DNA of 64,000 bases from Cohnella panacarvi Gsoil 349. Its GTDB lineage: Bacteria > Bacillota > Bacilli > Paenibacillales > Paenibacillaceae. The position numbers and the translations under genes are program-made. Positions 1-64,000 of the stretch are shown in pieces (positions within the stretch are counted from its first letter, which is position 1; each line of letters opens with the position of its first letter). The stretch lies in NCBI RefSeq assembly GCF_000515335.1, contig NZ_KI911563.1, positions 4,014,338-4,078,337 of the forward strand, in the 5' to 3' direction. The notes under the pieces are model-generated. The model saw only the letters and a program-made list of their open reading frames with translations. It did not search any database and had not been told where the DNA came from.

Positions 1-1275
1 AGCGTCCTCTGCGTATTCGACGGCATATACGCGGATATCGGCGACGAGCAGAGCATCGAGCAGAGCTTAAGCACGTTCTCCAGCCATATGACGAATTTGA
101 TCTCGATGCTCGGCCAAGTCACTTCCCGAAGTCTCGTGCTGCTGGACGAAGTCGGCGCGGGAACCGATCCGGCGGAAGGCTCGGCTTTGGCGATCGCGAT
201 TCTGGAGCATTTGCACCGCATCGGGTGCCGTATGATCGCGACGACGCACTACAGCGAATTGAAAGCATACGCGTATAACCGCGAAGGAATCATTAACGCC
301 AGCATGGAGTTCGACGTGGCCACGCTGCGTCCGACGTACAGGCTGCTCGTGGGCGTGCCGGGCCGAAGCAACGCGTTCGCGATCGCGGAGCGGCTCGGCT
401 TGCCGAAAAGCATCATCGAGCACGCGCGAGGCGAAGTCAGCGAAGACGAGCTGAAGGTCGATACGATGATCGCGTCGCTCGAGCAGGATCGCCGCACGGC
501 GGAGTCCGAGCGCAAGCTGGCGGAACGGCTGCGGCTTGACGTCGAGAAGCTGCAGCAGCAAATCGCCGACGAGCGCGCGAAGTTCCAGGAACAGAAAGCG
601 AAGCTTATGGACGAGGCGCGGGAGCAGGCAAGACTTTCCGTTGCCAAGGCCAAGCGCGAAGCCGAGGACATTATCGCCGAGCTTCGTCAGCTAGCCCAGG
701 ACGAGGGCGCGTCGGTCAAGGAGCACAAGCTGATCGAAGCCCGCAAGAAGCTCGAGGACGCGATCCCCGCTCCCGCGGAGAGAGCGTCGCGCGCCGCGGC
801 GGGAGGCAAAGCGGTCAAGATCGAGCCGGGAGACGAAGTGAAGGTGCTCAGCTTAGGCGGGCAACGCGGCCATGTCGTCGAATTGTCCGGCAACCAAGAA
901 GCGGTCGTGCAGCTTGGCATCATGAAGATGAAAGTCGCTTTGGCCGATCTCGATCCGGTGCGCCAGCAAGCTTCCGCCAAGACGAAGCAGCAGGCGCAAG
1001 CGACCGTCGTCAAGCGCTCCCGGGACGAGAATATCCGGACGGAGCTTGATCTTCGCGGGACGACGCTGGACGAGGCGATCCTGGAAGTCGATCGGTTCCT
1101 CGACGAAGCGTTCCTGTCCAACCTCGGGCAAGTGTACGTCATTCATGGCAAAGGCACGGGCGCGCTCCGAACGGGCATCCAAGAATTTCTGCGCCGGCAT
1201 AAGCATGTCAAGAGCTACCGCATCGGCAGTTTCGGCGAAGGCGGAGCGGGGGTTACCGTAGCAGAACTCCATTGA
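1..1275 (+). CDS. mutS2: MutS2 endonuclease/ribosome-rescue ATPase, 5'-truncated by window edge
   Basis: The reading frame is open from base 1, so only the C-terminal 424 residues are present. It begins inside the MutS-family ATPase domain: a DIGDEQS-type segment, then the Walker B-like LLDEVGAGTDP near residue 50 and the TTHYSELK switch near residue 82. A long charged coiled-coil region (about 140-240) follows, then a C-terminal Smr nuclease domain with LDLRGTTLDEA and HGKGTGALR in the last 80 residues. In Firmicutes MutS2 splits collided ribosomes and suppresses recombination; it lacks the mismatch-binding domain of MutS1. The next gene starts 17 bp downstream, so they are probably co-transcribed. 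Confidence 0.95.
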   Translation, partial: SVLCVFDGIYADIGDEQSIEQSLSTFSSHMTNLISMLGQVTSRSLVLLDEVGAGTDPAEGSALAIAILEHLHRIGCRMIATTHYSELKAYAYNREGIINASMEFDVATLRPTYRLLVGVPGRSNAFAIAERLGLPKSIIEHARGEVSEDELKVDTMIASLEQDRRTAESERKLAERLRLDVEKLQQQIADERAKFQEQKAKLMDEAREQARLSVAKAKREAEDIIAELRQLAQDEGASVKEHKLIEARKKLEDAIPAPAERASRAAAGGKAVKIEPGDEVKVLSLGGQRGHVVELSGNQEAVVQLGIMKMKVALADLDPVRQQASAKTKQQAQATVVKRSRDENIRTELDLRGTTLDEAILEVDRFLDEAFLSNLGQVYVIHGKGTGALRTGIQEFLRRHKHVKSYRIGSFGEGGAGVTVAELH

Positions 1276-1292
1276 CGGGAGCGTGATCGTTC

Positions 1293-1712
1293 ATGCAGGG
1301 CGTCGTCGATAAAATGATGTCGCAGCCTTATACCGCGGTGTTGGCTTATTTCTCGGTCGGCATCTTGGCTTTGATCGTCTTCCTGTCGGCGTTCGAATGG
1401 GTGACGAAATACGACGGCTGGGACGAAATTCGTAAAGGCAACGTAGCAGTGGCGATGGCGACGGGGGGTAAAATTTTCGGCATCTGCAATATTTTTCGGT
1501 TTTCGATCGAAGCGAACGATTCGATATACGAGAGCATGGTATGGGCATCGCTCGGTTTCGTGCTTTTGCTCGCCGCTTATTTTCTGTTCGAATTTTTAAC
1601 GCCGGTGTTCCGGATCGATGAGGAAATCGCCAAGGATAACCGCGCGGTCGGCTTGCTCGCTATGGTCTTATCGGTATCGCTTTCATATATTATTGGCGCG
1701 GCCGTTGGTTGA
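1293..1712 (+). CDS. DUF350 family membrane protein
   Basis: 139 residues with about four hydrophobic segments (residues 15-35, 50-70, 82-100 and 118-138) and a short charged loop between the third and fourth. The pattern, including the RKGNVAVAMATGGKIFG stretch, is typical of the DUF350 (YjfL) family of small membrane proteins, whose biochemical role is not established. It lies between mutS2 and a tiny membrane ORF, all on one strand and closely spaced. The family call comes from sequence resemblance; no function is inferred. Confidence 0.75.
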   Translation: MQGVVDKMMSQPYTAVLAYFSVGILALIVFLSAFEWVTKYDGWDEIRKGNVAVAMATGGKIFGICNIFRFSIEANDSIYESMVWASLGFVLLLAAYFLFEFLTPVFRIDEEIAKDNRAVGLLAMVLSVSLSYIIGAAVG

Positions 1713-1725
1713 TCGGAGGATTAAT

Positions 1726-1809
1726 ATGAAGTATTTATGGGGAACTTTGCTGGCGCTTGCGCTGCTGTTCGTGGCGATCGGCGTTATATATTGGGTAAAT
1801 ATAGACTGA
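1726..1809 (+). CDS. Single-pass membrane microprotein (27 aa)
   Basis: ATG at 1726 is preceded by a strong Shine-Dalgarno CGGAGGA ending 5 bp upstream. The frame encodes 27 residues, almost entirely one hydrophobic helix (WGTLLALALLFVAIGVIYW) with a short Met-Lys N-terminus and an NID C-terminus, then TGA. It sits 13 bp after the DUF350 gene and 17 bp before the zinc-ribbon gene, in an apparent operon. I do not recognise a family. The ribosome site and clean transmembrane composition argue that it is real. Confidence 0.6.
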   Translation: MKYLWGTLLALALLFVAIGVIYWVNID

Positions 1810-1826
1810 TGGAGGCTTAATCGATT

Positions 1827-2360
1827 ATGGCTGTTACGCTATGTCCGTGGTGCCAGAGCGAAATCCCGCTCGAAGAAGGGCAGGAGCCCGACAAGTATTG
1901 TCCGGTGTGCGAGAACGAGCTTGACGGCTACCGGACGCTGACGCTTGATATCGGCGACGAGGAAGAAGAGGAGCTTCGGCGCGAATCGTTGCGGGACGAT
2001 GAGGAAGAGGAAGAGGAAGAAGAAGAATCATGGGACGATGCGCTTTCGTTCAGGGAGAGCGGACCGGAGGGGCTGCTGCTGGAGGAGTCCGTCGAAAAGG
2101 TGCTGGACGAGCAGGAGCTTGTGCCCGAATGTCCGAACTGTCGGGAATATATGGTGGAAGCGGGAGAGCAGCAGGTTGCGGCGGGGCAATTCAAACCGAG
2201 AGTGCCGCAGTCGTTAGGAGAGCCGGTGCTGGAAGCGCCGTTCGCCCTTACGCTCTACGTGTGCCCGGCGTGCTTTACGGTTCAAACTCAGCTTGCCGAG
2301 AACGGCCGCGAGCAGATGATTCGGCGTCTGAGCGCGCAAGCTGAAGCATCAGAGAGATAG
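1827..2360 (+). CDS. Acidic zinc-ribbon protein, function unknown
   Basis: 177 residues. The N-terminus carries two CxxC pairs (CPWC near residue 6, CPVC near 26). The middle (about 45-75) is an extremely acidic Glu/Asp tract. Two more CxxC pairs follow (CPNC near 99 and CPAC near 149), so it could bind two zinc ions through split ribbons. No catalytic motif is visible. It lies in the mutS2 downstream run and ends 12 bp before the cysteine synthase gene. The acidic tract suggests a soluble protein-binding adaptor, which is only an inference. Confidence 0.65.
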   Translation: MAVTLCPWCQSEIPLEEGQEPDKYCPVCENELDGYRTLTLDIGDEEEEELRRESLRDDEEEEEEEEESWDDALSFRESGPEGLLLEESVEKVLDEQELVPECPNCREYMVEAGEQQVAAGQFKPRVPQSLGEPVLEAPFALTLYVCPACFTVQTQLAENGREQMIRRLSAQAEASER

Positions 2361-2372
2361 AGGGCAATCGAC

Positions 2373-3290
2373 ATGACTAAAATCGTACGCTCCGTTACGG
2401 AGCTTATCGGCAATACGCCCGCGGTCGCGTTGCAGCGGTTGACGGGGCCGGAGCACGCGCAAGTGCTGGTCAAGCTGGAGAAAATGAACCCGAGCGGGAG
2501 CGTGAAGGACCGGGCGGCGCTCGGCCTTATGAACGACGCGGAAGCCAGGGGACTCATCGCACCCGGCAGCGTCATCATCGAACCGACGAGCGGCAACACC
2601 GGCATCGGCCTCGCGATGAACGCGGCGGCCAGAGGTTATCGGCTGATTCTGGTCATGCCGGACAATATGACGAAGGAACGGATCGCCTTATTGCGGGGCT
2701 ACGGCGCGGAAGTCGTGCTGACGCCGGCCGCGGAACGCATGCCCGGCGCGATCGCCAAAGCAAAGCAACTGCTGGCGGAGCATCCGGGAAGCTTCATGCC
2801 GAATCAGTTCGACAATCCGGCGAATCCGAACATCCATCGCACGACGACGGCGCTCGAAATTATCGAGCAGACCGAAGGACGGTTGGACGCTTTCGTAGCG
2901 ACGGCCGGGACAGGCGGTACGATTACGGGTACGGGCGAAGTGTTGAAGGAAAAGCTGCCCGGCTTATACGTGGCCGTCGTCGAACCGGCAGGCTCTCCGG
3001 TGCTGTCCGGCGGCGAACCGGGTCCGCATAAGCTGGTCGGGACGAGTCCGGGTTTCGTTCCCGCGATTCTGAACACGTCGGTATACGACGAGATCGTGCA
3101 GGTGACGGATCAGGACGCGATCGGGACGATGCGCGAGCTGGCAAGACGCGAAGGGCTGCTCGTCGGCCCGTCGTCGGGCGCTTCCGTGTGGGCGGCGCTG
3201 CGGATCGCCCGCAAGCTCGGTCCGGGCAAACGCGTGCTCTGCATCGCGCCGGATACCGGCGAGCGCTACTTGAGCATGAATATATTCTAG
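2373..3290 (+). CDS. cysK: Cysteine synthase (O-acetylserine thiol-lyase), CysK/CysM type
   Basis: 305 residues of a fold-type II PLP enzyme that makes cysteine from O-acetylserine and sulfide. The Schiff-base lysine is in SGSVKDRA (about K45), the substrate-binding loop is PTSGNTG (about 71-76), the glycine-rich phosphate clamp is GTGGTITGTG (about 180), and the C-terminal VGPSSGAS supplies the PLP pyridine-nitrogen serine. Length fits CysK/CysM; there is no CBS domain, so it is not a cystathionine beta-synthase of the eukaryotic type. It fits with the sulfate transporter at 52-55 kb and the methionine operon at 17-20 kb. Array A begins 57 bp after its stop. Confidence 0.9.
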   Translation: MTKIVRSVTELIGNTPAVALQRLTGPEHAQVLVKLEKMNPSGSVKDRAALGLMNDAEARGLIAPGSVIIEPTSGNTGIGLAMNAAARGYRLILVMPDNMTKERIALLRGYGAEVVLTPAAERMPGAIAKAKQLLAEHPGSFMPNQFDNPANPNIHRTTTALEIIEQTEGRLDAFVATAGTGGTITGTGEVLKEKLPGLYVAVVEPAGSPVLSGGEPGPHKLVGTSPGFVPAILNTSVYDEIVQVTDQDAIGTMRELARREGLLVGPSSGASVWAALRIARKLGPGKRVLCIAPDTGERYLSMNIF

Positions 3291-3346
3291 GTAAACGAAT
3301 GATTTACCTGATATTCGTCGGCAACGACATAGGCATGTTAGACAAT

Positions 3347-3805
3347 GTGGTGCGGGTGCGGCGAGTTAGGCCCAAGGTTGTCGCAGAGAGCGACAAAGTG
3401 GTGCGGATGCGGCGAGGTAAGCCCAAGATTGTCGCGGAGAGCGACAAAGTGGTGCGGGTGCGGCGAGGTAAGCCCAAGATTGTCGCGGAGAGCGACAAAG
3501 TGGTGCGGATGCGGCGAGGTAAGCCCAAGATTGTCGCGGAGAGCGACAAAGTGGTGCGGATGCGGCGAGGTAAGCCCAAGATTGTCGCGGAGAGCGACAA
3601 AGTGGTGCGGGTGCGACGAGCTAGGCCCAAGATTGTCGCGGAGAGCGACAAAGTGGTGCGGATGCGGCGAGTTAGGCCCAAGATTGTCGCGGAGAGCGAC
3701 AAAGTGGTGCGGATGCGGCGAGGTAAGCCCAAGATTGTCGCGGAGAGCGACAAAGTGGTGCGGGTGCGGCGAGTTAGGCCCAAGATTGTCGCGGAGAGCG
3801 ACAAA
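3347..3805. repeat. Array A: nine tandem 51-bp units with internal palindrome
   Basis: Units start at 3347, 3398, 3449, 3500, 3551, 3602, 3653, 3704 and 3755, exactly 51 bp apart, with a partial tenth start at 3806. Units differ at a few positions (GGTAAGCCC versus GTTAGGCCC, GGATGCGG versus GGGTGCGG). Each contains TTGTCGC-GGAGA-GCGACAA, a perfect 7-bp stem with a 5-nt loop; the first unit has a changed loop. Because 51 is a multiple of three, several frames on both strands stay open through it, but none has a convincing start. I treat it as intergenic. The remaining parts of the 3291-4035 gap hold AT-rich spacer and the upstream region of the next gene. Confidence 0.95.
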
Positions 3806-4035
3806 GTGGCAGTCCAGACAGAGCGACAACAAGATAAACGAATAGAGCATAATAACCTTATGATGCAGTGCAACTTCTTTCTCCAACAATCGCCGCCGAA
3901 GGAATTCAGGTTCAAGTCAAACTTTAATTTCCATATCGTGAAGGCGTTCGCGAAGCAGATTGCCGAGCGGACTTTTTTGCTTTCCATCAAGCCTGTTTGT
4001 GATGTAATATGGAGAGTAATTCAGGAGGGATCGCG

Positions 4036-4527
4036 ATGAACCAACTTAAACTCAGCATCTTGGATCTACTCAAGGAAGACGCCAGATTGTCCGCAGCCAC
4101 TATCGCAACGATGCTGGGCGCGGCGGAAGCCGACGTTACTTCCGCGATCGCAGAGATGGAACAAGAGCACGTGATCGTCAAATACGCGACGGTCGTCAAT
4201 TGGAGCAAAGTCAGCGACGAGACGGTTACCGCGTTGATCGAAGTCGAGTGCACGCCGGAAAGAGGCCGCGGCTTCGAAAGCATCGCGGAGCGCATCTACT
4301 TGTACCCGGAAGTGAAATCGGTGTTCCTGATGTCGGGCGCGTACGATCTGTGCGTCGAGATCGAAGGGAAAAACTTGAAGGAAGTCGCCTCGTTCGTCTC
4401 CAACAAGCTCTCGACGATTGAATCGGTGATTTCGACCAAAACCTTTTTCATCCTTAAAAAATACAAACAAGACGGCATCGTGTTCGAGGAGTTCGAAGAC
4501 GATCATCGGATGCCGGTATCCCCGTAA
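4036..4527 (+). CDS. Lrp/AsnC family transcriptional regulator
   Basis: 163 residues. The N-terminal 60 form an AsnC-type helix-turn-helix (LKLSILDLLKEDARLS) and residues 65-150 match the ligand-binding RAM domain. Start chosen at 4036 because CAGGAGGGATCGCG precedes it at ideal spacing. The next gene, 33 bp downstream, is a class I aminotransferase; the same regulator-aminotransferase pair occurs in Bacillus as yugG-yugH. This suggests autoregulation and control of amino-acid transamination in response to an amino-acid ligand. The effector cannot be read from sequence. Confidence 0.85.
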   Translation: MNQLKLSILDLLKEDARLSAATIATMLGAAEADVTSAIAEMEQEHVIVKYATVVNWSKVSDETVTALIEVECTPERGRGFESIAERIYLYPEVKSVFLMSGAYDLCVEIEGKNLKEVASFVSNKLSTIESVISTKTFFILKKYKQDGIVFEEFEDDHRMPVSP

Positions 4528-4560
4528 ACGGGCAGCCTAAACGAAAAGGAAGTCGTCCCC

Positions 4561-5793
4561 ATGATAAAAAACGAAGAAAAGCCGCAAATGCAGGTTGAAC
4601 GGTCGGCAGCGAGCGGCATGCAGCATCATCTGGCCGCCAGCGCGCGCGCCATTCCTCCGTCGGGCATCCGGCGATTCTTTGATTTGGTCAGCGCGAGCAA
4701 AGACAAGGACATCATCACGCTCGGCGTCGGCGAGCCCGACTTCGTTACGCCTTGGCGGGTTAGGGACGCCGCGGTGTACGCGCTCGAGAAGGGGAAAACG
4801 CAATACACTTCCAACGCGGGCATGCCGGAGCTGCGCGAAGCGATCGCCGGTTATTTGCAAAGCGGATTCAACGTGAAATACGATCCGGCGAACGAAATTC
4901 TCGTGACGGTCGGCGGCAGCGAAGGCATCGACCTAGCGCTGCGGGCGCTGATCGAGCCGGGCGACGAAATTCTGATTCCCGAGCCTTGTTACGTCTCCTA
5001 TTCGCCGATCACGACGCTCGGCGGCGGGGTGCACGTCGGGATCGAGACGTTCGCGGAGGATCAGTTCAAGCTGACGGCGGAAAGCCTGCGAGCGGCGATC
5101 ACGCCTAAATCGAAGGTGCTCATCCTTTGTTATCCGAGCAATCCGACCGGCGCGATCATGACGTACGAGGATTTGCTGCCGATCGCCAAGATCGTGGAGG
5201 AGCACGATCTGATCGTCATCTCCGACGAGATTTACGCGGAGCTCACTTTTACCGGCCAGAAGCATGTCAGCTTCGCCTCGCTGCCGGGAATGAAGGACCG
5301 GACGATACTCGTCAGCGGTTTTTCCAAGGCGTTCGCGATGACGGGCTGGCGGATGGGCTATGCTTGCGGACATCCGGATCTGATCGGGGCGATGCTCCGT
5401 ATCCATCAATACACGATCATGTGCGCTCCGATCATGGGCCAGGTCGCCGCTTTGGAATCGCTCACCAAGGGCGGTCTGGAGGAGAAGGACCGCATGATGG
5501 AGTCGTACAACCAACGCAGGCGTCTCGTCGTGCAAGGCTTCCGGGATATGGGGCTGGAGTGTCACGAGCCGCAAGGCGCCTTCTATGCTTTCCCGTCGAT
5601 CAGATCCACGGGGCTTACGTCCGAGCAATTCGCCGAACGGCTCGTACTCGAAGCGAAGGTGGCGGCCGTTCCGGGCAACGTCTTCGGCAAAGGCGGAGAA
5701 GGGTTCCTGCGCTGCTGCTACGCGACTTCCGTGGCTCAATTGAACGAAGCGCTGGAACGGATTCATGCATTTTTAAGAAAATTGGAATCCTAA
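4561..5793 (+). CDS. Class I/II PLP aminotransferase (YugH/AlaT-like)
   Basis: 410 residues, fold-type I. Visible motifs: the SNAGMPELREA segment near residue 83, CYPSNPTG near 193, SDEIYAEL near 222, and the Schiff-base lysine in SGFSKAFAMTGWRMGY near residue 255. These match the PatA/AlaT/AspC group, which moves amino groups between alanine or aspartate and 2-oxoglutarate. ATG at 4561 lies 10 bp after an AAAGGAAG site. The gene directly follows an Lrp-family regulator and is probably its target. Exact substrate uncertain. Confidence 0.88.
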   Translation: MIKNEEKPQMQVERSAASGMQHHLAASARAIPPSGIRRFFDLVSASKDKDIITLGVGEPDFVTPWRVRDAAVYALEKGKTQYTSNAGMPELREAIAGYLQSGFNVKYDPANEILVTVGGSEGIDLALRALIEPGDEILIPEPCYVSYSPITTLGGGVHVGIETFAEDQFKLTAESLRAAITPKSKVLILCYPSNPTGAIMTYEDLLPIAKIVEEHDLIVISDEIYAELTFTGQKHVSFASLPGMKDRTILVSGFSKAFAMTGWRMGYACGHPDLIGAMLRIHQYTIMCAPIMGQVAALESLTKGGLEEKDRMMESYNQRRRLVVQGFRDMGLECHEPQGAFYAFPSIRSTGLTSEQFAERLVLEAKVAAVPGNVFGKGGEGFLRCCYATSVAQLNEALERIHAFLRKLES

Positions 5794-5887
5794 CGCATTC
5801 GAGCCAACAATGGGTGTTCAAGGGCGAGCTGATCTGCTATACTAAACCATGTTTTGTGTCATCCTGCAGACGAGGGGGAGTAGGAAC

Positions 5888-6079
5888 ATGGAAGCGGCGG
5901 AGCATGACAGTGCGATGCATAAGCAATGGCTGTCGGAAGAGATCGACGAGCTGCGTCAGCGGATGTCCGATACGTTCATGCGCGAGCTGTCCCTTACTGC
6001 GGAACGAGTCATGGAGATCAGTCGCCAGCTTGACGATAAAATCAACGAATATATGAAGCAATCCGCCCGTACATCATAA
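5888..6079 (+). CDS. Spo0E-like aspartyl-phosphate phosphatase
   Basis: 63 residues; ATG at 5888 follows GAGGGGGAGTAGGAAC. The C-terminal half contains EISRQLDDKINEY, matching the S-x-x-LD-x-x-I signature of the Spo0E phosphatases, which form a two-helix hairpin and dephosphorylate Spo0A~P to delay sporulation. Length is typical for the short Spo0E relatives. A rho-independent terminator follows directly, so this is probably a one-gene unit. Which response regulator it acts on is not shown. Confidence 0.75.
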   Translation: MEAAEHDSAMHKQWLSEEIDELRQRMSDTFMRELSLTAERVMEISRQLDDKINEYMKQSARTS

Positions 6080-6086
6080 GGGCCAA

Positions 6087-6119
6087 GGGACTCGGCGAGC
6101 TTTCGCCGGGTCTCTTTTG
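6087..6119 (+). terminator. Rho-independent terminator after Spo0E-like gene
   Basis: GGGAC-T-CGGCGA, loop GCT, TTCGCCG-G-GTCTC, then TTTT: a stem of about 11 pairs with one mismatch, 8 bp after the stop codon. Confidence 0.8.
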
Positions 6120-6179
6120 CAAGCGGGCGATTGTGCTATAGTTAGGCTATCGAGTAACGAACGCGGGGGGTTAACGGGG

Positions 6180-6758
6180 ATGAGAATTTATACGAGAACG
6201 GGCGATGAGGGCAAAACGTCGGTCATCGGAGCGCGGGTGGCGAAGGACGACGCACGCGTGGAAGCTTACGGAACGATCGACGAGCTTAATGCGGCCGTCG
6301 GACAAGCGGCGGCCATCATCGGAAGGGACAACGACGGACATTGGAACGACATGCTCGCGCAGCTAACGGTTATACAGCACGAGCTGTTCGATTGCGGGTC
6401 GGATTTAAGCTATGCGTCGCCGGTACACGAGAAAATGAAAGTGACGGACGAAATGGCTGCCCAATTGGAGCAATGGATCGATCGGTACTCGGATCAAACG
6501 CCGCCTCTCGCGCGGTTCATTCTCCCCGGCGGGAGCGAGCAGGCAGCGGCGCTGCACGTCTGCCGGACCGTCTGCCGCCGCGCGGAGCGAAGAGTTGTCG
6601 CGCTCGCGGCGGTGCAACCGTGCCCGCAGCCGGTCGTCAAGTACGTGAATCGGCTGTCCGATTATTTCTTTGCCGCCGCTCGCGCGGCGAACGCGCTGCT
6701 CGGGACGCAGGACGTCGAGTATGAACGCGGCGCGATCGTATTCAGACGGAGGTCGTAG
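6180..6758 (+). CDS. Cob(I)alamin adenosyltransferase, PduO/MMAB type
   Basis: 192 residues. The N-terminal MRIYTRTGDEGKTS is the conserved ATP-binding loop of PduO-type adenosyltransferases; further on are EAYGTIDELNAAVG near residue 30, the DLSYASP region and the VCRRAERRVVAL helix near residue 132. It transfers the adenosyl group of ATP to cob(I)alamin to give coenzyme B12. ATG at 6180 was chosen over the upstream GTG because the glycine-threonine loop must lie near the N-terminus. It starts a run of four tightly packed genes (6180-9342). Confidence 0.92.
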   Translation: MRIYTRTGDEGKTSVIGARVAKDDARVEAYGTIDELNAAVGQAAAIIGRDNDGHWNDMLAQLTVIQHELFDCGSDLSYASPVHEKMKVTDEMAAQLEQWIDRYSDQTPPLARFILPGGSEQAAALHVCRTVCRRAERRVVALAAVQPCPQPVVKYVNRLSDYFFAAARAANALLGTQDVEYERGAIVFRRRS

Positions 6759-6761
6759 CTA

Positions 6762-7742
6762 GTGTCGGGCGAACAGTCTACGGAGTATTACACCCCGCTC
6801 GTATTCGTCGCTGAAGCCTCGGACGAGGGCCGAAACCTGCGCGATGTGCTGCGCAAGCGGATCGGCATCTCGAGGCGGCTGATGATACGCCTTAAGACGT
6901 CGGAGGAAGGGTTGACCGTCAACGGCGCGAAAGCGATGCCTTACGACAAGGTGTCCGCGGGAGACGTCATCGAACTCCGGATGGAGACGGAGACGTCGGA
7001 CGATATCATGCCGCAGGAGATGGAGATCGATATCGCCTATGAGGACGAGCATATTCTCGTCGTTAATAAACCGGCCGGGGTGATCGTTCATCCGACGACG
7101 GGACGGTATCTGAACACGCTCGCCAACGGGATCGTACACTACTGGCAGACACGAGGCGAACGCGTGCGGTTTCGCCCGGTCAATCGGCTGGACGAGCATA
7201 CGTCCGGCCTTATCATCGTCGCGAAGCACAAGTACGCGCACATGCAGCTCGCCGCGCAGATGACGGAGGACAAGATCGACAAGCGATATCGGGCTTACGC
7301 GTACGGCCGTCCGCCCGAGCCGAAAGGCGAGATCAATAAGCCGATCGGACGTCAGGACGAGGACCCGCATCGGCGCGTCGTGCGCGAGGACGGGGCGCGT
7401 TCCTTGACGTTCTACGAAGTGGCCGAAGCCTACGGAGAATTAGCATGCGCGCTCGACATTCGCCTCGGAACGGGACGCACCCACCAGATTCGCGTTCATA
7501 TGACGTCGATCGGATGTCCTCTTATCGGAGACGGCTATTATACGGTGGAACGATGGAACGATTCGCCGCTGGCGGCGCGGCTGTCGGGGGCGATCGACAG
7601 GCAGGCGCTTCATGCGATTAGCCTTGGTTTCGACCATCCGGTAACCGGCGAGCGATTGCATCTTGCGGCGGCGTTGCCGGACGACTTGCAGCGGCTTGAA
7701 AGGGAGCTGCGCAACATGGGAGAGGAGCACTTACGCACATGA
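6762..7742 (+). CDS. RluA-family RNA pseudouridine synthase
   Basis: 326 residues; GTG start at 6762, 10 bp after GGAGG inside the previous gene's end. Residues 15-85 resemble an S4-like RNA-binding domain (ISRRLMIRLKTSEEGLTVNG). The catalytic motif is NRLDEHTSGL near residue 146, with the nucleophilic aspartate in RLD. LGTGRTHQIRVHM near residue 240 is the second family motif. It isomerises uridine in rRNA or tRNA; the target site is not predictable. The last base pairs overlap the next gene's ATG, implying translational coupling. Confidence 0.9.
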   Translation: MSGEQSTEYYTPLVFVAEASDEGRNLRDVLRKRIGISRRLMIRLKTSEEGLTVNGAKAMPYDKVSAGDVIELRMETETSDDIMPQEMEIDIAYEDEHILVVNKPAGVIVHPTTGRYLNTLANGIVHYWQTRGERVRFRPVNRLDEHTSGLIIVAKHKYAHMQLAAQMTEDKIDKRYRAYAYGRPPEPKGEINKPIGRQDEDPHRRVVREDGARSLTFYEVAEAYGELACALDIRLGTGRTHQIRVHMTSIGCPLIGDGYYTVERWNDSPLAARLSGAIDRQALHAISLGFDHPVTGERLHLAAALPDDLQRLERELRNMGEEHLRT

Positions 7743-8119
7743 CAACTTCTATGGATAAAACCTTGAAAGTATACCATTTACCGGTTTGCAGCACTTGCAA
7801 GCTTGCTAACAAACAGCTGCGGCAAATCGGTTATACGTTGGACGATCAAGATATTCGGGAGCAGCCCCCTACGGTCGATGAGCTGACCGACCTTATCGCG
7901 CTCAGCGGATTGCCGATCGGCAAATGGTTCAATACGTCGGGCGAAGCATACCGCGAGATGGGCTTGAAGGACAAGATGAAGCAGCTTTCCGAATCGGAGA
8001 AGATCAAGCTGCTCGCTTCGAACGGCATGCTGATCAAGCGCCCGGTCGTTAGCGACGGCAAGCGCGTTACGGTCGGCCATCGCGAGCCTGACTTCAGCGC
8101 CGCTTGGGGTGGACGATGA
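7739..8119 (+). CDS. ArsC/Spx-family protein (YusI-like)
   Basis: 126 residues with a thioredoxin-like fold signature: VCSTCKLANKQL near the N-terminus has a CxxC pair, followed by the ArsC-family segment KWFNTSGEAYREMGLKDK near residue 60 and IKRPVV near residue 100. The RPVV loop is where arsenate reductase and Spx relatives carry their basic residues. Its start overlaps the RluA stop (ATGA) and its stop overlaps the next ATG, so it is embedded in a coupled operon. Whether it reduces a substrate or binds RNA polymerase like Spx is undecided; lack of a clear Spx C-terminal RPR signature favours the YusI branch. Confidence 0.78.
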   Translation: MTTSMDKTLKVYHLPVCSTCKLANKQLRQIGYTLDDQDIREQPPTVDELTDLIALSGLPIGKWFNTSGEAYREMGLKDKMKQLSESEKIKLLASNGMLIKRPVVSDGKRVTVGHREPDFSAAWGGR

Positions 8120-9342
8120 CGCGCTTGTCGCTGCGGTCGCAGCGGCTCGATCGGCTCGGATCGGCGATATTCGCCGAAGTGGCGGGCTGGAAGCGCGAAG
8201 CGAGGGAGCGGGGGATCGAGGTGATCAGCCTTGATATCGGGAGTCCGGATCAACCTCCCGCCGAGAACATACGCGAGGCTTTGGCTGCCGCAGCGATGAA
8301 ACCGGACAGCTACAGCTATCCGGGAACGGAGGGGACGTTCGGGTTCCGCCGCAAGGTCGCGGAATGGTTCAAATACCGGTTTAACGTCGAGCTGGACCCG
8401 GATCGCGAGATCGTCTCGTTGATGGGAACTCAGGACGGGCTGGGACACCTGGCGCTCGCGATCACGGACCCGGGCGATGCGGCTTTGCTGCCCGACCCCG
8501 GCTATCCGGTGTACGGAGCAGGACTGGCGGTTGCCGGCGTCGAGGCGATTCCGCTTCCGCTTGACGCGGCGAACGGCTATTTGCCTGATTTCGAAGCCGT
8601 TTCCGAAGCGGTATGGCGGCGCGTGAAGTTCATGATCTTGAACTACCCGAGCAACCCGCTCTCCGTCACCGCCGACTTGGCTTTCTTCGAGAGGGCGGTA
8701 CACGCCGCGCGGAAGCACGGCGTGCTGCTCGTTCACGATAACGCATACAGCGAGATGGCGTTCGAAGGCGCGAAGCCCCCGAGCGTGCTGGAGGTTCCCG
8801 GCGCGTTCGACGTGGCGATCGAGTTCCATTCGTTATCGAAGTCTTTCCATATGGCCGGCACGCGCATCGGCTTTGCCGTAGGCAACCGCGACATCTTGGC
8901 ATCGCTTCGCGCGCTCAAAAATCAAATCGACTTCGGCGTCTTCCTCGCGACGCAAGAAGCGGGAATCGCGGCATTGGAGCAGGATATGACAGCTCCGCGA
9001 CCGGTCGCTGCGTTATACGAGCGGCGCAGGGACGCATTCGTCGGCGCGCTTAGATCGTACGGTTGGAACGTGCCGTCGCCCGCCGCGACGATGTTCCTCT
9101 GGGCGCCGGTTCCGGCAGGCTGGACGTCTCGCAAGTTTTCGCAAGCTTTGCTCGAGTCGACGGGGGTCGCCACGATTCCGGGCAACGCTTTCGGGGAACG
9201 GGGAGAAGGCTACGTGCGGCTCGCGCTCGTCGAGCCGGAGGAACGGCTGCGGGAGGCGGCTCGCAGGGTCGGGGAATTTATGCGGAGCGAAGATGTCAAT
9301 AACTTCTCGCGGCATGCGGTAGAGAAGTCCGGGCTCGAATGA
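8116..9342 (+). CDS. Class I/II aminotransferase (LL-DAP aminotransferase-like)
   Basis: 408 residues; ATG at 8116 overlaps the previous stop by 4 bp. Fold-type I motifs: DIGSPDQPP near residue 38, YSYPGTEG near 68, NYPSNPLS near 176, HDNAYSEM near 207, and the PLP lysine in HSLSKSFHMAGTRIGF near residue 241. The spacing resembles LL-diaminopimelate aminotransferases and related MalY/DapL enzymes, but the substrate is not certain. It is the last gene of the tightly packed 6180-9342 run. Confidence 0.85.
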   Translation: MTRLSLRSQRLDRLGSAIFAEVAGWKREARERGIEVISLDIGSPDQPPAENIREALAAAAMKPDSYSYPGTEGTFGFRRKVAEWFKYRFNVELDPDREIVSLMGTQDGLGHLALAITDPGDAALLPDPGYPVYGAGLAVAGVEAIPLPLDAANGYLPDFEAVSEAVWRRVKFMILNYPSNPLSVTADLAFFERAVHAARKHGVLLVHDNAYSEMAFEGAKPPSVLEVPGAFDVAIEFHSLSKSFHMAGTRIGFAVGNRDILASLRALKNQIDFGVFLATQEAGIAALEQDMTAPRPVAALYERRRDAFVGALRSYGWNVPSPAATMFLWAPVPAGWTSRKFSQALLESTGVATIPGNAFGERGEGYVRLALVEPEERLREAARRVGEFMRSEDVNNFSRHAVEKSGLE

Positions 9343-9396
9343 TAGAATTAACGGTAGATTATCGCTATTTATTTTATCGTATTGGGGCGGAATGGA

Positions 9397-10287
9397 TTGC
9401 AAACATCGAAGGATAGAGTCATGCTCGTCGACGGTATGGCGTTGTTGTTCCGCGGCTACTACGCCAATGCTTACGGCGGTTATATCCGCAAGACGAAAGC
9501 GGGACTTCCGACGAACGCCGTCTACGGCTTCGTGAAATATTTGCTGGACGCTTGCCGCGAGTTCCGGCCGACGCACGTCGTTTGCTGCTGGGACATGGGC
9601 AGCAAGACGCTGCGCACCGACAAGTTCGCGGATTACAAAGGCAATCGTCCGGATGCGCCGCAGGACTTGATTCCGCAGTTCGACCTGGTGAAAGACGTCG
9701 TCAGCGGGTTCGACATTCCGAATATCGGCATGGTCGGCTATGAAGCGGACGACTGCATCGGCACGTTATCCCGTCAGCTCAGTTCGCATATGGACGTGTA
9801 TATTCTGACCGGCGACCATGATATGCTGCAGCTCGTGGACGAGCGAGTGAAAGTCGCCATCATGAAAAAAGGTCCGTCCAACTACGCGGTCTACGATCCG
9901 GAGACGTTGCTCGCGGAGAAGCGGCTGACCGCCCAACAGTTCATCGATCTTAAGGGGCTGATCGGCGACACGTCCGACAACTACCCGGGAGTGCGCGGCA
10001 TCGGCGAGAAGACGGCGACGAAGCTGCTGAACGATTACGCCTCGATCGAAGGCATTCTCGAGAACTTGGCCGAGCTGCCGAAGGGCGTCAGAGCGAAAAT
10101 CGAAGCAGACGTCGAGATGCTCCACCTATGCCGAGAGCTGGCGACGATCATGCTCGATGCGCCGGTCAACTGCACGCCGGAACAGTGCGTATGGCGCCCT
10201 GAGCAAGCGAAGATTGCCGCATTGTTCGAGGAGCTCGAATTCAACAGCCTCGTGAAAGAAGTCGGCAAGTTGATCGCGGTATCGTAA
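9397..10287 (+). CDS. 5'-3' exonuclease (Pol I-type 5' nuclease domain, YpcP/ExoIX-like)
   Basis: 296 residues. MLVDGMALLFRGYYA near the start, FDLVKDVVS, EADDCIGT near 114, TGDHDMLQL near 133 and KGLIGDTSDNYPGVRGIGEKTA near 185 (helix-hairpin-helix) give the metal-binding acidic residues and DNA-binding motif of flap endonucleases. There is no polymerase domain. TTG at 9397 was preferred because GGGG lies 9 bp upstream; a TTG at 9382 is the alternative. It would remove RNA primers or flaps. Its stop codon TAA is followed immediately, without spacer, by array B. Confidence 0.9.
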   Translation: MQTSKDRVMLVDGMALLFRGYYANAYGGYIRKTKAGLPTNAVYGFVKYLLDACREFRPTHVVCCWDMGSKTLRTDKFADYKGNRPDAPQDLIPQFDLVKDVVSGFDIPNIGMVGYEADDCIGTLSRQLSSHMDVYILTGDHDMLQLVDERVKVAIMKKGPSNYAVYDPETLLAEKRLTAQQFIDLKGLIGDTSDNYPGVRGIGEKTATKLLNDYASIEGILENLAELPKGVRAKIEADVEMLHLCRELATIMLDAPVNCTPEQCVWRPEQAKIAALFEELEFNSLVKEVGKLIAVS

Positions 10288-10556
10288 GTGCCTCTAAATG
10301 CGCCGCTGTGGCGGATACTCGAGGAAATAGAGGTAAATGTGCCTCTAAATGCGCCGATGGACCGAGTTTCGAGGAAATAAGATCTCGCGGTGTCACTAAA
10401 TGTGCCGATGGACCGAGTTTCGAAGAAATAAGATCGCGCGGTGTCATTAAATGCACCGATGGACCGAGTTTCAAGGAAATAAGATCGCGTGGTGTCATTA
10501 AATGCGCCGATGGACCGAGTTTCGAAGAAATAAGATCGCGCGGTGTCACTAAATAG
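10288..10556. repeat. Array B: five 51-bp tandem units abutting a stop codon
   Basis: Units begin at 10288, 10339, 10390, 10441 and 10492, exactly 51 bp apart, with a 14-bp partial sixth at 10543. The first base follows the TAA of the exonuclease gene. Common core: TAAATGCGCCGATGGACCGA and GTTTCGAAGAAATAAGATCG. Unit 1 is the most divergent and contains CGCC-GCTGT-GGCG and CCTCTA/TAGAGG inverted arms. Several frames stay open because 51 is a multiple of three; I do not regard them as genes. Confidence 0.93.
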
Positions 10557-10577
10557 AGATGAGGTCTTTGTGCAAAG

Positions 10578-12065
10578 ATGAGGACAAGAACGTTGAAGCA
10601 AATCATCGCCTTAACCTTATGCGCCGGTATGCTGATGACCGGTTCCTATGCGGAAGTGGCCGGACCGGCAAGTCCGACGGCACCCGTACCGCCCGCGCCG
10701 CCGACCGTGCCGAATCCCGTCGCTCCTTCCGCGCCGCTGGGCAGCCCGTCCGAAGCGTCGGGATCGGCGTCGCAAGGTCCCGTATCCCCGTTCGCCTGCC
10801 CGGCGGAAGTCATCCGAATTCCGCTCAATAAGCGCATGGATTTAGCCGCGCTGATCCGCTCGCCCGCCGACAGCGCCTACTCGGTCTCGAACGCGAAGGT
10901 CGCGAGGGTGACCGGAGACGGACTCGTCGTCCCGCTCGCCAAAGGCGAAGCAGCCGTCATCGCCAAAGGATGGAAGCAAGAGCCGGACGGCGCGTTCCAA
11001 GCATACACCTGCGCTGCGAGAATACAGATCGCCGACGCCGTATCGGTGAAGCTGACAACGCAACCAAAAGCCGAGCTGCGCAAAATCAAAGTCGGCAAGA
11101 AGACGTTCGACGTGCACACCGTCACGATCCCGAAAGGAATGCCCGTCGATATCGGCTTGGCGGGCAACGCGGTCGGCAAAGTCGAAGCGCTGAAGAGTCT
11201 CGCCGCCCGGCGCAAAGCGGATTTCGCCGTTAACGGGACGTTCTTCGAAGCTTACGACGAAGAAGGCGACCCGCAGGAACCGCTAGGCAACCTGATCAAA
11301 GACGGAGAAGCCGTACACCTGGGCAATTACGGCACGACGATCGGGTTTACCGCCGACGGCCGGGCGAAGATGGATACGCTGCGAATCAAAATTCAAGGCG
11401 GCGGCAACGGCAGCTATACCTACCCGAACAACTGGTACGCGACGTTCGCGAACCGTACGCCGAATCCCGAAGGCAATTCCTCGATCCTGTTCACGCCCGC
11501 GCGGGGCGCCAAGCTCGGTTTCGCCTACGGGACGGCCGTCGTGGTCAAAGCAGGCGTAGTCGCTCAAATTGCCGAGGACACGGATGTCGCGATTCCGCGG
11601 GACGGTTTCGTCGTCGTGCTGAACGGAGCGGAACGCAAGTCGCTTCGCGCGAAGTTCGAGGTCGGTAAAAGAATCCATTATCGGCTGAAGTATACGGATA
11701 TGAACGGGAAAGAAATCGATTGGGGAGACGTCGTCACCGCCGTCGGAGCGGGACCTCGCGTGCTCAAAGACGGACAAGCATACAACGATGCGGTAACCGA
11801 AGGGTTCAAACAGGAGAAAATATTAAGTACGCCGGCAGCCCGAAGCGGAATCGGAATCCGCAAAGACGGCAGCGTCGTGATCGTGACGGTCAATAACGCG
11901 ACGATTAAAGATTTGGGAGAAATTCTTCGCGCGGCCGGCGCCGCGCAGGGGATGAATCTGGACGGAGGCGCATCGTCCGGTCTATTCGCCGCAGGGCGAA
12001 TGCTGACTGCGCCGGGGCGGCAGATCAGCAATTCGCTGCTCTTCGGCGTCGGACTGATCCATTAG
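10578..12065 (+). CDS. Secreted phosphodiester glycosidase (NAGPA/DUF2233) domain protein
   Basis: 495 residues. The N-terminus is a signal peptide (RTRTLKQ, then a hydrophobic stretch to about residue 26), followed by a Pro/Ala/Ser-rich linker (30-70) and a small Ig-like/BIG-type region (75-150). The C-terminal 330 residues match the NAGPA family: FAVNGTFFE near 215 and the hallmark MNLDGGASSGLF near 458. NAGPA-family enzymes cleave phosphodiester-linked sugars and are found in cell-wall or exopolysaccharide metabolism. The ATG at 10578 has only a weak ribosome site. It would act outside the membrane. Confidence 0.85.
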   Translation: MRTRTLKQIIALTLCAGMLMTGSYAEVAGPASPTAPVPPAPPTVPNPVAPSAPLGSPSEASGSASQGPVSPFACPAEVIRIPLNKRMDLAALIRSPADSAYSVSNAKVARVTGDGLVVPLAKGEAAVIAKGWKQEPDGAFQAYTCAARIQIADAVSVKLTTQPKAELRKIKVGKKTFDVHTVTIPKGMPVDIGLAGNAVGKVEALKSLAARRKADFAVNGTFFEAYDEEGDPQEPLGNLIKDGEAVHLGNYGTTIGFTADGRAKMDTLRIKIQGGGNGSYTYPNNWYATFANRTPNPEGNSSILFTPARGAKLGFAYGTAVVVKAGVVAQIAEDTDVAIPRDGFVVVLNGAERKSLRAKFEVGKRIHYRLKYTDMNGKEIDWGDVVTAVGAGPRVLKDGQAYNDAVTEGFKQEKILSTPAARSGIGIRKDGSVVIVTVNNATIKDLGEILRAAGAAQGMNLDGGASSGLFAAGRMLTAPGRQISNSLLFGVGLIH

Positions 12066-12310
12066 GCGTCCTTATCGCCCGGATAGACCCGATCCAGATC
12101 TTCATGGAGCTGTTTGTTCTCGTAATCGTAGGGATTCGCGGCGCTTTGGTTACCTCTCCAAGGCGTGCTCTTCCCAAGCGAGGGCGAAGGAAGGACGGCT
12201 CCGTACGGACCTTCCGGAAACTCTTCGCTGGCCAGCTCCACCCGGACTTTCTCGATAATGACGTCGTCTTCGACCGGCCTTCGGCTCTTCTTCGAACGGA
12301 ACGGTAGCAT
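12062..12310 (-). CDS. Small hypothetical protein (82 aa)
   Basis: Starts at 12310 with GGGAGG 9 bp upstream on the minus strand and ends overlapping the convergent NAGPA stop by 4 bp. The N-terminus is basic (RSKKSRR), the middle has EEFPEGPYGA and the C-terminus is acidic with YDYENKQLHEDL. No known domain is apparent and there is no membrane segment. The good ribosome site and codon quality support a real gene. The gap to the next minus-strand gene is 60 bp. Confidence 0.6.
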   Translation of the reverse strand: MLPFRSKKSRRPVEDDVIIEKVRVELASEEFPEGPYGAVLPSPSLGKSTPWRGNQSAANPYDYENKQLHEDLDRVYPGDKDA

Positions 12311-12370
12311 GTCGGAAACCTCCCTGGAGTCGGTTGAGTTTCCACACAGGATGCCCCGATCGCCGCCGGC

Positions 12371-12661
12371 TTAGTCGGTGAAATTAACGGCTCCGAGCAC
12401 GAGCACGAGAAACTGGGCAAGCTCGCCTGCTTCCTCTTCGGTAATGCGGAAGACGGATTCGAGCACGCCCTCCTCTTCGAGATCGTCTGGCCCTAGAATC
12501 GCGCTGCGGCCGAACTGCAAGTCGGTGACGAGCTTTTTGCCGTAGAACCGGTTCGTCGTCAAGATCGCCAGATCGAATCGCTTTAAGCTAGGCGTGATGA
12601 ACGTCACGAACCGGGTTGTCGTCTGTTCGGTGGAATCGGATAGATAATCGAAATCTTTCAT
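12371..12661 (-). CDS. DUF3055-type small cytosolic protein
   Basis: 96 residues. Motifs TRFVTFITPSLKRFDLAI, RFYGKKLV and GPDDLEEEGVLE, with an acidic helical C-terminus, match the DUF3055 family of Bacillales as I remember it. The start has CAAGGAGG upstream on the minus strand. A well-formed sigma-A promoter lies just upstream (12700-12728). Function unknown. Confidence 0.65.
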   Translation of the reverse strand: MKDFDYLSDSTEQTTTRFVTFITPSLKRFDLAILTTNRFYGKKLVTDLQFGRSAILGPDDLEEEGVLESVFRITEEEAGELAQFLVLVLGAVNFTD

Positions 12662-12699
12662 TGCGGAATGAATCCTCCTTGGCGCAAGTCGCTGTCCCC

Positions 12700-12728
12700 A
12701 TTATAAAGCAACGCAGGGGTATTGCCTA
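12700..12728 (-). promoter_or_regulatory. Sigma-A promoter for the DUF3055 gene
   Basis: On the minus strand: -35 TAGGCA (12723-12728), 17-bp spacer, -10 TATAAT (12700-12705). The -10 is perfect and the -35 matches 4 of 6. The start codon lies about 40 bp downstream. Confidence 0.6.
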
Positions 12729-12778
12729 ACGTTAACAATTTTGATAATGTGGAATTGTTCATGTTAGCAGGAGAGAGG

Positions 12779-12816
12779 AAGCACCTCATCGCCGATTCGG
12801 CGGGGGGTGCTTTTTT
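12779..12816 (+). terminator. Stem-loop with T run upstream of the HRDC gene
   Basis: AAGCACC-TCAT-CGCCG-ATT-CGGCG-GGG-GGTGCTTTTTTG. Two stacked stems (7 and 5 pairs) followed by six T. No plus-strand gene precedes it within 700 bp, so it may attenuate transcription into the HRDC gene or end a short unrecognised transcript. Confidence 0.6.
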
Positions 12817-12901
12817 GCGTTGATGTCACGCGGACAGCCTCCTCCGAACGCTGCGGCTTGAACGACCATATCGCCGTCGTACGGCAAGAGGAGGAGCCAT
12901 G

Positions 12902-13906
12902 ATGAACGTCGTATTTCTGAATCAATTCGAACGGGTGGCTATTCAGGGCGGTCAGGAGGAGCGGGCGCACGTATTCATCGGAGAGCAGCAGGGCATATGG
13001 AATGCGGGGTGGCGGTCCGCTGACGCAAGCGAGACGTCCGAGGAGGACGTCTGGTATGAAGGGATGAGCTGGGAGGAGCTGCTCGCGGCATTCCGGCACG
13101 GCGTTGCCGGGAAGATGAAACAAGGCTTCCGGCCGCTCATCGACGGCATGCTGGAGGAGACGCCGTTCTGGGAGCGCCGTCCTGCGTTGCCGCAGTTGCT
13201 GCAATGCTACGCGGACATGCAAGAGGCCGGCGAGACGGTGGACAAGCTGAGACAGTGGCGGCGTGCGAAGGCGTCCGCGGAGAAGAAGTCCGCTTACTTG
13301 ATCGCGACGAACCGGGAGCTGCAGATGCTGGCCGTATTTTTGCCCCGGACGATCGAGGAACTGCTCGAAATTCCCGGCTTCGGCAAAGCGAAGGCGGACA
13401 AGTACGGCAACGAGCTGATCGACGAGTTGAAAGACGAGGAGCGGCAGCGCAAGTTCCCGTTGGCGGGCTGGGTACCCGAAGCCGTATCCGCCGAGCAGCT
13501 GTCCGTCTGGCTATTCGGCCTGAAGGAAGAGAAGCACGGGAAGGCGCTGGCCGCCGTGCGAGAGAAGCGCGCGCTGCTATACGGAATCCGGGACGGCCGG
13601 ACGTTGGAGCAGCTTGAATCCGCGTTGAATTGCCCGCGGCGTGCATTGGTCGAAAGAATCGAGAAGCTCGACGAGGAAGGATACGACGTTCTGTCCGTCG
13701 TGAACCAAGAGCTGTCCGGGCTCTCGGAGGAGGAGGTCCGCCAGATCGAGTCGGCGCTCGGCGAGCTCGGCGATAAGTACTTAAAGCCGCTCCTTCGCAA
13801 AGTATACGGCGACGTTCGCACGAATGAACAAGAAACGGAGCGTCAGTACGTAAAGCTGAGAATGGCGCGGATTCGGTTCCGCCGAACGAGCAGAACGGCG
13901 ATATAA
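12902..13906 (+). CDS. HRDC-domain protein
   Basis: About 334 residues (ATG at 12899 is an alternative start; AGGAGG fits 12902 better). Residues about 118-190 form an HRDC domain (LRQWRRAKASAEKKSAYLIA, then PRTIEELLEIPGFGKAKADK), the helical nucleic-acid-binding module of RecQ helicases and RNase D. The N-terminal 115 residues and the C-terminal part (about 200-310) have no recognised enzyme motif; the latter looks like a helix-turn-helix (LEQLESALNCPRRALVERI). No helicase motor is present. Probably a DNA-binding accessory factor. Confidence 0.72.
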   Translation: MNVVFLNQFERVAIQGGQEERAHVFIGEQQGIWNAGWRSADASETSEEDVWYEGMSWEELLAAFRHGVAGKMKQGFRPLIDGMLEETPFWERRPALPQLLQCYADMQEAGETVDKLRQWRRAKASAEKKSAYLIATNRELQMLAVFLPRTIEELLEIPGFGKAKADKYGNELIDELKDEERQRKFPLAGWVPEAVSAEQLSVWLFGLKEEKHGKALAAVREKRALLYGIRDGRTLEQLESALNCPRRALVERIEKLDEEGYDVLSVVNQELSGLSEEEVRQIESALGELGDKYLKPLLRKVYGDVRTNEQETERQYVKLRMARIRFRRTSRTAI

Positions 13907-14020
13907 GGCCGGATACGGGAACGTTCAGGGTTAAACGGCGGCTGTGTTACCTTCTCCGGCATCTGAACGCGTGTTATAGTAGGCAGGAACTGCGAAAAGT
14001 ACACCGGAGGCACAGTCAGA

Positions 14021-15406
14021 ATGAAAACCGAATCTAAAATGTCCTTATGGACGTTATCTTGGCCGATCATGATCGAGATGTTCCTGCAATTCGCGATCGG
14101 TACGGCCGATACGCTGATGGTGAGCCGCATCTCCAACGATGCGGTAGCCGTCGTCGGCTTTGCGAACCAGTTTTTCAACGCGGTTATGGTCGTATTCATG
14201 CTCGTAACGAGCGGAGCGGGCATCTTGATCGCGCAACGGCTAGGCGCGGGGCAGCATCGCGACGCGCGTATGCTCGGCACGATGGCCATTATGATTACGA
14301 GTATCCTTGGCGTCATCGTCAGCGTGGCGATCTTCTTCTCCGCGGGTTCGCTAGCGGAGGCGCTTAACGTACCTGCCGAGATTTTGCCGCTGGCCGACGA
14401 CTATATGACGATCGTCGGAGCGGGGATGATTCTGACCGCGCTTAACGTAGCGCTTAGCACTTGCGTTCGCAATACGGGCGATACGAAATCGCCGATGTAT
14501 ATCGCGTTCGGCATGAACATCCTGCACGTCATCCTGAACGCTTGCTTTATTTTCGGCGCGCTCGGCTTTCCGAAGTGGGGACTGACCGGCGTCGCGCTCT
14601 CGACTGTAATCGTCAGATTGCTCGGGGTACTCGTGCTCATTCGGTTGTTCCGGCACGCGTTCGGATCGAAAATCGCCTGGAGAGAGTTCCTGCAGTACAA
14701 GATCAGACTGCTTAAGGATGTGCTGCGCATCGGTTGGCCGATGAGCTTGAACGGTGCGTCGTGGACGTTATCCCAGCTGGCGATCTTCAGCATTATCGGC
14801 ATTATGGGCACGAACGAGCTAGCGGCCAGAACATACATGAATACGATGGAATCGTTCGCGTTCACCGTCGGATGGTCGCTGGCCATCGCCGCGCAAATTC
14901 AAGTCGCCTACTTCTTCGGAGCGGGCAAGTTCAAGGATGCGTATAACTGCTGTTATCGCGCCTTGTGGATCGGCCTTCTCCTCGTCACGCTGAATACGGG
15001 AATCATGCTCGTGTTCCGCGAGTCGATTCTGAACTACTTCACCGAAGACGCTTGGATCATCGACACGGCGATTAAACTGTTGTGGCTCAACTTGATCCTG
15101 CAGCCCGGCAAGATGCTGAACATGGCGCTCGGGCAATCGGTAAGCGCGATCGGCGACGCCCGGTATTCGATGATGGTCTCGCTGCCATGCATGTGGATTC
15201 TCGCATTCGGGCTGTCCTACGCGCTGGGCTTATCGATGGAGTGGGGGTTGTACGGCGTATATGTCGGCATGATTCTCGACGAATATACGCGGGGCGTCGT
15301 CATGTGGTTCCGCTGGCGCAAGCACCGGAAATCCGGCAAGCTTGCCGAGCAAGCTGCTCCGAAGTTGGACGGCATCGGCGCGGCGCAGGCCGGAGTAACG
15401 GTATAA
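14021..15406 (+). CDS. MATE family efflux transporter
   Basis: 461 residues with about 12 hydrophobic segments. The N-terminal SWPIMIEMFLQFAIGTADTL and its echo in the second half (IGWPMSLNGASWTLSQLAIF near 240) show the two-fold MATE repeat. These proteins export cationic compounds using Na+ or H+ gradients. CGGAGG lies 11 bp before the ATG. A strong bidirectional terminator follows and separates it from the convergent corA gene. Confidence 0.9.
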   Translation: MKTESKMSLWTLSWPIMIEMFLQFAIGTADTLMVSRISNDAVAVVGFANQFFNAVMVVFMLVTSGAGILIAQRLGAGQHRDARMLGTMAIMITSILGVIVSVAIFFSAGSLAEALNVPAEILPLADDYMTIVGAGMILTALNVALSTCVRNTGDTKSPMYIAFGMNILHVILNACFIFGALGFPKWGLTGVALSTVIVRLLGVLVLIRLFRHAFGSKIAWREFLQYKIRLLKDVLRIGWPMSLNGASWTLSQLAIFSIIGIMGTNELAARTYMNTMESFAFTVGWSLAIAAQIQVAYFFGAGKFKDAYNCCYRALWIGLLLVTLNTGIMLVFRESILNYFTEDAWIIDTAIKLLWLNLILQPGKMLNMALGQSVSAIGDARYSMMVSLPCMWILAFGLSYALGLSMEWGLYGVYVGMILDEYTRGVVMWFRWRKHRKSGKLAEQAAPKLDGIGAAQAGVTV

Positions 15407-15410
15407 CAAC

Positions 15411-15461
15411 AAAGGAGCAAGGAACTTTCGCGGAACCGCGAATTCCTTGCTCCTTATTTCG
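15411..15461. terminator. Bidirectional terminator between MATE gene and corA
   Basis: AAGGAGCAAGGAA pairs with TTCCTTGCTCCTT (13 bp), with a nested CGCGG/CCGCG. It is followed by TTATTTC on the plus strand and preceded by an A-rich stretch, so it can serve both convergent genes. Confidence 0.85.
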
Positions 15462-15467
15462 TTCCCG

Positions 15468-16403
15468 TCATAGCCAATCCTTCTTGCGGAACAGATAGAA
15501 CATTCCGATGCCGATGAACGTCATAAGAACGATCAGAACGATCGAGCCGTAATGATAATGCATGCCGGGAATGAAATCGAAGTTCATCCCGTAAATGCCC
15601 GTAATGAAAGTAAGAGGCATGAAGATCGTCGTTAATGCGGTAAACACGCGCATGATTTCGTTCGCCCGGTTCGCGAGGCTCGACTGGTACGCTTCCCGCA
15701 AGTTCGCCATCAGATCGCGGTACGTCTCGAACGTCTCGGATATCTTAACGGCGTTCTCGTGAATGTCGCCGAAATACTTCTGAAGCTGGTCGTCGATCAG
15801 CCGAAGCTCTTTGCGGTTCAGCGTGCTGATCACGTCGCGCTGCGGTCCGAGCACTTTCTTCAGCCACAGAATTTCGCTTCGCAGACCGATGATCTCCGTC
15901 AGATGGGACTTCTTCGTATGCATGAGGATATCTTCCTCAAGACTTTCGATGCGCGCCTCGATCCGGTCGCCTACTGAGAAGTAGTTGTCGACGACAAGGT
16001 CGACGAGATGGTAGAGGAAGCGGTCGGCCGTATTAACCTCTTGTTCCCAGAGGATCGGCTTGACGCTGCGCAACTCGTTGATCTTCGTGCGCGTGACGGT
16101 AATCAAATAATGACGGCCTAGGAAAATGTTCAGCGCGCGCAAGAAGATTTCTTCGTCGTCGAATCGGATGCTGTTGATCACGAGGAAATATTGGTTCTCG
16201 TAAATTTCAAGCTTGGGCCGCTGTTCTTCCTCCGTCATGCAGTCCTCGACGGCAAGGTCGTGCAAGCCGAATAAAGGCTGCAGGACGATAAGGTCGTCGA
16301 TGTCGGCATCGATCCAATAAAAGCCGTTGGACGGAGGCAGCAGCGTTTCGTTAATATCCTCGATCGGCGTGAATACGCCGTTGTTCACGAGCCTGATTTT
16401 CAT
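15468..16403 (-). CDS. corA: CorA-type Mg2+/Co2+ transporter
   Basis: 311 residues. The long N-terminal cytosolic domain (1-245) includes the willow helix region; the C-terminus has two transmembrane helices with the selectivity motif YGMNF between them near residue 273 and a basic RKKDWL tail. This is the pentameric CorA channel for divalent cations. Start ATG at 16403 with AAAGGAGCG upstream on the minus strand. Transcribed toward the MATE gene. Confidence 0.93.
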   Translation of the reverse strand: MKIRLVNNGVFTPIEDINETLLPPSNGFYWIDADIDDLIVLQPLFGLHDLAVEDCMTEEEQRPKLEIYENQYFLVINSIRFDDEEIFLRALNIFLGRHYLITVTRTKINELRSVKPILWEQEVNTADRFLYHLVDLVVDNYFSVGDRIEARIESLEEDILMHTKKSHLTEIIGLRSEILWLKKVLGPQRDVISTLNRKELRLIDDQLQKYFGDIHENAVKISETFETYRDLMANLREAYQSSLANRANEIMRVFTALTTIFMPLTFITGIYGMNFDFIPGMHYHYGSIVLIVLMTFIGIGMFYLFRKKDWL

Positions 16404-16478
16404 AGGATTCGCTCCTTTGCATGATCGCTGAAGTTCGAACGTTCATGCAGGACGACATCCGCGCGTGATCGGGAAGCC

Positions 16479-16592
16479 TTACCGGACAAGCGATGAAGCC
16501 GGTCTGGAAGGGTTTCCCTGCGCATAATCGGAATACCATCCTGCGTTCATATAGCTGATGCTCCCATTAGGACTGGGCGTATCGCCTTCCAT
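16479..16592 (-). CDS. Possible small peptide gene (37 aa)
   Basis: Minus-strand ATG at 16592 is preceded by AAGGGGG at 8-bp spacing. The peptide begins MEGDTPSPNGSISYMNAGWY and is hydrophilic. I recognise no family. It is listed because the ribosome site is strong and the composition is not that of a random reading frame; it may also be chance. Confidence 0.35.
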   Translation of the reverse strand: MEGDTPSPNGSISYMNAGWYSDYAQGNPSRPASSLVR

Positions 16593-16717
16593 TGCGGCTT
16601 CCCCCTTTGCTCCGTTCATCTTGCGCTCGTACCGCGCGGTTAACGTGATAAGTATAATCCTCACCCCAGTTCCCTTTCAAGGAGAAAATACGACACCGTT
16701 ACGCGTTGCCCGGCGGC

Positions 16718-16746
16718 TTGACGGGTCCGGCGATTTCGGGTACATT
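16718..16746 (+). promoter_or_regulatory. Sigma-A promoter of the S-box methionine operon
   Basis: TTGACG (16718-16723), a 17-bp spacer, then TACATT (16741-16746). A GGTTA-GCT-TAACC inverted repeat follows at 16749-16761, around the expected transcription start. The riboswitch aptamer begins about 35 bp downstream of the start. Confidence 0.75.
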
Positions 16747-16786
16747 AAGGTTAGCTTAACCTACAACTGAATACGAGTTTTGCCAT

Positions 16787-16953
16787 CTTATCAAGAGCAG
16801 GCGGAGGGACTAGCCCGATGAAGCCCGGCAACCGGCGTCACCCATGACGCACGGTGCTAATTCTTGCGGAAACAGCAATGTTTCTGACAGATGAGAAGGG
16901 CGCCGCGTACGTTACCTGTTACACGACCCTTCTTAAGTAAGGGTCGTTTTTAT
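16787..16953 (+). ncRNA. SAM-I riboswitch (S-box) with terminator
   Basis: The aptamer starts CTTATCAAGAG-CAGGCGGAGGGACT, continues AGCCCGATGAAGCCCGGCAACC, and closes with GATGAGAAG pairing back to the 5' strand: all canonical S-box conserved segments. It is followed by an intrinsic terminator ACGACCCTT-CTTAAGT-AAGGGTCGTTTTT (16923-16952). SAM binding should stabilise the terminator and switch off the downstream metA-metI-patB operon. Confidence 0.95.
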
Positions 16954-16988
16954 TATGTCATCAGAAGTTAGAGCGGGGAGGAACGAAC

Positions 16989-17930
16989 ATGCCGATCAAA
17001 GTACCGGACAACTTGCCGGCGAAGGAAGTACTAGCGGAAGAGAACATCTTCGTCATGGACGAAAGCGTAGCCTACCATCAGGATATTCGACCGTTGCGCA
17101 TTGCGATATTGAATTTAATGCCGACGAAGGAAACGACGGAGACGCAGTTGCTTCGGCTGATCGGCAATACGCCGCTGCAGGTGGAAGCCGTGCTGCTCCA
17201 TCCGAAAACCCACGTGTCCAAGAATACGTCATCCGAGCATCTCGAGACGTTCTACAAGACGTTCGACGAAATCTCGGACGAGAAATACGACGGCATGATC
17301 ATTACCGGCGCGCCGGTCGAGCATTTGTCGTTCGAGGATGTCACGTATTGGGAAGAATTAAAGCAAATCATGGACTGGAGCGTGGACAACGTCACCTCTA
17401 CGTTCCATATTTGTTGGGGCGCGCAGGCCGGGTTGTACCATCATTACGGCGTGCCTAAGCACGATTTGGACGAGAAAATGTTCGGAGTGTTCGCCCACCG
17501 CGTCACGACTCCGAAAGACAAACTGCTTCGCGGCTTCGACGAGCAATTTTTCGTGCCGCAGTCACGACATACCGAGGTGCGCCGCGAGGACATCGAGAAA
17601 GTTCCCGGACTCGTCATTCTGTCCGAATCCGACGATGCGGGCGTGTATATCGTAGCTTCGTCCGACGGCAAGCAAATTTTCGTTACCGGCCATTCCGAAT
17701 ATGACTCGACGTCCCTTAAGTGGGAATACGACCGCGACGTCGCCAAGGGGCTTCGCATCCATGTGCCCCGCAACTACTACCCGAAGGACGATCCGAGCAA
17801 ACAACCGGTGTCGACCTGGCGGGCTCACGCGAACCTGCTTTTCTCGAACTGGCTGAATTACTTCGTCTACCAAGCAACGCCATACGAGCTAGGCAGGGCC
17901 AATCCTTACGTAGGGAACTATTCCATCTGA
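16989..17930 (+). CDS. metA: Homoserine O-acetyltransferase, MetA type
   Basis: 313 residues of the MetA family, which acylate homoserine as the first committed step of methionine synthesis. The catalytic cysteine is in [16 protein letters not shown] near residue 142, and the His-Glu pair is in VTGHSEYD near 235. At the acyl-CoA specificity position the sequence reads GAPVEHLSF, with Glu where E. coli MetA has Gly; published work on this family links Glu there to acetyl-CoA use, so I call it an acetyltransferase. ATG at 16989 follows GGGGAGG. First gene after the S-box leader. Confidence 0.93.
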
Positions 17931-17965
17931 AGGTTTTTTTAATTAGAATGGAGGCTATTGGAACA

Positions 17966-19123
17966 ATGAACATCGAAAGCCGTCTGGCCCAAATCGGGTC
18001 GCAGAACGATCCGGACACGGGAGCCGTAAGCTTCCCGATCTATAACGCGACCGCGTTCCGTCACCCGAAGCTCGGACAAAGCACGGGGTTCGATTATTCC
18101 CGCACGAAGAATCCGACAAGGTCGGTATTGGAAGACGCCGTCGCCGACCTGGAAAGCGGGGATGCGGGCTTCGCGTGCAGCACCGGCATGGCCGCGCTGC
18201 AAACGATATTCGCGATGTTCAGCCAAGGCGATCATTTGCTCGTCTCCCTCGATCTGTACGGGGGTACATACCGCCTGATCGAGAAGATCATGACCCGGTT
18301 CGGCGTCACCGCATCTTACGTGGACACGAACGATATCGACGCGCTGGAGACCAAGCGCACGCCGAACACGAAAGCCGTGCTGATCGAGACGCCGACGAAC
18401 CCGCTCATGATGATTACCGATCTGGCCAAGGTATCCGCATGGGCGCGCAAGCACGGCCTGCTCACGATCGTCGACAATACGCTGCTAACGCCGTACTTGC
18501 AGCGCCCGATCGAGCTTGGCGCCGACATCGTCATCCATAGCGCGACGAAGTATTTAGGCGGCCACAACGACGTGCTCGCCGGCCTTATCGTCACGAAAGG
18601 GCAGGAGCTGTCCGCGCAGATCGGATTCCTGCACAATTCGATCGGCGCCGTGCTAGGGGCGCAGGATTCCTGGCTGCTGATGAGAGGGATGAAGACGCTC
18701 GCGCTGCGCATGGAACGCCATCAATACAACGCCACCCGCGTGGCGGAGTGGCTGCAAGCCCACCCGGCCGTGCAAGAAGTGTTCTATCCGGGTTTGCCTT
18801 CGCATCCGGGTCATGAAGTCCAGAACGCCCAATCGTCGGGCAACACCGGCATTTTCTCCTTCAAGATGAAGGATGCCAGAACGATCGAGCCGATCTTGCG
18901 CCATATTAAGCTGGTCGCGTTCGCGGAAAGCTTGGGCGGGGTAGAGTCGCTGATGACGTACCCGGCCGTGCAGACGCATGCGGACATTCCGCTCGAAATC
19001 CGCGAGAGCGTCGGCGTCGACGATAAGCTGCTGCGCTTCTCGGTCGGCATCGAGCACATCGACGATATCATCGCCGATCTCAAGCAGGCGATCGAAGCGG
19101 CTGAACGCGAAATTAACGGATAA
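17966..19123 (+). CDS. metI: Cystathionine gamma-synthase / O-acetylhomoserine thiol-lyase (MetI)
   Basis: 385 residues of the Cys/Met-metabolism PLP family. The Schiff-base lysine is in IHSATKYLGGHND near residue 195; YSRTKNPTR near 45 and ETPTNPLM near 145 are further family motifs. It condenses O-acetylhomoserine with cysteine (or sulfide). ATG at 17966 is chosen because GGAGG lies about 11 bp upstream; an ATG at 17948 has no ribosome site. It lies between metA and a C-S lyase gene under one SAM riboswitch. Confidence 0.9.
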   Translation: MNIESRLAQIGSQNDPDTGAVSFPIYNATAFRHPKLGQSTGFDYSRTKNPTRSVLEDAVADLESGDAGFACSTGMAALQTIFAMFSQGDHLLVSLDLYGGTYRLIEKIMTRFGVTASYVDTNDIDALETKRTPNTKAVLIETPTNPLMMITDLAKVSAWARKHGLLTIVDNTLLTPYLQRPIELGADIVIHSATKYLGGHNDVLAGLIVTKGQELSAQIGFLHNSIGAVLGAQDSWLLMRGMKTLALRMERHQYNATRVAEWLQAHPAVQEVFYPGLPSHPGHEVQNAQSSGNTGIFSFKMKDARTIEPILRHIKLVAFAESLGGVESLMTYPAVQTHADIPLEIRESVGVDDKLLRFSVGIEHIDDIIADLKQAIEAAEREING

Positions 19124-19135
19124 GAGGGTGAACGC

Positions 19136-20329
19136 ATGGCGATACAATACGATTTCGACGAACGGATCGACCGAACGGGCAAAGCTTCTTATAAATGGGA
19201 TCAGTCCGAAAAGCTGTTCGGACGGAAGGATATCTTGCCTCTGTGGGTCGCCGACATGGATTTTCGGCCGCCGCAAGAGGTGGTTGACGCGATCGTCTCG
19301 CGCGCCGAAGAGGGCGTCTACGGCTACACGATTCGCACGCAAGGCTATTACGACGCGATCATCGGCTGGCTCGAAAGACGCCATGGCTGGAGCGTCAAGC
19401 AGGAGTGGCTCTCTTCCTCTCCGGGCATCGTGCCCGCGCTTAGCTTGATGGTGCTCGCCTTCACGAATCCGGGCGATAGCGTCATCTTGCAGTCGCCCGT
19501 GTATTATCCGTTCTACGACGTGATTAAGTCGAACGGTCGGACCGTCGTCGATAACGCGTTAATCTTGCAGGACGACGGGCGTTACGTCATGGATTGCGAG
19601 TTGCTGGAGCGGCAGGCGAAGGAAGGCGCCAAGATGCTGCTGCTCTGCACGCCGCACAATCCCGGCGGACGCGTATGGACGCGCGAAGAACTGCAGCGCG
19701 TCGCCGACATCGCCCGTAAGTACGATCTGCTCGTCGTGGCGGACGAAATTCATCACGATCTTGTGTTCCCTGGCCATAAGCATGTTCCGTTCGCCTCGCT
19801 GTCGGAAGATGCCGCGCAGCGGACGATGACCTGCATCGCACCGAGCAAGACGTTCAATCTTGCGGGTCTGCAGTGCGCGGCCGTCGTTATCGCGAACGAA
19901 GGCCGCAGAGCCAAGTACAACGCGCTGCTCAAGACGCTCTCTCTTCATATGGAAAGCTACTTCGGCATTACGGCGATGGAGACCAGCTATAAGCACGGGG
20001 ACGAATGGCTCGACCAATTGCTCGTCTACTTGGAAGGAAACTTGAACGCGCTGATCGAGTTCGTCTCGCGGCGTCTCCCGCAGATTAAAGTCATGCGGCC
20101 GGAAGGCACGTATATGGCTTGGCTCGACTGCAGCGCGATCTCGAACAGTCCGCAGCAACTGAAGAAGCTGATGTTCGAGGAAGCCGGAGTCGCCTTCACG
20201 GAGGGCTCGATCTTCGGCAAGCAAGGCGCGGGGAGCTTGCGCGTAAACTTCGCGTGCCCGCGTTCGCTTCTGCTCCAGGCGCTCGAACAGTTCGCCCGGG
20301 CCGCGGATCGGCTAGGCGTTCAATCCTAA
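19136..20329 (+). CDS. patB: MalY/PatB-type cystathionine beta-lyase
   Basis: 397 residues, fold-type I PLP enzyme. The MalY/PatB signature LWVADMDF is near residue 36; CTPHNPGGRVW near 177, ADEIHHDLVF near 202 and the lysine in APSKTFNLAGLQ near residue 237 complete the active site. It would cleave cystathionine to homocysteine, closing the transsulfuration route started by MetA and MetI. GAGGGTGAACGC precedes the ATG. A perfect terminator ends the operon 15 bp after the stop. Confidence 0.9.
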   Translation: MAIQYDFDERIDRTGKASYKWDQSEKLFGRKDILPLWVADMDFRPPQEVVDAIVSRAEEGVYGYTIRTQGYYDAIIGWLERRHGWSVKQEWLSSSPGIVPALSLMVLAFTNPGDSVILQSPVYYPFYDVIKSNGRTVVDNALILQDDGRYVMDCELLERQAKEGAKMLLLCTPHNPGGRVWTREELQRVADIARKYDLLVVADEIHHDLVFPGHKHVPFASLSEDAAQRTMTCIAPSKTFNLAGLQCAAVVIANEGRRAKYNALLKTLSLHMESYFGITAMETSYKHGDEWLDQLLVYLEGNLNALIEFVSRRLPQIKVMRPEGTYMAWLDCSAISNSPQQLKKLMFEEAGVAFTEGSIFGKQGAGSLRVNFACPRSLLLQALEQFARAADRLGVQS

Positions 20330-20345
20330 TTGTAACTTCTTACAA

Positions 20346-20378
20346 AAACCGCGGGATAATGCGAGATCCCGCGGTTTT
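20346..20378 (+). terminator. Terminator of the metA-metI-patB operon
   Basis: AAACCGCGGGAT, loop ATGCGA, then ATCCCGCGGTTTT: a stem of 10-11 pairs running into a T-rich tail. Confidence 0.9.
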
Positions 20379-20453
20379 CTTCCATATTTGCCTATTACGG
20401 ATGGGGAATTCATGCTACAATAGTGCCACCTGACAGGTAAGGATGAGGATAAC

Positions 20454-21833
20454 GTGAATGTCCAAGCGATACTCGGCCGTATAGCCCTCGCATTCAAGAT
20501 GACGCTTCCGGATCGCTCATTGAAGTTTTTTTCTCCGGAATTTACGTTTAGACGACCCGTTCTTTCTCTGCTTTCCAAGGAGCTAACGCAGAGCAAAGAA
20601 TGTTATTTGGCGTTGTTCCGCCTGGATTTCTCCCATTTGCAGGACGAAGTGTCCGATGAAGTATGGTCCCAATTGCAGGACGGTTGCCGCAGGCATCTTC
20701 GCATCGCGGCGCTCCGCTTGCTTGGAGACCAACGGGTTATCGCGCTTCATCAATTCTCGCTGACGGATTACGCGTTGATCGCCAGCACGGACGAGAGCTC
20801 GGACGATTACCGCAAAGAGCTCGTTCCGGAACGGTTGACGGCGGTGCTGAACGAAATCAAGCAAACGCTTGAAATCGGTCTGGCCGGTTCGCTGCCGGAA
20901 TGGCGCAATTGCTTGCATATCGCATCCGCGTACGTTCCGATCGCGAAAGCGAGAGGCGACCGCAAGACGCAAGATTCGCTCGCCGAAGCGTATCAAAGCG
21001 CATTGGCATTGGCAACCGGCGTCATGACGTCCCAGATGAAGCAGCTTCGCGGTCAGATGGAGCATATTCTGGAGACGGGCAACATCACGGTGCTCGCCCA
21101 GCCGATCATGGACTTGACGAGCGGCGACGTGCATGGATGGGAGATACTAACCCGAGGGCCGGAGAACTCGATCCTTCATTTCCCGGACGAGCTGTTCCAA
21201 TTCGCTTCGCAGGCTAGGCTGCTCACGAGATTGGAGTTTCTGGTCGTGCGGCGTTCGATCGAAGAGATCGCGTCGCGCCGAATACGCGAGCCCGTATTCC
21301 TTAACGTGACCGCGGTCACCCTGTCGCATCCGCTTTTCCTGTCGCACGTGCTCAAATTATTGGAGAAGCACCCGCCGCTTAGCCCGGGGCAAATTTACTT
21401 CGAAATTACGGAACGCCACGAAGTGACGAACTTCAGGGCGATGGTCGATATTTTGCAGACGTACCGCAAGCACGGATTCCGGTTCGCCGTCGATGACGCA
21501 GGCTCGGGCTACTCGAGCATCCAGTTGATCGGGGAGCTGGTGCCGGAGCTGATCAAGATCGATCGGTCGGTCATTCAGCACGTGGACCGCATCGCGATCA
21601 AGGAAAGCCTGCTCAAGGCGTTCGTGAACGCCGCCCGGGAAATTAAATGCGAGCTCGTGGCCGAGGGCGTGGAGCGGGAAGAAGAGATGGACGTGCTGTT
21701 CCGTCTGGACATCAAGATGGGACAAGGCTTCTACTTCGCGAAGCCCAACGTGCTGCTTCACGAGCATGAGAGAGACATGTTCAAGGAAACGAAAGCGCGC
21801 ATTCAACACCGCCGCGGTGAAGTCGCCTCTTAA
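20454..21833 (+). CDS. EAL-domain cyclic-di-GMP phosphodiesterase with degenerate N-terminal GGDEF-like domain
   Basis: 459 residues, GTG start after GGATGAGGATAAC. Residues about 200-450 form an EAL domain whose catalytic set looks intact: EILTRG (EAL glutamate), FLNV, EITERHE, AVDDAGSGYSS (metal-binding DD), ELIKID (catalytic Lys) and AEGVE/GQGFYF near the end. This predicts an active enzyme degrading c-di-GMP to pGpG. The first 190 residues have a cyclase-like pattern but no GGDEF active-site motif, so that part is probably regulatory. No membrane segment: cytosolic. Confidence 0.88.
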   Translation: MNVQAILGRIALAFKMTLPDRSLKFFSPEFTFRRPVLSLLSKELTQSKECYLALFRLDFSHLQDEVSDEVWSQLQDGCRRHLRIAALRLLGDQRVIALHQFSLTDYALIASTDESSDDYRKELVPERLTAVLNEIKQTLEIGLAGSLPEWRNCLHIASAYVPIAKARGDRKTQDSLAEAYQSALALATGVMTSQMKQLRGQMEHILETGNITVLAQPIMDLTSGDVHGWEILTRGPENSILHFPDELFQFASQARLLTRLEFLVVRRSIEEIASRRIREPVFLNVTAVTLSHPLFLSHVLKLLEKHPPLSPGQIYFEITERHEVTNFRAMVDILQTYRKHGFRFAVDDAGSGYSSIQLIGELVPELIKIDRSVIQHVDRIAIKESLLKAFVNAAREIKCELVAEGVEREEEMDVLFRLDIKMGQGFYFAKPNVLLHEHERDMFKETKARIQHRRGEVAS

Positions 21834-21915
21834 GGTGACCCCGCGGTGTTTTTGTGTTACGATGGGATAAGCTTTTTAACGCAGGTTAATGACATGCAAG
21901 AAGGAGGATCCGGCA

Positions 21916-23055
21916 ATGAATCAGATCGACCGGATTTTACATCAGGCGCTGCAAGGCGAACGTCTGCAGCTAGACGATATCGTAGCCTTGTTCGAAAGCG
22001 ACCAAATCGAGAAGCTCGGGCATACCGCGAACCAGATCATGCTGCGTCGCCACCCGGATCCGATCACGACGTTTGTAGTCGGCCGCAACGTGAATTACAC
22101 GAACGTATGCGACGTATATTGCCGGTTTTGCGCGTTCTACCGCGCGCCGGGCTCGAATGAAGGCTACGTGCTGCCCGACGAGGTCATCTTCCAGAAAATT
22201 CAGGAGACGATCGACGTCGGAGGCACCGAAATTCTCATGCAAGGCGGGACGAATCCGGATCTGCCGTTCAGCTATTACTTGGATTTGCTGCGCGCGATCA
22301 AGCAACGCTTCCCGTCCATTACGATGCACTCGTTCTCTCCGGCGGAAATCCGCAAGATGCAAGACGTTGCGGGCAACATCCCTCTCGAAGACGTCGTTCG
22401 CCAGTTGCACGAAGCGGGACTGGATTCGCTCCCGGGCGGCGGAGCGGAAATATTGGACGACCGGACCCGCAAGAAAATCAGCCGTCTTAAAGGCTCTTGG
22501 CGCGACTGGATGGACGTCATGACGACGGCGCACAAGCTCGGCATGAACACGACCGCGACGATGGTCATCGGCTTCGGCGAGTCGATGGAGGAGCGCGCGC
22601 TCCACTTGCTCCGCGTACGCGAGGCGCAAGACGAATGCTTGAATAACGGCTATCCTTCGCCGGGCTTCCTTGCGTTCATTCCATGGACGTTCCAGCCGGA
22701 GAATACGAATATGAAGCGCGAGAAAGCGACGCCGGAGGAATACTTAAAGACGCTCGCGATCAGCAGGATCGCGCTCGACAATATCGATAACTTCCAATCC
22801 TCTTGGGTTACGATGGGGCCGGAAATCGGCAAGCTGTCGCTCTCGTACGGCTGCAACGATTTCGGCAGCACGATGATCGAAGAGAACGTCGTATCCGCGG
22901 CGGGCACGACGCATAAAGTGAATATCGAACTTATTCTTAAGCTCATTCGCGAAGCGGGCAAAGTTCCCGCACAGCGCAATACGAAGTATCACATTCTTAA
23001 AGTCTACGACGACGTGAACGAGACGGTCGCCAAAGACTACATCATGCAAAATTAA
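21916..23055 (+). CDS. mqnC: Dehypoxanthine futalosine cyclase (radical SAM)
   Basis: 379 residues. CDVYCRFC near residue 64 is the CxxxCxxC cluster motif binding the radical-SAM [4Fe-4S]; LPGGGAEIL near 170 and WTFQPENT near 257 match MqnC. It closes the spiro ring that gives cyclic dehypoxanthine futalosine in the futalosine menaquinone pathway. ATG at 21916 follows AAGGAGGATCCGGCA. Two more genes of the pathway, mqnE (39033-40136) and an mqnL-like UbiD (33742-35523), are elsewhere in the window, so the pathway is scattered. Confidence 0.95.
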   Translation: MNQIDRILHQALQGERLQLDDIVALFESDQIEKLGHTANQIMLRRHPDPITTFVVGRNVNYTNVCDVYCRFCAFYRAPGSNEGYVLPDEVIFQKIQETIDVGGTEILMQGGTNPDLPFSYYLDLLRAIKQRFPSITMHSFSPAEIRKMQDVAGNIPLEDVVRQLHEAGLDSLPGGGAEILDDRTRKKISRLKGSWRDWMDVMTTAHKLGMNTTATMVIGFGESMEERALHLLRVREAQDECLNNGYPSPGFLAFIPWTFQPENTNMKREKATPEEYLKTLAISRIALDNIDNFQSSWVTMGPEIGKLSLSYGCNDFGSTMIEENVVSAAGTTHKVNIELILKLIREAGKVPAQRNTKYHILKVYDDVNETVAKDYIMQN

Positions 23056-23061
23056 CAGAAT

Positions 23062-23101
23062 GAAGCTCCGAGTCAGGCGCGAGTGCCTGCTCGGAGCTTA
23101 T
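23062..23101 (+). terminator. Terminator after mqnC
   Basis: AAGCTCCGAG and CTCGGAGCTT form a 10-bp stem around a GGC/GCC inner stem, followed by ATTTC. It ends just upstream of the HAD gene's ribosome site. Confidence 0.75.
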
Positions 23102-23124
23102 TTCGAAGGGGAGTCCGAATTTCT

Positions 23125-23880
23125 TTGGCAAATCAGACGGGACAATACAAGCTGCTGGCGCTAGATTTGGACGGTACGCTGCTCAATGATCGAAGCGAGA
23201 TCAGCGAGACGAACGCGGAGTGGGTGAAACGAGCGGCGGATGCGGGCATAACGGTATGCGTGTCGACCGGCCGCGGCTTCGTCAGCGCGTTGCCCTTCGC
23301 GGATCAGTTAGGGCTGGAGACCCCGATGATTACCGTTAACGGCGGCGAGATCTGGACGAAGCCGCACTCGATTCACAAGCGGACGCTGCTGGCCGCGGAT
23401 AAAGTGATGAAGCTGCACGCGATCGCAGAGCGGCATGGCGAGGCTTGGTTCTGGGCGTATACGACGCAAGCGATATACAACAAGGAACGCTGGGTGGACG
23501 ATACGCCGTCGCACGACTGGCTCAAATTCGGCTACTATACCGAAGATACCGCGCTGCTTGGCTCCATTCTCGAACAGGTTCGCGCCATCGAGGGGCTGGA
23601 GCTCAGCAACTCTTCTCCCTACAACATCGAGATCAATCCGGCAGGCGTCTCCAAGGCGTCGGCGCTGAGGGAAGTATGCCGGATGAATGGGTTCGAGATG
23701 TCCGAAGTCGTCGCCGTCGGCGACAGCTTGAACGACATCGCTGCGATTCGGGAAGCGGGGCTCGGCGTCGCGATGGGCAACGCTCAAGACGATGTCAAAG
23801 CCGCGGCGGACGTCGTTACGGGTCATCATCAGGAAGACGGCGTAGCGCAAGCGATCCGGAACTACGTGCTGCGGGACTAA
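23125..23880 (+). CDS. HAD-superfamily phosphatase, Cof type
   Basis: 251 residues from TTG at 23125 (GAAGGGGAG upstream). Motif I is LALDLDGTLLND near residue 9, with the nucleophilic Asp and general-acid Asp; motif II is STGRG near 45; the motif III lysine is near NPAGVSKASAL (~175); motif IV is VGDSLNDIAAI near residue 200. The C2-type cap between motifs II and III marks the Cof/YidA subfamily, which hydrolyses sugar phosphates or flavin phosphates. Substrate not predictable. Confidence 0.88.
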   Translation: MANQTGQYKLLALDLDGTLLNDRSEISETNAEWVKRAADAGITVCVSTGRGFVSALPFADQLGLETPMITVNGGEIWTKPHSIHKRTLLAADKVMKLHAIAERHGEAWFWAYTTQAIYNKERWVDDTPSHDWLKFGYYTEDTALLGSILEQVRAIEGLELSNSSPYNIEINPAGVSKASALREVCRMNGFEMSEVVAVGDSLNDIAAIREAGLGVAMGNAQDDVKAAADVVTGHHQEDGVAQAIRNYVLRD

Positions 23881-23908
23881 TCAGACTCATCCTTGCGGAG
23901 GTGTCCGA

Positions 23909-24486
23909 ATGATTCGCGTTACCGTATGGAACGAATTCAAGCACGAGCAAGAGAACGATGCCGTTCGCCAAGTTTATCCGGACGGCATTCATCGCGTCAT
24001 TGCGGACGGATTGATCGCGTATACGAGCGGGTAATGGGCGGAATGGGGCTTATCGTATTGCATTCGGGCCATTATTCGAAAATTTTCAAGAAGCTGATGG
24101 GTACGGACTGCGGATTGAAGTGGCGCGAAGCGCACGAGAAAGAACGGATATGGACCGTCGACCCTTCGCACCCGATTGCCCGCGGAGTGCCGGAATATTT
24201 CGAGCTGAAGCCCGAGGAGATGTACGGCGAGCACTTCGATATTCCCGCGCCCGACGAGCTGATTTATGTCAGCTGGTTCGAGGGAGGAGAAGTGTTCCGT
24301 TCCGGCTGCACGTTCCGACGCGGCCAAGGGAAAATCTTCTACTTCCGTCCCGGACACGAAACCTATCCGACCTACTATCATCCGATCGTTCGCCGTATTA
24401 TCGCTAACGGCGTCCATTGGGCCGCGCCTTCGGGCGCCGGCGTCCCCGTTCGCGGCAATCACCAACCATTAGAGCCGATCGGCTAA
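23909..24486 (+). pseudogene. thuA: ThuA-like protein, broken by internal deletion and frameshift
   Basis: ATG at 23909 has a good GGAGG and encodes an excellent ThuA-like N-terminus ([20 protein letters not shown]), but the frame stops at 24032-24034 after 41 codons. The rest of the family continues in a different frame from about 24012: [20 protein letters not shown], then [12 protein letters not shown] and [15 protein letters not shown] to the TAA at 24486. Intact relatives have about 45 extra residues (including a WWGHMAH-type segment) where the two pieces meet near 24010, so an out-of-frame deletion is the simplest explanation. TAATG at 24032-24036 could restart translation of the 150-residue C-terminal piece. 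ThuA-like proteins are associated with disaccharide use. Confidence 0.8.
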
Positions 24487-24504
24487 ACAGAGGATTAGAT
24501 CACG

Positions 24505-26139
24505 TTGAAAAAAGACACTTTGCTCAAAAGCACGCTTATTCTGGCTGCTGCCGCGCTCATCGCCCGCGCGCTCGGCATTTTCCAGCGGGTACCGCTGGAC
24601 TATATTCTTAATGACGTAGGCAACGGCTACTTCAATTCGGCGAATAACCTGTATCTGTTGCTTTTGATGGTTGCGACCGCAGGCATCCCGAGCGCGATCA
24701 GCAAGATGGTGTCGGAGCGTTATGCGCTAGGCAAAATCGGAGAGGCCCAACAGGTGTACCGTGCGGCGTTGCTTTTCGGCGCCGTGGCGGGTGTCGTCAT
24801 TACGCTGCTCATGATCGTGCTCGCGCCTTTCATCGCGAAGGCGATACTCGGCAAGCCGGATGCGGCCGCGTCATTGCGGGCCATCGCGCCATCGTTGCTG
24901 CTGTTTCCGATGATCGCGATGGTACGGGGCTATTTCCAAGGGCGGCAGTTCATGACGGCGGGAGCGGTCTCGCAGATCGTAGAGCAATTCGCCCGCGTTA
25001 TTGCCGCCGTCGCGATCGCGTACGCCATTTACTCCGCGAATCCGTTGAACGACAAAGGCATCGCGGCCGGAGCGGTGCTAGGCAGCGTATTCGGCAGCAT
25101 TGCCGCGTTCGCCGTCATGGTCTATTACGCCCGCAGGCTGAAGAGAATCGACCGGACGCAGCCGCGCCAAGGGACGGACCCTTCGCGCAAGCTTCGCCTG
25201 AAGACGATCTATCGCGAGCTGTTCCGCTTGTCCATTCCGATCGTCATGACTTCGGTTACCGTGCAATTGCTGTTCACGATGGATACTTATATGGTGAATC
25301 CGCTCTCGGAAGGACACTTCGACACGCTGAAGATCGAGCACTGGTGGGCGGTGCTAGGCATGAACGCCCAGTCGATCGCGGGCATTCCCGTCGTTCTGGC
25401 GATCGCGCTTTGCCAATCGATCATTCCGATCATCTCCTCCGCGCACGCGATGAACGACCGGGACCGCGTCGGCAAGCAAGCGTCGCTGGCGGTTCGAATT
25501 GCGCTGTACAGCGGCATGCCGATCATTCTGATGCTAGGGGTCGGCGCTTACAGCGTAAACGGCTTGCTATTCGAGAAGCCGGAAGGCAGCGCGATCGTCG
25601 CATTCTTGACGCTAGGCACCATTTTCCAGATCGGAATGATGGTTACGAACTCGATCTTGCTGGGGATCGGCCAACCGAAAAAAGCGACGATGCATGCCTT
25701 GACGGGAATACTGATTAAAGTCATCCTCAGCTTCGCGCTCGCTCCGGCCTTCGGGGTGTACGGCATCATAGCCGCGACGACGGTATGCTTCATCTGGGCG
25801 ATGACGTTCAACATTCTAAGCTTGAAGAAACGCACGCAAATCCGCATTATCGGCAACCGTTGGACCGGATTCCTGCTGACGACGGGCATCGTCGCAGGGG
25901 CGATCGCGCTGCTCGAATGGATCGTCCTCGCGACCGTAAGAGGCGCCGTGCCGGACAAAGTCGCGTTCCTCTTCGCTTGCGCGGTTATGGGCGGCGCGAT
26001 TGCCGTGCTGTATCCGGCGCTGCTCGTGCTGCTGCGCGTCGTCACAGCGGAAGAGATCGCGGGCTATCCGCGCCCGGTTCGCAAGCTGTTGTCCCCGTTC
26101 TTGAAGCTGCGCGCATCGCGCGCCGGCAGGGGGGCATAA
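24505..26139 (+). CDS. murJ: MurJ/YtgP-type lipid II flippase (MOP superfamily)
   Basis: 544 residues, TTG start, about 14 hydrophobic helices. The N-terminal KSTLILAAAALIARALGIFQ, the GIPSAISKMVSE segment near residue 60 and MVRGYFQGRQFMTAGAVSQI near 140 are typical of the SpoVB/YtgP/MurJ family. The closest Bacillus type is YtgP, a MurJ that flips the peptidoglycan precursor lipid II. A SpoVB-like sporulation role or teichoic-type polysaccharide export are alternatives. It follows the broken thuA by 18 bp and precedes the thioredoxin gene by 34 bp. Confidence 0.85.
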   Translation: MKKDTLLKSTLILAAAALIARALGIFQRVPLDYILNDVGNGYFNSANNLYLLLLMVATAGIPSAISKMVSERYALGKIGEAQQVYRAALLFGAVAGVVITLLMIVLAPFIAKAILGKPDAAASLRAIAPSLLLFPMIAMVRGYFQGRQFMTAGAVSQIVEQFARVIAAVAIAYAIYSANPLNDKGIAAGAVLGSVFGSIAAFAVMVYYARRLKRIDRTQPRQGTDPSRKLRLKTIYRELFRLSIPIVMTSVTVQLLFTMDTYMVNPLSEGHFDTLKIEHWWAVLGMNAQSIAGIPVVLAIALCQSIIPIISSAHAMNDRDRVGKQASLAVRIALYSGMPIILMLGVGAYSVNGLLFEKPEGSAIVAFLTLGTIFQIGMMVTNSILLGIGQPKKATMHALTGILIKVILSFALAPAFGVYGIIAATTVCFIWAMTFNILSLKKRTQIRIIGNRWTGFLLTTGIVAGAIALLEWIVLATVRGAVPDKVAFLFACAVMGGAIAVLYPALLVLLRVVTAEEIAGYPRPVRKLLSPFLKLRASRAGRGA

Positions 26140-26173
26140 TCCATTTACGTTCAATCTAAGGGAGGAAATAAAC

Positions 26174-26524
26174 ATGCAACGATTAACGGAGGAGTCTCAA
26201 TTTCGCGAGTTCGTCGCCGGAGATCAACTGGCGGTCGTCGTGTTCAAGACGACTTGGTGCAAAGATTGCCATTTCATCGACCCTTTCATCGCGGATGTCG
26301 AAGCGGCTTACGCCGACCGGCTGACGATGGCGGAGATCGATCGGGACGATATGGCCGACTTGTGCAGCGAGCTTAACATCCTCGGCATTCCGAGCTTTAT
26401 CGCGTTCAAGGGCGGCCAAGAGGTTGTCCGGTTCGTCAGCAAGCTCCGCAAGACGCGCGAGGAGATCGAGCAGTTCCTGGACCGCGCGGTGGCGGTATCG
26501 AACGAATTGCCCTCCCAGGCTTGA
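26174..26524 (+). CDS. Thioredoxin-like protein with CKDC active site
   Basis: 116 residues: thioredoxin fold with TTWCKDCHFIDPF near residue 30 replacing the usual WCGPC, and the cis-proline in LGIPSFIAF near residue 72. The Lys-Asp between the cysteines makes its redox potential likely different from TrxA. No signal peptide, so cytosolic. GGAGGAAATAAAC precedes the ATG. A terminator follows. Confidence 0.88.
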   Translation: MQRLTEESQFREFVAGDQLAVVVFKTTWCKDCHFIDPFIADVEAAYADRLTMAEIDRDDMADLCSELNILGIPSFIAFKGGQEVVRFVSKLRKTREEIEQFLDRAVAVSNELPSQA

Positions 26525-26568
26525 GCGGATTCGACAGGAAACTGAATAAGAAGGCTATAATCCCATGG

Positions 26569-26605
26569 CTACATGTGAGCTTCGCGGCTCCATGTGGTTT
26601 TTTTG
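26569..26605 (+). terminator. Terminator after the thioredoxin gene
   Basis: CTACATG-T-GAGC, loop TTCGCG, GCTC-CATGTGG, then seven T: an 11-pair stem with one bulged base and one wobble. Confidence 0.8.
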
Positions 26606-26705
26606 TAAGTCGCCAAACCTCGATTCGTTAATCCATCGCTTGTTATTGCTTTTGTTTTTTTGATAAACTGATCTTGCATGGCACAAACTAAGTGTCGGCA
26701 TTATC

Positions 26706-26723
26706 ATTTTGACACATGTGTCA
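26706..26723. promoter_or_regulatory. 18-bp perfect palindrome upstream of the IsdG-like gene
   Basis: TTTGACACATGTGTCAAA is a perfect inverted repeat ending about 23 bp before the ATG of the IsdG-like gene and just upstream of its ribosome site GAAGGGGAGG. Its symmetry and position suggest an operator for a dimeric repressor (TetR or MarR type). No adjacent regulator gene identifies which. Confidence 0.6.
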
Positions 26724-26746
26724 AATATAAGAAGGGGAGGATAAGA

Positions 26747-27079
26747 ATGATCGTCGTCACGAACAGAATTAAAGTGAAAAAAGGAATGGGTGCGGCAATG
26801 GCGCCGAGTTTTACAGCGCCAGGTCCGCTAGACACTTTCGAAGGCTTCGTGAAAGTAGAAGTTTTGTTGACACAGAACTTAACCGATTATGATGAGTTAA
26901 ACGTAAATATGTACTGGGAAACCGCGGATTCCTTTACAGCCTGGAGGAATAGCGATGCCTTTAAATCGGCGCACAAACGTCCTGAGCCGGGCTCAGAGTC
27001 AGCAAGTAAAGAATCTCCCGTATTGGGAAGCGAGATCATTACGTACGAAGTGGCATCTCTAAAAGAAATTGCCAAATAA
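26747..27079 (+). CDS. IsdG/HmoB-like heme-degrading monooxygenase (ABM fold)
   Basis: 110 residues. The dimeric alpha-beta barrel signature is visible: NRIKVKKG at the N-terminus, FEGFVKVEVL near 30, and YWETADSFTAWRNSDAFKSAHK near 62-84, providing the Asn, Trp and His positions used by IsdG-type enzymes to degrade heme. Clearly AT-richer than its neighbours, like the gene after it, which hints at separate ancestry. It may be controlled by the 18-bp palindrome upstream. A related role in quinol oxidation by an ABM protein cannot be excluded. Confidence 0.75.
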   Translation: MIVVTNRIKVKKGMGAAMAPSFTAPGPLDTFEGFVKVEVLLTQNLTDYDELNVNMYWETADSFTAWRNSDAFKSAHKRPEPGSESASKESPVLGSEIITYEVASLKEIAK

Positions 27080-27214
27080 CAATGCCAAGACAGGGTCGCA
27101 AGGCTATGTTTCGCGTCGCTGTATGGCAACCAGTCGCCGGGAATAAACCGGCGGCCGGTTGCGGCAAATGGAACTGATCGAGAGTGAAAAACGAATTGAA
27201 GGAGCGGAAATCAT

Positions 27215-27604
27215 TTGTCAAACTACGCGAAATGGCTGATTCGTATATCGGCAGTGTATTCCTTGATCGGCGCGATGATCGGATCGGATCTGGCGGGGAG
27301 AAAAGATTATTCCATGGTTCCAGGCCACGCCCATATTCTGGTGGTCGGCTGGTTAACCCTTTTCGCATACGGTATTTTTTATTATGTGTTCAAAGAAGTC
27401 AGCATGAAGAGAACGGCTAAGCTGCACGCATGGACCAGTCTGATCGGCGGCGGTCTTATGCCGCTTAGTATGCTTATTTACTATAAAAACGAGACCACGC
27501 TCACCACGATTTTGTTTATTTCGACCGCATCCATCTTGCTCCTGGGCATCATTCTCTTCACGACCCTGGTATTTTTCGATAAAAAAGTATTTGCTCGCAA
27601 CTAG
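27215..27604 (+). CDS. Four-helix membrane protein related to heme-copper oxidase subunit I
   Basis: 129 residues from TTG at 27215 with GAAGGAGCGG upstream. Four hydrophobic helices; PGHAHILVVGWLT near residue 36 resembles the histidine-bearing helix of small proteins annotated as cytochrome oxidase subunit I-like. This His-x-His could bind heme, but the rest of a catalytic oxidase is missing. It is AT-rich like the IsdG-like gene upstream, and a strong hairpin lies in its leader. Function unknown; a heme sensor or accessory role is an inference. Confidence 0.55.
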   Translation: MSNYAKWLIRISAVYSLIGAMIGSDLAGRKDYSMVPGHAHILVVGWLTLFAYGIFYYVFKEVSMKRTAKLHAWTSLIGGGLMPLSMLIYYKNETTLTTILFISTASILLLGIILFTTLVFFDKKVFARN

Positions 27605-27627
27605 TTGCGGCATCGAAGCTGGTAAAA

Positions 27628-27660
27628 CGAGGTCTCGCGGATGATTGCGAGACCTCGTTT
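27628..27660. terminator. Bidirectional terminator
   Basis: AAACGAGGTCTCGC, loop GGATGATT, GCGAGACCTCGTTT: a 14-bp perfect stem between the convergent membrane-protein and glycosyltransferase genes, with T-rich sequence on the plus side. Confidence 0.9.
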
Positions 27661-27688
27661 GTTTGGTTATGAACTTCGTTACGGAATG

Positions 27689-29056
27689 CTATCTCGCTCG
27701 CGCACGTCGGGTATATCTACGCGCGCGAACGCCCCTTCGAAACTTTCCTCTCCGAAGTCGCAAGCGCCGTCTGCCGCGACCGATTCGCAGCAAGCGTCTC
27801 GTTCTCCGGCTTCGCCTTTTTCCCCGCCTGACCACCCTTCTGCGCCAACGTCCTCTCTTGCCTTTGCGCAGCTTCCGTCTTCTTCGTCTAGTTCTCCCTC
27901 GGACGTCGTCTATGCTCGGCAAGCCGCGGCGAACGCTCTCCTTCGCGGCCGTAGCCGCAAGACGCCAATACTCGTCTGCCACTAGACTCCAGTCGAACGA
28001 AGCTCCTTTATTCCGAGAACGGGCTTCGATTTGACGCCTGGCGTTGGCATCGCCGATCAAGTCGGACCATTGAGAGGCGATCGCAGCGACGTCTCCGAAC
28101 GGAACCAGGATGCCCGTGCCGTCGCCAAGCAGCTCCTGCGCGTATATTGTCGGCGTCGATAGGATCGGTTTTCCCGTCCGCGCGGCATAGGTGAGGGTTG
28201 CGCTGGCGAATGCGAAGTTCACGTCGCCGTGCGGGCTCAAATAAATGTCTGCGGCCGTCAGCCGGTGAAGCAAATCCTGCTGAGAATGAAACACGGGCAT
28301 GAAGTGGACGTGCCGGCCAAGACCGAGCTCGTGAGCGCGAGCTTGCAGCCGACTGTAATAGCCTGCGGATTCGGCGTTGTCCGGATGCGGTTCGCCGACG
28401 ATCCAGTATAGGACTTGGGGGTGCGAAGCCGCTACGGTAGGAAGGGCGTCCAGCGCGAATTCGATGCCTTTGTTCGGATTCAGCAAGCCGAACGTCATCG
28501 CGACGACGTGATCGGACACGCCGTACGCGGCGCGCAATGCATCGCGGTTGACCGAAGCGTTGTCGGGAGCGCCGAGCGGGATGTACGCGGTCCTCTCCGG
28601 CGCGCCTCCGAAGCTAGGCAGGAGAGCTTGCCCGTGCCGCGTGGCGGTTACGGTGAAGTTGCTCATGGCGGCAATCCTGCCCACGATCGCAGCGCGCGGC
28701 TCGACCGGCGCGGTATCCAGCGTATGGATAACGGTTATGACCGGCTTCCTCAGGTTGGCGATCAAGTCCAATACCCACTCCCCGCCGATGCCCCCGTACA
28801 GTCCGAATTCGTGCTGGACGACGACGACGTCCCATCGCGAGCCGTTGATCGCATTCGCCACAGCCGAGTAATCCGGACGATGGTCTTTGCGGATGAGCAT
28901 GACGACCTCGGGAAGCTGGGGAGTGGCCTCTGTGACGAGAGCCGCGATGCCGACGTTCGTCCGCGACTTGCGCATAAGGGCATGCGCAAGATCGAAGGCA
29001 AACTCTCCGACGCCGCATTTGCGCGGGGGATATGAGCTGACCATGAGTATGTTCAT
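27689..29056 (-). CDS. GT4-family glycosyltransferase with arginine-rich C-terminal tail
   Basis: 455 residues. The first 375 are a GT-B glycosyltransferase: a Gly-rich N-terminus (SYPPRKCGVGEFAF), a second-domain loop FGLLNPNKGIEFAL near 195, and the donor-binding region around YLSPHGDVNFAFASATLTYA near 280. After about residue 383 comes a tail of roughly 70 residues that is more than half arginine. ATG at 29056 has GGGAGGATATACCG upstream. It is divergent from the manC-gmd-glycosyltransferase operon and probably belongs to the same glycan pathway. A basic tail could hold the enzyme to acidic polymers or membrane; this is inference. Confidence 0.85.
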   Translation of the reverse strand: MNILMVSSYPPRKCGVGEFAFDLAHALMRKSRTNVGIAALVTEATPQLPEVVMLIRKDHRPDYSAVANAINGSRWDVVVVQHEFGLYGGIGGEWVLDLIANLRKPVITVIHTLDTAPVEPRAAIVGRIAAMSNFTVTATRHGQALLPSFGGAPERTAYIPLGAPDNASVNRDALRAAYGVSDHVVAMTFGLLNPNKGIEFALDALPTVAASHPQVLYWIVGEPHPDNAESAGYYSRLQARAHELGLGRHVHFMPVFHSQQDLLHRLTAADIYLSPHGDVNFAFASATLTYAARTGKPILSTPTIYAQELLGDGTGILVPFGDVAAIASQWSDLIGDANARRQIEARSRNKGASFDWSLVADEYWRLAATAAKESVRRGLPSIDDVRGRTRRRRRKLRKGKRGRWRRRVVRRGKRRSRRTRRLLRIGRGRRRLRLRRGKFRRGVRARRYTRRARAR

Positions 29057-29274
29057 CGGTATATCCTCCCGTTATTTTACGAATGTGTATTTTGTATGAT
29101 ATGTGCCGTGCGCGCAATGTCTTGGACCAATACCCTTCCGTTTTTCCGCGCTCCATTTTTTGACGATAGAGGTGTTCGTCCATTCCTTCGCGGAGGGCAG
29201 TCCATAAGATAGAGAGGAATTGGCATCTTTAGACACCGTATAAGGCCGGAAGGCCGATTGGAGCTGAACGCGTT

Positions 29275-30300
29275 GTGAAGATCGTCATAATGGCCGGCGG
29301 CAAGGGGAATCGGCTATGGCCCAAAAGCGCGAGCGGCAAGCCGAAGCAATTCATCGCCTTGAATTCCGATGAGACGATGCTGCAGACGACATACCGCAGC
29401 TTGGCGCGATACTTGGGCAGGGAGAAGCTGTACGTCGCCACGGCGGCCCAATACCTTGCATTGGTCCAAGAGCAGCTTCCGGAACTTGATCCGGCAAGGC
29501 TGATCGTCGAGCCTCTGCAGCGCGACACCGCCCCGTGCATCGCCCTCGCTGCGCTTCGGTTCGTTCGCGAAGGCGACGACGAGGCTATCGTCACGATGCC
29601 CGCCGATCATCTGATTCCCGATACGAGGGCGTTGGTCGCGAAGCTTGCCGAAGCCGAGGTCCATGCGGAAGCGGGCGAAGCGATCGTTACGCTCGGCGTC
29701 GTCCCGAATCGTCCCGAGACGAATTACGGATACATCCATACGGGCGACGAAGGCGGCAGCGCGATGAAGGTGAGAGCATTCTTGGAGAAACCGAGCAAGG
29801 AGCGCGCCGAGGAATGGATAAGCATGCAAGGCGTGTATTGGAACAGCGGAATCTGCGTCTGGAAGCCTTCGACGATCGCTTCCGCGATGGAGCGGTATCA
29901 GCCGTCGATCTGGTATCCGCTGCTCGAGGCGAAAGCGATAGACGAGTCCGTATACGAGAAGCTTCCGAGAATATCGATCGATTACGCCGTCTTGGAAAAG
30001 TCCGAGCATACTTACTGCATTCCCGTCAGCTTCGATTGGGACGACCTCGGGACGTGGCAATCGCTGGAGCGGATCGGCCAGACGGACGCGTCCGGTAACA
30101 TCGCGATCGGTGACGTCCTATTCGCCGAAGCATCGAACAGCATCGTCTATGCCGATATGCGGCAAGCGATCATTCTAGGAGTCGACGATCTGATCGTCGT
30201 CGCGACCGATGAAGGCTTGCTCGTATGTCATAAATCCAAAGAGCCGCTTCTGAAGAAGTACGTACAGCAATTGGATAACGAAGAAGGAGGCGCGCGTTAA
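29275..30300 (+). CDS. manC: Mannose-1-phosphate guanylyltransferase
   Basis: 341 residues, GTG start. The nucleotidyltransferase signature IMAGGKGNRLWPKS is at residues 5-18, the PADHLIPD loop near 105, FLEKPSKERA near 170, NSGICVWK near 191 and FDWDDLGTW near 252. It makes GDP-mannose from GTP and mannose 1-phosphate. No phosphomannose isomerase domain is fused at the C-terminus. Two bases separate it from the next gene, which would use its product. Confidence 0.92.
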   Translation: MKIVIMAGGKGNRLWPKSASGKPKQFIALNSDETMLQTTYRSLARYLGREKLYVATAAQYLALVQEQLPELDPARLIVEPLQRDTAPCIALAALRFVREGDDEAIVTMPADHLIPDTRALVAKLAEAEVHAEAGEAIVTLGVVPNRPETNYGYIHTGDEGGSAMKVRAFLEKPSKERAEEWISMQGVYWNSGICVWKPSTIASAMERYQPSIWYPLLEAKAIDESVYEKLPRISIDYAVLEKSEHTYCIPVSFDWDDLGTWQSLERIGQTDASGNIAIGDVLFAEASNSIVYADMRQAIILGVDDLIVVATDEGLLVCHKSKEPLLKKYVQQLDNEEGGAR

Positions 30301-30302
30301 AA

Positions 30303-31277
30303 ATGAAGGCACTGGTGACGGGGATTTCCGGATTCGTGGGAAGTCATATGGCAGAGTTCTTGCTTGGCAAAGGGGTCGAGGTCGTCGGCACGATCCGCAA
30401 CCGCAGCCGCATGAACCATATCGAGTCGATCGCCAAGGAGCTGCATCTGGTCGAGTGCGAGCTGCGCGATCCGTTTTCCGTCGAGACGCTGATTCAATCG
30501 GAGAAGCCCGATTATATTTTTCACCTGGCCGCCCAAAGCTTCGTGCCGACTTCCTGGAATTCGCCCATGGATACGATCGCCAATAATATCGCGGGCCAGT
30601 TGAACTTACTCGAGGCGGTTCGTCGTTACGACGTGCCGGCTAGAATCCAGATCGCATGCTCGAGCGAGGAGTACGGTCACGTCGAAAGCCATGAAGCGCC
30701 GATCCGCGAGACGAATCCGCTTCGTCCGTTAAGCCCCTACGCGATCAGCAAGGTGGCGCAGGACTATTTGGGTTATCAATACTTTAAGAGCTACGGGTTG
30801 CGCGTCGTCCGAACGAGAACGTTCAATCATACCGGCCCGCGCAGAGGCGAACAGTTCGTAACGTCCAACTTCGCCAAGCAGATCGCCGATATCGAGAAAG
30901 GACTGAAGCCGCCCGTTATTTACGTCGGAAACCTGGAAGCGAAGCGGGACTTTACCGACGTTCGCGACGTCGTGCGGGCCTATTGGCTCGCGCTAGAGAA
31001 GGGAGCGCCGGGAGAAGCGTACAACATCGCTTCGGGTACCTGCTGGTCGATCGCGGATATGCTTCGGTTGCTTCTATCGTTTAGCGAAGTCAAGATCGAA
31101 ATCCGGCAAGATCCTGCCCGCATGCGCCCATCGGACGTGGAGTTGCTGCTCGGCAACTACGATCTGTTCCATGATGCGACCGGTTGGAGCCCGGAAATTC
31201 CGTTCGAGCGCACGATGGAAGATTTGCTGAACTATTGGCGGTCGCAACCGCAGCCGCACGTCGAGCAAGGTGCTTGA
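30303..31277 (+). CDS. gmd: GDP-mannose 4,6-dehydratase-like SDR enzyme
   Basis: 324 residues of the extended short-chain dehydrogenase family. NAD(P) loop TGISGFVGSH near residue 6; catalytic CSSEEYGH near 118 and YAISK near 144; substrate region TFNHTGPRRGEQF near 170. Family members convert GDP-mannose to GDP-4-keto-6-deoxymannose; a reductase of the RMD type is the main alternative. Sitting directly after manC it points to a GDP-6-deoxyhexose (rhamnose or fucose type). The stop is adjacent to the next gene's start. Confidence 0.85.
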   Translation: MKALVTGISGFVGSHMAEFLLGKGVEVVGTIRNRSRMNHIESIAKELHLVECELRDPFSVETLIQSEKPDYIFHLAAQSFVPTSWNSPMDTIANNIAGQLNLLEAVRRYDVPARIQIACSSEEYGHVESHEAPIRETNPLRPLSPYAISKVAQDYLGYQYFKSYGLRVVRTRTFNHTGPRRGEQFVTSNFAKQIADIEKGLKPPVIYVGNLEAKRDFTDVRDVVRAYWLALEKGAPGEAYNIASGTCWSIADMLRLLLSFSEVKIEIRQDPARMRPSDVELLLGNYDLFHDATGWSPEIPFERTMEDLLNYWRSQPQPHVEQGA

Positions 31278-31278
31278 C

Positions 31279-32655
31279 ATGGCGGGAACAACGGCGGTAA
31301 GAGGCCGGAGGAACCGGCGCAGGCGTCGGAAGCCTGGAAGCGCGTCGGCCCGGGGGAGGCTAGCGGCGAGAGGCCGTCATAGACCGAGCAGGCACAGCCG
31401 ATTCGCGCGGCGTCATAGAGTACCGAGGAGATCGGCGAGCGCAAGAAGGAGGCGCCGGTTCCCGGCCGCTCCGAAAGCGGCGCCGGAGATGGAGACGGAG
31501 AGGCTTCATGCGGAATGGCAACGCGCGCAAAAAGCCGCGGAGGAAGCCGGCGAGCTGGGCATCAATCTCATCGGCTTTTCGCGCAGCGAGACCGGAATGG
31601 GAGAATCGTGCCGACTGGCCGCCAAGGCGATAGAGACGGCCGGTCTTCCGCTTGGGATCATGCACGTCGGCTTGGACAATCTCGTGAATATCGATATTTC
31701 TTGGGTGCATAAGGAGATCGCGGAACCGCAGTTCAAGACGAATCTGTTCCACATCAACGCGCCGGAGATGCCTCTGGTAACGGATCGATTCGGGGAGGCC
31801 TTGTTCCACGGACGCTTGAATATCGGCTATTGGGCATGGGAGCTGCCGGAGTTTCCGGATGAGTACTTGCACGGATTGCAACGGCTCGACGAGGTATGGG
31901 TGCCTTCCAAATTCGTAAGGGACAGCATAGCGGCGAAATCGAACGTTCCGACGATCGTCATTCCCCACGGCATTCATATCGAGGAGCTGCCCGAGCACTT
32001 GAACCGGCGAATGTTCGGGTTGCCGAGCGACCGATTCTTGTTCCTGTGCATGTACGATTCATACAGCATGAAAGCCCGCAAAAATCCGCAAGCCGTCATC
32101 GATGCGTTCCGTAAGCTGACGCTCTCGCATCGCGTTCCGGCGGGACTCGTCGTGAAGATCAATCATCCGAACCCGGGAGAGACGGCCGCCCTGCAAGAGC
32201 AGCTGGACGGCTTGCCTAACGTGACGATAATCGACAAGGTGCTCACCCGAACCGAAGCGAAGGCGCTGATCCGCGCCGCGGATTGCTTCGTTTCGCTGCA
32301 TCGCTCCGAAGGATTCGGACTTCCTCTCGCCGAAGCGATGTTCCTCGGCAAGCCGGTCATCGGTACGAACTGGTCGGGCAACGCCGACTTCATGAACCCG
32401 AACAATTCAGGCGCCGTCAACTTCCGGCTCGTGAACGTCGGCCAAGATTACGGGCCTTATAAAGCGCACCAAATATGGGCCGAGCCGGACATCGAGCATG
32501 CTGCTTATTTAATGGGCAGGACGGTGCTCGACGACGGCTGGCGGCAACAGATCGCCGCGGGCGGAAGACAGACGATACGCACGCATTTCTCGCCGCAAGT
32601 CGTCGGCAACGCCATCAAAGAACGTCTTAGGGCCCGGCGGGCGTTGATAGGTTAG
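31279..32655 (+). CDS. GT4-family glycosyltransferase with arginine-rich N-terminal extension
   Basis: 458 residues from ATG at 31279 (AAGGTG upstream). The first ~75 residues are very basic (runs such as RRNRRRRRK and RRRRRF). The core starts near GINLIGFSRSETGMGES (~95); the second domain shows FLCMYDSYSMKARKNP near 258, HRSEGFGLPLAEAMFLGKPVIG near 340 (the donor-binding glutamate loop) and a C-terminal helix. The enzyme probably transfers the GDP-sugar made by the two genes before it. The basic extension mirrors the tail of the divergent glycosyltransferase at 27689-29056. Confidence 0.88.
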   Translation: MAGTTAVRGRRNRRRRRKPGSASARGRLAARGRHRPSRHSRFARRHRVPRRSASARRRRRFPAAPKAAPEMETERLHAEWQRAQKAAEEAGELGINLIGFSRSETGMGESCRLAAKAIETAGLPLGIMHVGLDNLVNIDISWVHKEIAEPQFKTNLFHINAPEMPLVTDRFGEALFHGRLNIGYWAWELPEFPDEYLHGLQRLDEVWVPSKFVRDSIAAKSNVPTIVIPHGIHIEELPEHLNRRMFGLPSDRFLFLCMYDSYSMKARKNPQAVIDAFRKLTLSHRVPAGLVVKINHPNPGETAALQEQLDGLPNVTIIDKVLTRTEAKALIRAADCFVSLHRSEGFGLPLAEAMFLGKPVIGTNWSGNADFMNPNNSGAVNFRLVNVGQDYGPYKAHQIWAEPDIEHAAYLMGRTVLDDGWRQQIAAGGRQTIRTHFSPQVVGNAIKERLRARRALIG

Positions 32656-32706
32656 CGGAATGATTTCTTCCGCTCATTCCCGAACCCCATTCGGCAAGGC
32701 TACTGT

Positions 32707-32748
32707 TCACATTTGTGACATGGCAATGCTGGATGGGGTTCTGTATAA
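32707..32748 (+). promoter_or_regulatory. Putative ctaA promoter with TCACA-TT-TGTGA palindrome
   Basis: A perfect -10 TATAAT lies at 32743-32748. Its -35 region is weak (TGGCAA at 17 bp). A 12-bp palindrome TCACATTTGTGA at 32707-32718 lies just upstream of the -35, a suitable place for an activator or redox regulator. No regulator is identifiable. Confidence 0.45.
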
Positions 32749-32797
32749 TGAGAATTGGCCTCTTTGCGCCTACTTTCACAAGAAATCGGGGATGGGC

Positions 32798-33745
32798 ATG
32801 ACCGAAGAAAAATATCGAAAATTGTCACTTCTGACGTGCATCGGCATGTTCCTGGTGCTAATCGCCGGCGTGCTCGTGACGAACACGGGCTCCGAACGGG
32901 GCTGCGGCACGGACTGGCCGCTATGCAACGGGCGATTCGTTCCGGCATACACGGTGGAATCGATGGTTGAATATACGCATCGCGCGCTTAGCGGTATCGT
33001 CGGATTGCTGGTCGGCGCCACCTGGATCGCGACGCGCTTCTGGAAGCCCGCGCGCAGCCGCGAAGCGATTCTTTACGCGGACGGCGCGCTGCTGTTCACC
33101 GTCATGCAGGCGGTGCTCGGCGCGATGGCCGTCGTCTGGGAGCAATCTTCCCTCGTGCTTGCGCTTCACTTCGGCATTTCGTTATTCGCTTTCACTTGCA
33201 CTTGGCTTCATTACTCGTATGTCAAACGCGGAGGACGGACAAGCACCGCGAGCCATATCGCGCCAATCCCGGCCAAGCTGTTCGCGGCGGTTGTCGGCGT
33301 TATCGTCTATTGCTACGTCGTCATCTATCTCGGCGCGTACATTCGCCACACGAGCTCCGGCGGGGCATGCGAAGGCTGGCCGCTCTGCAACGGGGACGTC
33401 ATTCCGGAGCTGTCCGGCTCGGTCGGCGTCGCTTTCGCCCACCGGATCGCCGCGCTGCTCATGCTCGTGCTCGTATTCGTGCTTATGGCCTTCATACGGC
33501 GCACGGTCGGGACGGGGTCGGAGCTTGGCTCCATCGCCTCCAAGACGGCGTTCCTCGTCGTGCTGCAGGTGTTAAGCGGCGGCCTGCTGTCGTTGACGCT
33601 GGACAACGAAGACGTCTATATTTTCACCGGATTAATTCATACGGTTATTATTTCCGCGCTGTTCAGCATGCTTTGCCTGCTCGCCATTCGCACCAGGCAA
33701 CTGAGCCGCGCCAACTTGACGGATGGATCGGAGGCTAACCCATGA
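32798..33745 (+). CDS. ctaA: Heme A synthase CtaA
   Basis: About 315 residues from ATG at 32798 (GGGG 6 bp upstream). Eight hydrophobic helices in two homologous halves. Heme-binding histidines lie in EYTHRALSG near 59, LHFGISLFAF near 124, FAHRIAALL near 214 and LIHTVI near 280. Cysteine pairs ERGCGTDWPLCNG (~35) and GGACEGWPLCNG (~190) are the paired extracellular loops. It oxidises heme O to heme A for aa3-type oxidase. The stop overlaps the mqnL-like start by 4 bp, coupling two respiratory genes. Confidence 0.93.
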   Translation: MTEEKYRKLSLLTCIGMFLVLIAGVLVTNTGSERGCGTDWPLCNGRFVPAYTVESMVEYTHRALSGIVGLLVGATWIATRFWKPARSREAILYADGALLFTVMQAVLGAMAVVWEQSSLVLALHFGISLFAFTCTWLHYSYVKRGGRTSTASHIAPIPAKLFAAVVGVIVYCYVVIYLGAYIRHTSSGGACEGWPLCNGDVIPELSGSVGVAFAHRIAALLMLVLVFVLMAFIRRTVGTGSELGSIASKTAFLVVLQVLSGGLLSLTLDNEDVYIFTGLIHTVIISALFSMLCLLAIRTRQLSRANLTDGSEANP

Positions 33746-35523
33746 TATATTCCTCGCTGCGTCCGTTCCTGGAAGCATTGCGCGCGGACGGAGAACTGAT
33801 CGTGATCGACGCGCCCGTGGATCCGGTGCTGGAGCTGGCCGAAATTCATCGCAGAGTCATCGATCTCGGCGGACCCGCGCTGCTGTTCACGAACGTCAAA
33901 GGAAGCACGTTCCCTGTCGTAACGAACTTGTTCGGCACCGAGCGCAGGGTGGATATGGCTTTCGGTCCGAGGCCGGAGCAGCTCGTGAAGCAGTTGATCG
34001 GCTCGGTGGACTCTTTGCTGCCGCCGTCGTTCTCCTCGCTCTGGAGCCAGCGCGGCATGTTCTTCGACCTGATGAAGGTCGGCACGAAGAAGGTAAGCCG
34101 GGAGCAGGCGCCGGTGCTTCAATCCTCGCGCACGGATCGGCCGCTCGCCGGATTGCCGTTCATTACGAGCTGGCAGGAGGACGGGGGACCGTTCGTTACG
34201 TTGCCGCTCGTCTACACGGAACATCCGGAGCATCGCAGCCGGCATAACCTCGGCATGTACCGGATGCAGATTTACGACGATCGGACGACGGGCATGCACT
34301 GGCAAATCCATAAAGGCGGCGGCTTCCACTATTACGCGGCCGAACAGCGCGGAGAAGCGCTGCCCGTCACCGTGTTCCTAGGCGGTCCGCCGGCACTTAT
34401 CGTATCGGCGATCGCTCCGATGCCGGAGAACATGCCAGAGCTGATGCTGGCTTCGCTGATTATGGGCGGCAAGCTCCCGGTCGCGGACAACCCGCTCGGC
34501 GGGCACCGCATTCCGGCGGAAGCCGAGTTCGCCATCGTCGGACGCGTGCTGCCGCACGAAAGGCGTCCGGAAGGCCCGTTCGGCGACCACTTCGGTTATT
34601 ACTCGCTGCAGCACGACTTCCCCGTGTTTCACGTCGACCATGTGTGGCACCGCAAGGATGCGATCTATCCGGCGACGATCGTCGGCAAGCCGAAGCAGGA
34701 GGATTACTTCCTCGGCGAATATTTGCAGCGGCTGCTCTCTCCGGCTTTCCCGATGGTCATGCCGGGCGTAAGAAGCTTATGGGCGTACGCGGAGACGGGC
34801 GTTCACGCGCTGGCCGCGGCGGTCGTGCGCGAGAGCTATTCGCGCGAAGCGCTCGGAACGGCGTTCCGCATCCTGGGCGAAGGACAGCTGTCGCTTACGA
34901 AGTTCCTGATCCTGACCGATCGCGCGCTCGACTTGGCGGATTTCCCGCTGTTGCTCGAAACCGTGCTGGAACGGTTCGATCCGTTCAAAGATTTGTTCGT
35001 CTTCGACCAGACGTCGCACGATACGCTCGATTACACGGGCTCGCGGTTGAACCACGGAAGCAAAGGCGTGCTGCTCGGCGTCGGCGATCCGATCCGCGAG
35101 TTGCCAGGCGAATATGCGGGCGGTCCGATCCCGGGCGTTCACAAGGTCAAGCCGTACTGCCGCGGATGTCTCGTCGTGGAAGGCAAGCCGTTCGCGGAGG
35201 ATCCTGAGCTTGGCGCGAGGCTGGCGGATCAGCTGAATGCCGAGGATTGCCCTTGGCCGCTCATCGTCATCGCGGACGACGCGGATATCGCGGACGGACA
35301 GACGCCGTTCCTATGGGCGACGTTCACGCGGTTCAATCCGGCGGCGGACATCTATGCGGCCAGCGAAGCGGGCAGACACCATATCGGCTATCGTCTGCCG
35401 ATCGTGATCGATGCGCGCATGAAGCCCGGCTATCCGGACGAGCTGTTCCCTCGCGAGGATATCGTCGAGCTCGTGGACAAGCGTTGGAAGGAATATTTTC
35501 AAACCTCCGGTTGGAGAGGGTAG
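33742..35523 (+). CDS. mqnL: UbiD-family decarboxylase, probable MqnL of the futalosine menaquinone pathway
   Basis: 593 residues, the full length expected for UbiD decarboxylases, which use prenylated FMN. GGGFHYYAAEQRGE near 193, PVTVFLGGPPALI near 210, RRPEGPFGDHFGYYS near 273 and the C-terminal WATFTRFNPAADIYA near 530 are family segments. Since the window carries mqnC and mqnE and no ubiquinone genes, the likely substrate is a 1,4-dihydroxy-6-naphthoate derivative. Translation is coupled to ctaA (ATGA). A long terminator follows. Confidence 0.85.
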   Translation: MIYSSLRPFLEALRADGELIVIDAPVDPVLELAEIHRRVIDLGGPALLFTNVKGSTFPVVTNLFGTERRVDMAFGPRPEQLVKQLIGSVDSLLPPSFSSLWSQRGMFFDLMKVGTKKVSREQAPVLQSSRTDRPLAGLPFITSWQEDGGPFVTLPLVYTEHPEHRSRHNLGMYRMQIYDDRTTGMHWQIHKGGGFHYYAAEQRGEALPVTVFLGGPPALIVSAIAPMPENMPELMLASLIMGGKLPVADNPLGGHRIPAEAEFAIVGRVLPHERRPEGPFGDHFGYYSLQHDFPVFHVDHVWHRKDAIYPATIVGKPKQEDYFLGEYLQRLLSPAFPMVMPGVRSLWAYAETGVHALAAAVVRESYSREALGTAFRILGEGQLSLTKFLILTDRALDLADFPLLLETVLERFDPFKDLFVFDQTSHDTLDYTGSRLNHGSKGVLLGVGDPIRELPGEYAGGPIPGVHKVKPYCRGCLVVEGKPFAEDPELGARLADQLNAEDCPWPLIVIADDADIADGQTPFLWATFTRFNPAADIYAASEAGRHHIGYRLPIVIDARMKPGYPDELFPREDIVELVDKRWKEYFQTSGWRG

Positions 35524-35529
35524 TGGGAT

Positions 35530-35573
35530 AGAGGCGGCAACGCTCGACCGTTCGGTTGAGCGGGCCGCCTCTT
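35530..35573 (+). terminator. Terminator after ctaA-mqnL
   Basis: GAGGCGGC-AA-CGCTC-G-ACC, loop GTTC, GGT-T-GAGCG-G-GCCGCCTC: three stacked perfect stems (8, 5 and 3 pairs) then TTATG. Very stable, though the T tract is short. Confidence 0.75.
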
Positions 35574-35625
35574 ATGCGTTACAATGGGGAAAATACCGCA
35601 TGAGCGACCGAAGGAGACAGTGTCC

Positions 35626-36342
35626 GTGCTAAGGATGTTATTCGGCGATCCCCCGAGGGAATGGACCGGCGGGTCGCTAGTTACCGTTCAAGCGATCGAT
35701 AGGTTCATCAAGCTTACCTATGCGGTTTCTTACCGCAGTAAGAACGAGCACCGCAAGCAGGCGTATCAGAAGTACGGAATCTGGGCGGAAGGACTGCTTC
35801 GCTCGCTGGACGAGCTGGAGCAGAGCCGCTATGCCGCGAACCGATACGCAGCACTCATCCATCATAGAAGGATCGAAGAATTAACGCCGGCAGAGAGGCT
35901 GAATTACGAACGGCACGTCTACTTCGACAAGAACGCCTACATTCGGGTATTCGCGTTGCTGGATAAGCTGGGGACGCTGCTGAACGAGCTGCTGGAGCTG
36001 AAGACGGAGCGAATGAAGCCGAGGTTCTCGTACTTTACCGTGCTCCGCAACATGCGATCGAATCATCTTCATCCGGAGCTTATGAAGCCTCTGGACGAGC
36101 TGAAGGAGCGGCATCGCGCCCCGTTCGGCCGGCTGAGGAACCGAAGGAATACGGAAATCCATTATATGAACGCCGAGCTGCAGGACGATCTCCGGATGAC
36201 GCTGGAGCGGCATTCCGTGAGCAGAAGGCTGGAAGACCTGCAAGGGAATTTGGCGGACCTCGATTGCGCCTGGGAGATGATCGAGGCTACGTTAGGCTAT
36301 AGCTTCCGATTCGCCTGCAAGCGATTGGAGCGTAGACATTAA
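35626..36342 (+). CDS. Cthe_2314-type HEPN-domain protein
   Basis: 238 residues from GTG at 35626 (AAGGAG at 9 bp). All-helical and highly charged. RNTEIHYMN near residue 170 supplies the R-x4-H motif of HEPN nucleases and nucleotide-binding proteins. The overall look matches the stand-alone HEPN family first named from Clostridium thermocellum. No toxin-antitoxin partner is next to it, so an RNase toxin role is not supported by context. Confidence 0.65.
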   Translation: MLRMLFGDPPREWTGGSLVTVQAIDRFIKLTYAVSYRSKNEHRKQAYQKYGIWAEGLLRSLDELEQSRYAANRYAALIHHRRIEELTPAERLNYERHVYFDKNAYIRVFALLDKLGTLLNELLELKTERMKPRFSYFTVLRNMRSNHLHPELMKPLDELKERHRAPFGRLRNRRNTEIHYMNAELQDDLRMTLERHSVSRRLEDLQGNLADLDCAWEMIEATLGYSFRFACKRLERRH

Positions 36343-36362
36343 GGATCAAGGGGAGAGCCGCG

Positions 36363-37145
36363 TTGAAGCTGATCGGCAGGACGGCGCTCATTACGGGCAG
36401 CGCCAAAGGATTGGGCCGCAGGACGGCGATCGAGCTATCCGCTCTCGGCTGCGACATCGCCATCAACTACGTCACGAGCCGGAAGGAAGCGGAGCAGCTC
36501 GCGGAGGAGATCCGGTCGATCGGCAGGAGAGCGATCGCGGTCGAAGCCGACATCTCGAAGCCGGACATGGCGGATAAGCTGGTATCCGCGGTAGAGAGCG
36601 AGCTGGGCGGCGTCGACATTCTCATCAATAACGCAGGACCGTTCATCCGGGAAAGGCGCTTGTTCGCGGATTATAAGCCGGAGGAAATCCATTACCTCAT
36701 GAACGGCAACCTGGTGGGTACGATGCTTCTTGATCACCGCGTGCTTCCCGGCATGAGGGCGAGCGGGTGGGGGAGAATCATTCACTTCGGCTTCGGCCAT
36801 GCCGGCGAAGCGCGTTCTTGGCCGCATAGAGCCGTATACGCCGCCGCCAAAGTCGGGCTCGTTTCCTTCACGAAGACGCTCGCCATGGAAGAGGCGGCGA
36901 GCGGGATTACGGTCAATATGATCTGTCCGGGCGACATTCGCGGCAACAATAAGGAGAAGAGCATCGTCGACGTCGCGGGAATGATCGACGAGGAATCTCC
37001 GCGAGGCCGACCGGGGACCGGGGAAGACGTGGCGAGAATGATCGCTTTCCTGTGCCTGCCGGAGTCGGATTTCATTACCGGCAATACGGTCGACGTATCC
37101 GGGGGACTCGATCCGATCCGCACCGATCTGATCAAACCTCGATAA
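36363..37145 (+). CDS. Short-chain dehydrogenase/reductase (FabG-like)
   Basis: 260 residues, TTG start 21 bp after the HEPN gene. Cofactor loop TGSAKGLGRRTA near residue 11, NNAGPF near 88, catalytic YAAAKVGLVSF near 159 and the C-terminal GNTVDVSGG near 238. A classical NAD(P)H-dependent oxidoreductase; substrate unknown. Oddity: its last six codons form the first unit of a 16-bp tandem repeat that continues past the stop codon. Confidence 0.85.
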   Translation: MKLIGRTALITGSAKGLGRRTAIELSALGCDIAINYVTSRKEAEQLAEEIRSIGRRAIAVEADISKPDMADKLVSAVESELGGVDILINNAGPFIRERRLFADYKPEEIHYLMNGNLVGTMLLDHRVLPGMRASGWGRIIHFGFGHAGEARSWPHRAVYAAAKVGLVSFTKTLAMEEAASGITVNMICPGDIRGNNKEKSIVDVAGMIDEESPRGRPGTGEDVARMIAFLCLPESDFITGNTVDVSGGLDPIRTDLIKPR

Positions 37146-37220
37146 GATCAAATCTCGATCTGAGCAAACCTCGATCTGAGCAAACCTCGATCTGAGCAAA
37201 CCTCGATCTGAGCAAACCAA
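37125..37220. repeat. Array C: six 16-bp tandem units spanning a stop codon
   Basis: Units of 16 bp start at 37125, 37141, 37157, 37173, 37189 and 37205. Consensus GATCTGAGCAAACCTC. The first unit is coding sequence of the SDR gene; its stop TAA at 37143-37145 is inside the second unit, which differs in a few bases. The array therefore seems to have grown outward from the gene's 3' end. Confidence 0.9.
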
Positions 37221-37229
37221 CCCTCGCGA

Positions 37230-37268
37230 AATGACAAAAGGTCCCGCCGCTGGGCAGGACCTTCTTCA
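37230..37268. terminator. Terminator between SDR and NifU-like genes
   Basis: AAGGTCC-C-GCC, loop GCTG, GGC-A-GGACCTT with T-rich flank on the plus strand and A-rich sequence before it: likely bidirectional for the two convergent genes. Confidence 0.75.
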
Positions 37269-37287
37269 TTCCTCGAGATAAGGAAAA

Positions 37288-37527
37288 TTAGAACACTTGC
37301 ACGACTTCCTGAATGCCTTCGACTTCTTCCAGCAACGCGCGCTCGATGCCCGCTTTCAGCGTGATCGTAGAGCTTGGGCAGCTGCCGCAAGCACCCATCA
37401 GGCGGAGCTTGACGATGCCGTCTTCGACTTCGACGAGTTCGACGTCGCCGCCGTCGCGTTGCAGGAACGGACGCAACTTATCGAGCACATCCAATACTTC
37501 ATCATATTGCGTAGCGTTCGTACTCAT
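37288..37527 (-). CDS. NifU C-terminal-like Fe-S scaffold (YutI-like)
   Basis: 79 residues. [17 protein letters not shown] near 18 and [11 protein letters not shown] near 47, containing the CxxC cluster-binding pair, define the NifU C-terminal domain that carries and transfers Fe-S clusters. ATG at 37527 was chosen because AAAGGAG lies 9 bp upstream on the minus strand. It is divergent from the yuzB-like gene; the yutI-yuzB-yutJ neighbourhood is the same as in Bacillus. Confidence 0.9.
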
Positions 37528-37624
37528 GGTCATCCACTCCTTTCTCATTCTATTATAGTACAGGATTACGTTTTTTCAAACAGACGACCGCGGTTACCTC
37601 GGCTGAAGAAAGGAGAAGTCCGCC

Positions 37625-37891
37625 ATGCATATCGTCGAGTTTTGCGTGAGCAACATGCACCACGGCACCGATGAAGTGCTGCGAAAGTTGGAGCAGCTTC
37701 CGCACGTCGAAGTCATCGAATACGGCTGTCTAGGCAATTGCGGCGAATGTTTCCTGTCGCCGTACGCGCTCGTGAACGGGGAATCCGTCGTCGCGGAGAC
37801 GGCCGGGCAATTGTACGATCTGATCCTGGCGGAGATCGCAGCGCAGGAGGAGCACCAATCCGCGCTGGATAAGCTGTTGGACGATCTTTAA
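37625..37891 (+). CDS. yuzB: YuzB-like (DUF1450) protein
   Basis: 88 residues with cysteines in VEFCVSNMHHG (C7), YGCLGNCGECFLSPYAL near 33 and nowhere else: a conserved four-cysteine pattern likely to bind a metal or Fe-S cluster. Function unknown in the family. GAAAGGAGAAGTCCGCC precedes the ATG. It overlaps the convergent NDH-like stop by 4 bp. Confidence 0.8.
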   Translation: MHIVEFCVSNMHHGTDEVLRKLEQLPHVEVIEYGCLGNCGECFLSPYALVNGESVVAETAGQLYDLILAEIAAQEEHQSALDKLLDDL

Positions 37892-38946
37892 CCGAGGTGG
37901 CGCTTGCTCTTCCAGAGTACGCCGCTCTTGATCATGCGAGGAATGCGCCCAAGCATCGGCATATTGCCCATAATGCCGAATCCGGCTTTTTTGCCTAAAG
38001 AACCGAGGACTCCCTTCAGCTTGATGCGGGACAGCTTCGGTTCTTTGCCGTTCCAGCGCGCGCGAATGACTTCGGCGACTTGCTTCCCTTGGGCGCCGGC
38101 AAGCTGCGCGCTCGGGGAGAACGGTTGGCTGGAACAGTCCCCGACGACATAGACGTTCGGGTACTCGGGCAGCTCGTGATGTTCGTTCACGACGAGGCGA
38201 CCTTGATTGTCTTTGGGCTGGGTCATTCGCTGAACGAGCGAAACCGGCTGAATGCCGGCCGTCCAGACGGTGACGTCGGTCAATATTTCTTCGCAGCCGT
38301 TGTGAACGATGCCTTGTTCAAGCCGGGAAATATTAATATGCGAACGCATTTCCACGTGATGCTCGCGGAACCATGAGGAGACGTACTCTTGCAATCTGCC
38401 CGGAAAAGCCGAAAGCACGCTGCCGCCGCGATCCAAGATGCGGATGTTGATGTCCGGCCGCGCTTCCCGCAGCTCGGCCGCGACTTCAACGCCGCTCAAT
38501 CCGCCGCCGACGATCGTCACTTGGCCGTACGGCTTCGTGTCGTTGATCTGCTGGTACGTGCGTCGCGTAGACGATAACGTCTGGATGCTGCAGGCGTAAT
38601 TCGAGACGCCTTCGATGCCATGATAGTTGTCCGTGCAGCCGAGGGCGATGATTAATGAATCGTAGGAGAGCGGATCGTTGCCTTCGATATGCACGAGCTT
38701 CTTGTCCAAGTCGATGTCGGTAATTTCGCCGTATACGAGTCGGCATTGGGCGTGAATCGGGAACGCGACCCGGATTTCCAAGTCGGACACGGTGCCTGCG
38801 GCTAGCGCGTAGTATTCTGTTTTAAGACCTTGGTAAGGCATGCGATCGACGAGGTAAATCATGGAATCGATCGGGATATCGTCAAGCAGCTCCTGCGCGA
38901 CGGTTAAACCGCCGTATCCGCCGCCCAATATCACGACATTGCTCAT
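37888..38946 (-). CDS. NDH-2-type NAD(P)H dehydrogenase (YutJ-like)
   Basis: 352 residues from ATG at 38946 (AAAAGGAGAACTACGA upstream). FAD loop VVILGGGYGGLTVA at the start, NAD(P) loop VTIVGGGLSGVEVAAEL near 155, a third FAD contact VYVVGDCSSQ near 284 and the AQLAGAQGKQVAEVI helix. Type II dehydrogenases pass electrons from NAD(P)H to quinone at the membrane surface. It is shorter than the ndh product at 44625-45818 and closer to the YutJ group, so another electron acceptor is possible. Confidence 0.85.
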   Translation of the reverse strand: MSNVVILGGGYGGLTVAQELLDDIPIDSMIYLVDRMPYQGLKTEYYALAAGTVSDLEIRVAFPIHAQCRLVYGEITDIDLDKKLVHIEGNDPLSYDSLIIALGCTDNYHGIEGVSNYACSIQTLSSTRRTYQQINDTKPYGQVTIVGGGLSGVEVAAELREARPDINIRILDRGGSVLSAFPGRLQEYVSSWFREHHVEMRSHINISRLEQGIVHNGCEEILTDVTVWTAGIQPVSLVQRMTQPKDNQGRLVVNEHHELPEYPNVYVVGDCSSQPFSPSAQLAGAQGKQVAEVIRARWNGKEPKLSRIKLKGVLGSLGKKAGFGIMGNMPMLGRIPRMIKSGVLWKSKRHLG

Positions 38947-39000
38947 TCGTAGTTCTCCTTTTGCTGATAAGCCTCTTTTGATGGATAGTATGACACAAGA

Positions 39001-39027
39001 AAGCCCCGGTCTTCCCGACGGGGCTCC
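39001..39027 (-). terminator. Terminator after mqnE
   Basis: On the minus strand AGCCCCG, loop TCGGGAAGAC, CGGGGCT then TTCTTGTG, immediately after the mqnE stop. Confidence 0.7.
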
Positions 39028-39032
39028 ATGCA

Positions 39033-40136
39033 TTACTCGTAAATTTGGATTTCGTTGTAGAACGTATCGCGTTCGACCGGAATGCGTCCGGCTCCTTTAA
39101 TGAGCCAAATCAAGTCCTCGCGCGTAATGCCGGTCGGAGTCAACGCCCCTGCCGAATGGCTGATGCGTTCGCGTACGATCGTGCCGTGCGCGTCGGATGC
39201 CCCCATCGTCAGCGCCACTTGCGTCAGCTGCGTGCCGATGTTGATAAAGTACGCCTTAATGTGCTGGACGTTGTCCAACATCAGGCGGCTGATCGCGATC
39301 GCCTTCAGATCGTCGTATGCGGAGTTGCGGCGGCGAATGCCGGCTTTCGGGCTGATCGGCTGCATCGACAGCGGGATGAACACTTGGAAGCCGTTCGTCT
39401 CGTCCTGCAAATTTCGGATATGCAGCATATGCTGCACGCGTTCCTCGACCGTCTCGATCGATCCGTACAGCATCGTCGTATGCGTGCGTAGGCCGAGATT
39501 GTGGGCGGAACGGTGAACGTCGAGATATTGCTCGATATTCGCTTTGTCCACTCGCATTTTTTTACGGTATTGATCGGATAAAATTTCCGCTCCGCCGCCT
39601 GTCAGCGTCTCCAGCCCGGCTTCGATCAACGTCTCAAGCACTTCTTTATAGCTCTTGCCCGAAATTCGGGAGAAGAAGTCGATCTCGGCGGCCGTGTAGG
39701 CTTTCATCGTGACATCGGGATATTTGATCTTCAGAGCGCGAATCGATTCGACGTAATACTCGAACGGAACGTGCGGGTTGTGCCCTCCGACGATGTGGAA
39801 TTCGCGTACGCCGGGATGAATATGCTGGTCGACGTATTCGATCATTTGCTGAGGGGAGAGCGTATAAGCGCCTTCGTCGCCCTCGTCCTTGCGGAAGTTG
39901 CAGAACGCGCAATGAGCTTCGCACACGTTCGTGAAATACAAGCTCATATTTTCGATGAAATATACTTTTTTGCCGTTCTTGCGCAGATTAACCTCGTTGG
40001 CTAGTTGGCCGATCGTAAGCAGGTCGTCCGAACGATAAAGGAACACGCCGTCTTCGAGGGTCAAGCGCTCGCCGTTCCGAACTTTATCGGCGATATCCGC
40101 CATTCGGCGGTCGGGGTGGGTCGTGATGAGCGTCAG
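39033..40136 (-). CDS. mqnE: Aminodeoxyfutalosine synthase (radical SAM), probable CTG start
   Basis: 367 residues. CEAHCAFCNF near residue 74 is the CxxxCxxC radical-SAM motif; HIVGGHNPHVPFEYY near 110 and LTGGGAEIL near 182 match MqnE, which builds aminodeoxyfutalosine in menaquinone synthesis. No ATG, GTG or TTG fits a ribosome site: GGGAGG is followed 8 bp later by an in-frame CTG at 40136 that gives the usual N-terminus (TLITTHPDRRMADIADKV). An ATG at 40232 would add 32 unconserved residues; one at 40106 lacks a ribosome site. The upstream promoter shares a sequence block with that of yumC. Confidence 0.9.
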   Translation of the reverse strand: MTLITTHPDRRMADIADKVRNGERLTLEDGVFLYRSDDLLTIGQLANEVNLRKNGKKVYFIENMSLYFTNVCEAHCAFCNFRKDEGDEGAYTLSPQQMIEYVDQHIHPGVREFHIVGGHNPHVPFEYYVESIRALKIKYPDVTMKAYTAAEIDFFSRISGKSYKEVLETLIEAGLETLTGGGAEILSDQYRKKMRVDKANIEQYLDVHRSAHNLGLRTHTTMLYGSIETVEERVQHMLHIRNLQDETNGFQVFIPLSMQPISPKAGIRRRNSAYDDLKAIAISRLMLDNVQHIKAYFINIGTQLTQVALTMGASDAHGTIVRERISHSAGALTPTGITREDLIWLIKGAGRIPVERDTFYNEIQIYE

Positions 40137-40231
40137 GGCAATCGCCTCCCAATAACAGTAGTGGCTTCCAATCTCAATGATTGTGAAAAAAATAACTTTC
40201 GACTGAAAGTGTGAAACGCAAGCCGTAAACA

Positions 40232-40259
40232 ACTGTTAACAATTATAAACCTCAGGCCA
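40232..40259 (-). promoter_or_regulatory. Promoter element shared by mqnE and yumC (copy 1)
   Basis: The plus-strand sequence TTAACAATTATAAAC followed by CCTCAGGCCAACC is nearly repeated at 44424-44451 (about 24 of 28 positions equal). On the minus strand it contains TATAAT as a -10 pointing to mqnE. Confidence 0.5.
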
Positions 40260-40402
40260 ACCCCCAGCAACAGGAAAATGAAAGGTATAAAGTCGCCGGA
40301 AATCGGGAATCAACTTGAATAATAAACATTAATTGGTTATGTTAGAGGTGAATTAGCTAAAACTAACCAATAAATGACGTATTCGGGAGGTGTAAGAGAC
40401 AA

Positions 40403-40846
40403 ATGAAACCGGAAATTTTACCGTTAAGCCAGCTTGAACAAATGGACGAGGCGGAGAAAATCCAGACGCTTCAGCAATATCGGGCCGCATACACGATCAA
40501 GGATTTAAGCGCCGCATGGCAGCTCTCCAATCCGATCCAATATTATATGTGGTTGAAGAAGCAGCGGATTTACGAGCAAATCGTCAGAAGGGCCGACAAA
40601 TTCGAGCCCTCGAAGGAATGGCGCCGCTTGCAGGAGAACGACGTCAGGGACGCCGCGAAAGTCCGCGGGCTTTCCGCCGACCAGTTCCGTTATATGCTGG
40701 ACACCGACTCCTCGGGTCCCGAGCTTGCGCAAGTGTTCCGCAGATTGGCTGATTTTCTCCAGAACGAGAAAGGTCAATTCCGAGTTCGCATCGAGCTGAA
40801 GGGCTTAGGCCAACAGGCTGCGGCGGATACCTCTCTTGAGGCTTAA
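40403..40846 (+). CDS. Conserved hypothetical protein (147 aa)
   Basis: 147 residues, mostly helical. Residues 20-60 (YTIKDLSAAWQLSNPIQYYM) resemble a helix-turn-helix; no catalytic motif. GGGAGGTGTAAGAGACAA precedes the ATG. The upstream region is AT-rich. I recognise no named family. It may be a DNA-binding protein, but that is only a structural guess. Confidence 0.6.
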   Translation: MKPEILPLSQLEQMDEAEKIQTLQQYRAAYTIKDLSAAWQLSNPIQYYMWLKKQRIYEQIVRRADKFEPSKEWRRLQENDVRDAAKVRGLSADQFRYMLDTDSSGPELAQVFRRLADFLQNEKGQFRVRIELKGLGQQAAADTSLEA

Positions 40847-40897
40847 GGCTTTCTTAGGGTATACTTAAAGAAAGTCAGGCTGGGGAGGAATCGGAAG

Positions 40898-41257
40898 ATG
40901 GTTAACATTAGCGAATCCGCAGGCGCGAAAATTCAGGAAATGCTCGCCGCCGAAGAAGTACCGAATTTGTTTCTGCGCATTGGCGTGAAAGAAGGCGGAT
41001 GCAGCGGGTTTTCATATGGCATGGGTTTCGACGACGAGAAGCACGCGGATGATACGGAAATGGAAATTCAAGGGTTAAAGGTGGTAGTTGATGATTATAG
41101 CCTCAAGTTTCTGAACGGCGTCGAGATCGATTGGAAAGATTCGGCGATGGGCGGCGGATTCACGATCCACAACCCGAACGCGACCGCTACTTGCGGATGC
41201 GGCTCCTCGTTCAGAACGGCAAGCGAAGCGGGCAATCCGGCAGCGGAGCCTTGCTAA
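40898..41257 (+). CDS. A-type Fe-S cluster carrier (HesB/IscA/ErpA family)
   Basis: 119 residues. The three cluster cysteines are in GGCSGFSYGM near residue 36 and TCGCGSSF near 102-104. It carries newly made Fe-S clusters to target enzymes. Equivalent to yutM in Bacillus and located in the same general neighbourhood (NifU-like gene, YuzB, NDH). GGGGAGGAATCGGAAG precedes the ATG. A long terminator and then the palindrome array D follow. Confidence 0.92.
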   Translation: MVNISESAGAKIQEMLAAEEVPNLFLRIGVKEGGCSGFSYGMGFDDEKHADDTEMEIQGLKVVVDDYSLKFLNGVEIDWKDSAMGGGFTIHNPNATATCGCGSSFRTASEAGNPAAEPC

Positions 41258-41274
41258 TAAGCAATTTGCACGCT

Positions 41275-41320
41275 AGAGGATGTCCCCAAGGTCGATTCGA
41301 CCCGGGGGACATCCTCTTTG
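41275..41320 (+). terminator. Terminator after the A-type carrier gene
   Basis: GAGGATGTCCCC and GGGGACATCCTC form a 12-bp perfect stem around a loop containing GGTCG/CGACC, followed by TTTG. Confidence 0.88.
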
Positions 41321-41359
41321 TTACTGATCGATACCAACCGGGCGAACGCAGCGACATCA

Positions 41360-41815
41360 CTCGGAACTAACTGCATGAAGGGCAGGTATTTCAATCGATG
41401 GCGTACTCCTTGACCTGTAAACGGTACGAAGTGCAGTTAATTGGGTAAAAAATGCGAGATCCGATGTTTCGGCGATAATGTAATGTAGATCATGCAGTTA
41501 TTCAGAAGAAAATGACGATAGTGTGATGACGAACTGTACTCCGTGCAGTTGAGGCGGTAATAGGTTGTAAGTTCAGCAGCCGAACGCGGTTCCGCTAGTG
41601 CGTGCCAACGCGCGCGGTTCGCTCTATAGCGGAACACAGTTCCGCAATTGAGCCTCAACACCCGCACATACGCACAATAACGGAACCCACATCCGCTATT
41701 TCGGTTTCAAACACCACTATCCCCTCAAAAATCCCAGAATAACGCACCCCAGATCCGCTATCGCGCACCGGCACACGATTTTCCCCCGAATAACGCACTC
41801 CGGATCCGCTATTCC
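41360..41815. repeat. Array D: phased degenerate palindromes, two sub-blocks
   Basis: Sub-block D1 has right arms TGCAGTT (or GGCAGGT) at 41381, 41432, 41493 and 41544, paired with AACTG-like left arms. Sub-block D2 has right arms TCCGCT/TCCGCA at 41591, 41641, 41692, 41754 and 41805, and left arms ATAGCGG/ATAACGN at 41626, 41677, 41739 and 41790. Steps are 51, 61, 51 in D1 and 50, 51, 62, 51 in D2. Between palindromes the sequence is not conserved. This fills most of the 742-bp gap between the Fe-S carrier and YheC/D genes; no ORF in it has gene-like features. Confidence 0.8.
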
Positions 41816-41999
41816 GCCTTCCCTCCCCCGCCCTCGACGCGGGCATTAGTCTTTATCGATGAAGCAAAAAGGACATACATACCTGGTTAACCTTCCATCG
41901 ATAACATAACAAAACAGGCTAACCGACCGCGTCATCCATCCAAGAACCTGTCCGTCCGCCCGAGTATGTATACATATAAACAGGAAAGGAGCCACTTGG

Positions 42000-42659
42000 A
42001 TGAGTCGGCAGCTTGCCAGCAAATGGCTGAAAACGAACGTTATGGCCGCGAACCCTTATATCGCGCGGCACATTCCTCCCTCGAGACTGTTCAATGCGAC
42101 GAATTTGCGTTCGATGCTTAACCGTTACGGCATGGTGGTCATCAAACCGATTCGCGGCGGCGGCGGTCTTGGCGTCATGAAAGTCGCGAGAATCGGCGGG
42201 CGGTATTCTTGCACGTACATGGCTCGCACGGTAACAACCTCCAGTCTGAGCGGCATCATGAAGATCATTAACCGGAGACGCGGAAGAAGACCCTATTTGA
42301 TCCAGCGGGGCATTCGCCTGGCGACCATCGCCGGCAGACCGATCGACTACCGGGTGAAGTACGTGAAGGAGAACGGAGCATGGAGGTACCGGGCGATAGT
42401 CGGCAGGGTCGCTCGCCGGGGACTGTTCGTGACGAACCTGTGCCGGGGAGGCGTTCAGATGACTGCGGCGCAGGGCATAAGGCTTTCGTTGTCCTCGAGA
42501 TGGGTCAGACGCAAAAAGCAGGAGATGCGGAATTTGACGAAAGCGTCTACGGCGCTGCTGGAGAGCCGGTTTCCGGGAATCGGACAATTGGGTTACGATT
42601 ACGGAATCGACCGCAACGGACACGTTTGGATTTTGGAGGTCAATACTCGACCGCAGTAA
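42000..42659 (+). CDS. YheC/YheD-family ATP-grasp protein (spore coat associated)
   Basis: 219 residues. ATP-grasp features: VVIKPIRGGGGLGVMKV near residue 46 (glycine-rich nucleotide loop), YLIQRGI near 100, DYRVKYVKENG near 118 and the metal-binding EVNTRP at the extreme C-terminus. YheC/YheD proteins are ATP-grasp-like proteins made in sporulation; the ligation reaction is not known. Shorter than YheC/D of Bacillus. AAAGGAGCCACTTGG precedes the ATG. Confidence 0.78.
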   Translation: MSRQLASKWLKTNVMAANPYIARHIPPSRLFNATNLRSMLNRYGMVVIKPIRGGGGLGVMKVARIGGRYSCTYMARTVTTSSLSGIMKIINRRRGRRPYLIQRGIRLATIAGRPIDYRVKYVKENGAWRYRAIVGRVARRGLFVTNLCRGGVQMTAAQGIRLSLSSRWVRRKKQEMRNLTKASTALLESRFPGIGQLGYDYGIDRNGHVWILEVNTRPQ

Positions 42660-42751
42660 ATGGCGGCGTTTGACATATTTTTCTATTAAAACCTTTAATC
42701 GCCCGCAACACGACCATGAAACTTTTTTATTCCGTTATAAGCTGCGCAGAC

Positions 42752-42850
42752 TGTGAATAACTTCATCCACATATTCCACACGATAATACGGGGTATGCCA
42801 GCCATTTTCAACAGGATTCGCACAGGTTATTCACAGTCTGCTGTGGATGA
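42752..42850. promoter_or_regulatory. Cluster of four DnaA boxes upstream of sda
   Basis: TGTGAATAA (42752-42760, reverse box), TCATCCACA (42763-42771), TTATTCACA (42827-42835, perfect TTATNCACA) and TGTGGATGA (42842-42850, reverse). They form two oppositely arranged pairs. In B. subtilis sda is a known DnaA-regulated gene; the same arrangement here suggests a replication checkpoint on sporulation. Confidence 0.82.
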
Positions 42851-42931
42851 ATGAACGTCTTGTCCCCTAAAAACTCCCATGCTATGATGCCCTCACGATG
42901 TTCCATTACAGTTGGAAAGGATGTGGGGCTC

Positions 42932-43075
42932 ATGTTCCCGATATTGCCGGACGAAATGTTGATCGATGCCTATCGCAATGCTTTACGTTTGCAGCTGGAC
43001 AGAGAATTCGTGCGCATGCTTCGAGCGGAAATCCGCAGAAGAAAGCTGACCCTTCCCGAGAGACAGCTATGTTAG
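42932..43075 (+). CDS. sda: Sporulation checkpoint protein Sda
   Basis: 47 residues forming an antiparallel helical hairpin: LPDEMLIDAYRNALRL, then LDREFVRMLRAEIRRRKL. This aligns without gaps with B. subtilis Sda (LSDELLIESYFKA..FIELIENEIKRRSL). Sda binds the histidine kinase KinA and blocks phosphorelay entry into sporulation when DNA replication is disturbed. The ATG at 42932 is about 80 bp after the DnaA-box cluster. Its stop overlaps the convergent zinc-ribbon gene by 4 bp. Confidence 0.85.
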   Translation: MFPILPDEMLIDAYRNALRLQLDREFVRMLRAEIRRRKLTLPERQLC

Positions 43076-43305
43076 ATGTTCCACAAGGCGATGTCGGAGG
43101 CAAAAGAAAGCTGGCATTGCGGGCAACGGACGGCATGCTTGCAGACGAGGTCAGCTTCGGAACCGAAATCGGCTTCGGCGCTCATTTCGTAGGGGGAATA
43201 AGGTCCGCTCCAATCGCTCCAACGACCTTCGTCTTCGGCGGCGGCACCGCAATGCGGACAAGACACGGCTAGGAGGCTCAAAGCGTTGCATACGGGACAC
43301 ATCAT
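43072..43305 (-). CDS. Small zinc-ribbon protein (77 aa)
   Basis: Two CxxC pairs at the N-terminus (MMCPVCN and SCPHCGA) and a third cysteine pair RCPQCQL near residue 65, separated by an acidic/aromatic stretch: a zinc-binding protein without catalytic motif. Start ATG at 43305 with GGAGGG 8 bp upstream; that ribosome site is inside the 3' arm of a long hairpin (43310-43359). Confidence 0.65.
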   Translation of the reverse strand: MMCPVCNALSLLAVSCPHCGAAAEDEGRWSDWSGPYSPYEMSAEADFGSEADLVCKHAVRCPQCQLSFASDIALWNI

Positions 43306-43309
43306 AAAA

Positions 43310-43359
43310 GGCACCCTCCTCTGATGTCCGGAACGGCCGGTTATCAGGGGTAGGGTGCC
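43310..43359 (-). terminator. Hairpin between yumC and the zinc-ribbon gene
   Basis: GGCACCCT/AGGGTGCC (8 bp), CTGAT/ATCAG (5 bp) and CCGG/CCGG (4 bp) stack in one interrupted stem. On the minus strand it ends in TTTTATG, so it can terminate yumC transcripts, but its 3' arm also contains the GGAGGG ribosome site of the next gene. Confidence 0.7.
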
Positions 43360-43380
43360 CTTTTGTGCGAAAAAGTAGCG

Positions 43381-44376
43381 TTATAGCTTCATATTGCTGC
43401 TATGTCCCGGGGACAGCTTGGCATTCGGATCGATGTACACCTTGGCATTGTTAATCGCCGTAGGCGCTTCGCCGAATCCGACCGCGATCAGCTTCAGCTT
43501 GCCGGGGTACGTCGTAATATCGCCTGCGGCGAAAATACCCGGAATGGACGATTCCATGCGGGAGTCGACGACGATGGAGCCGCCGTCGATCTCAAGGCCC
43601 CATTCCGCGATCGGGCCGAGCGAGCTCACGAACCCGAAGTTGACGATGACCGCATCGACGGCGTACTCGGTCGCTTCGCCGGTTTTGACGTCGGTCAACG
43701 CGACGCGCTCAATCTTATTGTCGCCATGCAACGCCGTGATTTCGGTCGGGGTAATGACCTTCACCTTCGATTGCATCAGCAGCTCGACGCTATGCTCGTG
43801 AGCGCGGAACTTATCCCGCCTGTGGACGAGCATGACTTGCTCCGCGATCGGTTCCAGCATAAGCGCCCAGTCTACCGCCGAATCCCCGCCGCCGCTGATC
43901 AGCACTTTCTGGCCGCGGTATTGCTCCAGGTCGCTTACGAAGTAACGCAGGTTCGTCTTCTCGTAACGCGCTGCCTCCGGAAGCTCCAGCTTCCGGGGCT
44001 CGAACGCGCCGACGCCGGCCGTGATGATAACGGCACGGGAACGCACGACGCTTCGGTCGGTGACGATCTCGAACAACCGCTCCTCAAGCTTCGTTACTTT
44101 AACGACTTTCTCCTCCAAGCGGACGTCCGCCTGGAAGTGACTCATCTGGGAACTTAGATTATTAACAAGCTCCTGTGCGGTTACTTTCGGAAACCCGGCG
44201 ACATCATAAATATATTTCTCCGGGTAAAGCGCCGCGAGCTGCCCGCCGAGTTGGGGCATGCTTTCGATCAAAGTTACGGACATTTGTCGCATGCCGCCGT
44301 AGAAAGCTGCGAACATGCCTGCGGGACCGCCGCCGATAATGGCTACGTCCACGGTGGATTCAATGCTCTGACTCAA
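43381..44376 (-). CDS. yumC: Ferredoxin/flavodoxin-NADP+ reductase, thioredoxin-reductase-like (YumC)
   Basis: 331 residues, TTG start after GGAGGTGTCCTATC. FAD loop [15 protein letters not shown] at residue 12; NADPH loop [15 protein letters not shown] near 155; the C-terminal FAD contact [14 protein letters not shown] near 283. No CxxC redox pair is present between the domains, which separates it from thioredoxin reductase and matches YumC, the ferredoxin-NADP+ reductase of Bacillus. Divergent from ndh, with a shared 250-bp control region. Confidence 0.9.
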
Positions 44377-44423
44377 GATAGGACACCTCCGTCAATAGCC
44401 TGGCAATAGGCAGCTGTATCTAA

Positions 44424-44451
44424 TTAACAATTATAAACTTTCGGGCTAACC
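44424..44451 (-). promoter_or_regulatory. Promoter element shared by yumC and mqnE (copy 2)
   Basis: TTAACAATTATAAAC then TTTCGGGCTAACC. On the minus strand it carries TATAAT, placing a yumC start site about 50 bp before the TTG. Nearly identical block lies upstream of mqnE (40232-40259). Confidence 0.5.
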
Positions 44452-44501
44452 GATGAAAAGGTCTTTGTAGAGAAGCACAAATTTATTCGTGAAAAAGATC
44501 C

Positions 44502-44530
44502 TTGAAAATTGTTGAAAAAGCCGATATGAT
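44502..44530 (+). promoter_or_regulatory. Sigma-A promoter of ndh
   Basis: -35 TTGAAA (44502-44507), 17-bp spacer, -10 TATGAT (44525-44530). Start expected near 44537, upstream of the Rex box. Confidence 0.75.
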
Positions 44531-44572
44531 ACTGCATGTATAGTTCCGGCGGATGCAAATCGACGGCGGAGA

Positions 44573-44590
44573 TTGTGTAATTTTTCACAA
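44573..44590 (+). promoter_or_regulatory. Rex operator upstream of ndh
   Basis: TTGTGTAATTTTTCACAA differs from the Rex consensus TTGTGAA-N4-TTCACAA at one base. It lies between the predicted transcription start and the ndh ATG, fitting repression at low NADH by a roadblock. Rex control of ndh is known in B. subtilis. Confidence 0.85.
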
Positions 44591-44624
44591 ATAAATACAT
44601 CATAGGATTGGATGGGATCACCAC

Positions 44625-45818
44625 ATGAGCAGCATTCCGAAAATAGTAATCCTTGGCGCGGGATACGGCGGTGTACTGACGTCTCTTCGGCTGCAAAAGG
44701 AATTGAACTATAATGAAGCGGACGTAACGTTGGTCAACAAACACGACTACCATTACATCACGACTCACCTGCACATGCCTGCGGCCGGCACGGATCATCC
44801 GGAGAACGCGCGCGTAAACATCTCCAAGCTGATCGACGAGTTCAAAATCGACTTCGTGAAATCGACCGTCGTGCAAATTCGCCCGCAAGACCGCAAAGTC
44901 ATTCTTGAAGACGGCACGCTTTCTTACGACTATCTCATTATCGGCCTCGGCGGCGAACCTGAAACGTTCGGCATCCCGGGACTGGCCGAGCATGCGATGA
45001 ACATTCGTTCCATCAACTCCGTTCGCCTTATCCGCGAGCATATCGAGTATCAATTCGCTCGCTTCAAGCGCGAGCCTCACCGCACCGACTACTTGACGTT
45101 CGTCGTCGGCGGCGCGGGCTTCACGGGCATCGAATTCATCGGCGAGCTTGCCGATCGCGTTCCCGAGCTTTGCAAGCAGTTCGACGTCGATCCCCAGCTC
45201 GTTAAGATCATCAACATCGAAGCGGCGCCTACCGCGCTGCCTGGCTTCGATCCCGAGCTCGTCGAATACGCGATGCAAGTGCTTCAGAAGAAAGGCGTTA
45301 CGTTCCGCATCGGCACCGCGATCAAAGAATGCAGCCCGGACGGCGTCATCGTCGGAGAAGGCGAAGAAATCAAATCGCAGACGGTCATCTGGACCGGCGG
45401 CGTGCGCGGCAACCGCTTGATCGAAGAAGCGGGCTTCGAGACGATGCGCGGACGCGTGAAAGTCGACGAGTTCCTTCGCGCTCCGGGCCACGACAACATC
45501 TTCATCCTGGGCGACAACTCCTTGTTGTTCAACGATCAAGGCCGTCCGTATCCGCCGACTGCCCAAATGGCCATGCAGCAAGGCGTAAACTGCGCGCACA
45601 ACCTGGTCGCATCGATCCGCAACCAGCCGCTGAAGAAGTTCGCGTTCTCGAACAAAGGCGTCGTTGCGTCGCTCGGCAAGGGCGAAGCGATCGGCGTTGC
45701 GTTCGGCCGCAAGTACAAAGGCCGCGTAGCCGCATGGCTGAAGAAGCTTGTCGACATCCGTTACCTGTTCATCATCGGCGGCATTCCGCTAGTGCTTCGC
45801 AAAGGTAAATTCCTGTAA
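44625..45818 (+). CDS. ndh: NADH dehydrogenase type II
   Basis: 397 residues. FAD loop [16 protein letters not shown] at the N-terminus; NADH loop [17 protein letters not shown] near 165; [25 protein letters not shown] near 292 (FAD and quinone contact); a C-terminal amphipathic region ([17 protein letters not shown]) for membrane binding. It oxidises NADH and reduces menaquinone without pumping protons. The promoter, a Rex box in the leader and the divergent yumC indicate redox control. Its TAATG stop overlaps the next gene. Confidence 0.93.
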
Positions 45819-46099
45819 TGAGACATTGCAGCGTGCAAGTGCGGGGCCTGTTAACGCGCGACGAACTGGACCGTTACAACGCGCTGATGGAGGTCGGCTC
45901 TTACTTGGAGTCGCAATCCCGTTATGATCTCTCTGCGATCGTACAAGCCGAGGTCGACCTGCTCATTCAGCCCGGCATCGAGCGGCTGAAGGAGAAAGGC
46001 CGCGAGCGCGACCGCAAGACGCAGGAATATTTGGAAGAGAAGCGCCGCGCGGAATGGGAAGCCCAAATGCGCGCGTTAAGCGAAGAAGACGAAGATTAA
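45818..46099 (+). CDS. Hypothetical protein coupled to ndh (93 aa)
   Basis: 93 residues, highly charged and helical, rich in Glu, Arg and Lys with a coiled-coil-like C-terminal half (ERLKEKGRERDRKTQEYLEE). Its ATG overlaps the ndh stop (TAATG), so translation depends on ndh. No family recognised. A regulatory or assembly partner of Ndh is a guess from position alone. Confidence 0.55.
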   Translation: MRHCSVQVRGLLTRDELDRYNALMEVGSYLESQSRYDLSAIVQAEVDLLIQPGIERLKEKGRERDRKTQEYLEEKRRAEWEAQMRALSEEDED

Positions 46100-46111
46100 A
46101 CAGCGAGACCC

Positions 46112-46152
46112 AAGCCGGCATGGCGTCGACGAGATGCTTTGCCGGCTTTTTT
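46112..46152 (+). terminator. Terminator of the ndh operon
   Basis: AAGCCGGCA and TGCCGGCTT form a 9-bp stem around a 20-nt loop, followed by eight T. Confidence 0.88.
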
Positions 46153-46191
46153 TTGACGTAAATCTTAAGCAGACTTCCGTTCGGAGGGGAG

Positions 46192-46378
46192 AATAACAGC
46201 TATTCAATAGTTATTTTCCCTTAAAATGAGAGGATGGAGGAAATAACAACATATAGAAGGTTATTTGGTCCCGAATAAGGTCATACATTGTTTCGGCTCT
46301 AAAATAACTGCATATTTTTGTTATTTTGCGAAATTGTCACATTAGAGGATGTAATAACTGCATATTGTTGTTATTTTG
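46192..46378. repeat. Array E: four AATAAC/GTTATT palindromes
   Basis: Left arms AATAAC at 46192, 46242, 46303 and 46353 (steps 50, 61, 50), each paired with GTTATT after 11-12 bases. Units 3 and 4 share TGCATATT in the loop. The sequence between palindromes is unrelated. This accounts for most of the gap between the ndh operon and aspA. Confidence 0.8.
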
Positions 46379-46452
46379 TTTCTCGCCAACATCAGAAGAA
46401 CGCGTAAACCTAGGCTTGTCAGCTTCGGATTTTCGAGGAGAGAGGGTATAGA

Positions 46453-46563
46453 TTGACCAACGAGCACGTCAGTGCCGATGCGACGGGATTGACCAACGGA
46501 CGGAAGCTCGGAGTTAGAACTAGCTTCATGAAGCATAATGAAGATATGATCATCGTAGATTGA
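46453..46563 (+). CDS. Possible leader peptide upstream of aspA (36 aa)
   Basis: TTG at 46453 follows GAGGAGAGAGGG at 6 bp. The frame MTNEHVSADATGLTN... ends with TGA overlapping an in-frame aspA ATG (TGATG, 46561-46565). The segment also holds a direct repeat GATTGACCAACG (46451 and about 35 bp later). It may be a short coupled ORF or chance. Confidence 0.35.
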   Translation: MTNEHVSADATGLTNGRKLGVRTSFMKHNEDMIIVD

Positions 46564-46586
46564 TGTCTGACATAGGGGGGATCGCG

Positions 46587-48005
46587 TTGGCAGATCGGAT
46601 CGAGAAGGATTCGTTAGGCAGCTTGAGCGTACCGGAGGAAGCGTATTACGGCATTCAAACGATGCGCGCGGTTGAGAATTTCCCTATTACCGGCATACCG
46701 GTTCATCCGTCGCTCATCCGAGCGCTCGCTCATGTGAAGATGGCCGCGGCCAAGACGAACGCGGAGCTGCGCAGGCTGCCGAGCCGAATCGCCGAAGCGA
46801 TCGCCGAAGCGGCGACGGAGGTCATCCGCGGCGAGCGGGCGGATCAATTCATCGTGGATTCGATTCAAGGCGGGGCGGGCACCTCCATCAATATGAACAT
46901 GAACGAGGTGCTCGCCAACCGCGCGTTGGAATTGCTAGGTCACGCCAAGGGCGATTACTTCCATTGCAGCCCGAACAACCACGTTAACATGTCCCAGTCG
47001 ACCAACGACGCGATCCCGACGGCGCTCCGGATCGCCGCCTATTTATCCACGGAGAAACTGCTTGCCGTATTGGTCGAGACGCACACGTCTTTCGAGAACA
47101 AAGCCGTCGAGTTCGACGACGTGCTCAAGATGGGGCGTACTCATCTGCAGGACGCCGTACCGATACGAATGGGGCAAGAGTTCGGCGCATACGCGCACGT
47201 GCTGCAACGGGACATCGGACGGATCAGGCGGGCGATGGAAGGCTTGCTCGCCGTTAACATGGGAGCGACTGCCGTCGGTACCGGACTGAACGCCACGCCG
47301 GACTATATCCGCATCGTCGTCTCGAAGCTTGCCGAAGATCTTGGGCTGCCGATCCGCTCCGCGGACGATCTGGTAGACGCCACGCAGAACACGGACGCTT
47401 ACGCGGAGCTGTCGGCGTCCCTGAAAGTTCTTGCCGTCAACCTGTCGAAGATATGCAACGATATTCGCCTGATGGCCTCGGGCCCTCGGGTCGGTCTGAG
47501 CGAGCTCGCGCTGCCGCCTAGACAGCCGGGCTCCTCCATTATGCCGGGGAAAGTGAACCCCGTGATGGCGGAAGTCGTCAACCAAGTTGCTTTTCAAGTG
47601 ATGGGCAACGATCATACGATATGTCTCGCCTGCGAAGCCGGGCAGTTCGAACTGAACGTCATGGGGCCGGTCATCGCCTTCAACTTGCTGCAATCGCTCG
47701 ATATCCTTGCGCATGCGCTCGATGTGTTCGACCGCTTCGCGCTGCAGGGGATGACGGCGTACCGCGAACGCTGCCAGCAATACGTGGACAACAGCTTCGG
47801 CATCGTTACGGCGCTTAACCCGCATCTCGGTTACGAGGTGGCGGCGCAGCTCGTTAAAGAGGCGCTATCGACGGGAATGTCGATCAAGGAACTTATACTT
47901 GAGAAGCATCTGCTTACGGCCGAAGAAATGGATGCGATATTGAACCCGGTACAGATGACGACGCCGGGAATCGCGGGAGAGCATTTGCTGAAGGATCAGA
48001 GGTGA
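46587..48005 (+). CDS. aspA: Aspartate ammonia-lyase
   Basis: 472 residues. The fumarase/aspartase signature GSSIMPGKVNP is near residue 310; MSQSTNDAIPTA near 133 and GRTHLQDAVP near 180 are other active-site segments. It converts aspartate to fumarate and ammonia. TTG at 46587 after AGGGGGGATCGCG gives the usual N-terminus (ADRIEKDSLG); an in-frame ATG at 46563, overlapping the TGA of a short upstream ORF, is an alternative. A terminator of the convergent hemQ gene follows. Confidence 0.92.
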   Translation: MADRIEKDSLGSLSVPEEAYYGIQTMRAVENFPITGIPVHPSLIRALAHVKMAAAKTNAELRRLPSRIAEAIAEAATEVIRGERADQFIVDSIQGGAGTSINMNMNEVLANRALELLGHAKGDYFHCSPNNHVNMSQSTNDAIPTALRIAAYLSTEKLLAVLVETHTSFENKAVEFDDVLKMGRTHLQDAVPIRMGQEFGAYAHVLQRDIGRIRRAMEGLLAVNMGATAVGTGLNATPDYIRIVVSKLAEDLGLPIRSADDLVDATQNTDAYAELSASLKVLAVNLSKICNDIRLMASGPRVGLSELALPPRQPGSSIMPGKVNPVMAEVVNQVAFQVMGNDHTICLACEAGQFELNVMGPVIAFNLLQSLDILAHALDVFDRFALQGMTAYRERCQQYVDNSFGIVTALNPHLGYEVAAQLVKEALSTGMSIKELILEKHLLTAEEMDAILNPVQMTTPGIAGEHLLKDQR

Positions 48006-48021
48006 CCGGGGGATGCGCGGG

Positions 48022-48054
48022 TTCAAAAAAAGACCGGGGGCTGCCCCGGTCTTC
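48022..48054 (-). terminator. Terminator after hemQ
   Basis: AGACCGGGG, GCTG, CCCCGGTCT with seven A at its plus-strand 5' side, i.e. a T run after the stem on the minus strand. Confidence 0.8.
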
Positions 48055-48059
48055 GCATG

Positions 48060-48812
48060 TTACGAGTATGCCTTCAACAACTTGGCCAGCGACTCGTTCG
48101 TCAGCAAATTGCCGACGTAGAAGGCACCGAACTCGCCGAAGCGCGCGCTTACTTCGTCGAAGCGCATCTCGTACACGAGCTTCTTGAATTGCAGCGCATC
48201 GTCCGCGAACAGCGTGACGCCCCATTCCCAATCGTCGAAGCCGACGGAACCGGAGATTACCTGCTTCACCTTGCCGGCATAGCTGCGGCCGATCATGCCG
48301 TGGCTGCGCATCATCGCCTTGCGGTCGTCCATCGGAAGCATATACCAGTTGTCCTGAAGCTCGCGCTTCTTGTTCATCGGGTAGAAGCAAATATGGTTGC
48401 TCTTCGGCAAGATCGGCTTCAGCCTCGCGACGATCTCCGGCACTTGCATCGGATCGACGCCAGGCGCGGCCATATAGTTGCTCAGTTCCACGACGCTTAC
48501 ATAAGAATAGGCTTTCTTGAGGAAACGACCGATCGCCGAGCGGTTGAACGCGTTCTCGATATCGTTAAGCTCCTGCAGCGTCTCGCGCAAGTGCATAAAG
48601 ATCAGGTCGGCTTTCTGTCCGACCACCGTATACATCGCCAGGCTGCCTTCCTTGCGCTCTTCGACCTCCTGCCAGCCCGCAACGAGGCCGAGCAGATCGT
48701 TCAGCGCGGCGTCTTTCTCCGCGGCGCTCGCGGCGTTCCAAGCTTCCCAATCGATGCTTCGCAAGTCGTGCAGCGCGTACCATCCATCCAACGTTTGTGC
48801 GGCTTCGCTCAT
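48060..48812 (-). CDS. hemQ: Coproheme decarboxylase HemQ
   Basis: 250 residues of the chlorite-dismutase-like family; ATG at 48812 with GGGAGAGATTGCGAA upstream. [12 protein letters not shown] near residue 133 and [19 protein letters not shown] near 168 hold the tyrosine and heme-side histidine region of HemQ. It decarboxylates coproheme III to protoheme in the Gram-positive heme pathway. Together with CtaA it supplies the aerobic respiratory chain. An upstream frame extension of 72 residues has no family similarity. Confidence 0.92.
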
Positions 48813-48945
48813 TTCGCAATCTCTCCCTTGTCCCAATAGGCTGATCTCCCTATTGTAGCCGAATCCGACAGGGGGTAGCAAACGTTGACGGGCGGGAAAA
48901 CGATCTTGTACACTGTTAAAGTAACTTACATTGGAGGGACGCAAT

Positions 48946-49245
48946 ATGCTTGGGGGTATTATGTTCGGCATCGTAGGCTCTTTGCTATGCCTCGTGCTGT
49001 TCTTCGGCATCGGTTTCATCTTGAACATGTTGATTAAGACGACATGGCTGCCGCTGTGGCTGTTTTTTCTATTCGTCGTGCCCTACGGCTTGTATAAATT
49101 ATGGCAACCGGATCTAAGCGCGTCGGAGAACGTTCGCTCCATGCTCGTATCGGACATCGTTCTGGTCATCGCGGGCGCCGCCGGGGCTTACATTAGCGGT
49201 TGGGCGATTCGCGCGCTTCGCAAGGGCGGATATAAAATGTTCTAG
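48946..49245 (+). CDS. yuiB: YuiB-like membrane protein
   Basis: 99 residues with three hydrophobic segments (residues 4-30, 35-52 and 65-88) and a short basic C-terminus. [17 protein letters not shown] near 18 matches the YuiB family of Bacillus, which lies in the same yum/yui neighbourhood. Function unknown. TTGGAGGGACGCAAT precedes the ATG. Confidence 0.75.
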
Positions 49246-49281
49246 ACTGCGGCCCTGAAGCTGCGATCGGGGGCTCATCGA

Positions 49282-49683
49282 GTGTTGAAGCGATCGGAAA
49301 TGACGAGGATGGCAAAATACGCGCTCGTAGGCGTTATGAATACGGGCGTCGATTTTGCCGTTTTTTGCGTATTGGTTTATGCGGCAGGGCTCGGCTCCGC
49401 TTGGGCTCAGCCGGTATCTTACGGGACGGCGATCGCGAACAGCTACGTCTTGAATCGCGTGTGGACGTTCCAAGTAAGGAAGCGGCAGCGGTTCGGGGAT
49501 ATCGTAAAGTTCATCGCCGTGAACGCGCTATCGTTCGCGGCCGCGACGGCCGCGCTTCTCGGCTTGGAGCAGGCCGGGTTCGAGGCGGCGATCGCTAAGG
49601 CGTGTTCCGTCGGCGTATCGTTAGTCGTGAACTACTTCGGCTATAAGTTTTGGGTATTTCGGGGGGAGAAGCGGGCCGGCTAG
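49282..49683 (+). CDS. GtrA-like membrane protein
   Basis: 133 residues with four hydrophobic helices. MAKYALVGVMNTGVDFAVF near the N-terminus, ANSYVLNRVWTF near 52 and VNYFGYKFWVF at the C-terminus are the GtrA family signature; members are thought to help flip or position polyprenyl-linked sugars. Starts at TTG 49282 (GTG 49279 possible). A terminator follows 28 bp after the stop. Confidence 0.85.
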   Translation: MLKRSEMTRMAKYALVGVMNTGVDFAVFCVLVYAAGLGSAWAQPVSYGTAIANSYVLNRVWTFQVRKRQRFGDIVKFIAVNALSFAAATAALLGLEQAGFEAAIAKACSVGVSLVVNYFGYKFWVFRGEKRAG

Positions 49684-49710
49684 ACCGATTTCCATTAGAT
49701 GAACCATTTG

Positions 49711-49736
49711 GAGTCCGAGAGGACTCTATTTTTTAT
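49711..49736 (+). terminator. Terminator after the GtrA gene
   Basis: GAGTCC, loop GAGA, GGACTC, then TATTTTTTAT. Confidence 0.75.
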
Positions 49737-49756
49737 CTGCCCGGATGCTAGGATTA

Positions 49757-49765
49757 TGCTACAAT
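49757..49765 (+). promoter_or_regulatory. Extended -10 promoter of dnaB-dnaI
   Basis: TGC-TACAAT (49757-49765) is an extended -10 motif about 40 bp before the dnaB ATG; no clear -35. Confidence 0.5.
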
Positions 49766-49806
49766 AAAGAAACCATTTTCGATAGGAAAGAGTTGTCGAT
49801 TCCGCT

Positions 49807-51297
49807 ATGCGCGTGTCGAATTTCATGGAATTCACCGAGAATCACCGATACTTCGCGAGCAGGGATTTCTCGCTCAGCGCGCTCGACCGCAAATCGTTCG
49901 CATGCCTCTATCAGCCGATGATCGGGGCTGTTTCGGCCGGGCTCTACCATTATCTCTATCATATGCTCGCCGAAGACGCGACCGGATACTCGGGGATCGA
50001 GTCGCAGCGACGCCTGTTCCTCGGGCTGGGATTCGAGCTGAACGCCGCAGGGCGCAAGACGGCCGTAGAAGCGGCGTCTCGCCTGGAAGCCGTAGGGCTG
50101 CTGCAAGTGTTCCGCAACCATAACCCGGTGACGGACGAGACGATATACGAATATATCCTGATGCGTCCGCTGAAGGCGGAGGAGTTCTTCTCCAACGTCC
50201 ATCTGACGTTGCTGCTCCGGGACAAGATCGGCAAGTCCGCCGTGTTGGAGCTCAGAGAGGCGTTCTCGCCGGAGCCGCCCGCGGAGCTCGCGAAGTTCGT
50301 GAACCGCGAGGAAGCGACGACGCCGTTCTACGAGCTGTTCACGATCGGAGCCAGCGTCGTCGACCCCGAGCTGGAAGCCGGCTGGGCGGAAAGCGCGCCG
50401 TCGATGGAACGGTCTTCCGCGGTGAAAGTGCAGGAGCGCATTCTCCACGGAGAGATTATGCTGCGATTCCCGCGCGGATCGGCGAACCGCTTATACGTGG
50501 AGCGGTTGAACCGCTCGCCGGAGCTCATGTCCCAGCTTAATTACTTAGCGTTCAAGTATGACCTGGAGACGCCGGAAATCTGCAGGCTTCTCGACGAAGA
50601 CGGCATGTTCCATCCGGACGGCACGCTCGTCTGGGACGAGCTGCAGAGCCGAGCCAATCAGATGTACCGCCAAAGCCGCAAACGCGACGAGGAGCGCGAA
50701 CGCTTCGTCTCCCGAGGCGAAGGCAGAACGAAGGAGGAGGCCTCGATCGCCGCGGCGGCGGCCTCCGCGATCCAATTGGAGGTGCCGGAACGGTTCCTCG
50801 CCGACGTCACGCAAGCCGCCTATAACGAGATGATTCGCCAAGAGCCGTATACGAAAGTGCTGGAGCGATATTTTCCGGGAGCGGTTCCGAGCGGGTTTAT
50901 CGATATTTTCGAGAAAATAGACATCAATTATAAACTGCCCGAGCCGGTCATCAACGTACTCATTCATTATGTTCTCGGCATGAGCAGCAACCAACGGTTA
51001 ACGAAGTCGTTCATCGATTCCATCGCGTCCAACATGCTCGCCAAAGGCATCGATACGGTCGACAAAGCGATTCAGTACGTCAAAGAGCAAGAGAAGCTGA
51101 ACGCGGCGCTCGAGCGCAAGCGCAGCGGCGACGCTCCGGCGGCGCGAGGAGCCGCCGGAACCGGCGCGGGGCGCGGGGGCGCGAAGCGCAAGCCCGCGAT
51201 GCCGGTCGTCAAGGACGACGGACCCGTACGGGAAGTGTCGCAGGAAGAACGAGAGAAGATACGCGAAATTGCTCGGCGGATGAAGGAAGAACGGTAA
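49807..51297 (+). CDS. dnaB: Replication initiation and membrane attachment protein DnaB (DnaD-domain)
   Basis: 496 residues. The N-terminal winged-helix (about 15-150) and the DnaD-like C-terminal helical domain (about 310-430; PVINVLIHYVLGMSSNQRL) match the Firmicute helicase-loading protein DnaB, which with DnaD and DnaI loads the replicative helicase. The C-terminus has a low-complexity Ala/Gly/Arg linker and a Lys/Glu/Arg-rich tail. dnaI follows after 39 bp, the canonical arrangement. Confidence 0.9.
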   Translation: MRVSNFMEFTENHRYFASRDFSLSALDRKSFACLYQPMIGAVSAGLYHYLYHMLAEDATGYSGIESQRRLFLGLGFELNAAGRKTAVEAASRLEAVGLLQVFRNHNPVTDETIYEYILMRPLKAEEFFSNVHLTLLLRDKIGKSAVLELREAFSPEPPAELAKFVNREEATTPFYELFTIGASVVDPELEAGWAESAPSMERSSAVKVQERILHGEIMLRFPRGSANRLYVERLNRSPELMSQLNYLAFKYDLETPEICRLLDEDGMFHPDGTLVWDELQSRANQMYRQSRKRDEERERFVSRGEGRTKEEASIAAAAASAIQLEVPERFLADVTQAAYNEMIRQEPYTKVLERYFPGAVPSGFIDIFEKIDINYKLPEPVINVLIHYVLGMSSNQRLTKSFIDSIASNMLAKGIDTVDKAIQYVKEQEKLNAALERKRSGDAPAARGAAGTGAGRGGAKRKPAMPVVKDDGPVREVSQEEREKIREIARRMKEER

Positions 51298-51336
51298 TCG
51301 ATTCATTCATTACTGGCCGAACAGGAGGACTGGAAC

Positions 51337-52284
51337 ATGGAATCTTTGGGTGAGGCTCTTCGCCGAGTGCCGCTATTGGATGGCGCGATGCATCCGGATC
51401 GGCTGGCCGAGCAAGTGTTGAACGATCCGCTCGTTCTGAAGCTTCGCGAGCGTTATCCGGACGTGGACGACGCGACGCTGCGGCTTAATCTGAATCGCCT
51501 GTACCAGATGTCGGCGGAATATCGCAACTGCAAATATTGTCCCGGCCTCGCGGACTGTCCGAACGATATGCAGGGCCACTATACGAGCATTACTTGCGCG
51601 ACGTTGAACGGCCGCTGGCAAGTCGTCGATCAGAAGACGCCGTGCTCGAAATGGACCGCCTATACGCAGCAGGAACAAATCCGCAAGCGGATTACGAGCT
51701 TTTTCGTGGACGAGACCCTATTCGGAGCGGAATACGATCCTTCGGAAATGCTGGATCTTGACGAGAGCAGGGAACCGGCCGTCATCGATCTGATCAGCTA
51801 CATCGAGAAGACCCGCCAAGAAGGGCTGCAGAAGAAAGGCTTGTATTTGCAAGGCAACTTCGGCACCGGCAAAACCTATTTGGCGGGTTTTATGCTAAAG
51901 GAGCTTGCCAAGGAAGGCTTCTCCGGCGTTATCGTCTACATGCCGGAGTTCGTGGAAGACGCCAAAGCGCTCATGCTGGAGCCGCAGCAGCTTAAAGAGA
52001 CGATCTCGCTGATGAAGGAAGCGGATCTGCTCGTCTTCGACGATATCGGCGCGGAAAATTTAAGCCCTTGGGTACGCGACCATGTGCTGGGGGCGATTCT
52101 GAACTACCGGATGAACCGCAAACCTACCTTTTACACGTCGAACCACGACTTGGACGCGCTGGAGAAGCACTTCAGCTTTACGCATAAAGAGGGCGAGGAA
52201 CTGCACAAAGGACAACGTCTGATGGACCGCGTCAGGCCGTTCGTCGACGTCGTGCACGTGCGGGGGCGCAACCAGCGCGGATAA
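51337..52284 (+). CDS. dnaI: Helicase loader DnaI
   Basis: 315 residues. The N-terminal zinc-binding part has NCKYCPGLADCPN near residue 66 with further cysteines at about 88 and 107. The AAA+ domain shows Walker A GNFGTGKTYLA near residue 171 and Walker B LLVFDDIGAE near 231, and an arginine-finger-type RLMDRVRP near 293. It loads the DnaC helicase at origins and stalled forks. The downstream hairpin at 52327-52348 serves as its terminator. Confidence 0.93.
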   Translation: MESLGEALRRVPLLDGAMHPDRLAEQVLNDPLVLKLRERYPDVDDATLRLNLNRLYQMSAEYRNCKYCPGLADCPNDMQGHYTSITCATLNGRWQVVDQKTPCSKWTAYTQQEQIRKRITSFFVDETLFGAEYDPSEMLDLDESREPAVIDLISYIEKTRQEGLQKKGLYLQGNFGTGKTYLAGFMLKELAKEGFSGVIVYMPEFVEDAKALMLEPQQLKETISLMKEADLLVFDDIGAENLSPWVRDHVLGAILNYRMNRKPTFYTSNHDLDALEKHFSFTHKEGEELHKGQRLMDRVRPFVDVVHVRGRNQRG

Positions 52285-52323
52285 GCGGCATCGACATTTA
52301 TCATTTATTTTTATAAGTCCGTA

Positions 52324-52353
52324 TTGACAGGGAGCTAGGCTCCCTGTTATTAT
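52324..52353 (+). promoter_or_regulatory. Sulfate-transporter promoter overlapping the dnaI terminator
   Basis: TTGACA (52324-52329), 18-bp spacer, TATTAT (52348-52353). The spacer is the hairpin ACAGGGAGC-TAG-GCTCCCTGT (52327-52347), followed by TTATTATTTT, which would also terminate dnaB-dnaI transcripts. Two direct repeats GTAGGAATTAT at 52376-52386 and 52394-52404 lie downstream; their GGAATT core resembles CymR-type half sites. Confidence 0.7.
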
Positions 52354-52477
52354 TTTCCCAATACCAAGTAAGTGGGTAGGAATTATAAAGTTTGTAGGAA
52401 TTATCGGGTAACCGACCGAGGCGACCGGACGAACCGGAGCGATAACGGAAAAAGAAAAAACATTGGGGTGCATAATC

Positions 52478-53593
52478 ATGACCGTATTGAAAAAATTCCA
52501 ATTTATCCTTATCGCCGCATTAATCCTGACCTTGCTATCCGCTTGCGGTTCCAAGAACGATAACAAAGAACCGGCGGCTTCTCCGTCGGGAGCGAGCCCA
52601 AGCGCGACAGCGAGCGAGTCTAACGGCGAGTCTTCGGCGGAGCCGAGCAAAGTTCCGGATCCGATCGAGTTGCTGAACGTCTCTTACGATCCGACCCGCG
52701 AGCTGTACGAAGCGTTCAATGCAAGCTTCGCCGAATATTGGAAGCAAACGACCGGAGGCAAAATCACGATCAAGCAATCCCACGGCGGTTCAGGCAAGCA
52801 AGGCCGCGCGGTAATCGACGGTTTGGAGGCGGACGTCGTCACGCTCGCGCTCGGCTACGATATCGACGCGATCGCGGACGCGGGCTTGCTGAAAGCCGAT
52901 TGGCAGAAGTCCTACGAGCAGAACAGCACGCCGTACACGTCGACGATCGTGTTCCTCGTACGCAAAGGAAATCCGAAAGGCATTAAAGACTGGAACGATC
53001 TGATCAAGGACGGCGTGGGCGTCATTACGCCGAATCCGAAGACGTCCGGCGGCGCCCGTTGGAACTACCTCGCGGCATGGGGCTACGCCCAGAAGACGCT
53101 CGGTTACGACGAAGCGCAAACGCTCGATTTTCTGAAGAAGCTGTTCAAGAACGTGCCGGTGCTCGATACGGGCGCCCGCGGTTCCACGACGACGTTCGTC
53201 GAGAAAGGAATCGGCGACGTGTTGCTCGCTTGGGAGAACGAAGCTTACTTGGCGCTTAAGGAGTACGGCGACGATTACGAGATCGTCACTCCGTCCCTCA
53301 GCATTCTGGCCGAACCTCCCGTAGCGATCGTCGACAAGAACGTAGACAAGAAGGGGACCCGCGAAGCGGCGGACGCTTACCTGAAGTACTTATACACCGA
53401 GCAAGGGCAAGAGATCGCGGCGCAGAACTTCTATCGTCCGCGTCTGCAATCGGTCGCCGACAAATTCAAAGACCAGTTCGGGGAATTAAGCTTGCTGACG
53501 ATCGATCAGGATTTCGGCGGCTGGAAAGAAGCGCAAACGAAGCATTTTGCCGACGGCGGCACGTTCGATCAAATTTATACGCCGGGATCCTAA
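52478..53593 (+). CDS. Sulfate/thiosulfate-binding lipoprotein of ABC transporter
   Basis: 371 residues. The lipoprotein signal peptide ends in LLSAC near residue 23, followed by a Ser/Pro/Glu-rich linker. The mature part has the sulfate-binding protein pattern: [16 protein letters not shown] near 68, [16 protein letters not shown] near 97 and [15 protein letters not shown] near 190. It captures sulfate or thiosulfate outside the cell. ATG at 52478 chosen by GGGGTG upstream. It heads the cysP-T-W-yezD operon. Confidence 0.9.
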
Positions 53594-53621
53594 TGGTGCA
53601 ACCGGTAAGAGGGGTTAATTC

Positions 53622-54470
53622 ATGATGCGTCAACGCAAAGCGGACCGGGTGCTCCCCGGGCTTAATCTCTCGCTTGGATTCACGGTCGCTTACGTTAGCT
53701 TGATCGTCCTTATTCCGTTAGCGGCTCTGGTGATCAAATCGTTCGATCTTTCCATGTCGGAGTGGTGGGATGCCGTAACGGACGCGCGGGTGGTCGCTTC
53801 GTATAAGCTGAGCTTGCTTACCTCTTTTTACGCGGCGGTAGTGAATCTCGTATTCGGTCTTTTGCTCGCATGGGTGCTCGTTCGGTACCGTTTTCCGGGC
53901 AAAAGAATCATCGACGGTCTCATCGACCTTCCTTTCGCGCTGCCTACGGCGGTAGCGGGCATTGCCCTTACGACGATCTACGCGCCGAAGGGATGGATCG
54001 GATCGCTGCTCGAACCGCTCGGAATCAAGGTAGCCTACACGCCGCTCGGCATTACGATCGCGCTTATATTCATCGGGTTGCCGTTCGTCGTTCGAACGGT
54101 GCAGCCGGTGCTGCAGGATATGGAATCCGATATGGAGGAAGCAGCCGTGTTGCTAGGCGCATACCGCTCACGCACGTTCCGCAAGGTCATCTTGCCGGAG
54201 CTGCTGCCTCCGCTGTTAACCGGATTCGCGCTGGCTTTCGCCCGCGGAATCGGGGAATACGGCTCGGTCGTGTTCATCTCCGGTAACATGCCGATGAAAA
54301 CCGAAATCGCGCCGCTCCTGATTATCACGAAGCTGGAGCAGTATCAATACAGTCAAGCGGCCGCCGTGGCGGTCGGACTGCTCCTCGTCTCGTTCGTTTT
54401 GTTGCTCTTCATTAACCTTCTGCAAAGATGGTCTAACCGCCGCCTGCGCAGCGTAACGAAAGGAGCGTGA
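53622..54470 (+). CDS. cysT: Sulfate ABC transporter permease CysT
   Basis: 282 residues, six transmembrane helices. The ABC permease coupling loop is [23 protein letters not shown] near residue 172, with the conserved EAA and gly motif; [14 protein letters not shown] near 207 is typical of the CysT/CysW pair. Works with the binding protein and CysW. The ATP-binding subunit is not encoded in this operon within the window. Confidence 0.92.
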
Positions 54471-54474
54471 GCGT

Positions 54475-55347
54475 ATGGCAGGAATCGTCACGAATCCGCG
54501 TTCTGGCAAGAACGCCGATACGCGCCCCCATCTAACGGAATCCGGATTGATCCGGTGGGTGCTGATCGGAGCCGCGCTGCTCTTCGTAGGTTTGATCGTC
54601 GTGCTGCCGATGATCACGGTCATCTCCGAGTCGCTGCGCAAAGGATGGGACGCCTATCTCGAAGCGCTGAAGGATCCGGATGCAATGGCCGCCCTCAGGC
54701 TGACGCTCATTACGGCAGCCATCGCCGTACCGCTCAATACGATATTCGGCGTTGCCGCCGCGTGGGCGATCACGAAGTTCAAGTTCCGCGGCAAAAACCT
54801 GCTTATTACGCTGATCGATCTTCCGTTCGCGGTATCGCCGATCGTCAGCGGGCTCATCTACGTGCTGCTGTTCGGGGCGCAAGGATTCCTTGGGCCGTGG
54901 TTGGACAGTCGCGATATCGATATTATTTTCGCGACGCCGGGCATCGTTCTCGCGACGATGTTCGTCACGTTTCCCTTCGTGGCGAGGGAGCTTATCCCGA
55001 TCATGGAGGCGCAAGGCGTGCAGGACGAGGAAGCCGCGGTAAGCCTCGGCGCCAGAGGGTGGCGAATCTTCTTCAAGGTGACGCTGCCGAACATCAAGTG
55101 GGGGCTGCTATACGGCATGATTCTGTGCAACGCGCGGGCGATGGGCGAATTCGGCGCCGTGTCGGTCGTATCCGGTCACATACGGGGCGAGACGAACACG
55201 TTGCCGCTTCATATCGAGATTCTGTACAACGAGTATCAATTCAGCGCTTCGTTCGCCGTTGCTTCGTTGTTGATGCTGCTTGCTATCGTCACGTTGATTA
55301 TTAAGTCCATACTGGAAAGCAGAATGAGCAAGGAACACGAGAGTTAG
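54475..55347 (+). CDS. cysW: Sulfate ABC transporter permease CysW
   Basis: 290 residues, six transmembrane helices. The coupling motif is EEAAVSLGARGWRIFFKVTLPNI near residue 185; AMGEFGAVSVVSGHIRG near 222 is the CysW-type loop. Second permease subunit of the sulfate transporter. It starts 4 bp after the cysT stop. Confidence 0.92.
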   Translation: MAGIVTNPRSGKNADTRPHLTESGLIRWVLIGAALLFVGLIVVLPMITVISESLRKGWDAYLEALKDPDAMAALRLTLITAAIAVPLNTIFGVAAAWAITKFKFRGKNLLITLIDLPFAVSPIVSGLIYVLLFGAQGFLGPWLDSRDIDIIFATPGIVLATMFVTFPFVARELIPIMEAQGVQDEEAAVSLGARGWRIFFKVTLPNIKWGLLYGMILCNARAMGEFGAVSVVSGHIRGETNTLPLHIEILYNEYQFSASFAVASLLMLLAIVTLIIKSILESRMSKEHES

Positions 55348-55376
55348 AAGGATAAAGGACTAGTGGAGGGATTAGG

Positions 55377-55586
55377 ATGGCGAAACCGGTAGAAGTAGAC
55401 GATCGTTGGCTCGCTCGAATCGCCGAGCAAGTGAACGGGCTCGAGTACGGCGAGGTGAACATCGTCGTGCACGACGGCAGAATCGTGCAGATCGAGCGCA
55501 AGGAACGCCGCCGCTACGACGACGGTGCGTCGTCCGTGCAGCGAACGGTGCATTCGGTAGACAGAAAAGAGCGCAAGCAAGGCTAG
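55377..55586 (+). CDS. YezD-like (DUF2292) small protein
   Basis: 69 residues. LEYGEVNIVVHDGRIVQIERKERRR is the core of the YezD/DUF2292 family, small proteins found next to sulfur-assimilation genes; role unknown. GGAGGGATTAGG precedes the ATG. Followed by a GC-rich purine microsatellite (55590-55635). Confidence 0.8.
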   Translation: MAKPVEVDDRWLARIAEQVNGLEYGEVNIVVHDGRIVQIERKERRRYDDGASSVQRTVHSVDRKERKQG

Positions 55587-55589
55587 GGC

Positions 55590-55635
55590 AGGATAGGGCA
55601 GGGGCAGGGCAGAGCAGAGCAAGGCAGAGCAGGGC
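55590..55635. repeat. Short GGGCA/GAGCA microsatellite
   Basis: Degenerate copies of GGGCA and GAGCA, 5 bp each, run directly after the yezD stop. About nine units. Its reverse strand gives spurious Leu/Ala-rich reading frames. Confidence 0.75.
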
Positions 55636-55651
55636 GATAAAGCCGACAAAA

Positions 55652-55697
55652 AAACGCATTCCGGACTCCCGAGGGAGAGTGGAATGCGTTTTTGTCG
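55652..55697. terminator. Terminator between yezD and yqzM
   Basis: AAAAACGCATTCC and GGAATGCGTTTTT: a 13-bp stem with an 18-base loop containing CTCCC/GGGAG, A/T-rich on both sides, so bidirectional. Confidence 0.9.
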
Positions 55698-55707
55698 TTC
55701 GTTCGGC

Positions 55708-55854
55708 TTACGAAATGATAAATTTAATGACAACCGCGGCGGTAAACACCACGAACATGAAGCCGAACATGGCGAAAAAGCCCATTGCCGTATCTTGCAA
55801 ATCGTCGCGCGGTTCTTCGTTAATATGTTGACGCGGATCTCTTACGTTCTCCAT
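55708..55854 (-). CDS. YqzM-like single-pass membrane protein (48 aa)
   Basis: ATG at 55854 with CAGGAGGCTTACC on the minus strand. A charged N-terminal half (NVRDPRQHINEEPRDDLQD) is followed by one hydrophobic helix (AMGFFAMFGFMFVVFTAAVVIKF). This resembles YqzM of Bacillus as I remember it, a small membrane protein of unknown function. The reading frame continues far upstream but the ribosome site marks this start. Confidence 0.65.
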   Translation of the reverse strand: MENVRDPRQHINEEPRDDLQDTAMGFFAMFGFMFVVFTAAVVIKFIIS

Positions 55855-56031
55855 GGTAAGCCTCCTGAGACATTCGATACTGTTAGTATACCCAACTTCG
55901 CTTTTTGTTGTAAAGATAGCTCGTGCGCAGGGCGGTGACAAGTTTGCGACAACGCCGCCGGAGTCGAACCCGCAAAGGACGCGGCTGTGATACAATATAG
56001 GACGAATACCGAAGGAATCGAGGTGTCTCGC

Positions 56032-57972
56032 ATGGATCGTTCGACGCCGCAAGCCGGAAGCCGCGAACAGGCGATGGTAGGTATCCGTCATAAGCTTGCG
56101 CTGCTCCCGGACCAGCCGGGCTGCTACCTGATGAAAAACGGCGAAGGCCGCATTATATACGTCGGCAAGGCGAAAGTGCTGAAGAATCGCGTGCGTTCCT
56201 ATTTCATCGGGAGCCATGACGGCAAGACGCAGAAGCTTGTCTCGGAAATCCGGGACTTCGAATATATCGTAACGGCCAGCAACACGGAATCGCTCATTCT
56301 CGAGTGCAATTTGATCAAAGAGCACATGCCGAGATATAACGTCCTGCTGAAGGACGATAAGTCGTTCCCGTATCTGAAAATCACCCACGAAAAGCATCCG
56401 AAGCTCGAGGTAACGCGGAGGGTCGTGAAGGACAAAGGGAAATATTTCGGTCCGTACCCGAACGCGTTCGCCGCCCAGCAGACGAAGAAGCTGCTCGACC
56501 GGCTGTATCCGCTTCGCAAATGCAACGTGCTGCCGGACAAAGTGTGCCTCTATTATCATCTCGGCCAATGCGTCGCTCCTTGCGAGCATCCGGTCGAGCA
56601 ATCGCAGTACGACGAGATGATCGGCGAGATTACGCGGTTTCTGAACGGCGGTCATACCGACATCAAGCGCGAGTTGAAGCGCAAAATGGAGGAAGCCGCC
56701 GAAGAGCTTCAGTTCGAGCGGGCCCGCGAGTACCGCGATCAAATTACGGCGATCGACGCGCTGATGGAGAAGCAGACGATCAATATCAACGACGCGATGG
56801 ATCGCGACGTCTTCGGCTATGCCGTCGACAAAGGCTGGATGTGCGTGCAAATTCTGTACATGCGCCAAGGCAAAATGAATCAGCGGCACATGTCCGTATT
56901 TCCGTATTACGGCGAGCCTTATGAGGATTTTCTTAGCTATGTTACCCAATACTACAGCGACAATCCCGCGCTTCCCCGCGAGATGCTGCTGCCGCTGCCT
57001 CCGGAAGAAGCGGCGGAAGATGGCGAGGCCGAAGGGGCGCCTAAGGAAAGCGAGATCGCGCTGACGAGAAAGCTTGCACAGGAAGAAGGCGAATCTTCAG
57101 CCGCCGATTCGGCCGCGGACGAGGGAGGGGAGATCGGCGATTCCCTGCGTCGCTGGCTGAAGATCAAGGTCGCGTTCCCTCGCAGAGGTACGAAGAAGCA
57201 GCTCGTCGCGATGGCGTGCGACAACTCGCGCGTGGCGCTGGAGGAGAAGTTCAAGCTGATCGAGCGGGACGAGACGCGCACCGTGAAGGCGGCGGACGGC
57301 TTGGCCGAGCTGCTCGGCATCTCCAGCGCGCACCGGATCGAGGCGTTCGATAACTCGAACATTCAAGGCGCGTCGCCGGTATCCGCGATGGTCGTGTTCA
57401 CGGACGGCAAGCCGGACAAGAAAGAGTACCGCAAGTACAACGTGCGTTCCGTGGAAGGGCCGGACGACTATCAGACGATGCGCGAAGTCGTCCGCAGACG
57501 GTACGAGCGGGTGCTGAAGGAAGGGCTGCCGCTGCCGGACTTGATTGTCATCGACGGCGGCCGAACGCATATCGCCGCGGTCATGGACGTGCTGACGAAC
57601 GAGCTGGGCCTCGACGTGCCGGTGTGCGGATTGGCCAAGGACGCCAAGCACCGCACGGCGGAGCTGCTCGTCGGCGACCCGCCGGAGCCCGTGCCGATGG
57701 CGCGCGACAGCCAGGAGTTCTATCTGCTGACGCGCATCCAAGACGAGGTGCATCGCTTCGCGATTACGTTCCACCGCGAGAAGCGGGCGAAGTCGATGGT
57801 CGCCTCCAAGCTCGACGCCATCCCCGGCATCGGGGAGAAGCGCCGCAAGCAGCTGCTGAAGCATTTCGGGTCGCTTAAGGCGATCAAGGAAGCGGAAGTC
57901 GAAGACTTCAAGGCGGTATCGATCGGCGAGGCGCTGGCGGAACGCATCCTCGAGGCGTTGAACGCGGAGTAG
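56032..57972 (+). CDS. uvrC: Excinuclease ABC subunit C
   Basis: 646 residues from ATG at 56032 (GAGGTG upstream). The N-terminal GIY-YIG nuclease shows [24 protein letters not shown] near residue 28; the UVR motif is near residue 215 ([13 protein letters not shown]). The RNase H-like nuclease has [14 protein letters not shown] near 440 and [11 protein letters not shown] near 510. Two C-terminal HhH motifs end near [17 protein letters not shown]. It makes both cuts around damaged nucleotides with UvrA and UvrB. A Glu/Ala-rich insertion lies between about 325 and 370. Array F starts 6 bp after the stop. Confidence 0.95.
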
Positions 57973-57977
57973 GGGAC

Positions 57978-58182
57978 GGAATCGCACGAAATAGCGCGGT
58001 GACGTCGAGTTACCGAGGCATAAGTGGCGGGATCGCACGAAATAACGCGGAGACGCCGAGTTACCGAGGCATAAGTGACGGGATCGCACGAAATAGCGCG
58101 GTGACGTCGAGTTACCGATAATAAATTGGCTCAACGCCATGCAATAGCGCGATAATATCGCGTTACTGCACGGCGTTGAGCC
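57978..58182. repeat. Array F: three 51-bp units plus an in-phase long hairpin
   Basis: Unit starts 57978, 58029 and 58080 are 51 bp apart; the palindrome core TAGCGC/TAACGC begins at 57992, 58043, 58094 and again at 58145, still in 51-bp phase although the fourth unit's flanks are different. Core of a unit: TAAC-G-CGG, AGACG, CCG-A-GTTA. The fourth copy lies inside the giant hairpin. Confidence 0.9.
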
Positions 58183-58190
58183 TTTTCATT
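58128..58190. terminator. 26-bp-stem hairpin after uvrC
   Basis: GGCTCAACGCC and GGCGTTGAGCC flank a nested palindrome TAGCGCGAT-AAT-ATCGCGTTA. The full stem is 26 positions with two mismatches and one G-T wobble, 3-nt loop, then TTTT. Likely bidirectional terminator for uvrC and the convergent CPBP gene. Confidence 0.9.
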
Positions 58191-58226
58191 GTTCCTGAGC
58201 GAAGGGGATATCGTTATAAAGGCGCT

Positions 58227-59939
58227 TTAGGCAGTACCCCGCGACCGGAAGGCATACCGGTGAAGCCGCCAGATGACGATGCCGGCAAGCCCCGGCATCA
58301 GGAGGCTGAACAATCCGGCCCAATAGTCGCCGGGCAAGCCGTCCGTGATCATCTGGAAGCCCATCAGGACGCCGTCCAACGTCACGTGCGCGAAAATGAC
58401 CGCCATTAATCCGAAACGAAGCATGAACCACCCGAACAGCAACGACAACAATACGAGTTCGATTAAGCGAGTGTAGATCGGATATACGGCGTAACCGACG
58501 TGTCCGAACGCCCACAGCATTCCTGGAGGCAGCATGGCGGCGAAGGTCAGACACGAAATCGTTCTGGCCGACGGTTCTCTGCCCAGCAGCTTCTTGGTTC
58601 CGCCGACGAGCCAGCGCCGGAACAGCCCGATGCCGAAAAACCGGCTCTGCATCTCCTCGGAGATGCCCGCGCACCAAGCCAATATCGGCAGCAACCAAGG
58701 ATAAATCATGTTGTACATCGATTGCGTCGGGTCCGATGCGGCGAACGATCCGATCGACTGTTCCAGCGCGATCAGAATAACGGACTGGACGCCGAGCAGA
58801 ATGAATGCGAGAAAGTAACCCGTCTTCATGCTTCTTAGCACGGAATCGCCATAGTCGGATTCTTGCCATCTAGGCCAAAGCTTCAGCCCCATTTTGTTCC
58901 ATACGCCGTCCCCGCCCACTGCGGACAAATACGTAAGCAGCCCCATGGCCGCATAGATGATTATGCTCGCCGTAACCACGCCGTCGCTCAACGCGTCCCG
59001 GGCGCTTGTCGAGATCCCGATCGCGCCGGCCCGCAAGCCTGGGATCATGTTGTACGTGAATACGATATAAAGAGCGACGAACAAACCGGCCAAGAAGATT
59101 CCTCTTCTATAGGAGCTATGAGCGGCATATACGCCCGCGGCCACGACCGCGCATACGAGCATGAACAGCTGAGGAACAATGTAGCCGAACGTGGAAAACT
59201 TAGAAGCGAGACGCTCCTGGTTATCCTTATAAACAAGAAAATCGAGCGGGAGCTGCGTGCCGTAGATTAAATACCCGCCCTCCCAGGGCGGTATCGATGA
59301 AGCCGCTTCATTGAAGGATGCCGGCATGCGTACTTTGAGCCAGGGCTTCGCTTCGCCAAGCGCAGGCTGTTCGTGGAAGAACAGCGTGCTCCCGTCTTTC
59401 TCCGCTATTCCGGACCATTCCCAGCTTGCGGAATCGATGCCCCAGGCTTCAGCGTAGCGCAACGCCTTGGACGCGGTCATGTCGTCTCCGCCTGCCGGGA
59501 ACTCCGCCGCGGTAACGTTCGTCGCCTGATGCCGCCAGCCGACCAGCTTGCCGGTCTCTAGATGCAAGAGCAGCAACAATGTCCCCGATTGCCCGCCTAA
59601 ATGGAGATCTACCCGGTAATAATCGGTCGGCATCGTCGCGTCCCATTGTTCGTTGTAATCGGATAAAAGATGATTTTTCGCATAATAACCTACCGCATCG
59701 CTATCCGACAGATGGGTCACCGTCGCGTCCCCGATCTCCGAACGCGTAATGCCGAATTGCCTTTCGGCAATGCCTAAGGCTAGATTCTCCGCCTGCGTAC
59801 GGGGAAGCACGTCGTGATTGTCCGACTGGAACAACGAGTAGGACGTCGGGAAAACCTGAATGAGCAGGAACAGAGCCAAGCCTACCGCGGCCGTCCACAT
59901 CCACCCTCTGGACAGCTTCGCTTGATGGTTAGGGATCAT
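58227..59939 (-). CDS. CPBP family intramembrane metalloprotease with large extracellular domain
   Basis: 570 residues. One N-terminal helix (about 14-34), a roughly 220-residue extracellular region without known domain, then about eight membrane helices. CPBP motifs in order: EEMQSR near residue 432, WAFGHVGY near 480 and HVTLDG near 525, supplying the Glu and His ligands and catalytic centre. These proteases cleave prenylated or other membrane peptides, or act in bacteriocin immunity. Start ATG at 59939 after GAAAGGAAGCCGGACGA. No bacteriocin gene nearby. Confidence 0.82.
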   Translation of the reverse strand: MIPNHQAKLSRGWMWTAAVGLALFLLIQVFPTSYSLFQSDNHDVLPRTQAENLALGIAERQFGITRSEIGDATVTHLSDSDAVGYYAKNHLLSDYNEQWDATMPTDYYRVDLHLGGQSGTLLLLLHLETGKLVGWRHQATNVTAAEFPAGGDDMTASKALRYAEAWGIDSASWEWSGIAEKDGSTLFFHEQPALGEAKPWLKVRMPASFNEAASSIPPWEGGYLIYGTQLPLDFLVYKDNQERLASKFSTFGYIVPQLFMLVCAVVAAGVYAAHSSYRRGIFLAGLFVALYIVFTYNMIPGLRAGAIGISTSARDALSDGVVTASIIIYAAMGLLTYLSAVGGDGVWNKMGLKLWPRWQESDYGDSVLRSMKTGYFLAFILLGVQSVILIALEQSIGSFAASDPTQSMYNMIYPWLLPILAWCAGISEEMQSRFFGIGLFRRWLVGGTKKLLGREPSARTISCLTFAAMLPPGMLWAFGHVGYAVYPIYTRLIELVLLSLLFGWFMLRFGLMAVIFAHVTLDGVLMGFQMITDGLPGDYWAGLFSLLMPGLAGIVIWRLHRYAFRSRGTA

Positions 59940-60143
59940 TCGTCCGGCTTCCTTTCGTTGTACGAATCTAGAGCGGAATTTTCCGCTAAGTATCTTGCAT
60001 TTTATATGAAAATAGAAGAAAAGAGAACGATAATCGTAGAACGGAAGCTTCCGGAACGGAAAGTTGCGGGCAGCGGTGCCATTTATCGTCGAAACGGGGC
60101 CGTTTGCGTCCTTTTTGATGTTGTTCCCCAGACTTGGAAAGCA

Positions 60144-60149
60144 TATAAT
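60144..60149 (+). promoter_or_regulatory. -10 TATAAT of the c-di-AMP riboswitch transcript
   Basis: Perfect TATAAT about 40 bp before the aptamer; the -35 (TTGTTC at 60121) is weak. Confidence 0.55.
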
Positions 60150-60184
60150 TCGATGGTACGTGATTGAATGTCATATTGAACCAG

Positions 60185-60392
60185 CCGAATTTCCGCGCGG
60201 AAAACGGGGGAACCAATTGATCGCCGGTACAGGCTATTGTATTCAGCGGTCGTGGGGTGAATTCCAGCTGTCTTTCAGACGCAGCCGGATAGGGCAATCT
60301 GTTCGAGCCCGAACCCGACAGCTAACCTCGCAGGCTGACAGAACAGGACTCGTATGCGATCCGAAGCATTGGAGCCCCAGTGCTTCTTTTTT
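60185..60392 (+). ncRNA. ydaO/yuaA c-di-AMP riboswitch with terminator
   Basis: Conserved segments in order: GGGGGAACCA near 60205, GGGGTGAATTC near 60255, ATAGGGCAATCTG near 60290, GCCCGAACCCGACAGCTAACC near 60308 and TCGCAGGC near 60328. The terminator GAAGCATTGG-AGCC-CCAGTGCTTC-TTTTTT (60363-60392) lies just before ktrB. High c-di-AMP should favour the terminator and lower K+ uptake. Confidence 0.9.
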
Positions 60393-60428
60393 ATGCACAT
60401 GCGCGAGTCGGAAAAGGTGGGTATCGAC

Positions 60429-61778
60429 TTGGTTAATAAAGTGATTCGCTGGTTCGGCCAATCTCCCCCGAGAACGCTTCTCCTCGGCTTCGTATTCATT
60501 ATCCTGCTCGGCGCCCAGCTGCTTAAGCTTCCCGCGGCGTCGGCCGACGGGCACTCGATCAAATACATAGACGCGCTGTTCACTTCGACTTCGGCGACAT
60601 GCGTAACCGGATTGGTCGTCTACGATACGGGGACGCAATTTTCCTCGTTCGGCCATTGGGTGATCGCAGCCCTCGTCCAAATCGGCGGTATCGGCTTCAT
60701 GACGATGGCGACGCTGTTCGCGCTCATTCTCCGGAGGCGCATCTCGCTCAAGGAACGCCTGATACTGCAAGAGTCGCTCAACCAGGGCAGTATCGAAGGA
60801 TTGGTTCGGCTCGTCCGCAAAGTGATCTTCTTCGCGCTTGCGATCGAGCTGGTAGGCGCAGCGCTATATACGGGAAGATTCCTGTTCGACATGAACTTCG
60901 GACAAGCGTTATACCACGGGATATTCCACTCCATCTCCGTATTCAATAACGCCGGCTTCGATCTATCCGGTAATTCCAGCAGCTTCTCGAAATATTCGAC
61001 CGATCTCTACATGAACGTCGTATCGATGCTGCTCATTATTGTTGGCGGCTTCGGGTTTATCGTCCTGTCGGACTTGTTCGATCTCAGACATAACCTGAAA
61101 CGCAGATTGTCGTTGCATACGAAAGTCGTACTGATCGTCAGCGGCATACTCATCGTGGTCGGCGCGGTCGTCATCTTCATCTTCGAGTTTACGAATTCGC
61201 ATTCGATCGGCGATAACGGCTTCGGCAAGAAGACGCTCGTTTCCATTTTCCAATCCGTCACGACCCGTTCCGGAGGCGTAACAACCGTCGATGTCGCGGA
61301 CTTCCGCCAAGCGACGCAGTTTTTCATCATTATTCTGATGTTCATCGGCGCTTCTCCGGGTTCCACGGGCGGAGGCATCAAGACGACGACGTTCGCGGTG
61401 CTTGTAGGCGCGGTATTCGCCATGATCCGAGGCAAAGAAGACGTCGTCATGTTCCGCTTCCGGTTAGCGCAGGAACGCGTATACAAAGCCGTTACCGTTA
61501 CGTTGTTCTGTATCGGCATCGTCATGCTGGGCACGATGATTCTATGTACGACCGAGGACGCCGCGTTTCTGAAAATTTTGTTCGAATCGACTTCGGCTTT
61601 CGGCACGGTCGGATTGTCCATGGGTTTGACCGGGCAACTGACGATCGCCGGAAAGCTGACGATCATCATGCTGATGTTCATCGGGCGTTTGGGACCGCTA
61701 ACGTTGACCTACGCGCTCGCGCCTAAGCTGGAAAAGGCGCGTTACCGCCATGCGGAGGGCAAAATCATAATCGGGTAG
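60429..61778 (+). CDS. ktrB: Ktr-type K+ uptake channel subunit KtrB
   Basis: 449 residues from TTG at 60429 (AAAGGTGGG upstream; ATG 60393/60399 lack ribosome sites and fall in the terminator). Four membrane-pore-membrane repeats carry the selectivity glycines: TSATCVTGL near 56, SVFNNAGFDL near 177, TTRSGGVTTV near 280 and SAFGTVGLS near 393. It moves K+ together with the KtrA gating ring. The upstream c-di-AMP riboswitch and the downstream ktrA complete a classic Ktr locus. Confidence 0.93.
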   Translation: MVNKVIRWFGQSPPRTLLLGFVFIILLGAQLLKLPAASADGHSIKYIDALFTSTSATCVTGLVVYDTGTQFSSFGHWVIAALVQIGGIGFMTMATLFALILRRRISLKERLILQESLNQGSIEGLVRLVRKVIFFALAIELVGAALYTGRFLFDMNFGQALYHGIFHSISVFNNAGFDLSGNSSSFSKYSTDLYMNVVSMLLIIVGGFGFIVLSDLFDLRHNLKRRLSLHTKVVLIVSGILIVVGAVVIFIFEFTNSHSIGDNGFGKKTLVSIFQSVTTRSGGVTTVDVADFRQATQFFIIILMFIGASPGSTGGGIKTTTFAVLVGAVFAMIRGKEDVVMFRFRLAQERVYKAVTVTLFCIGIVMLGTMILCTTEDAAFLKILFESTSAFGTVGLSMGLTGQLTIAGKLTIIMLMFIGRLGPLTLTYALAPKLEKARYRHAEGKIIIG

Positions 61779-61789
61779 GAGAACGTAAG

Positions 61790-62452
61790 ATGAAACAAAG
61801 CCAGTTCATTATTATCGGCTTGGGCCGCTTCGGATCGAGTATCGGTCGCGAGCTGATTCAGCTAGGGCACGAGGTGCTCGGCGTCGATCGCGACGAAGAG
61901 AAAGTACAGGAGCTGTCGAACGTGCTTACGCACGCCGTCGTGGCGGACGCGACGGAGGAAGAGGTGCTGCGGTCGATCGGGGCGCGCAACTTCGACGTCG
62001 GCGTCGTCGCGATCGGCGACGATATACAGGCCAGTATTCTGGCGACCATCCTGTTGAAAGAACTCGGCGTCAAGAAGGTCGTCGCCAAGGCGGTATCCGA
62101 CCTGCACGGGCGCGTGCTGGAGCGGATGGGCGTCGATCGCGTCATCTACCCGGAGCGGGATATGGGCGTACGCGTCGCTCATCAGCTCGTATCGCCTAAT
62201 CTGCTCGATTATATCGAGCTCTCGAAGCAATACACGATCGCGGAGCTTGCCGTGCCTCATTGTCTGTCGGGCAAGTCGCTCGACGACGTCAATCCGAGAG
62301 GACGGTTCGGTTGCAGCATCGTGGCCATCAATAAGCCGCGAGGCATTATTATCGCTCCGGTAGCGCAAGACGTGCTGATCGAGAAGGATATTATGGTCGT
62401 CATCGGGACGAATCAGCAGATCGAGCAGTTCCAGCAATCGATCACCATTTGA
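61790..62452 (+). CDS. ktrA: K+ channel regulatory subunit KtrA (RCK)
   Basis: 220 residues. The RCK-N nucleotide loop FIIGLGRFGSSIGREL is near residue 5, with VLGVDRDEEKVQEL following; an RCK-C domain occupies the C-terminal 80 residues, where c-di-AMP is known to bind in relatives. The octameric ring opens KtrB with ATP or ADP and NAD(H). Starts 11 bp after ktrB. Confidence 0.93.
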   Translation: MKQSQFIIIGLGRFGSSIGRELIQLGHEVLGVDRDEEKVQELSNVLTHAVVADATEEEVLRSIGARNFDVGVVAIGDDIQASILATILLKELGVKKVVAKAVSDLHGRVLERMGVDRVIYPERDMGVRVAHQLVSPNLLDYIELSKQYTIAELAVPHCLSGKSLDDVNPRGRFGCSIVAINKPRGIIIAPVAQDVLIEKDIMVVIGTNQQIEQFQQSITI

Positions 62453-62533
62453 TCGGATATAAATCATAAGTATGAAATGGTACTCGCACGCTCAGGATAG
62501 AAGGGAGACGAAAGGCTCCGGGAGGGTGGCGCG

Positions 62534-63349
62534 ATGAAGCGTTGGCGGTATCGAATAGCGGTGATGGTGCTGGGGAGCGCCGTCACCCTTTTATGTTTGA
62601 TAGGGCCGGCACGTACGGATGGAGCGGTGCCGCCCGGGATTCAATGGTCCGATCTTGCGCGCAAGTACGAAGGGGTGTTCGTCTTATCCGCTTCTCGGGA
62701 GTCGCGCAAGGTAGCGTTGACGTTCGACGACGTACCCGACCCGCGGTTTACGGGCAAAGTGCTCGACGTGTTGAAAAGCAAACGCGTAAAGGCGACTTTC
62801 TTCGCGATGGGCACTCGCAGCTTGAGGCATCCGGACTTGCTGCGGCGGATCGCCCGGGAGGGTCATGACGTAGGCAACCATTCCTACAGCCATCCGGATT
62901 TCTCCAAGCTAGCCCTCGAAGAGGTGAAAAGCCAGATCAACCGCGCGGAAAAGACGATCTCCGGCATTATCGGCTACAAGCCGAAGCTAGTGCGCCCGCC
63001 TTACGGGGAAATTCTGCCCGAACAGCTCGAATGGGCGAAAAGCGAAGCGTTCACCGTTGTCAATTGGGACGTGGATTCCGCGGACTGGCGGCAGTTAAAG
63101 GCGGATGAAGTATTCAGGAACGTTACGAGAGCCGTACGCCCCGGATCGGTCATTCTCATGCACGCGGGAGGAGGACATGGGCAAAATCTGGAGGGCACCG
63201 TCCAAGCGCTGCCCCGCATCATCGATTGGTTAAGAGAGAACCGATACGAGCCGGTGCCGTTGACGGAGTTGCTCGAGGTGCCGGTGTACAGGGACAAAGA
63301 GAACCCCCTCCAGCAGATGATGAGATTGCCGGAAGGGGTAGTCGAGTAG
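62534..63349 (+). CDS. Secreted polysaccharide deacetylase (NodB fold)
   Basis: 271 residues with an N-terminal signal or anchor helix (10-30). NodB motifs: VALTFDDVPD near 54 (metal and catalytic Asp), GNHSYSHPDF near 113 (metal His), RPPYGEI near 153, VNWDVDSADW near 175 and LMHAGGG near 209. It removes acetyl groups from peptidoglycan or another wall polysaccharide outside the membrane. GGGAGGGTGGCGCG precedes the ATG. Confidence 0.9.
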   Translation: MKRWRYRIAVMVLGSAVTLLCLIGPARTDGAVPPGIQWSDLARKYEGVFVLSASRESRKVALTFDDVPDPRFTGKVLDVLKSKRVKATFFAMGTRSLRHPDLLRRIAREGHDVGNHSYSHPDFSKLALEEVKSQINRAEKTISGIIGYKPKLVRPPYGEILPEQLEWAKSEAFTVVNWDVDSADWRQLKADEVFRNVTRAVRPGSVILMHAGGGHGQNLEGTVQALPRIIDWLRENRYEPVPLTELLEVPVYRDKENPLQQMMRLPEGVVE

Positions 63350-63350
63350 G

Positions 63351-63989
63351 TTATTTCAGGATGTACACTTTAACGTTCTGAACGCCGAAGTCGGATACGA
63401 ACGAACGGGAGCCCGGCACGAATATATCGACGCGGTTGCCTTTGATCGCGGAGCCGATATCGGTAGCGGTTCCAACCATGCCGCCTTCCGGCAGGCCTTT
63501 GAATTCATATCCCGTGATGTACAGCTTCGTTCCCAGCGGTATGACTTTCGGGTCGACCGCGATCGTGCCCAGCTTCAATGCATTGCCCATGTAATCGACG
63601 GCGCCCCATTTGCCGTTCTCCTCGATGGAATCGGAGTAAGCCGTCGCTTTAATGTCGAGCACCTCCGCGTAAGCGATCGATTGACCCGAGGATGTGGTGA
63701 TCGACTGCGCCGTTACTGCGGGTTGCTCCGACTTGAAGGCTGCGACTTTCATATTCCCGCGCGGAATCGCGAGGCGGAGTCCGGCATAGATGTTCTGCGG
63801 ATCGATCGACGGATTCGCGTCTAGCAGCGCCTGTACCGGGATGCCGTAGTACTGCGAAAGCTTCCAAAACGTCGTCGTATCCGTGGCGACGTGCGCGGAT
63901 GTCGCTTCTGCCGCGTGCGCGGTCAAAGCGGGGACGAGCAGCGCTCCGCCGAGCATAAGACATGCCGCGCGGCGGGTTAATTTCTTCAT
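63351..63989 (-). CDS. Secreted LysM-3D domain protein (YuiC/YocH-like)
   Basis: 212 residues: signal peptide ending in AHA near residue 27, a degenerate LysM repeat (about 42-77; FWKLSQYYGIPVQALLDANP), a linker, and a C-terminal 3D domain (about 110-212) with conserved aspartates in VDYMGN, ATDIGSAIKGNRVDIF and SFVSDFG. 3D proteins of this group act on peptidoglycan as lytic transglycosylase-like enzymes and include YuiC. ATG at 63989 near the window end, so the ribosome site cannot be judged. Confidence 0.85.
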   Translation of the reverse strand: MKKLTRRAACLMLGGALLVPALTAHAAEATSAHVATDTTTFWKLSQYYGIPVQALLDANPSIDPQNIYAGLRLAIPRGNMKVAAFKSEQPAVTAQSITTSSGQSIAYAEVLDIKATAYSDSIEENGKWGAVDYMGNALKLGTIAVDPKVIPLGTKLYITGYEFKGLPEGGMVGTATDIGSAIKGNRVDIFVPGSRSFVSDFGVQNVKVYILK

Positions 63990-64000
63990 AGCGTGGTTCA

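Follow-up and report, generated by a model that had tools for sequence, protein, structure and literature searches.

Short imperfect palindromes in the intergenic DNA of Cohnella panacarvi Gsoil 349 are arranged in arrays with quantised spacing, and this spacing is kept where the sequences between the boxes are close to saturation. The 51-bp spacing noticed in a first-pass annotation is confirmed. We give an even chance to the reading that the arrays are phased clusters of dimer-binding boxes for a putative protein, with the spacing itself under selection.

The analysis covered the window (the whole 64-kb stretch, positions 4,014,338-4,078,337) and 60 further 20-kb stretches of the same 4.77-Mb genome, of which 20 were picked for sites of the E type described below. 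Comparison DNA came from 80 named uvrC loci (10 from Cohnella and 70 mostly from Paenibacillus) and from parts of further genomes within the genus and order (G015, G035, G037); some of the G035 and G037 stretches were sited on known matches, so their counts are biased upward. The UvrC encoded in the window shares 83% identity with its Cohnella luojiensis counterpart. Intergenic regions were defined with a purpose-made simple gene finder, which called an ORF across array A and thereby removed this array from the intergenic lag tests. Three arrays of the window, A, B and F, were detected with Tandem Repeats Finder, and the last is followed by a hairpin:

3341..3809, + strand: array A, nine 51-bp units with the palindrome TTGTCGC-N5-GCGACAA
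10288..10554, + strand: array B, 51-bp units, palindrome unclear
57975..58118, + strand: array F, 3′ of uvrC, 51-bp units, boxes starting at 57990, 58041 and 58092
58128..58182, + strand: terminator-like hairpin with the fourth box of F (58143-58167) at its tip, in the 51-bp phase

The period was 51 bp in each case (9.2 copies for A, 4.1 for B and 2.8 for F), which bears out the exact 51-bp steps claimed for these arrays. The nine palindromes of A are separated by eight steps, all of 51 bp. As had been described, the fourth palindrome of F stays in phase (box spacing 51-51-51), and the hairpin that contains it has a minimum free energy of -41.4 kcal/mol (z -9.5). An inverted repeat at each step had been ascribed to A and F, and a less clear one to B. 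The palindrome of A is clear, only 2% of 100 shuffles being as good, but that of F is equalled by 63% of shuffles; the consensus unit of B is matched by 93%, in line with its description. Among 31 consensus units of period 50-52, a palindrome passed the 5% shuffle level in 11. Homogenised arrays reach up to 19 copies. CRISPR was rejected for A and F by inspection, since the entire 51-bp unit repeats, 'spacer' included. A protein-coding repeat was also rejected for A: the ORF running through it scores 24, against 201 and 117 for the flanking genes, and the differences between units alter its residues (by inspection).

Arrays D and E are missing from the list of Tandem Repeats Finder. Array D was read by eye in its left part (41360-41570); in its right part and in E, as in F, the boxes follow the pattern AATARC-N11-13-GYTATT, accompanied by weaker ones:

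41575..41813, + strand: right part of array D, 25-bp boxes starting at 41575 (weak), 41625, 41676, 41738 and 41789
46192..46215, + strand: E box P1
46242..46265, + strand: E box P2, 50 bp from P1
46303..46325, + strand: E box P3, 60.5 bp from P2
46353..46375, + strand: E box P4, 50 bp from P3

The boxes of D are spaced 50-51-62-51, the first being weak, with a four-box core of 51-62-51 between centres. Steps of mostly 50-51 bp had been reported for D and E; this holds for the outer steps, but the central step, which had been mentioned just as 61 bp, is 61-62 bp in both. The same layout of two boxes, a wider gap and two boxes, an element of about 185 bp, was found in 32 quartets within the 1.26 Mb examined, D being one of them. 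The consensus is AATAACAACAAATCGATAGTTATT for P1/P2 and AATAACTGCAAATGGTTGTTATT for P3/P4, and from their outer half-sites the two pairs appear inverted, though the boxes are near-symmetric. Boxes are 23-26 bp long, both for the E type and in G035, and the E-type quartets are intergenic. Exact sites numbered 46 genome-wide against 5 for the control; three of the 46 are longer than 24 bp and not E-like. Additional 50-bp units occur inside quartet clusters at L113, L115 and L119, and whole quartets are tandemly duplicated at L113. The flanks of the quartets, where target-site duplications of the MITE kind were sought by eye, show no common sequence.

Conservation along the quartet is concentrated in the boxes, with 1.43-1.54 bits per base compared with 0.28-0.37 in the spacers and 0.09-0.12 in the flanks. 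Spacer statistics were drawn from 29 of the 32 quartets, D and two tandem duplicates being left out. Identity between quartets is 31-35% in the spacers and 26-27% in the flanks (n=29), and yet the modal length is held in 26, 27 and 24 of the 29 quartets for the respective spacers; the chain search behind these figures restricted the spacing, whereas the pairwise motif count that follows did not.

To count spacings pairwise, the motif AATARC-N11-13-GYTATT was searched with at most one mismatch, giving 160 sites, and all pairs within 125 bp were recorded. The 161 pairs comprised 69 at 48-52, 24 at 60-62, 18 at 100-102, 49 at 108-113 and one at 84, so that 160 fall at 48-52, at 60-62 or at sums of these. 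Two control motifs (52 and 14 sites, at most one mismatch) gave no pairs. With two mismatches allowed, 266 pairs showed the same peaks, but the reversed control then gave 66 pairs, 12 of them at 50; the pairs that this control yielded in relatives at one mismatch included single ones at 51, 62 and 102. Inverted repeats defined by 7 or more matching outer pairs of 8, with no motif imposed, had 51 or 52 as their top spacing in four of four sets, in counts that tandem copies inflate. Whole-genome tallies of facing half-site pairs reached at least twice the control in 14 of 37 genus genomes, the present one included, and lay below this in 23. From a further site pattern run across 60 relatives, which spanned 25-33 bp and is blind to 24-bp boxes, only the G037 spacing was used.

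The period was also surveyed without any motif, by scoring 26-bp self-matches (at least 19/26) inside intergenic regions. The best lag was 49-52 in 39 of 71 flagged regions of the own genome (454 regions), 9 of 25 in G035 (151 regions), 4 of 10 in G015 (142 regions) and, for G037 from a different family of the order, 1 of 12 (133 regions). Shuffles flagged 3, 1, 1 and 0 regions in the own genome, G035, G015 and G037, respectively, none with a best lag of 49-52. The first-pass annotation had expected further arrays of the same period in this genome and no such period in shuffled sequence; arrays at lag 49-51 are indeed present in the position-chosen stretches, and across the 192 intergenic regions of the window and the first 20 of these, 8 of 15 self-repeat regions lie at lag 49-51 and shuffles flag none. 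Pooling of 1629 regions (G037 excluded, 22-bp test) gave 103 at 50-52, 24 at 60-62 and 18 at 39-41, with only 4 at 44-46, 5 at 55-57 and 8 at 65-67; counts are per lag, and one region may score at several. The shuffled pool had none at 50-52, nor did 81 regions from 200 kb of E. coli K-12, in a direct-repeat test that is blind to REPs of alternating orientation. In G037 the 50-52 signal is small (2 of 133 regions), and one 40-71-40 set was seen. The preferred lags fall close to 4, 5 and 6 turns of B-DNA, which, judged from spacing alone, suggests helical phasing.

Conservation of arrays at orthologous loci, raised together with the original claim, was observed at uvrC: a period of 51-52 is found at 7 of 11 Cohnella-group loci, in unrelated sequences. 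The best lag directly 3′ of uvrC is 51 or 52, or twice that, in the window, L001, L002, L004 (weak), L008, L009 and L010; as to the four other loci, one is cut by the contig and one has a gap of just 51 bp. Among the 70 loci outside the Cohnella group, the period was found in L066, L067 and L075, and as second-best lag in L071. Comparison of 14 such units gave 2 similar pairs of 91 at p<0.01, with 0.9 expected. At 7 of 8 printed uvrC loci the array starts after a terminator-like hairpin (by eye). AATARC boxes are scarce at the uvrC loci of named Cohnella, with 10 sites and no pairs, and the E quartets are therefore not general, the 51-bp geometry being wider.

The arrays of the window had been described as unrelated in sequence to one another. 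This stands for A and B (p=0.43), A and F (p=0.90) and B and F (p=0.05), but the boxes of D, E and F have AATARC/GYTATT-like ends in common. Nor are the arrays without kin elsewhere: A, B, E and F each have dispersed relatives, and only D has none by DNA similarity in the stretches examined. The TTGTCGC family comprises A and two relatives in these stretches (L115, L119), and an AACGTTG family occurs at L098, L112, L114 and L118. The B family has another ten alignments, spread over six places (68-84% identity), and all show a net length change of 0 over 1786 aligned bases; they partly overlap and the aligner disfavours gaps, so these are not ten independent facts. F has a relative in L104, and a search with F gave five further matches, three of which differ in length from the query, by 1, 1 and 2 bases. 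G035 carries 51-62-51 quartets with another box, AATAACGGCC...GGCCGTTATT, the exceptions being single steps of 70 and 49, as well as other palindrome families at 51-52 bp.

Arrays prefer the DNA between gene ends. Those with a lag of 49-52 were found in 18 of 52 regions between convergent genes, compared with 18 of 289 codirectional and 3 of 113 divergent regions (convergent versus the rest, p about 7e-9). In the own genome, the E-type boxes are also oriented along the replication fork. The gene dnaA is at 2.887 Mb; both the GC skew and the prevailing gene direction switch nearby and again between 0.32 and 0.40 Mb. The 46 exact sites minus the three longer ones left 43 sites at 33 loci, of which 31 run along the fork: forward 19/19 on the right replichore and backward 12/14 on the left (Fisher p 2.6e-7). 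Orientation was scored by a fixed rule, and reading by eye gave the same 31/33. Agreement in the stretches was 26 of 28 quartets, one with ambiguous direction being excluded. All 12 E quartets in convergent regions follow the fork, so transcription alone is not the cause. For the B and F families together the polarity is suggestive only (11/13, p 0.022; 9/11, p 0.065, without the window copies). It was not seen in G035, where 12 matches with at most two mismatches at nine loci, 11 three-mismatch matches being left out, gave 2 plus against 3 minus loci for the right replichore and, for the left, 3 plus against 1 minus. A general polarity rule was thus rejected; polarity is a feature of the own genome, not yet of the system.

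In the mechanism that we propose, each imperfect palindrome of 23-26 bp would be bound by a putative protein dimer, and the boxes of a cluster would share one face of the helix, being 5 turns (50-52 bp), 6 turns (60-62 bp) or sometimes 4 turns (39-41 bp) apart. The quartet may be a basic form; homogenised arrays of the A, B and F type would result from multiplication of one 50/51-bp unit, either by slippage or by unequal exchange between similar boxes. Boxes would drift or be replaced by lineage and by family while the spacing stays, because a protein complex must contact all of them from the same side. Gyrase, a nucleoid protein or a protein particular to the lineage are candidates for this complex, whose role might lie in DNA topology or chromosome organisation. 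Selection on periodicity, one of the two explanations originally offered, gains support: lengths are mostly maintained with spacers near saturation, which argues that distance is selected, the B alignments are length-neutral and the steps are near 4, 5 and 6 turns, whole-turn steps suggesting that the helix is contacted along a single side. The three length changes among the five F-family alignments count against strict length keeping. The box sequences of one genome vary from family to family, so the mechanism would call for either several proteins or a single one that recognises structure. Wider still is the tentative reading, to which we give less than an even chance, of a chromosome-organising system across Cohnella and Paenibacillus, in which a putative complex would read box distances of 5 and 6 turns between gene ends, with direction relative to the fork in at least one species and a box code free to change.

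Other origins were weighed against selected spacing. The arrays might be selfish, non-autonomous mobile repeats that inherited their geometry from a founder and have no host function, a reading we consider rather unlikely; each quartet would have moved as one unit, perhaps by way of lagging-strand DNA in its single-stranded state, and decayed afterwards. The scattered copies without common flanks, the duplicated quartets of L113 and the strong fork bias of the own genome would fit, single-strand transposons being known for an orientation bias along the fork. Decay alone, however, would not keep the length of near-saturated spacers, the cluster list holds none of the two-box clusters that a gene-split version would give, and the uvrC arrays of different species are unrelated in sequence. 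Mobilisation by a RAYT was rejected, as the own genome lacks a Y1 transposase: PF01797 has no match there or in G015, against three in G035, and 12 of 37 genus genomes have one. A ruler enzyme or copying of fixed length, laying some 51 bp each time, was the other explanation originally offered and would account for one period in unrelated sequences and for homogenised arrays of many copies. As the cause of the spacing it lacks support: spacers would be duplicated along with the boxes, yet those of the quartets are not mutual copies, and it explains neither the 60-62 step nor the dyad apparent between P1P2 and P3P4. Tandem expansion of one 50/51-bp unit suffices for the homogenised arrays, which need no special copying, and we regard the ruler as highly improbable. 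Ordinary slippage with a period shared by chance or ascertainment suits A, B and F, which resemble normal homogenised tandem repeats, but the empty 50-52 class in shuffles and in E. coli and the same peak in the position-chosen sample make it the least credible account, very nearly dismissed.

RNA folding, also suggested at the outset, is disfavoured. As hairpins in 3′ UTRs that terminate or stabilise transcripts, the arrays would be expected near gene 3′ ends, where they are indeed favoured; the fourth box of F sits inside a terminator-like hairpin, and some families fold well (-13.9 and -15.3 kcal/mol). Against this, the E boxes form weak folds (-0.7 and -3.6 kcal/mol), and double compensating changes show no excess over shuffling in the E boxes (15 and 8, with 11.6 and 9.2 expected) or in the G035 boxes (2, with 2.0 expected). 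Helical-turn spacing has no rationale in RNA, and the uvrC arrays mostly follow the hairpin. No Rfam family matched the arrays at gathering score. A strict terminator precedes 15 of 37 facing quartet sides and 89 of 282 background sides (reversed control 3 of 282), which is not a clear difference and favours neither side. Outer half-sites conserved base by base, with no compensating excess, fit a protein dimer better than a stem, and we judge an RNA-level element improbable.

Among known systems, REP/BIME elements (BIME-1 and BIME-2 of E. coli; GTAG and CGTC superfamilies) offer the closest likeness: they too are short palindromes, extragenic, multicopy, clustered and growing in tandem, and the boxes share their palindromes of 20-40 bp, extragenic position and high copy. 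The arrays appear REP/BIME-like in habit. According to PMC2817692, BIMEs are regularly spaced REPs that bind gyrase and IHF, their palindromes are maintained by complementary changes, and gyrase binds BIME-2 arrays; by analogy, gyrase may be one candidate binder of the present arrays. Some REP dimers are described as having spacers similar in length and different in sequence (PMC3733652). Filing the arrays as REP was nevertheless rejected, because the own genome lacks the REP-associated Y1 transposase, the E box consensus (by inspection, E boxes only) lacks a GTAG/CGTC tag and the spacings differ: E. coli REPs (n=13) measured 38, 44-45, 50-54 and 70-72, a similar range, whereas the arrays are held at 50-52 and 60-62. 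Quartets are built two plus two, apparently in contrast to the alternating orientation of REP/BIME, and, unlike REP/BIME, their box sequence varies by family and species.

KOPS and SRS are oriented along the replichore, and the ram sites of RacA are dispersed chromosomal inverted repeats; the present elements differ in having four boxes in about 185 bp and in a polarity that was not seen in the second species (G035). No description of such arrays in Paenibacillaceae was found among the matches listed from the open-access literature. The intergenic DNA of Cohnella-type bacteria carries a strong geometric signal that is invisible to sequence-similarity searches, because distance is what is conserved. 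Eukaryotic satellites keep their monomer length as sequence turns over and are homogenised locally; the arrays differ in being bacterial, with 50-60 bp units, box-like conservation and no nucleosome. If a protein reads the distance, they would form the bacterial equivalent of satellite DNA with conserved length, and what REP/BIME-like clusters do, a question of long standing, could be tested by a half-turn change of spacing, the fork-aligned orientation being a second experimental handle.

Fifteen boxes are clustered at L113:8685-9523, in a 20-kb stretch of the same genome, with a spacing that runs 50-50-50-60.5-50-82.5 and onwards; within the cluster, entire quartets (two boxes, a wider gap, two boxes) have undergone tandem duplication. 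At the uvrC locus of a Cohnella-group relative (L008:12443-12500), a terminator-like hairpin, read by eye, is merged with the final box of the uvrC-side array, the same arrangement as in array F of the window.

Arrays of other spacing were also observed. A second set, spaced by 39-41 bp and comprising more than one sequence family, is found in further stretches of this genome (L094, L095, L097, L108, L110 and L117). Window 37124-37218 carries a tandem array of 5.9 copies, mostly within a convergent intergenic region, whose 16-bp period differs from that of the other arrays. Two riboswitches of the window were matched in Rfam:

16785-16897, SAM riboswitch
60173-60351, c-di-AMP riboswitch

Finally, G037, a genome from another family of the order, carries 25-bp boxes AATARCGTA...TACGYTATT spaced 40-71-40 (C1:43096-43271), a second type of geometry with steps close to 4 and 7 helical turns.
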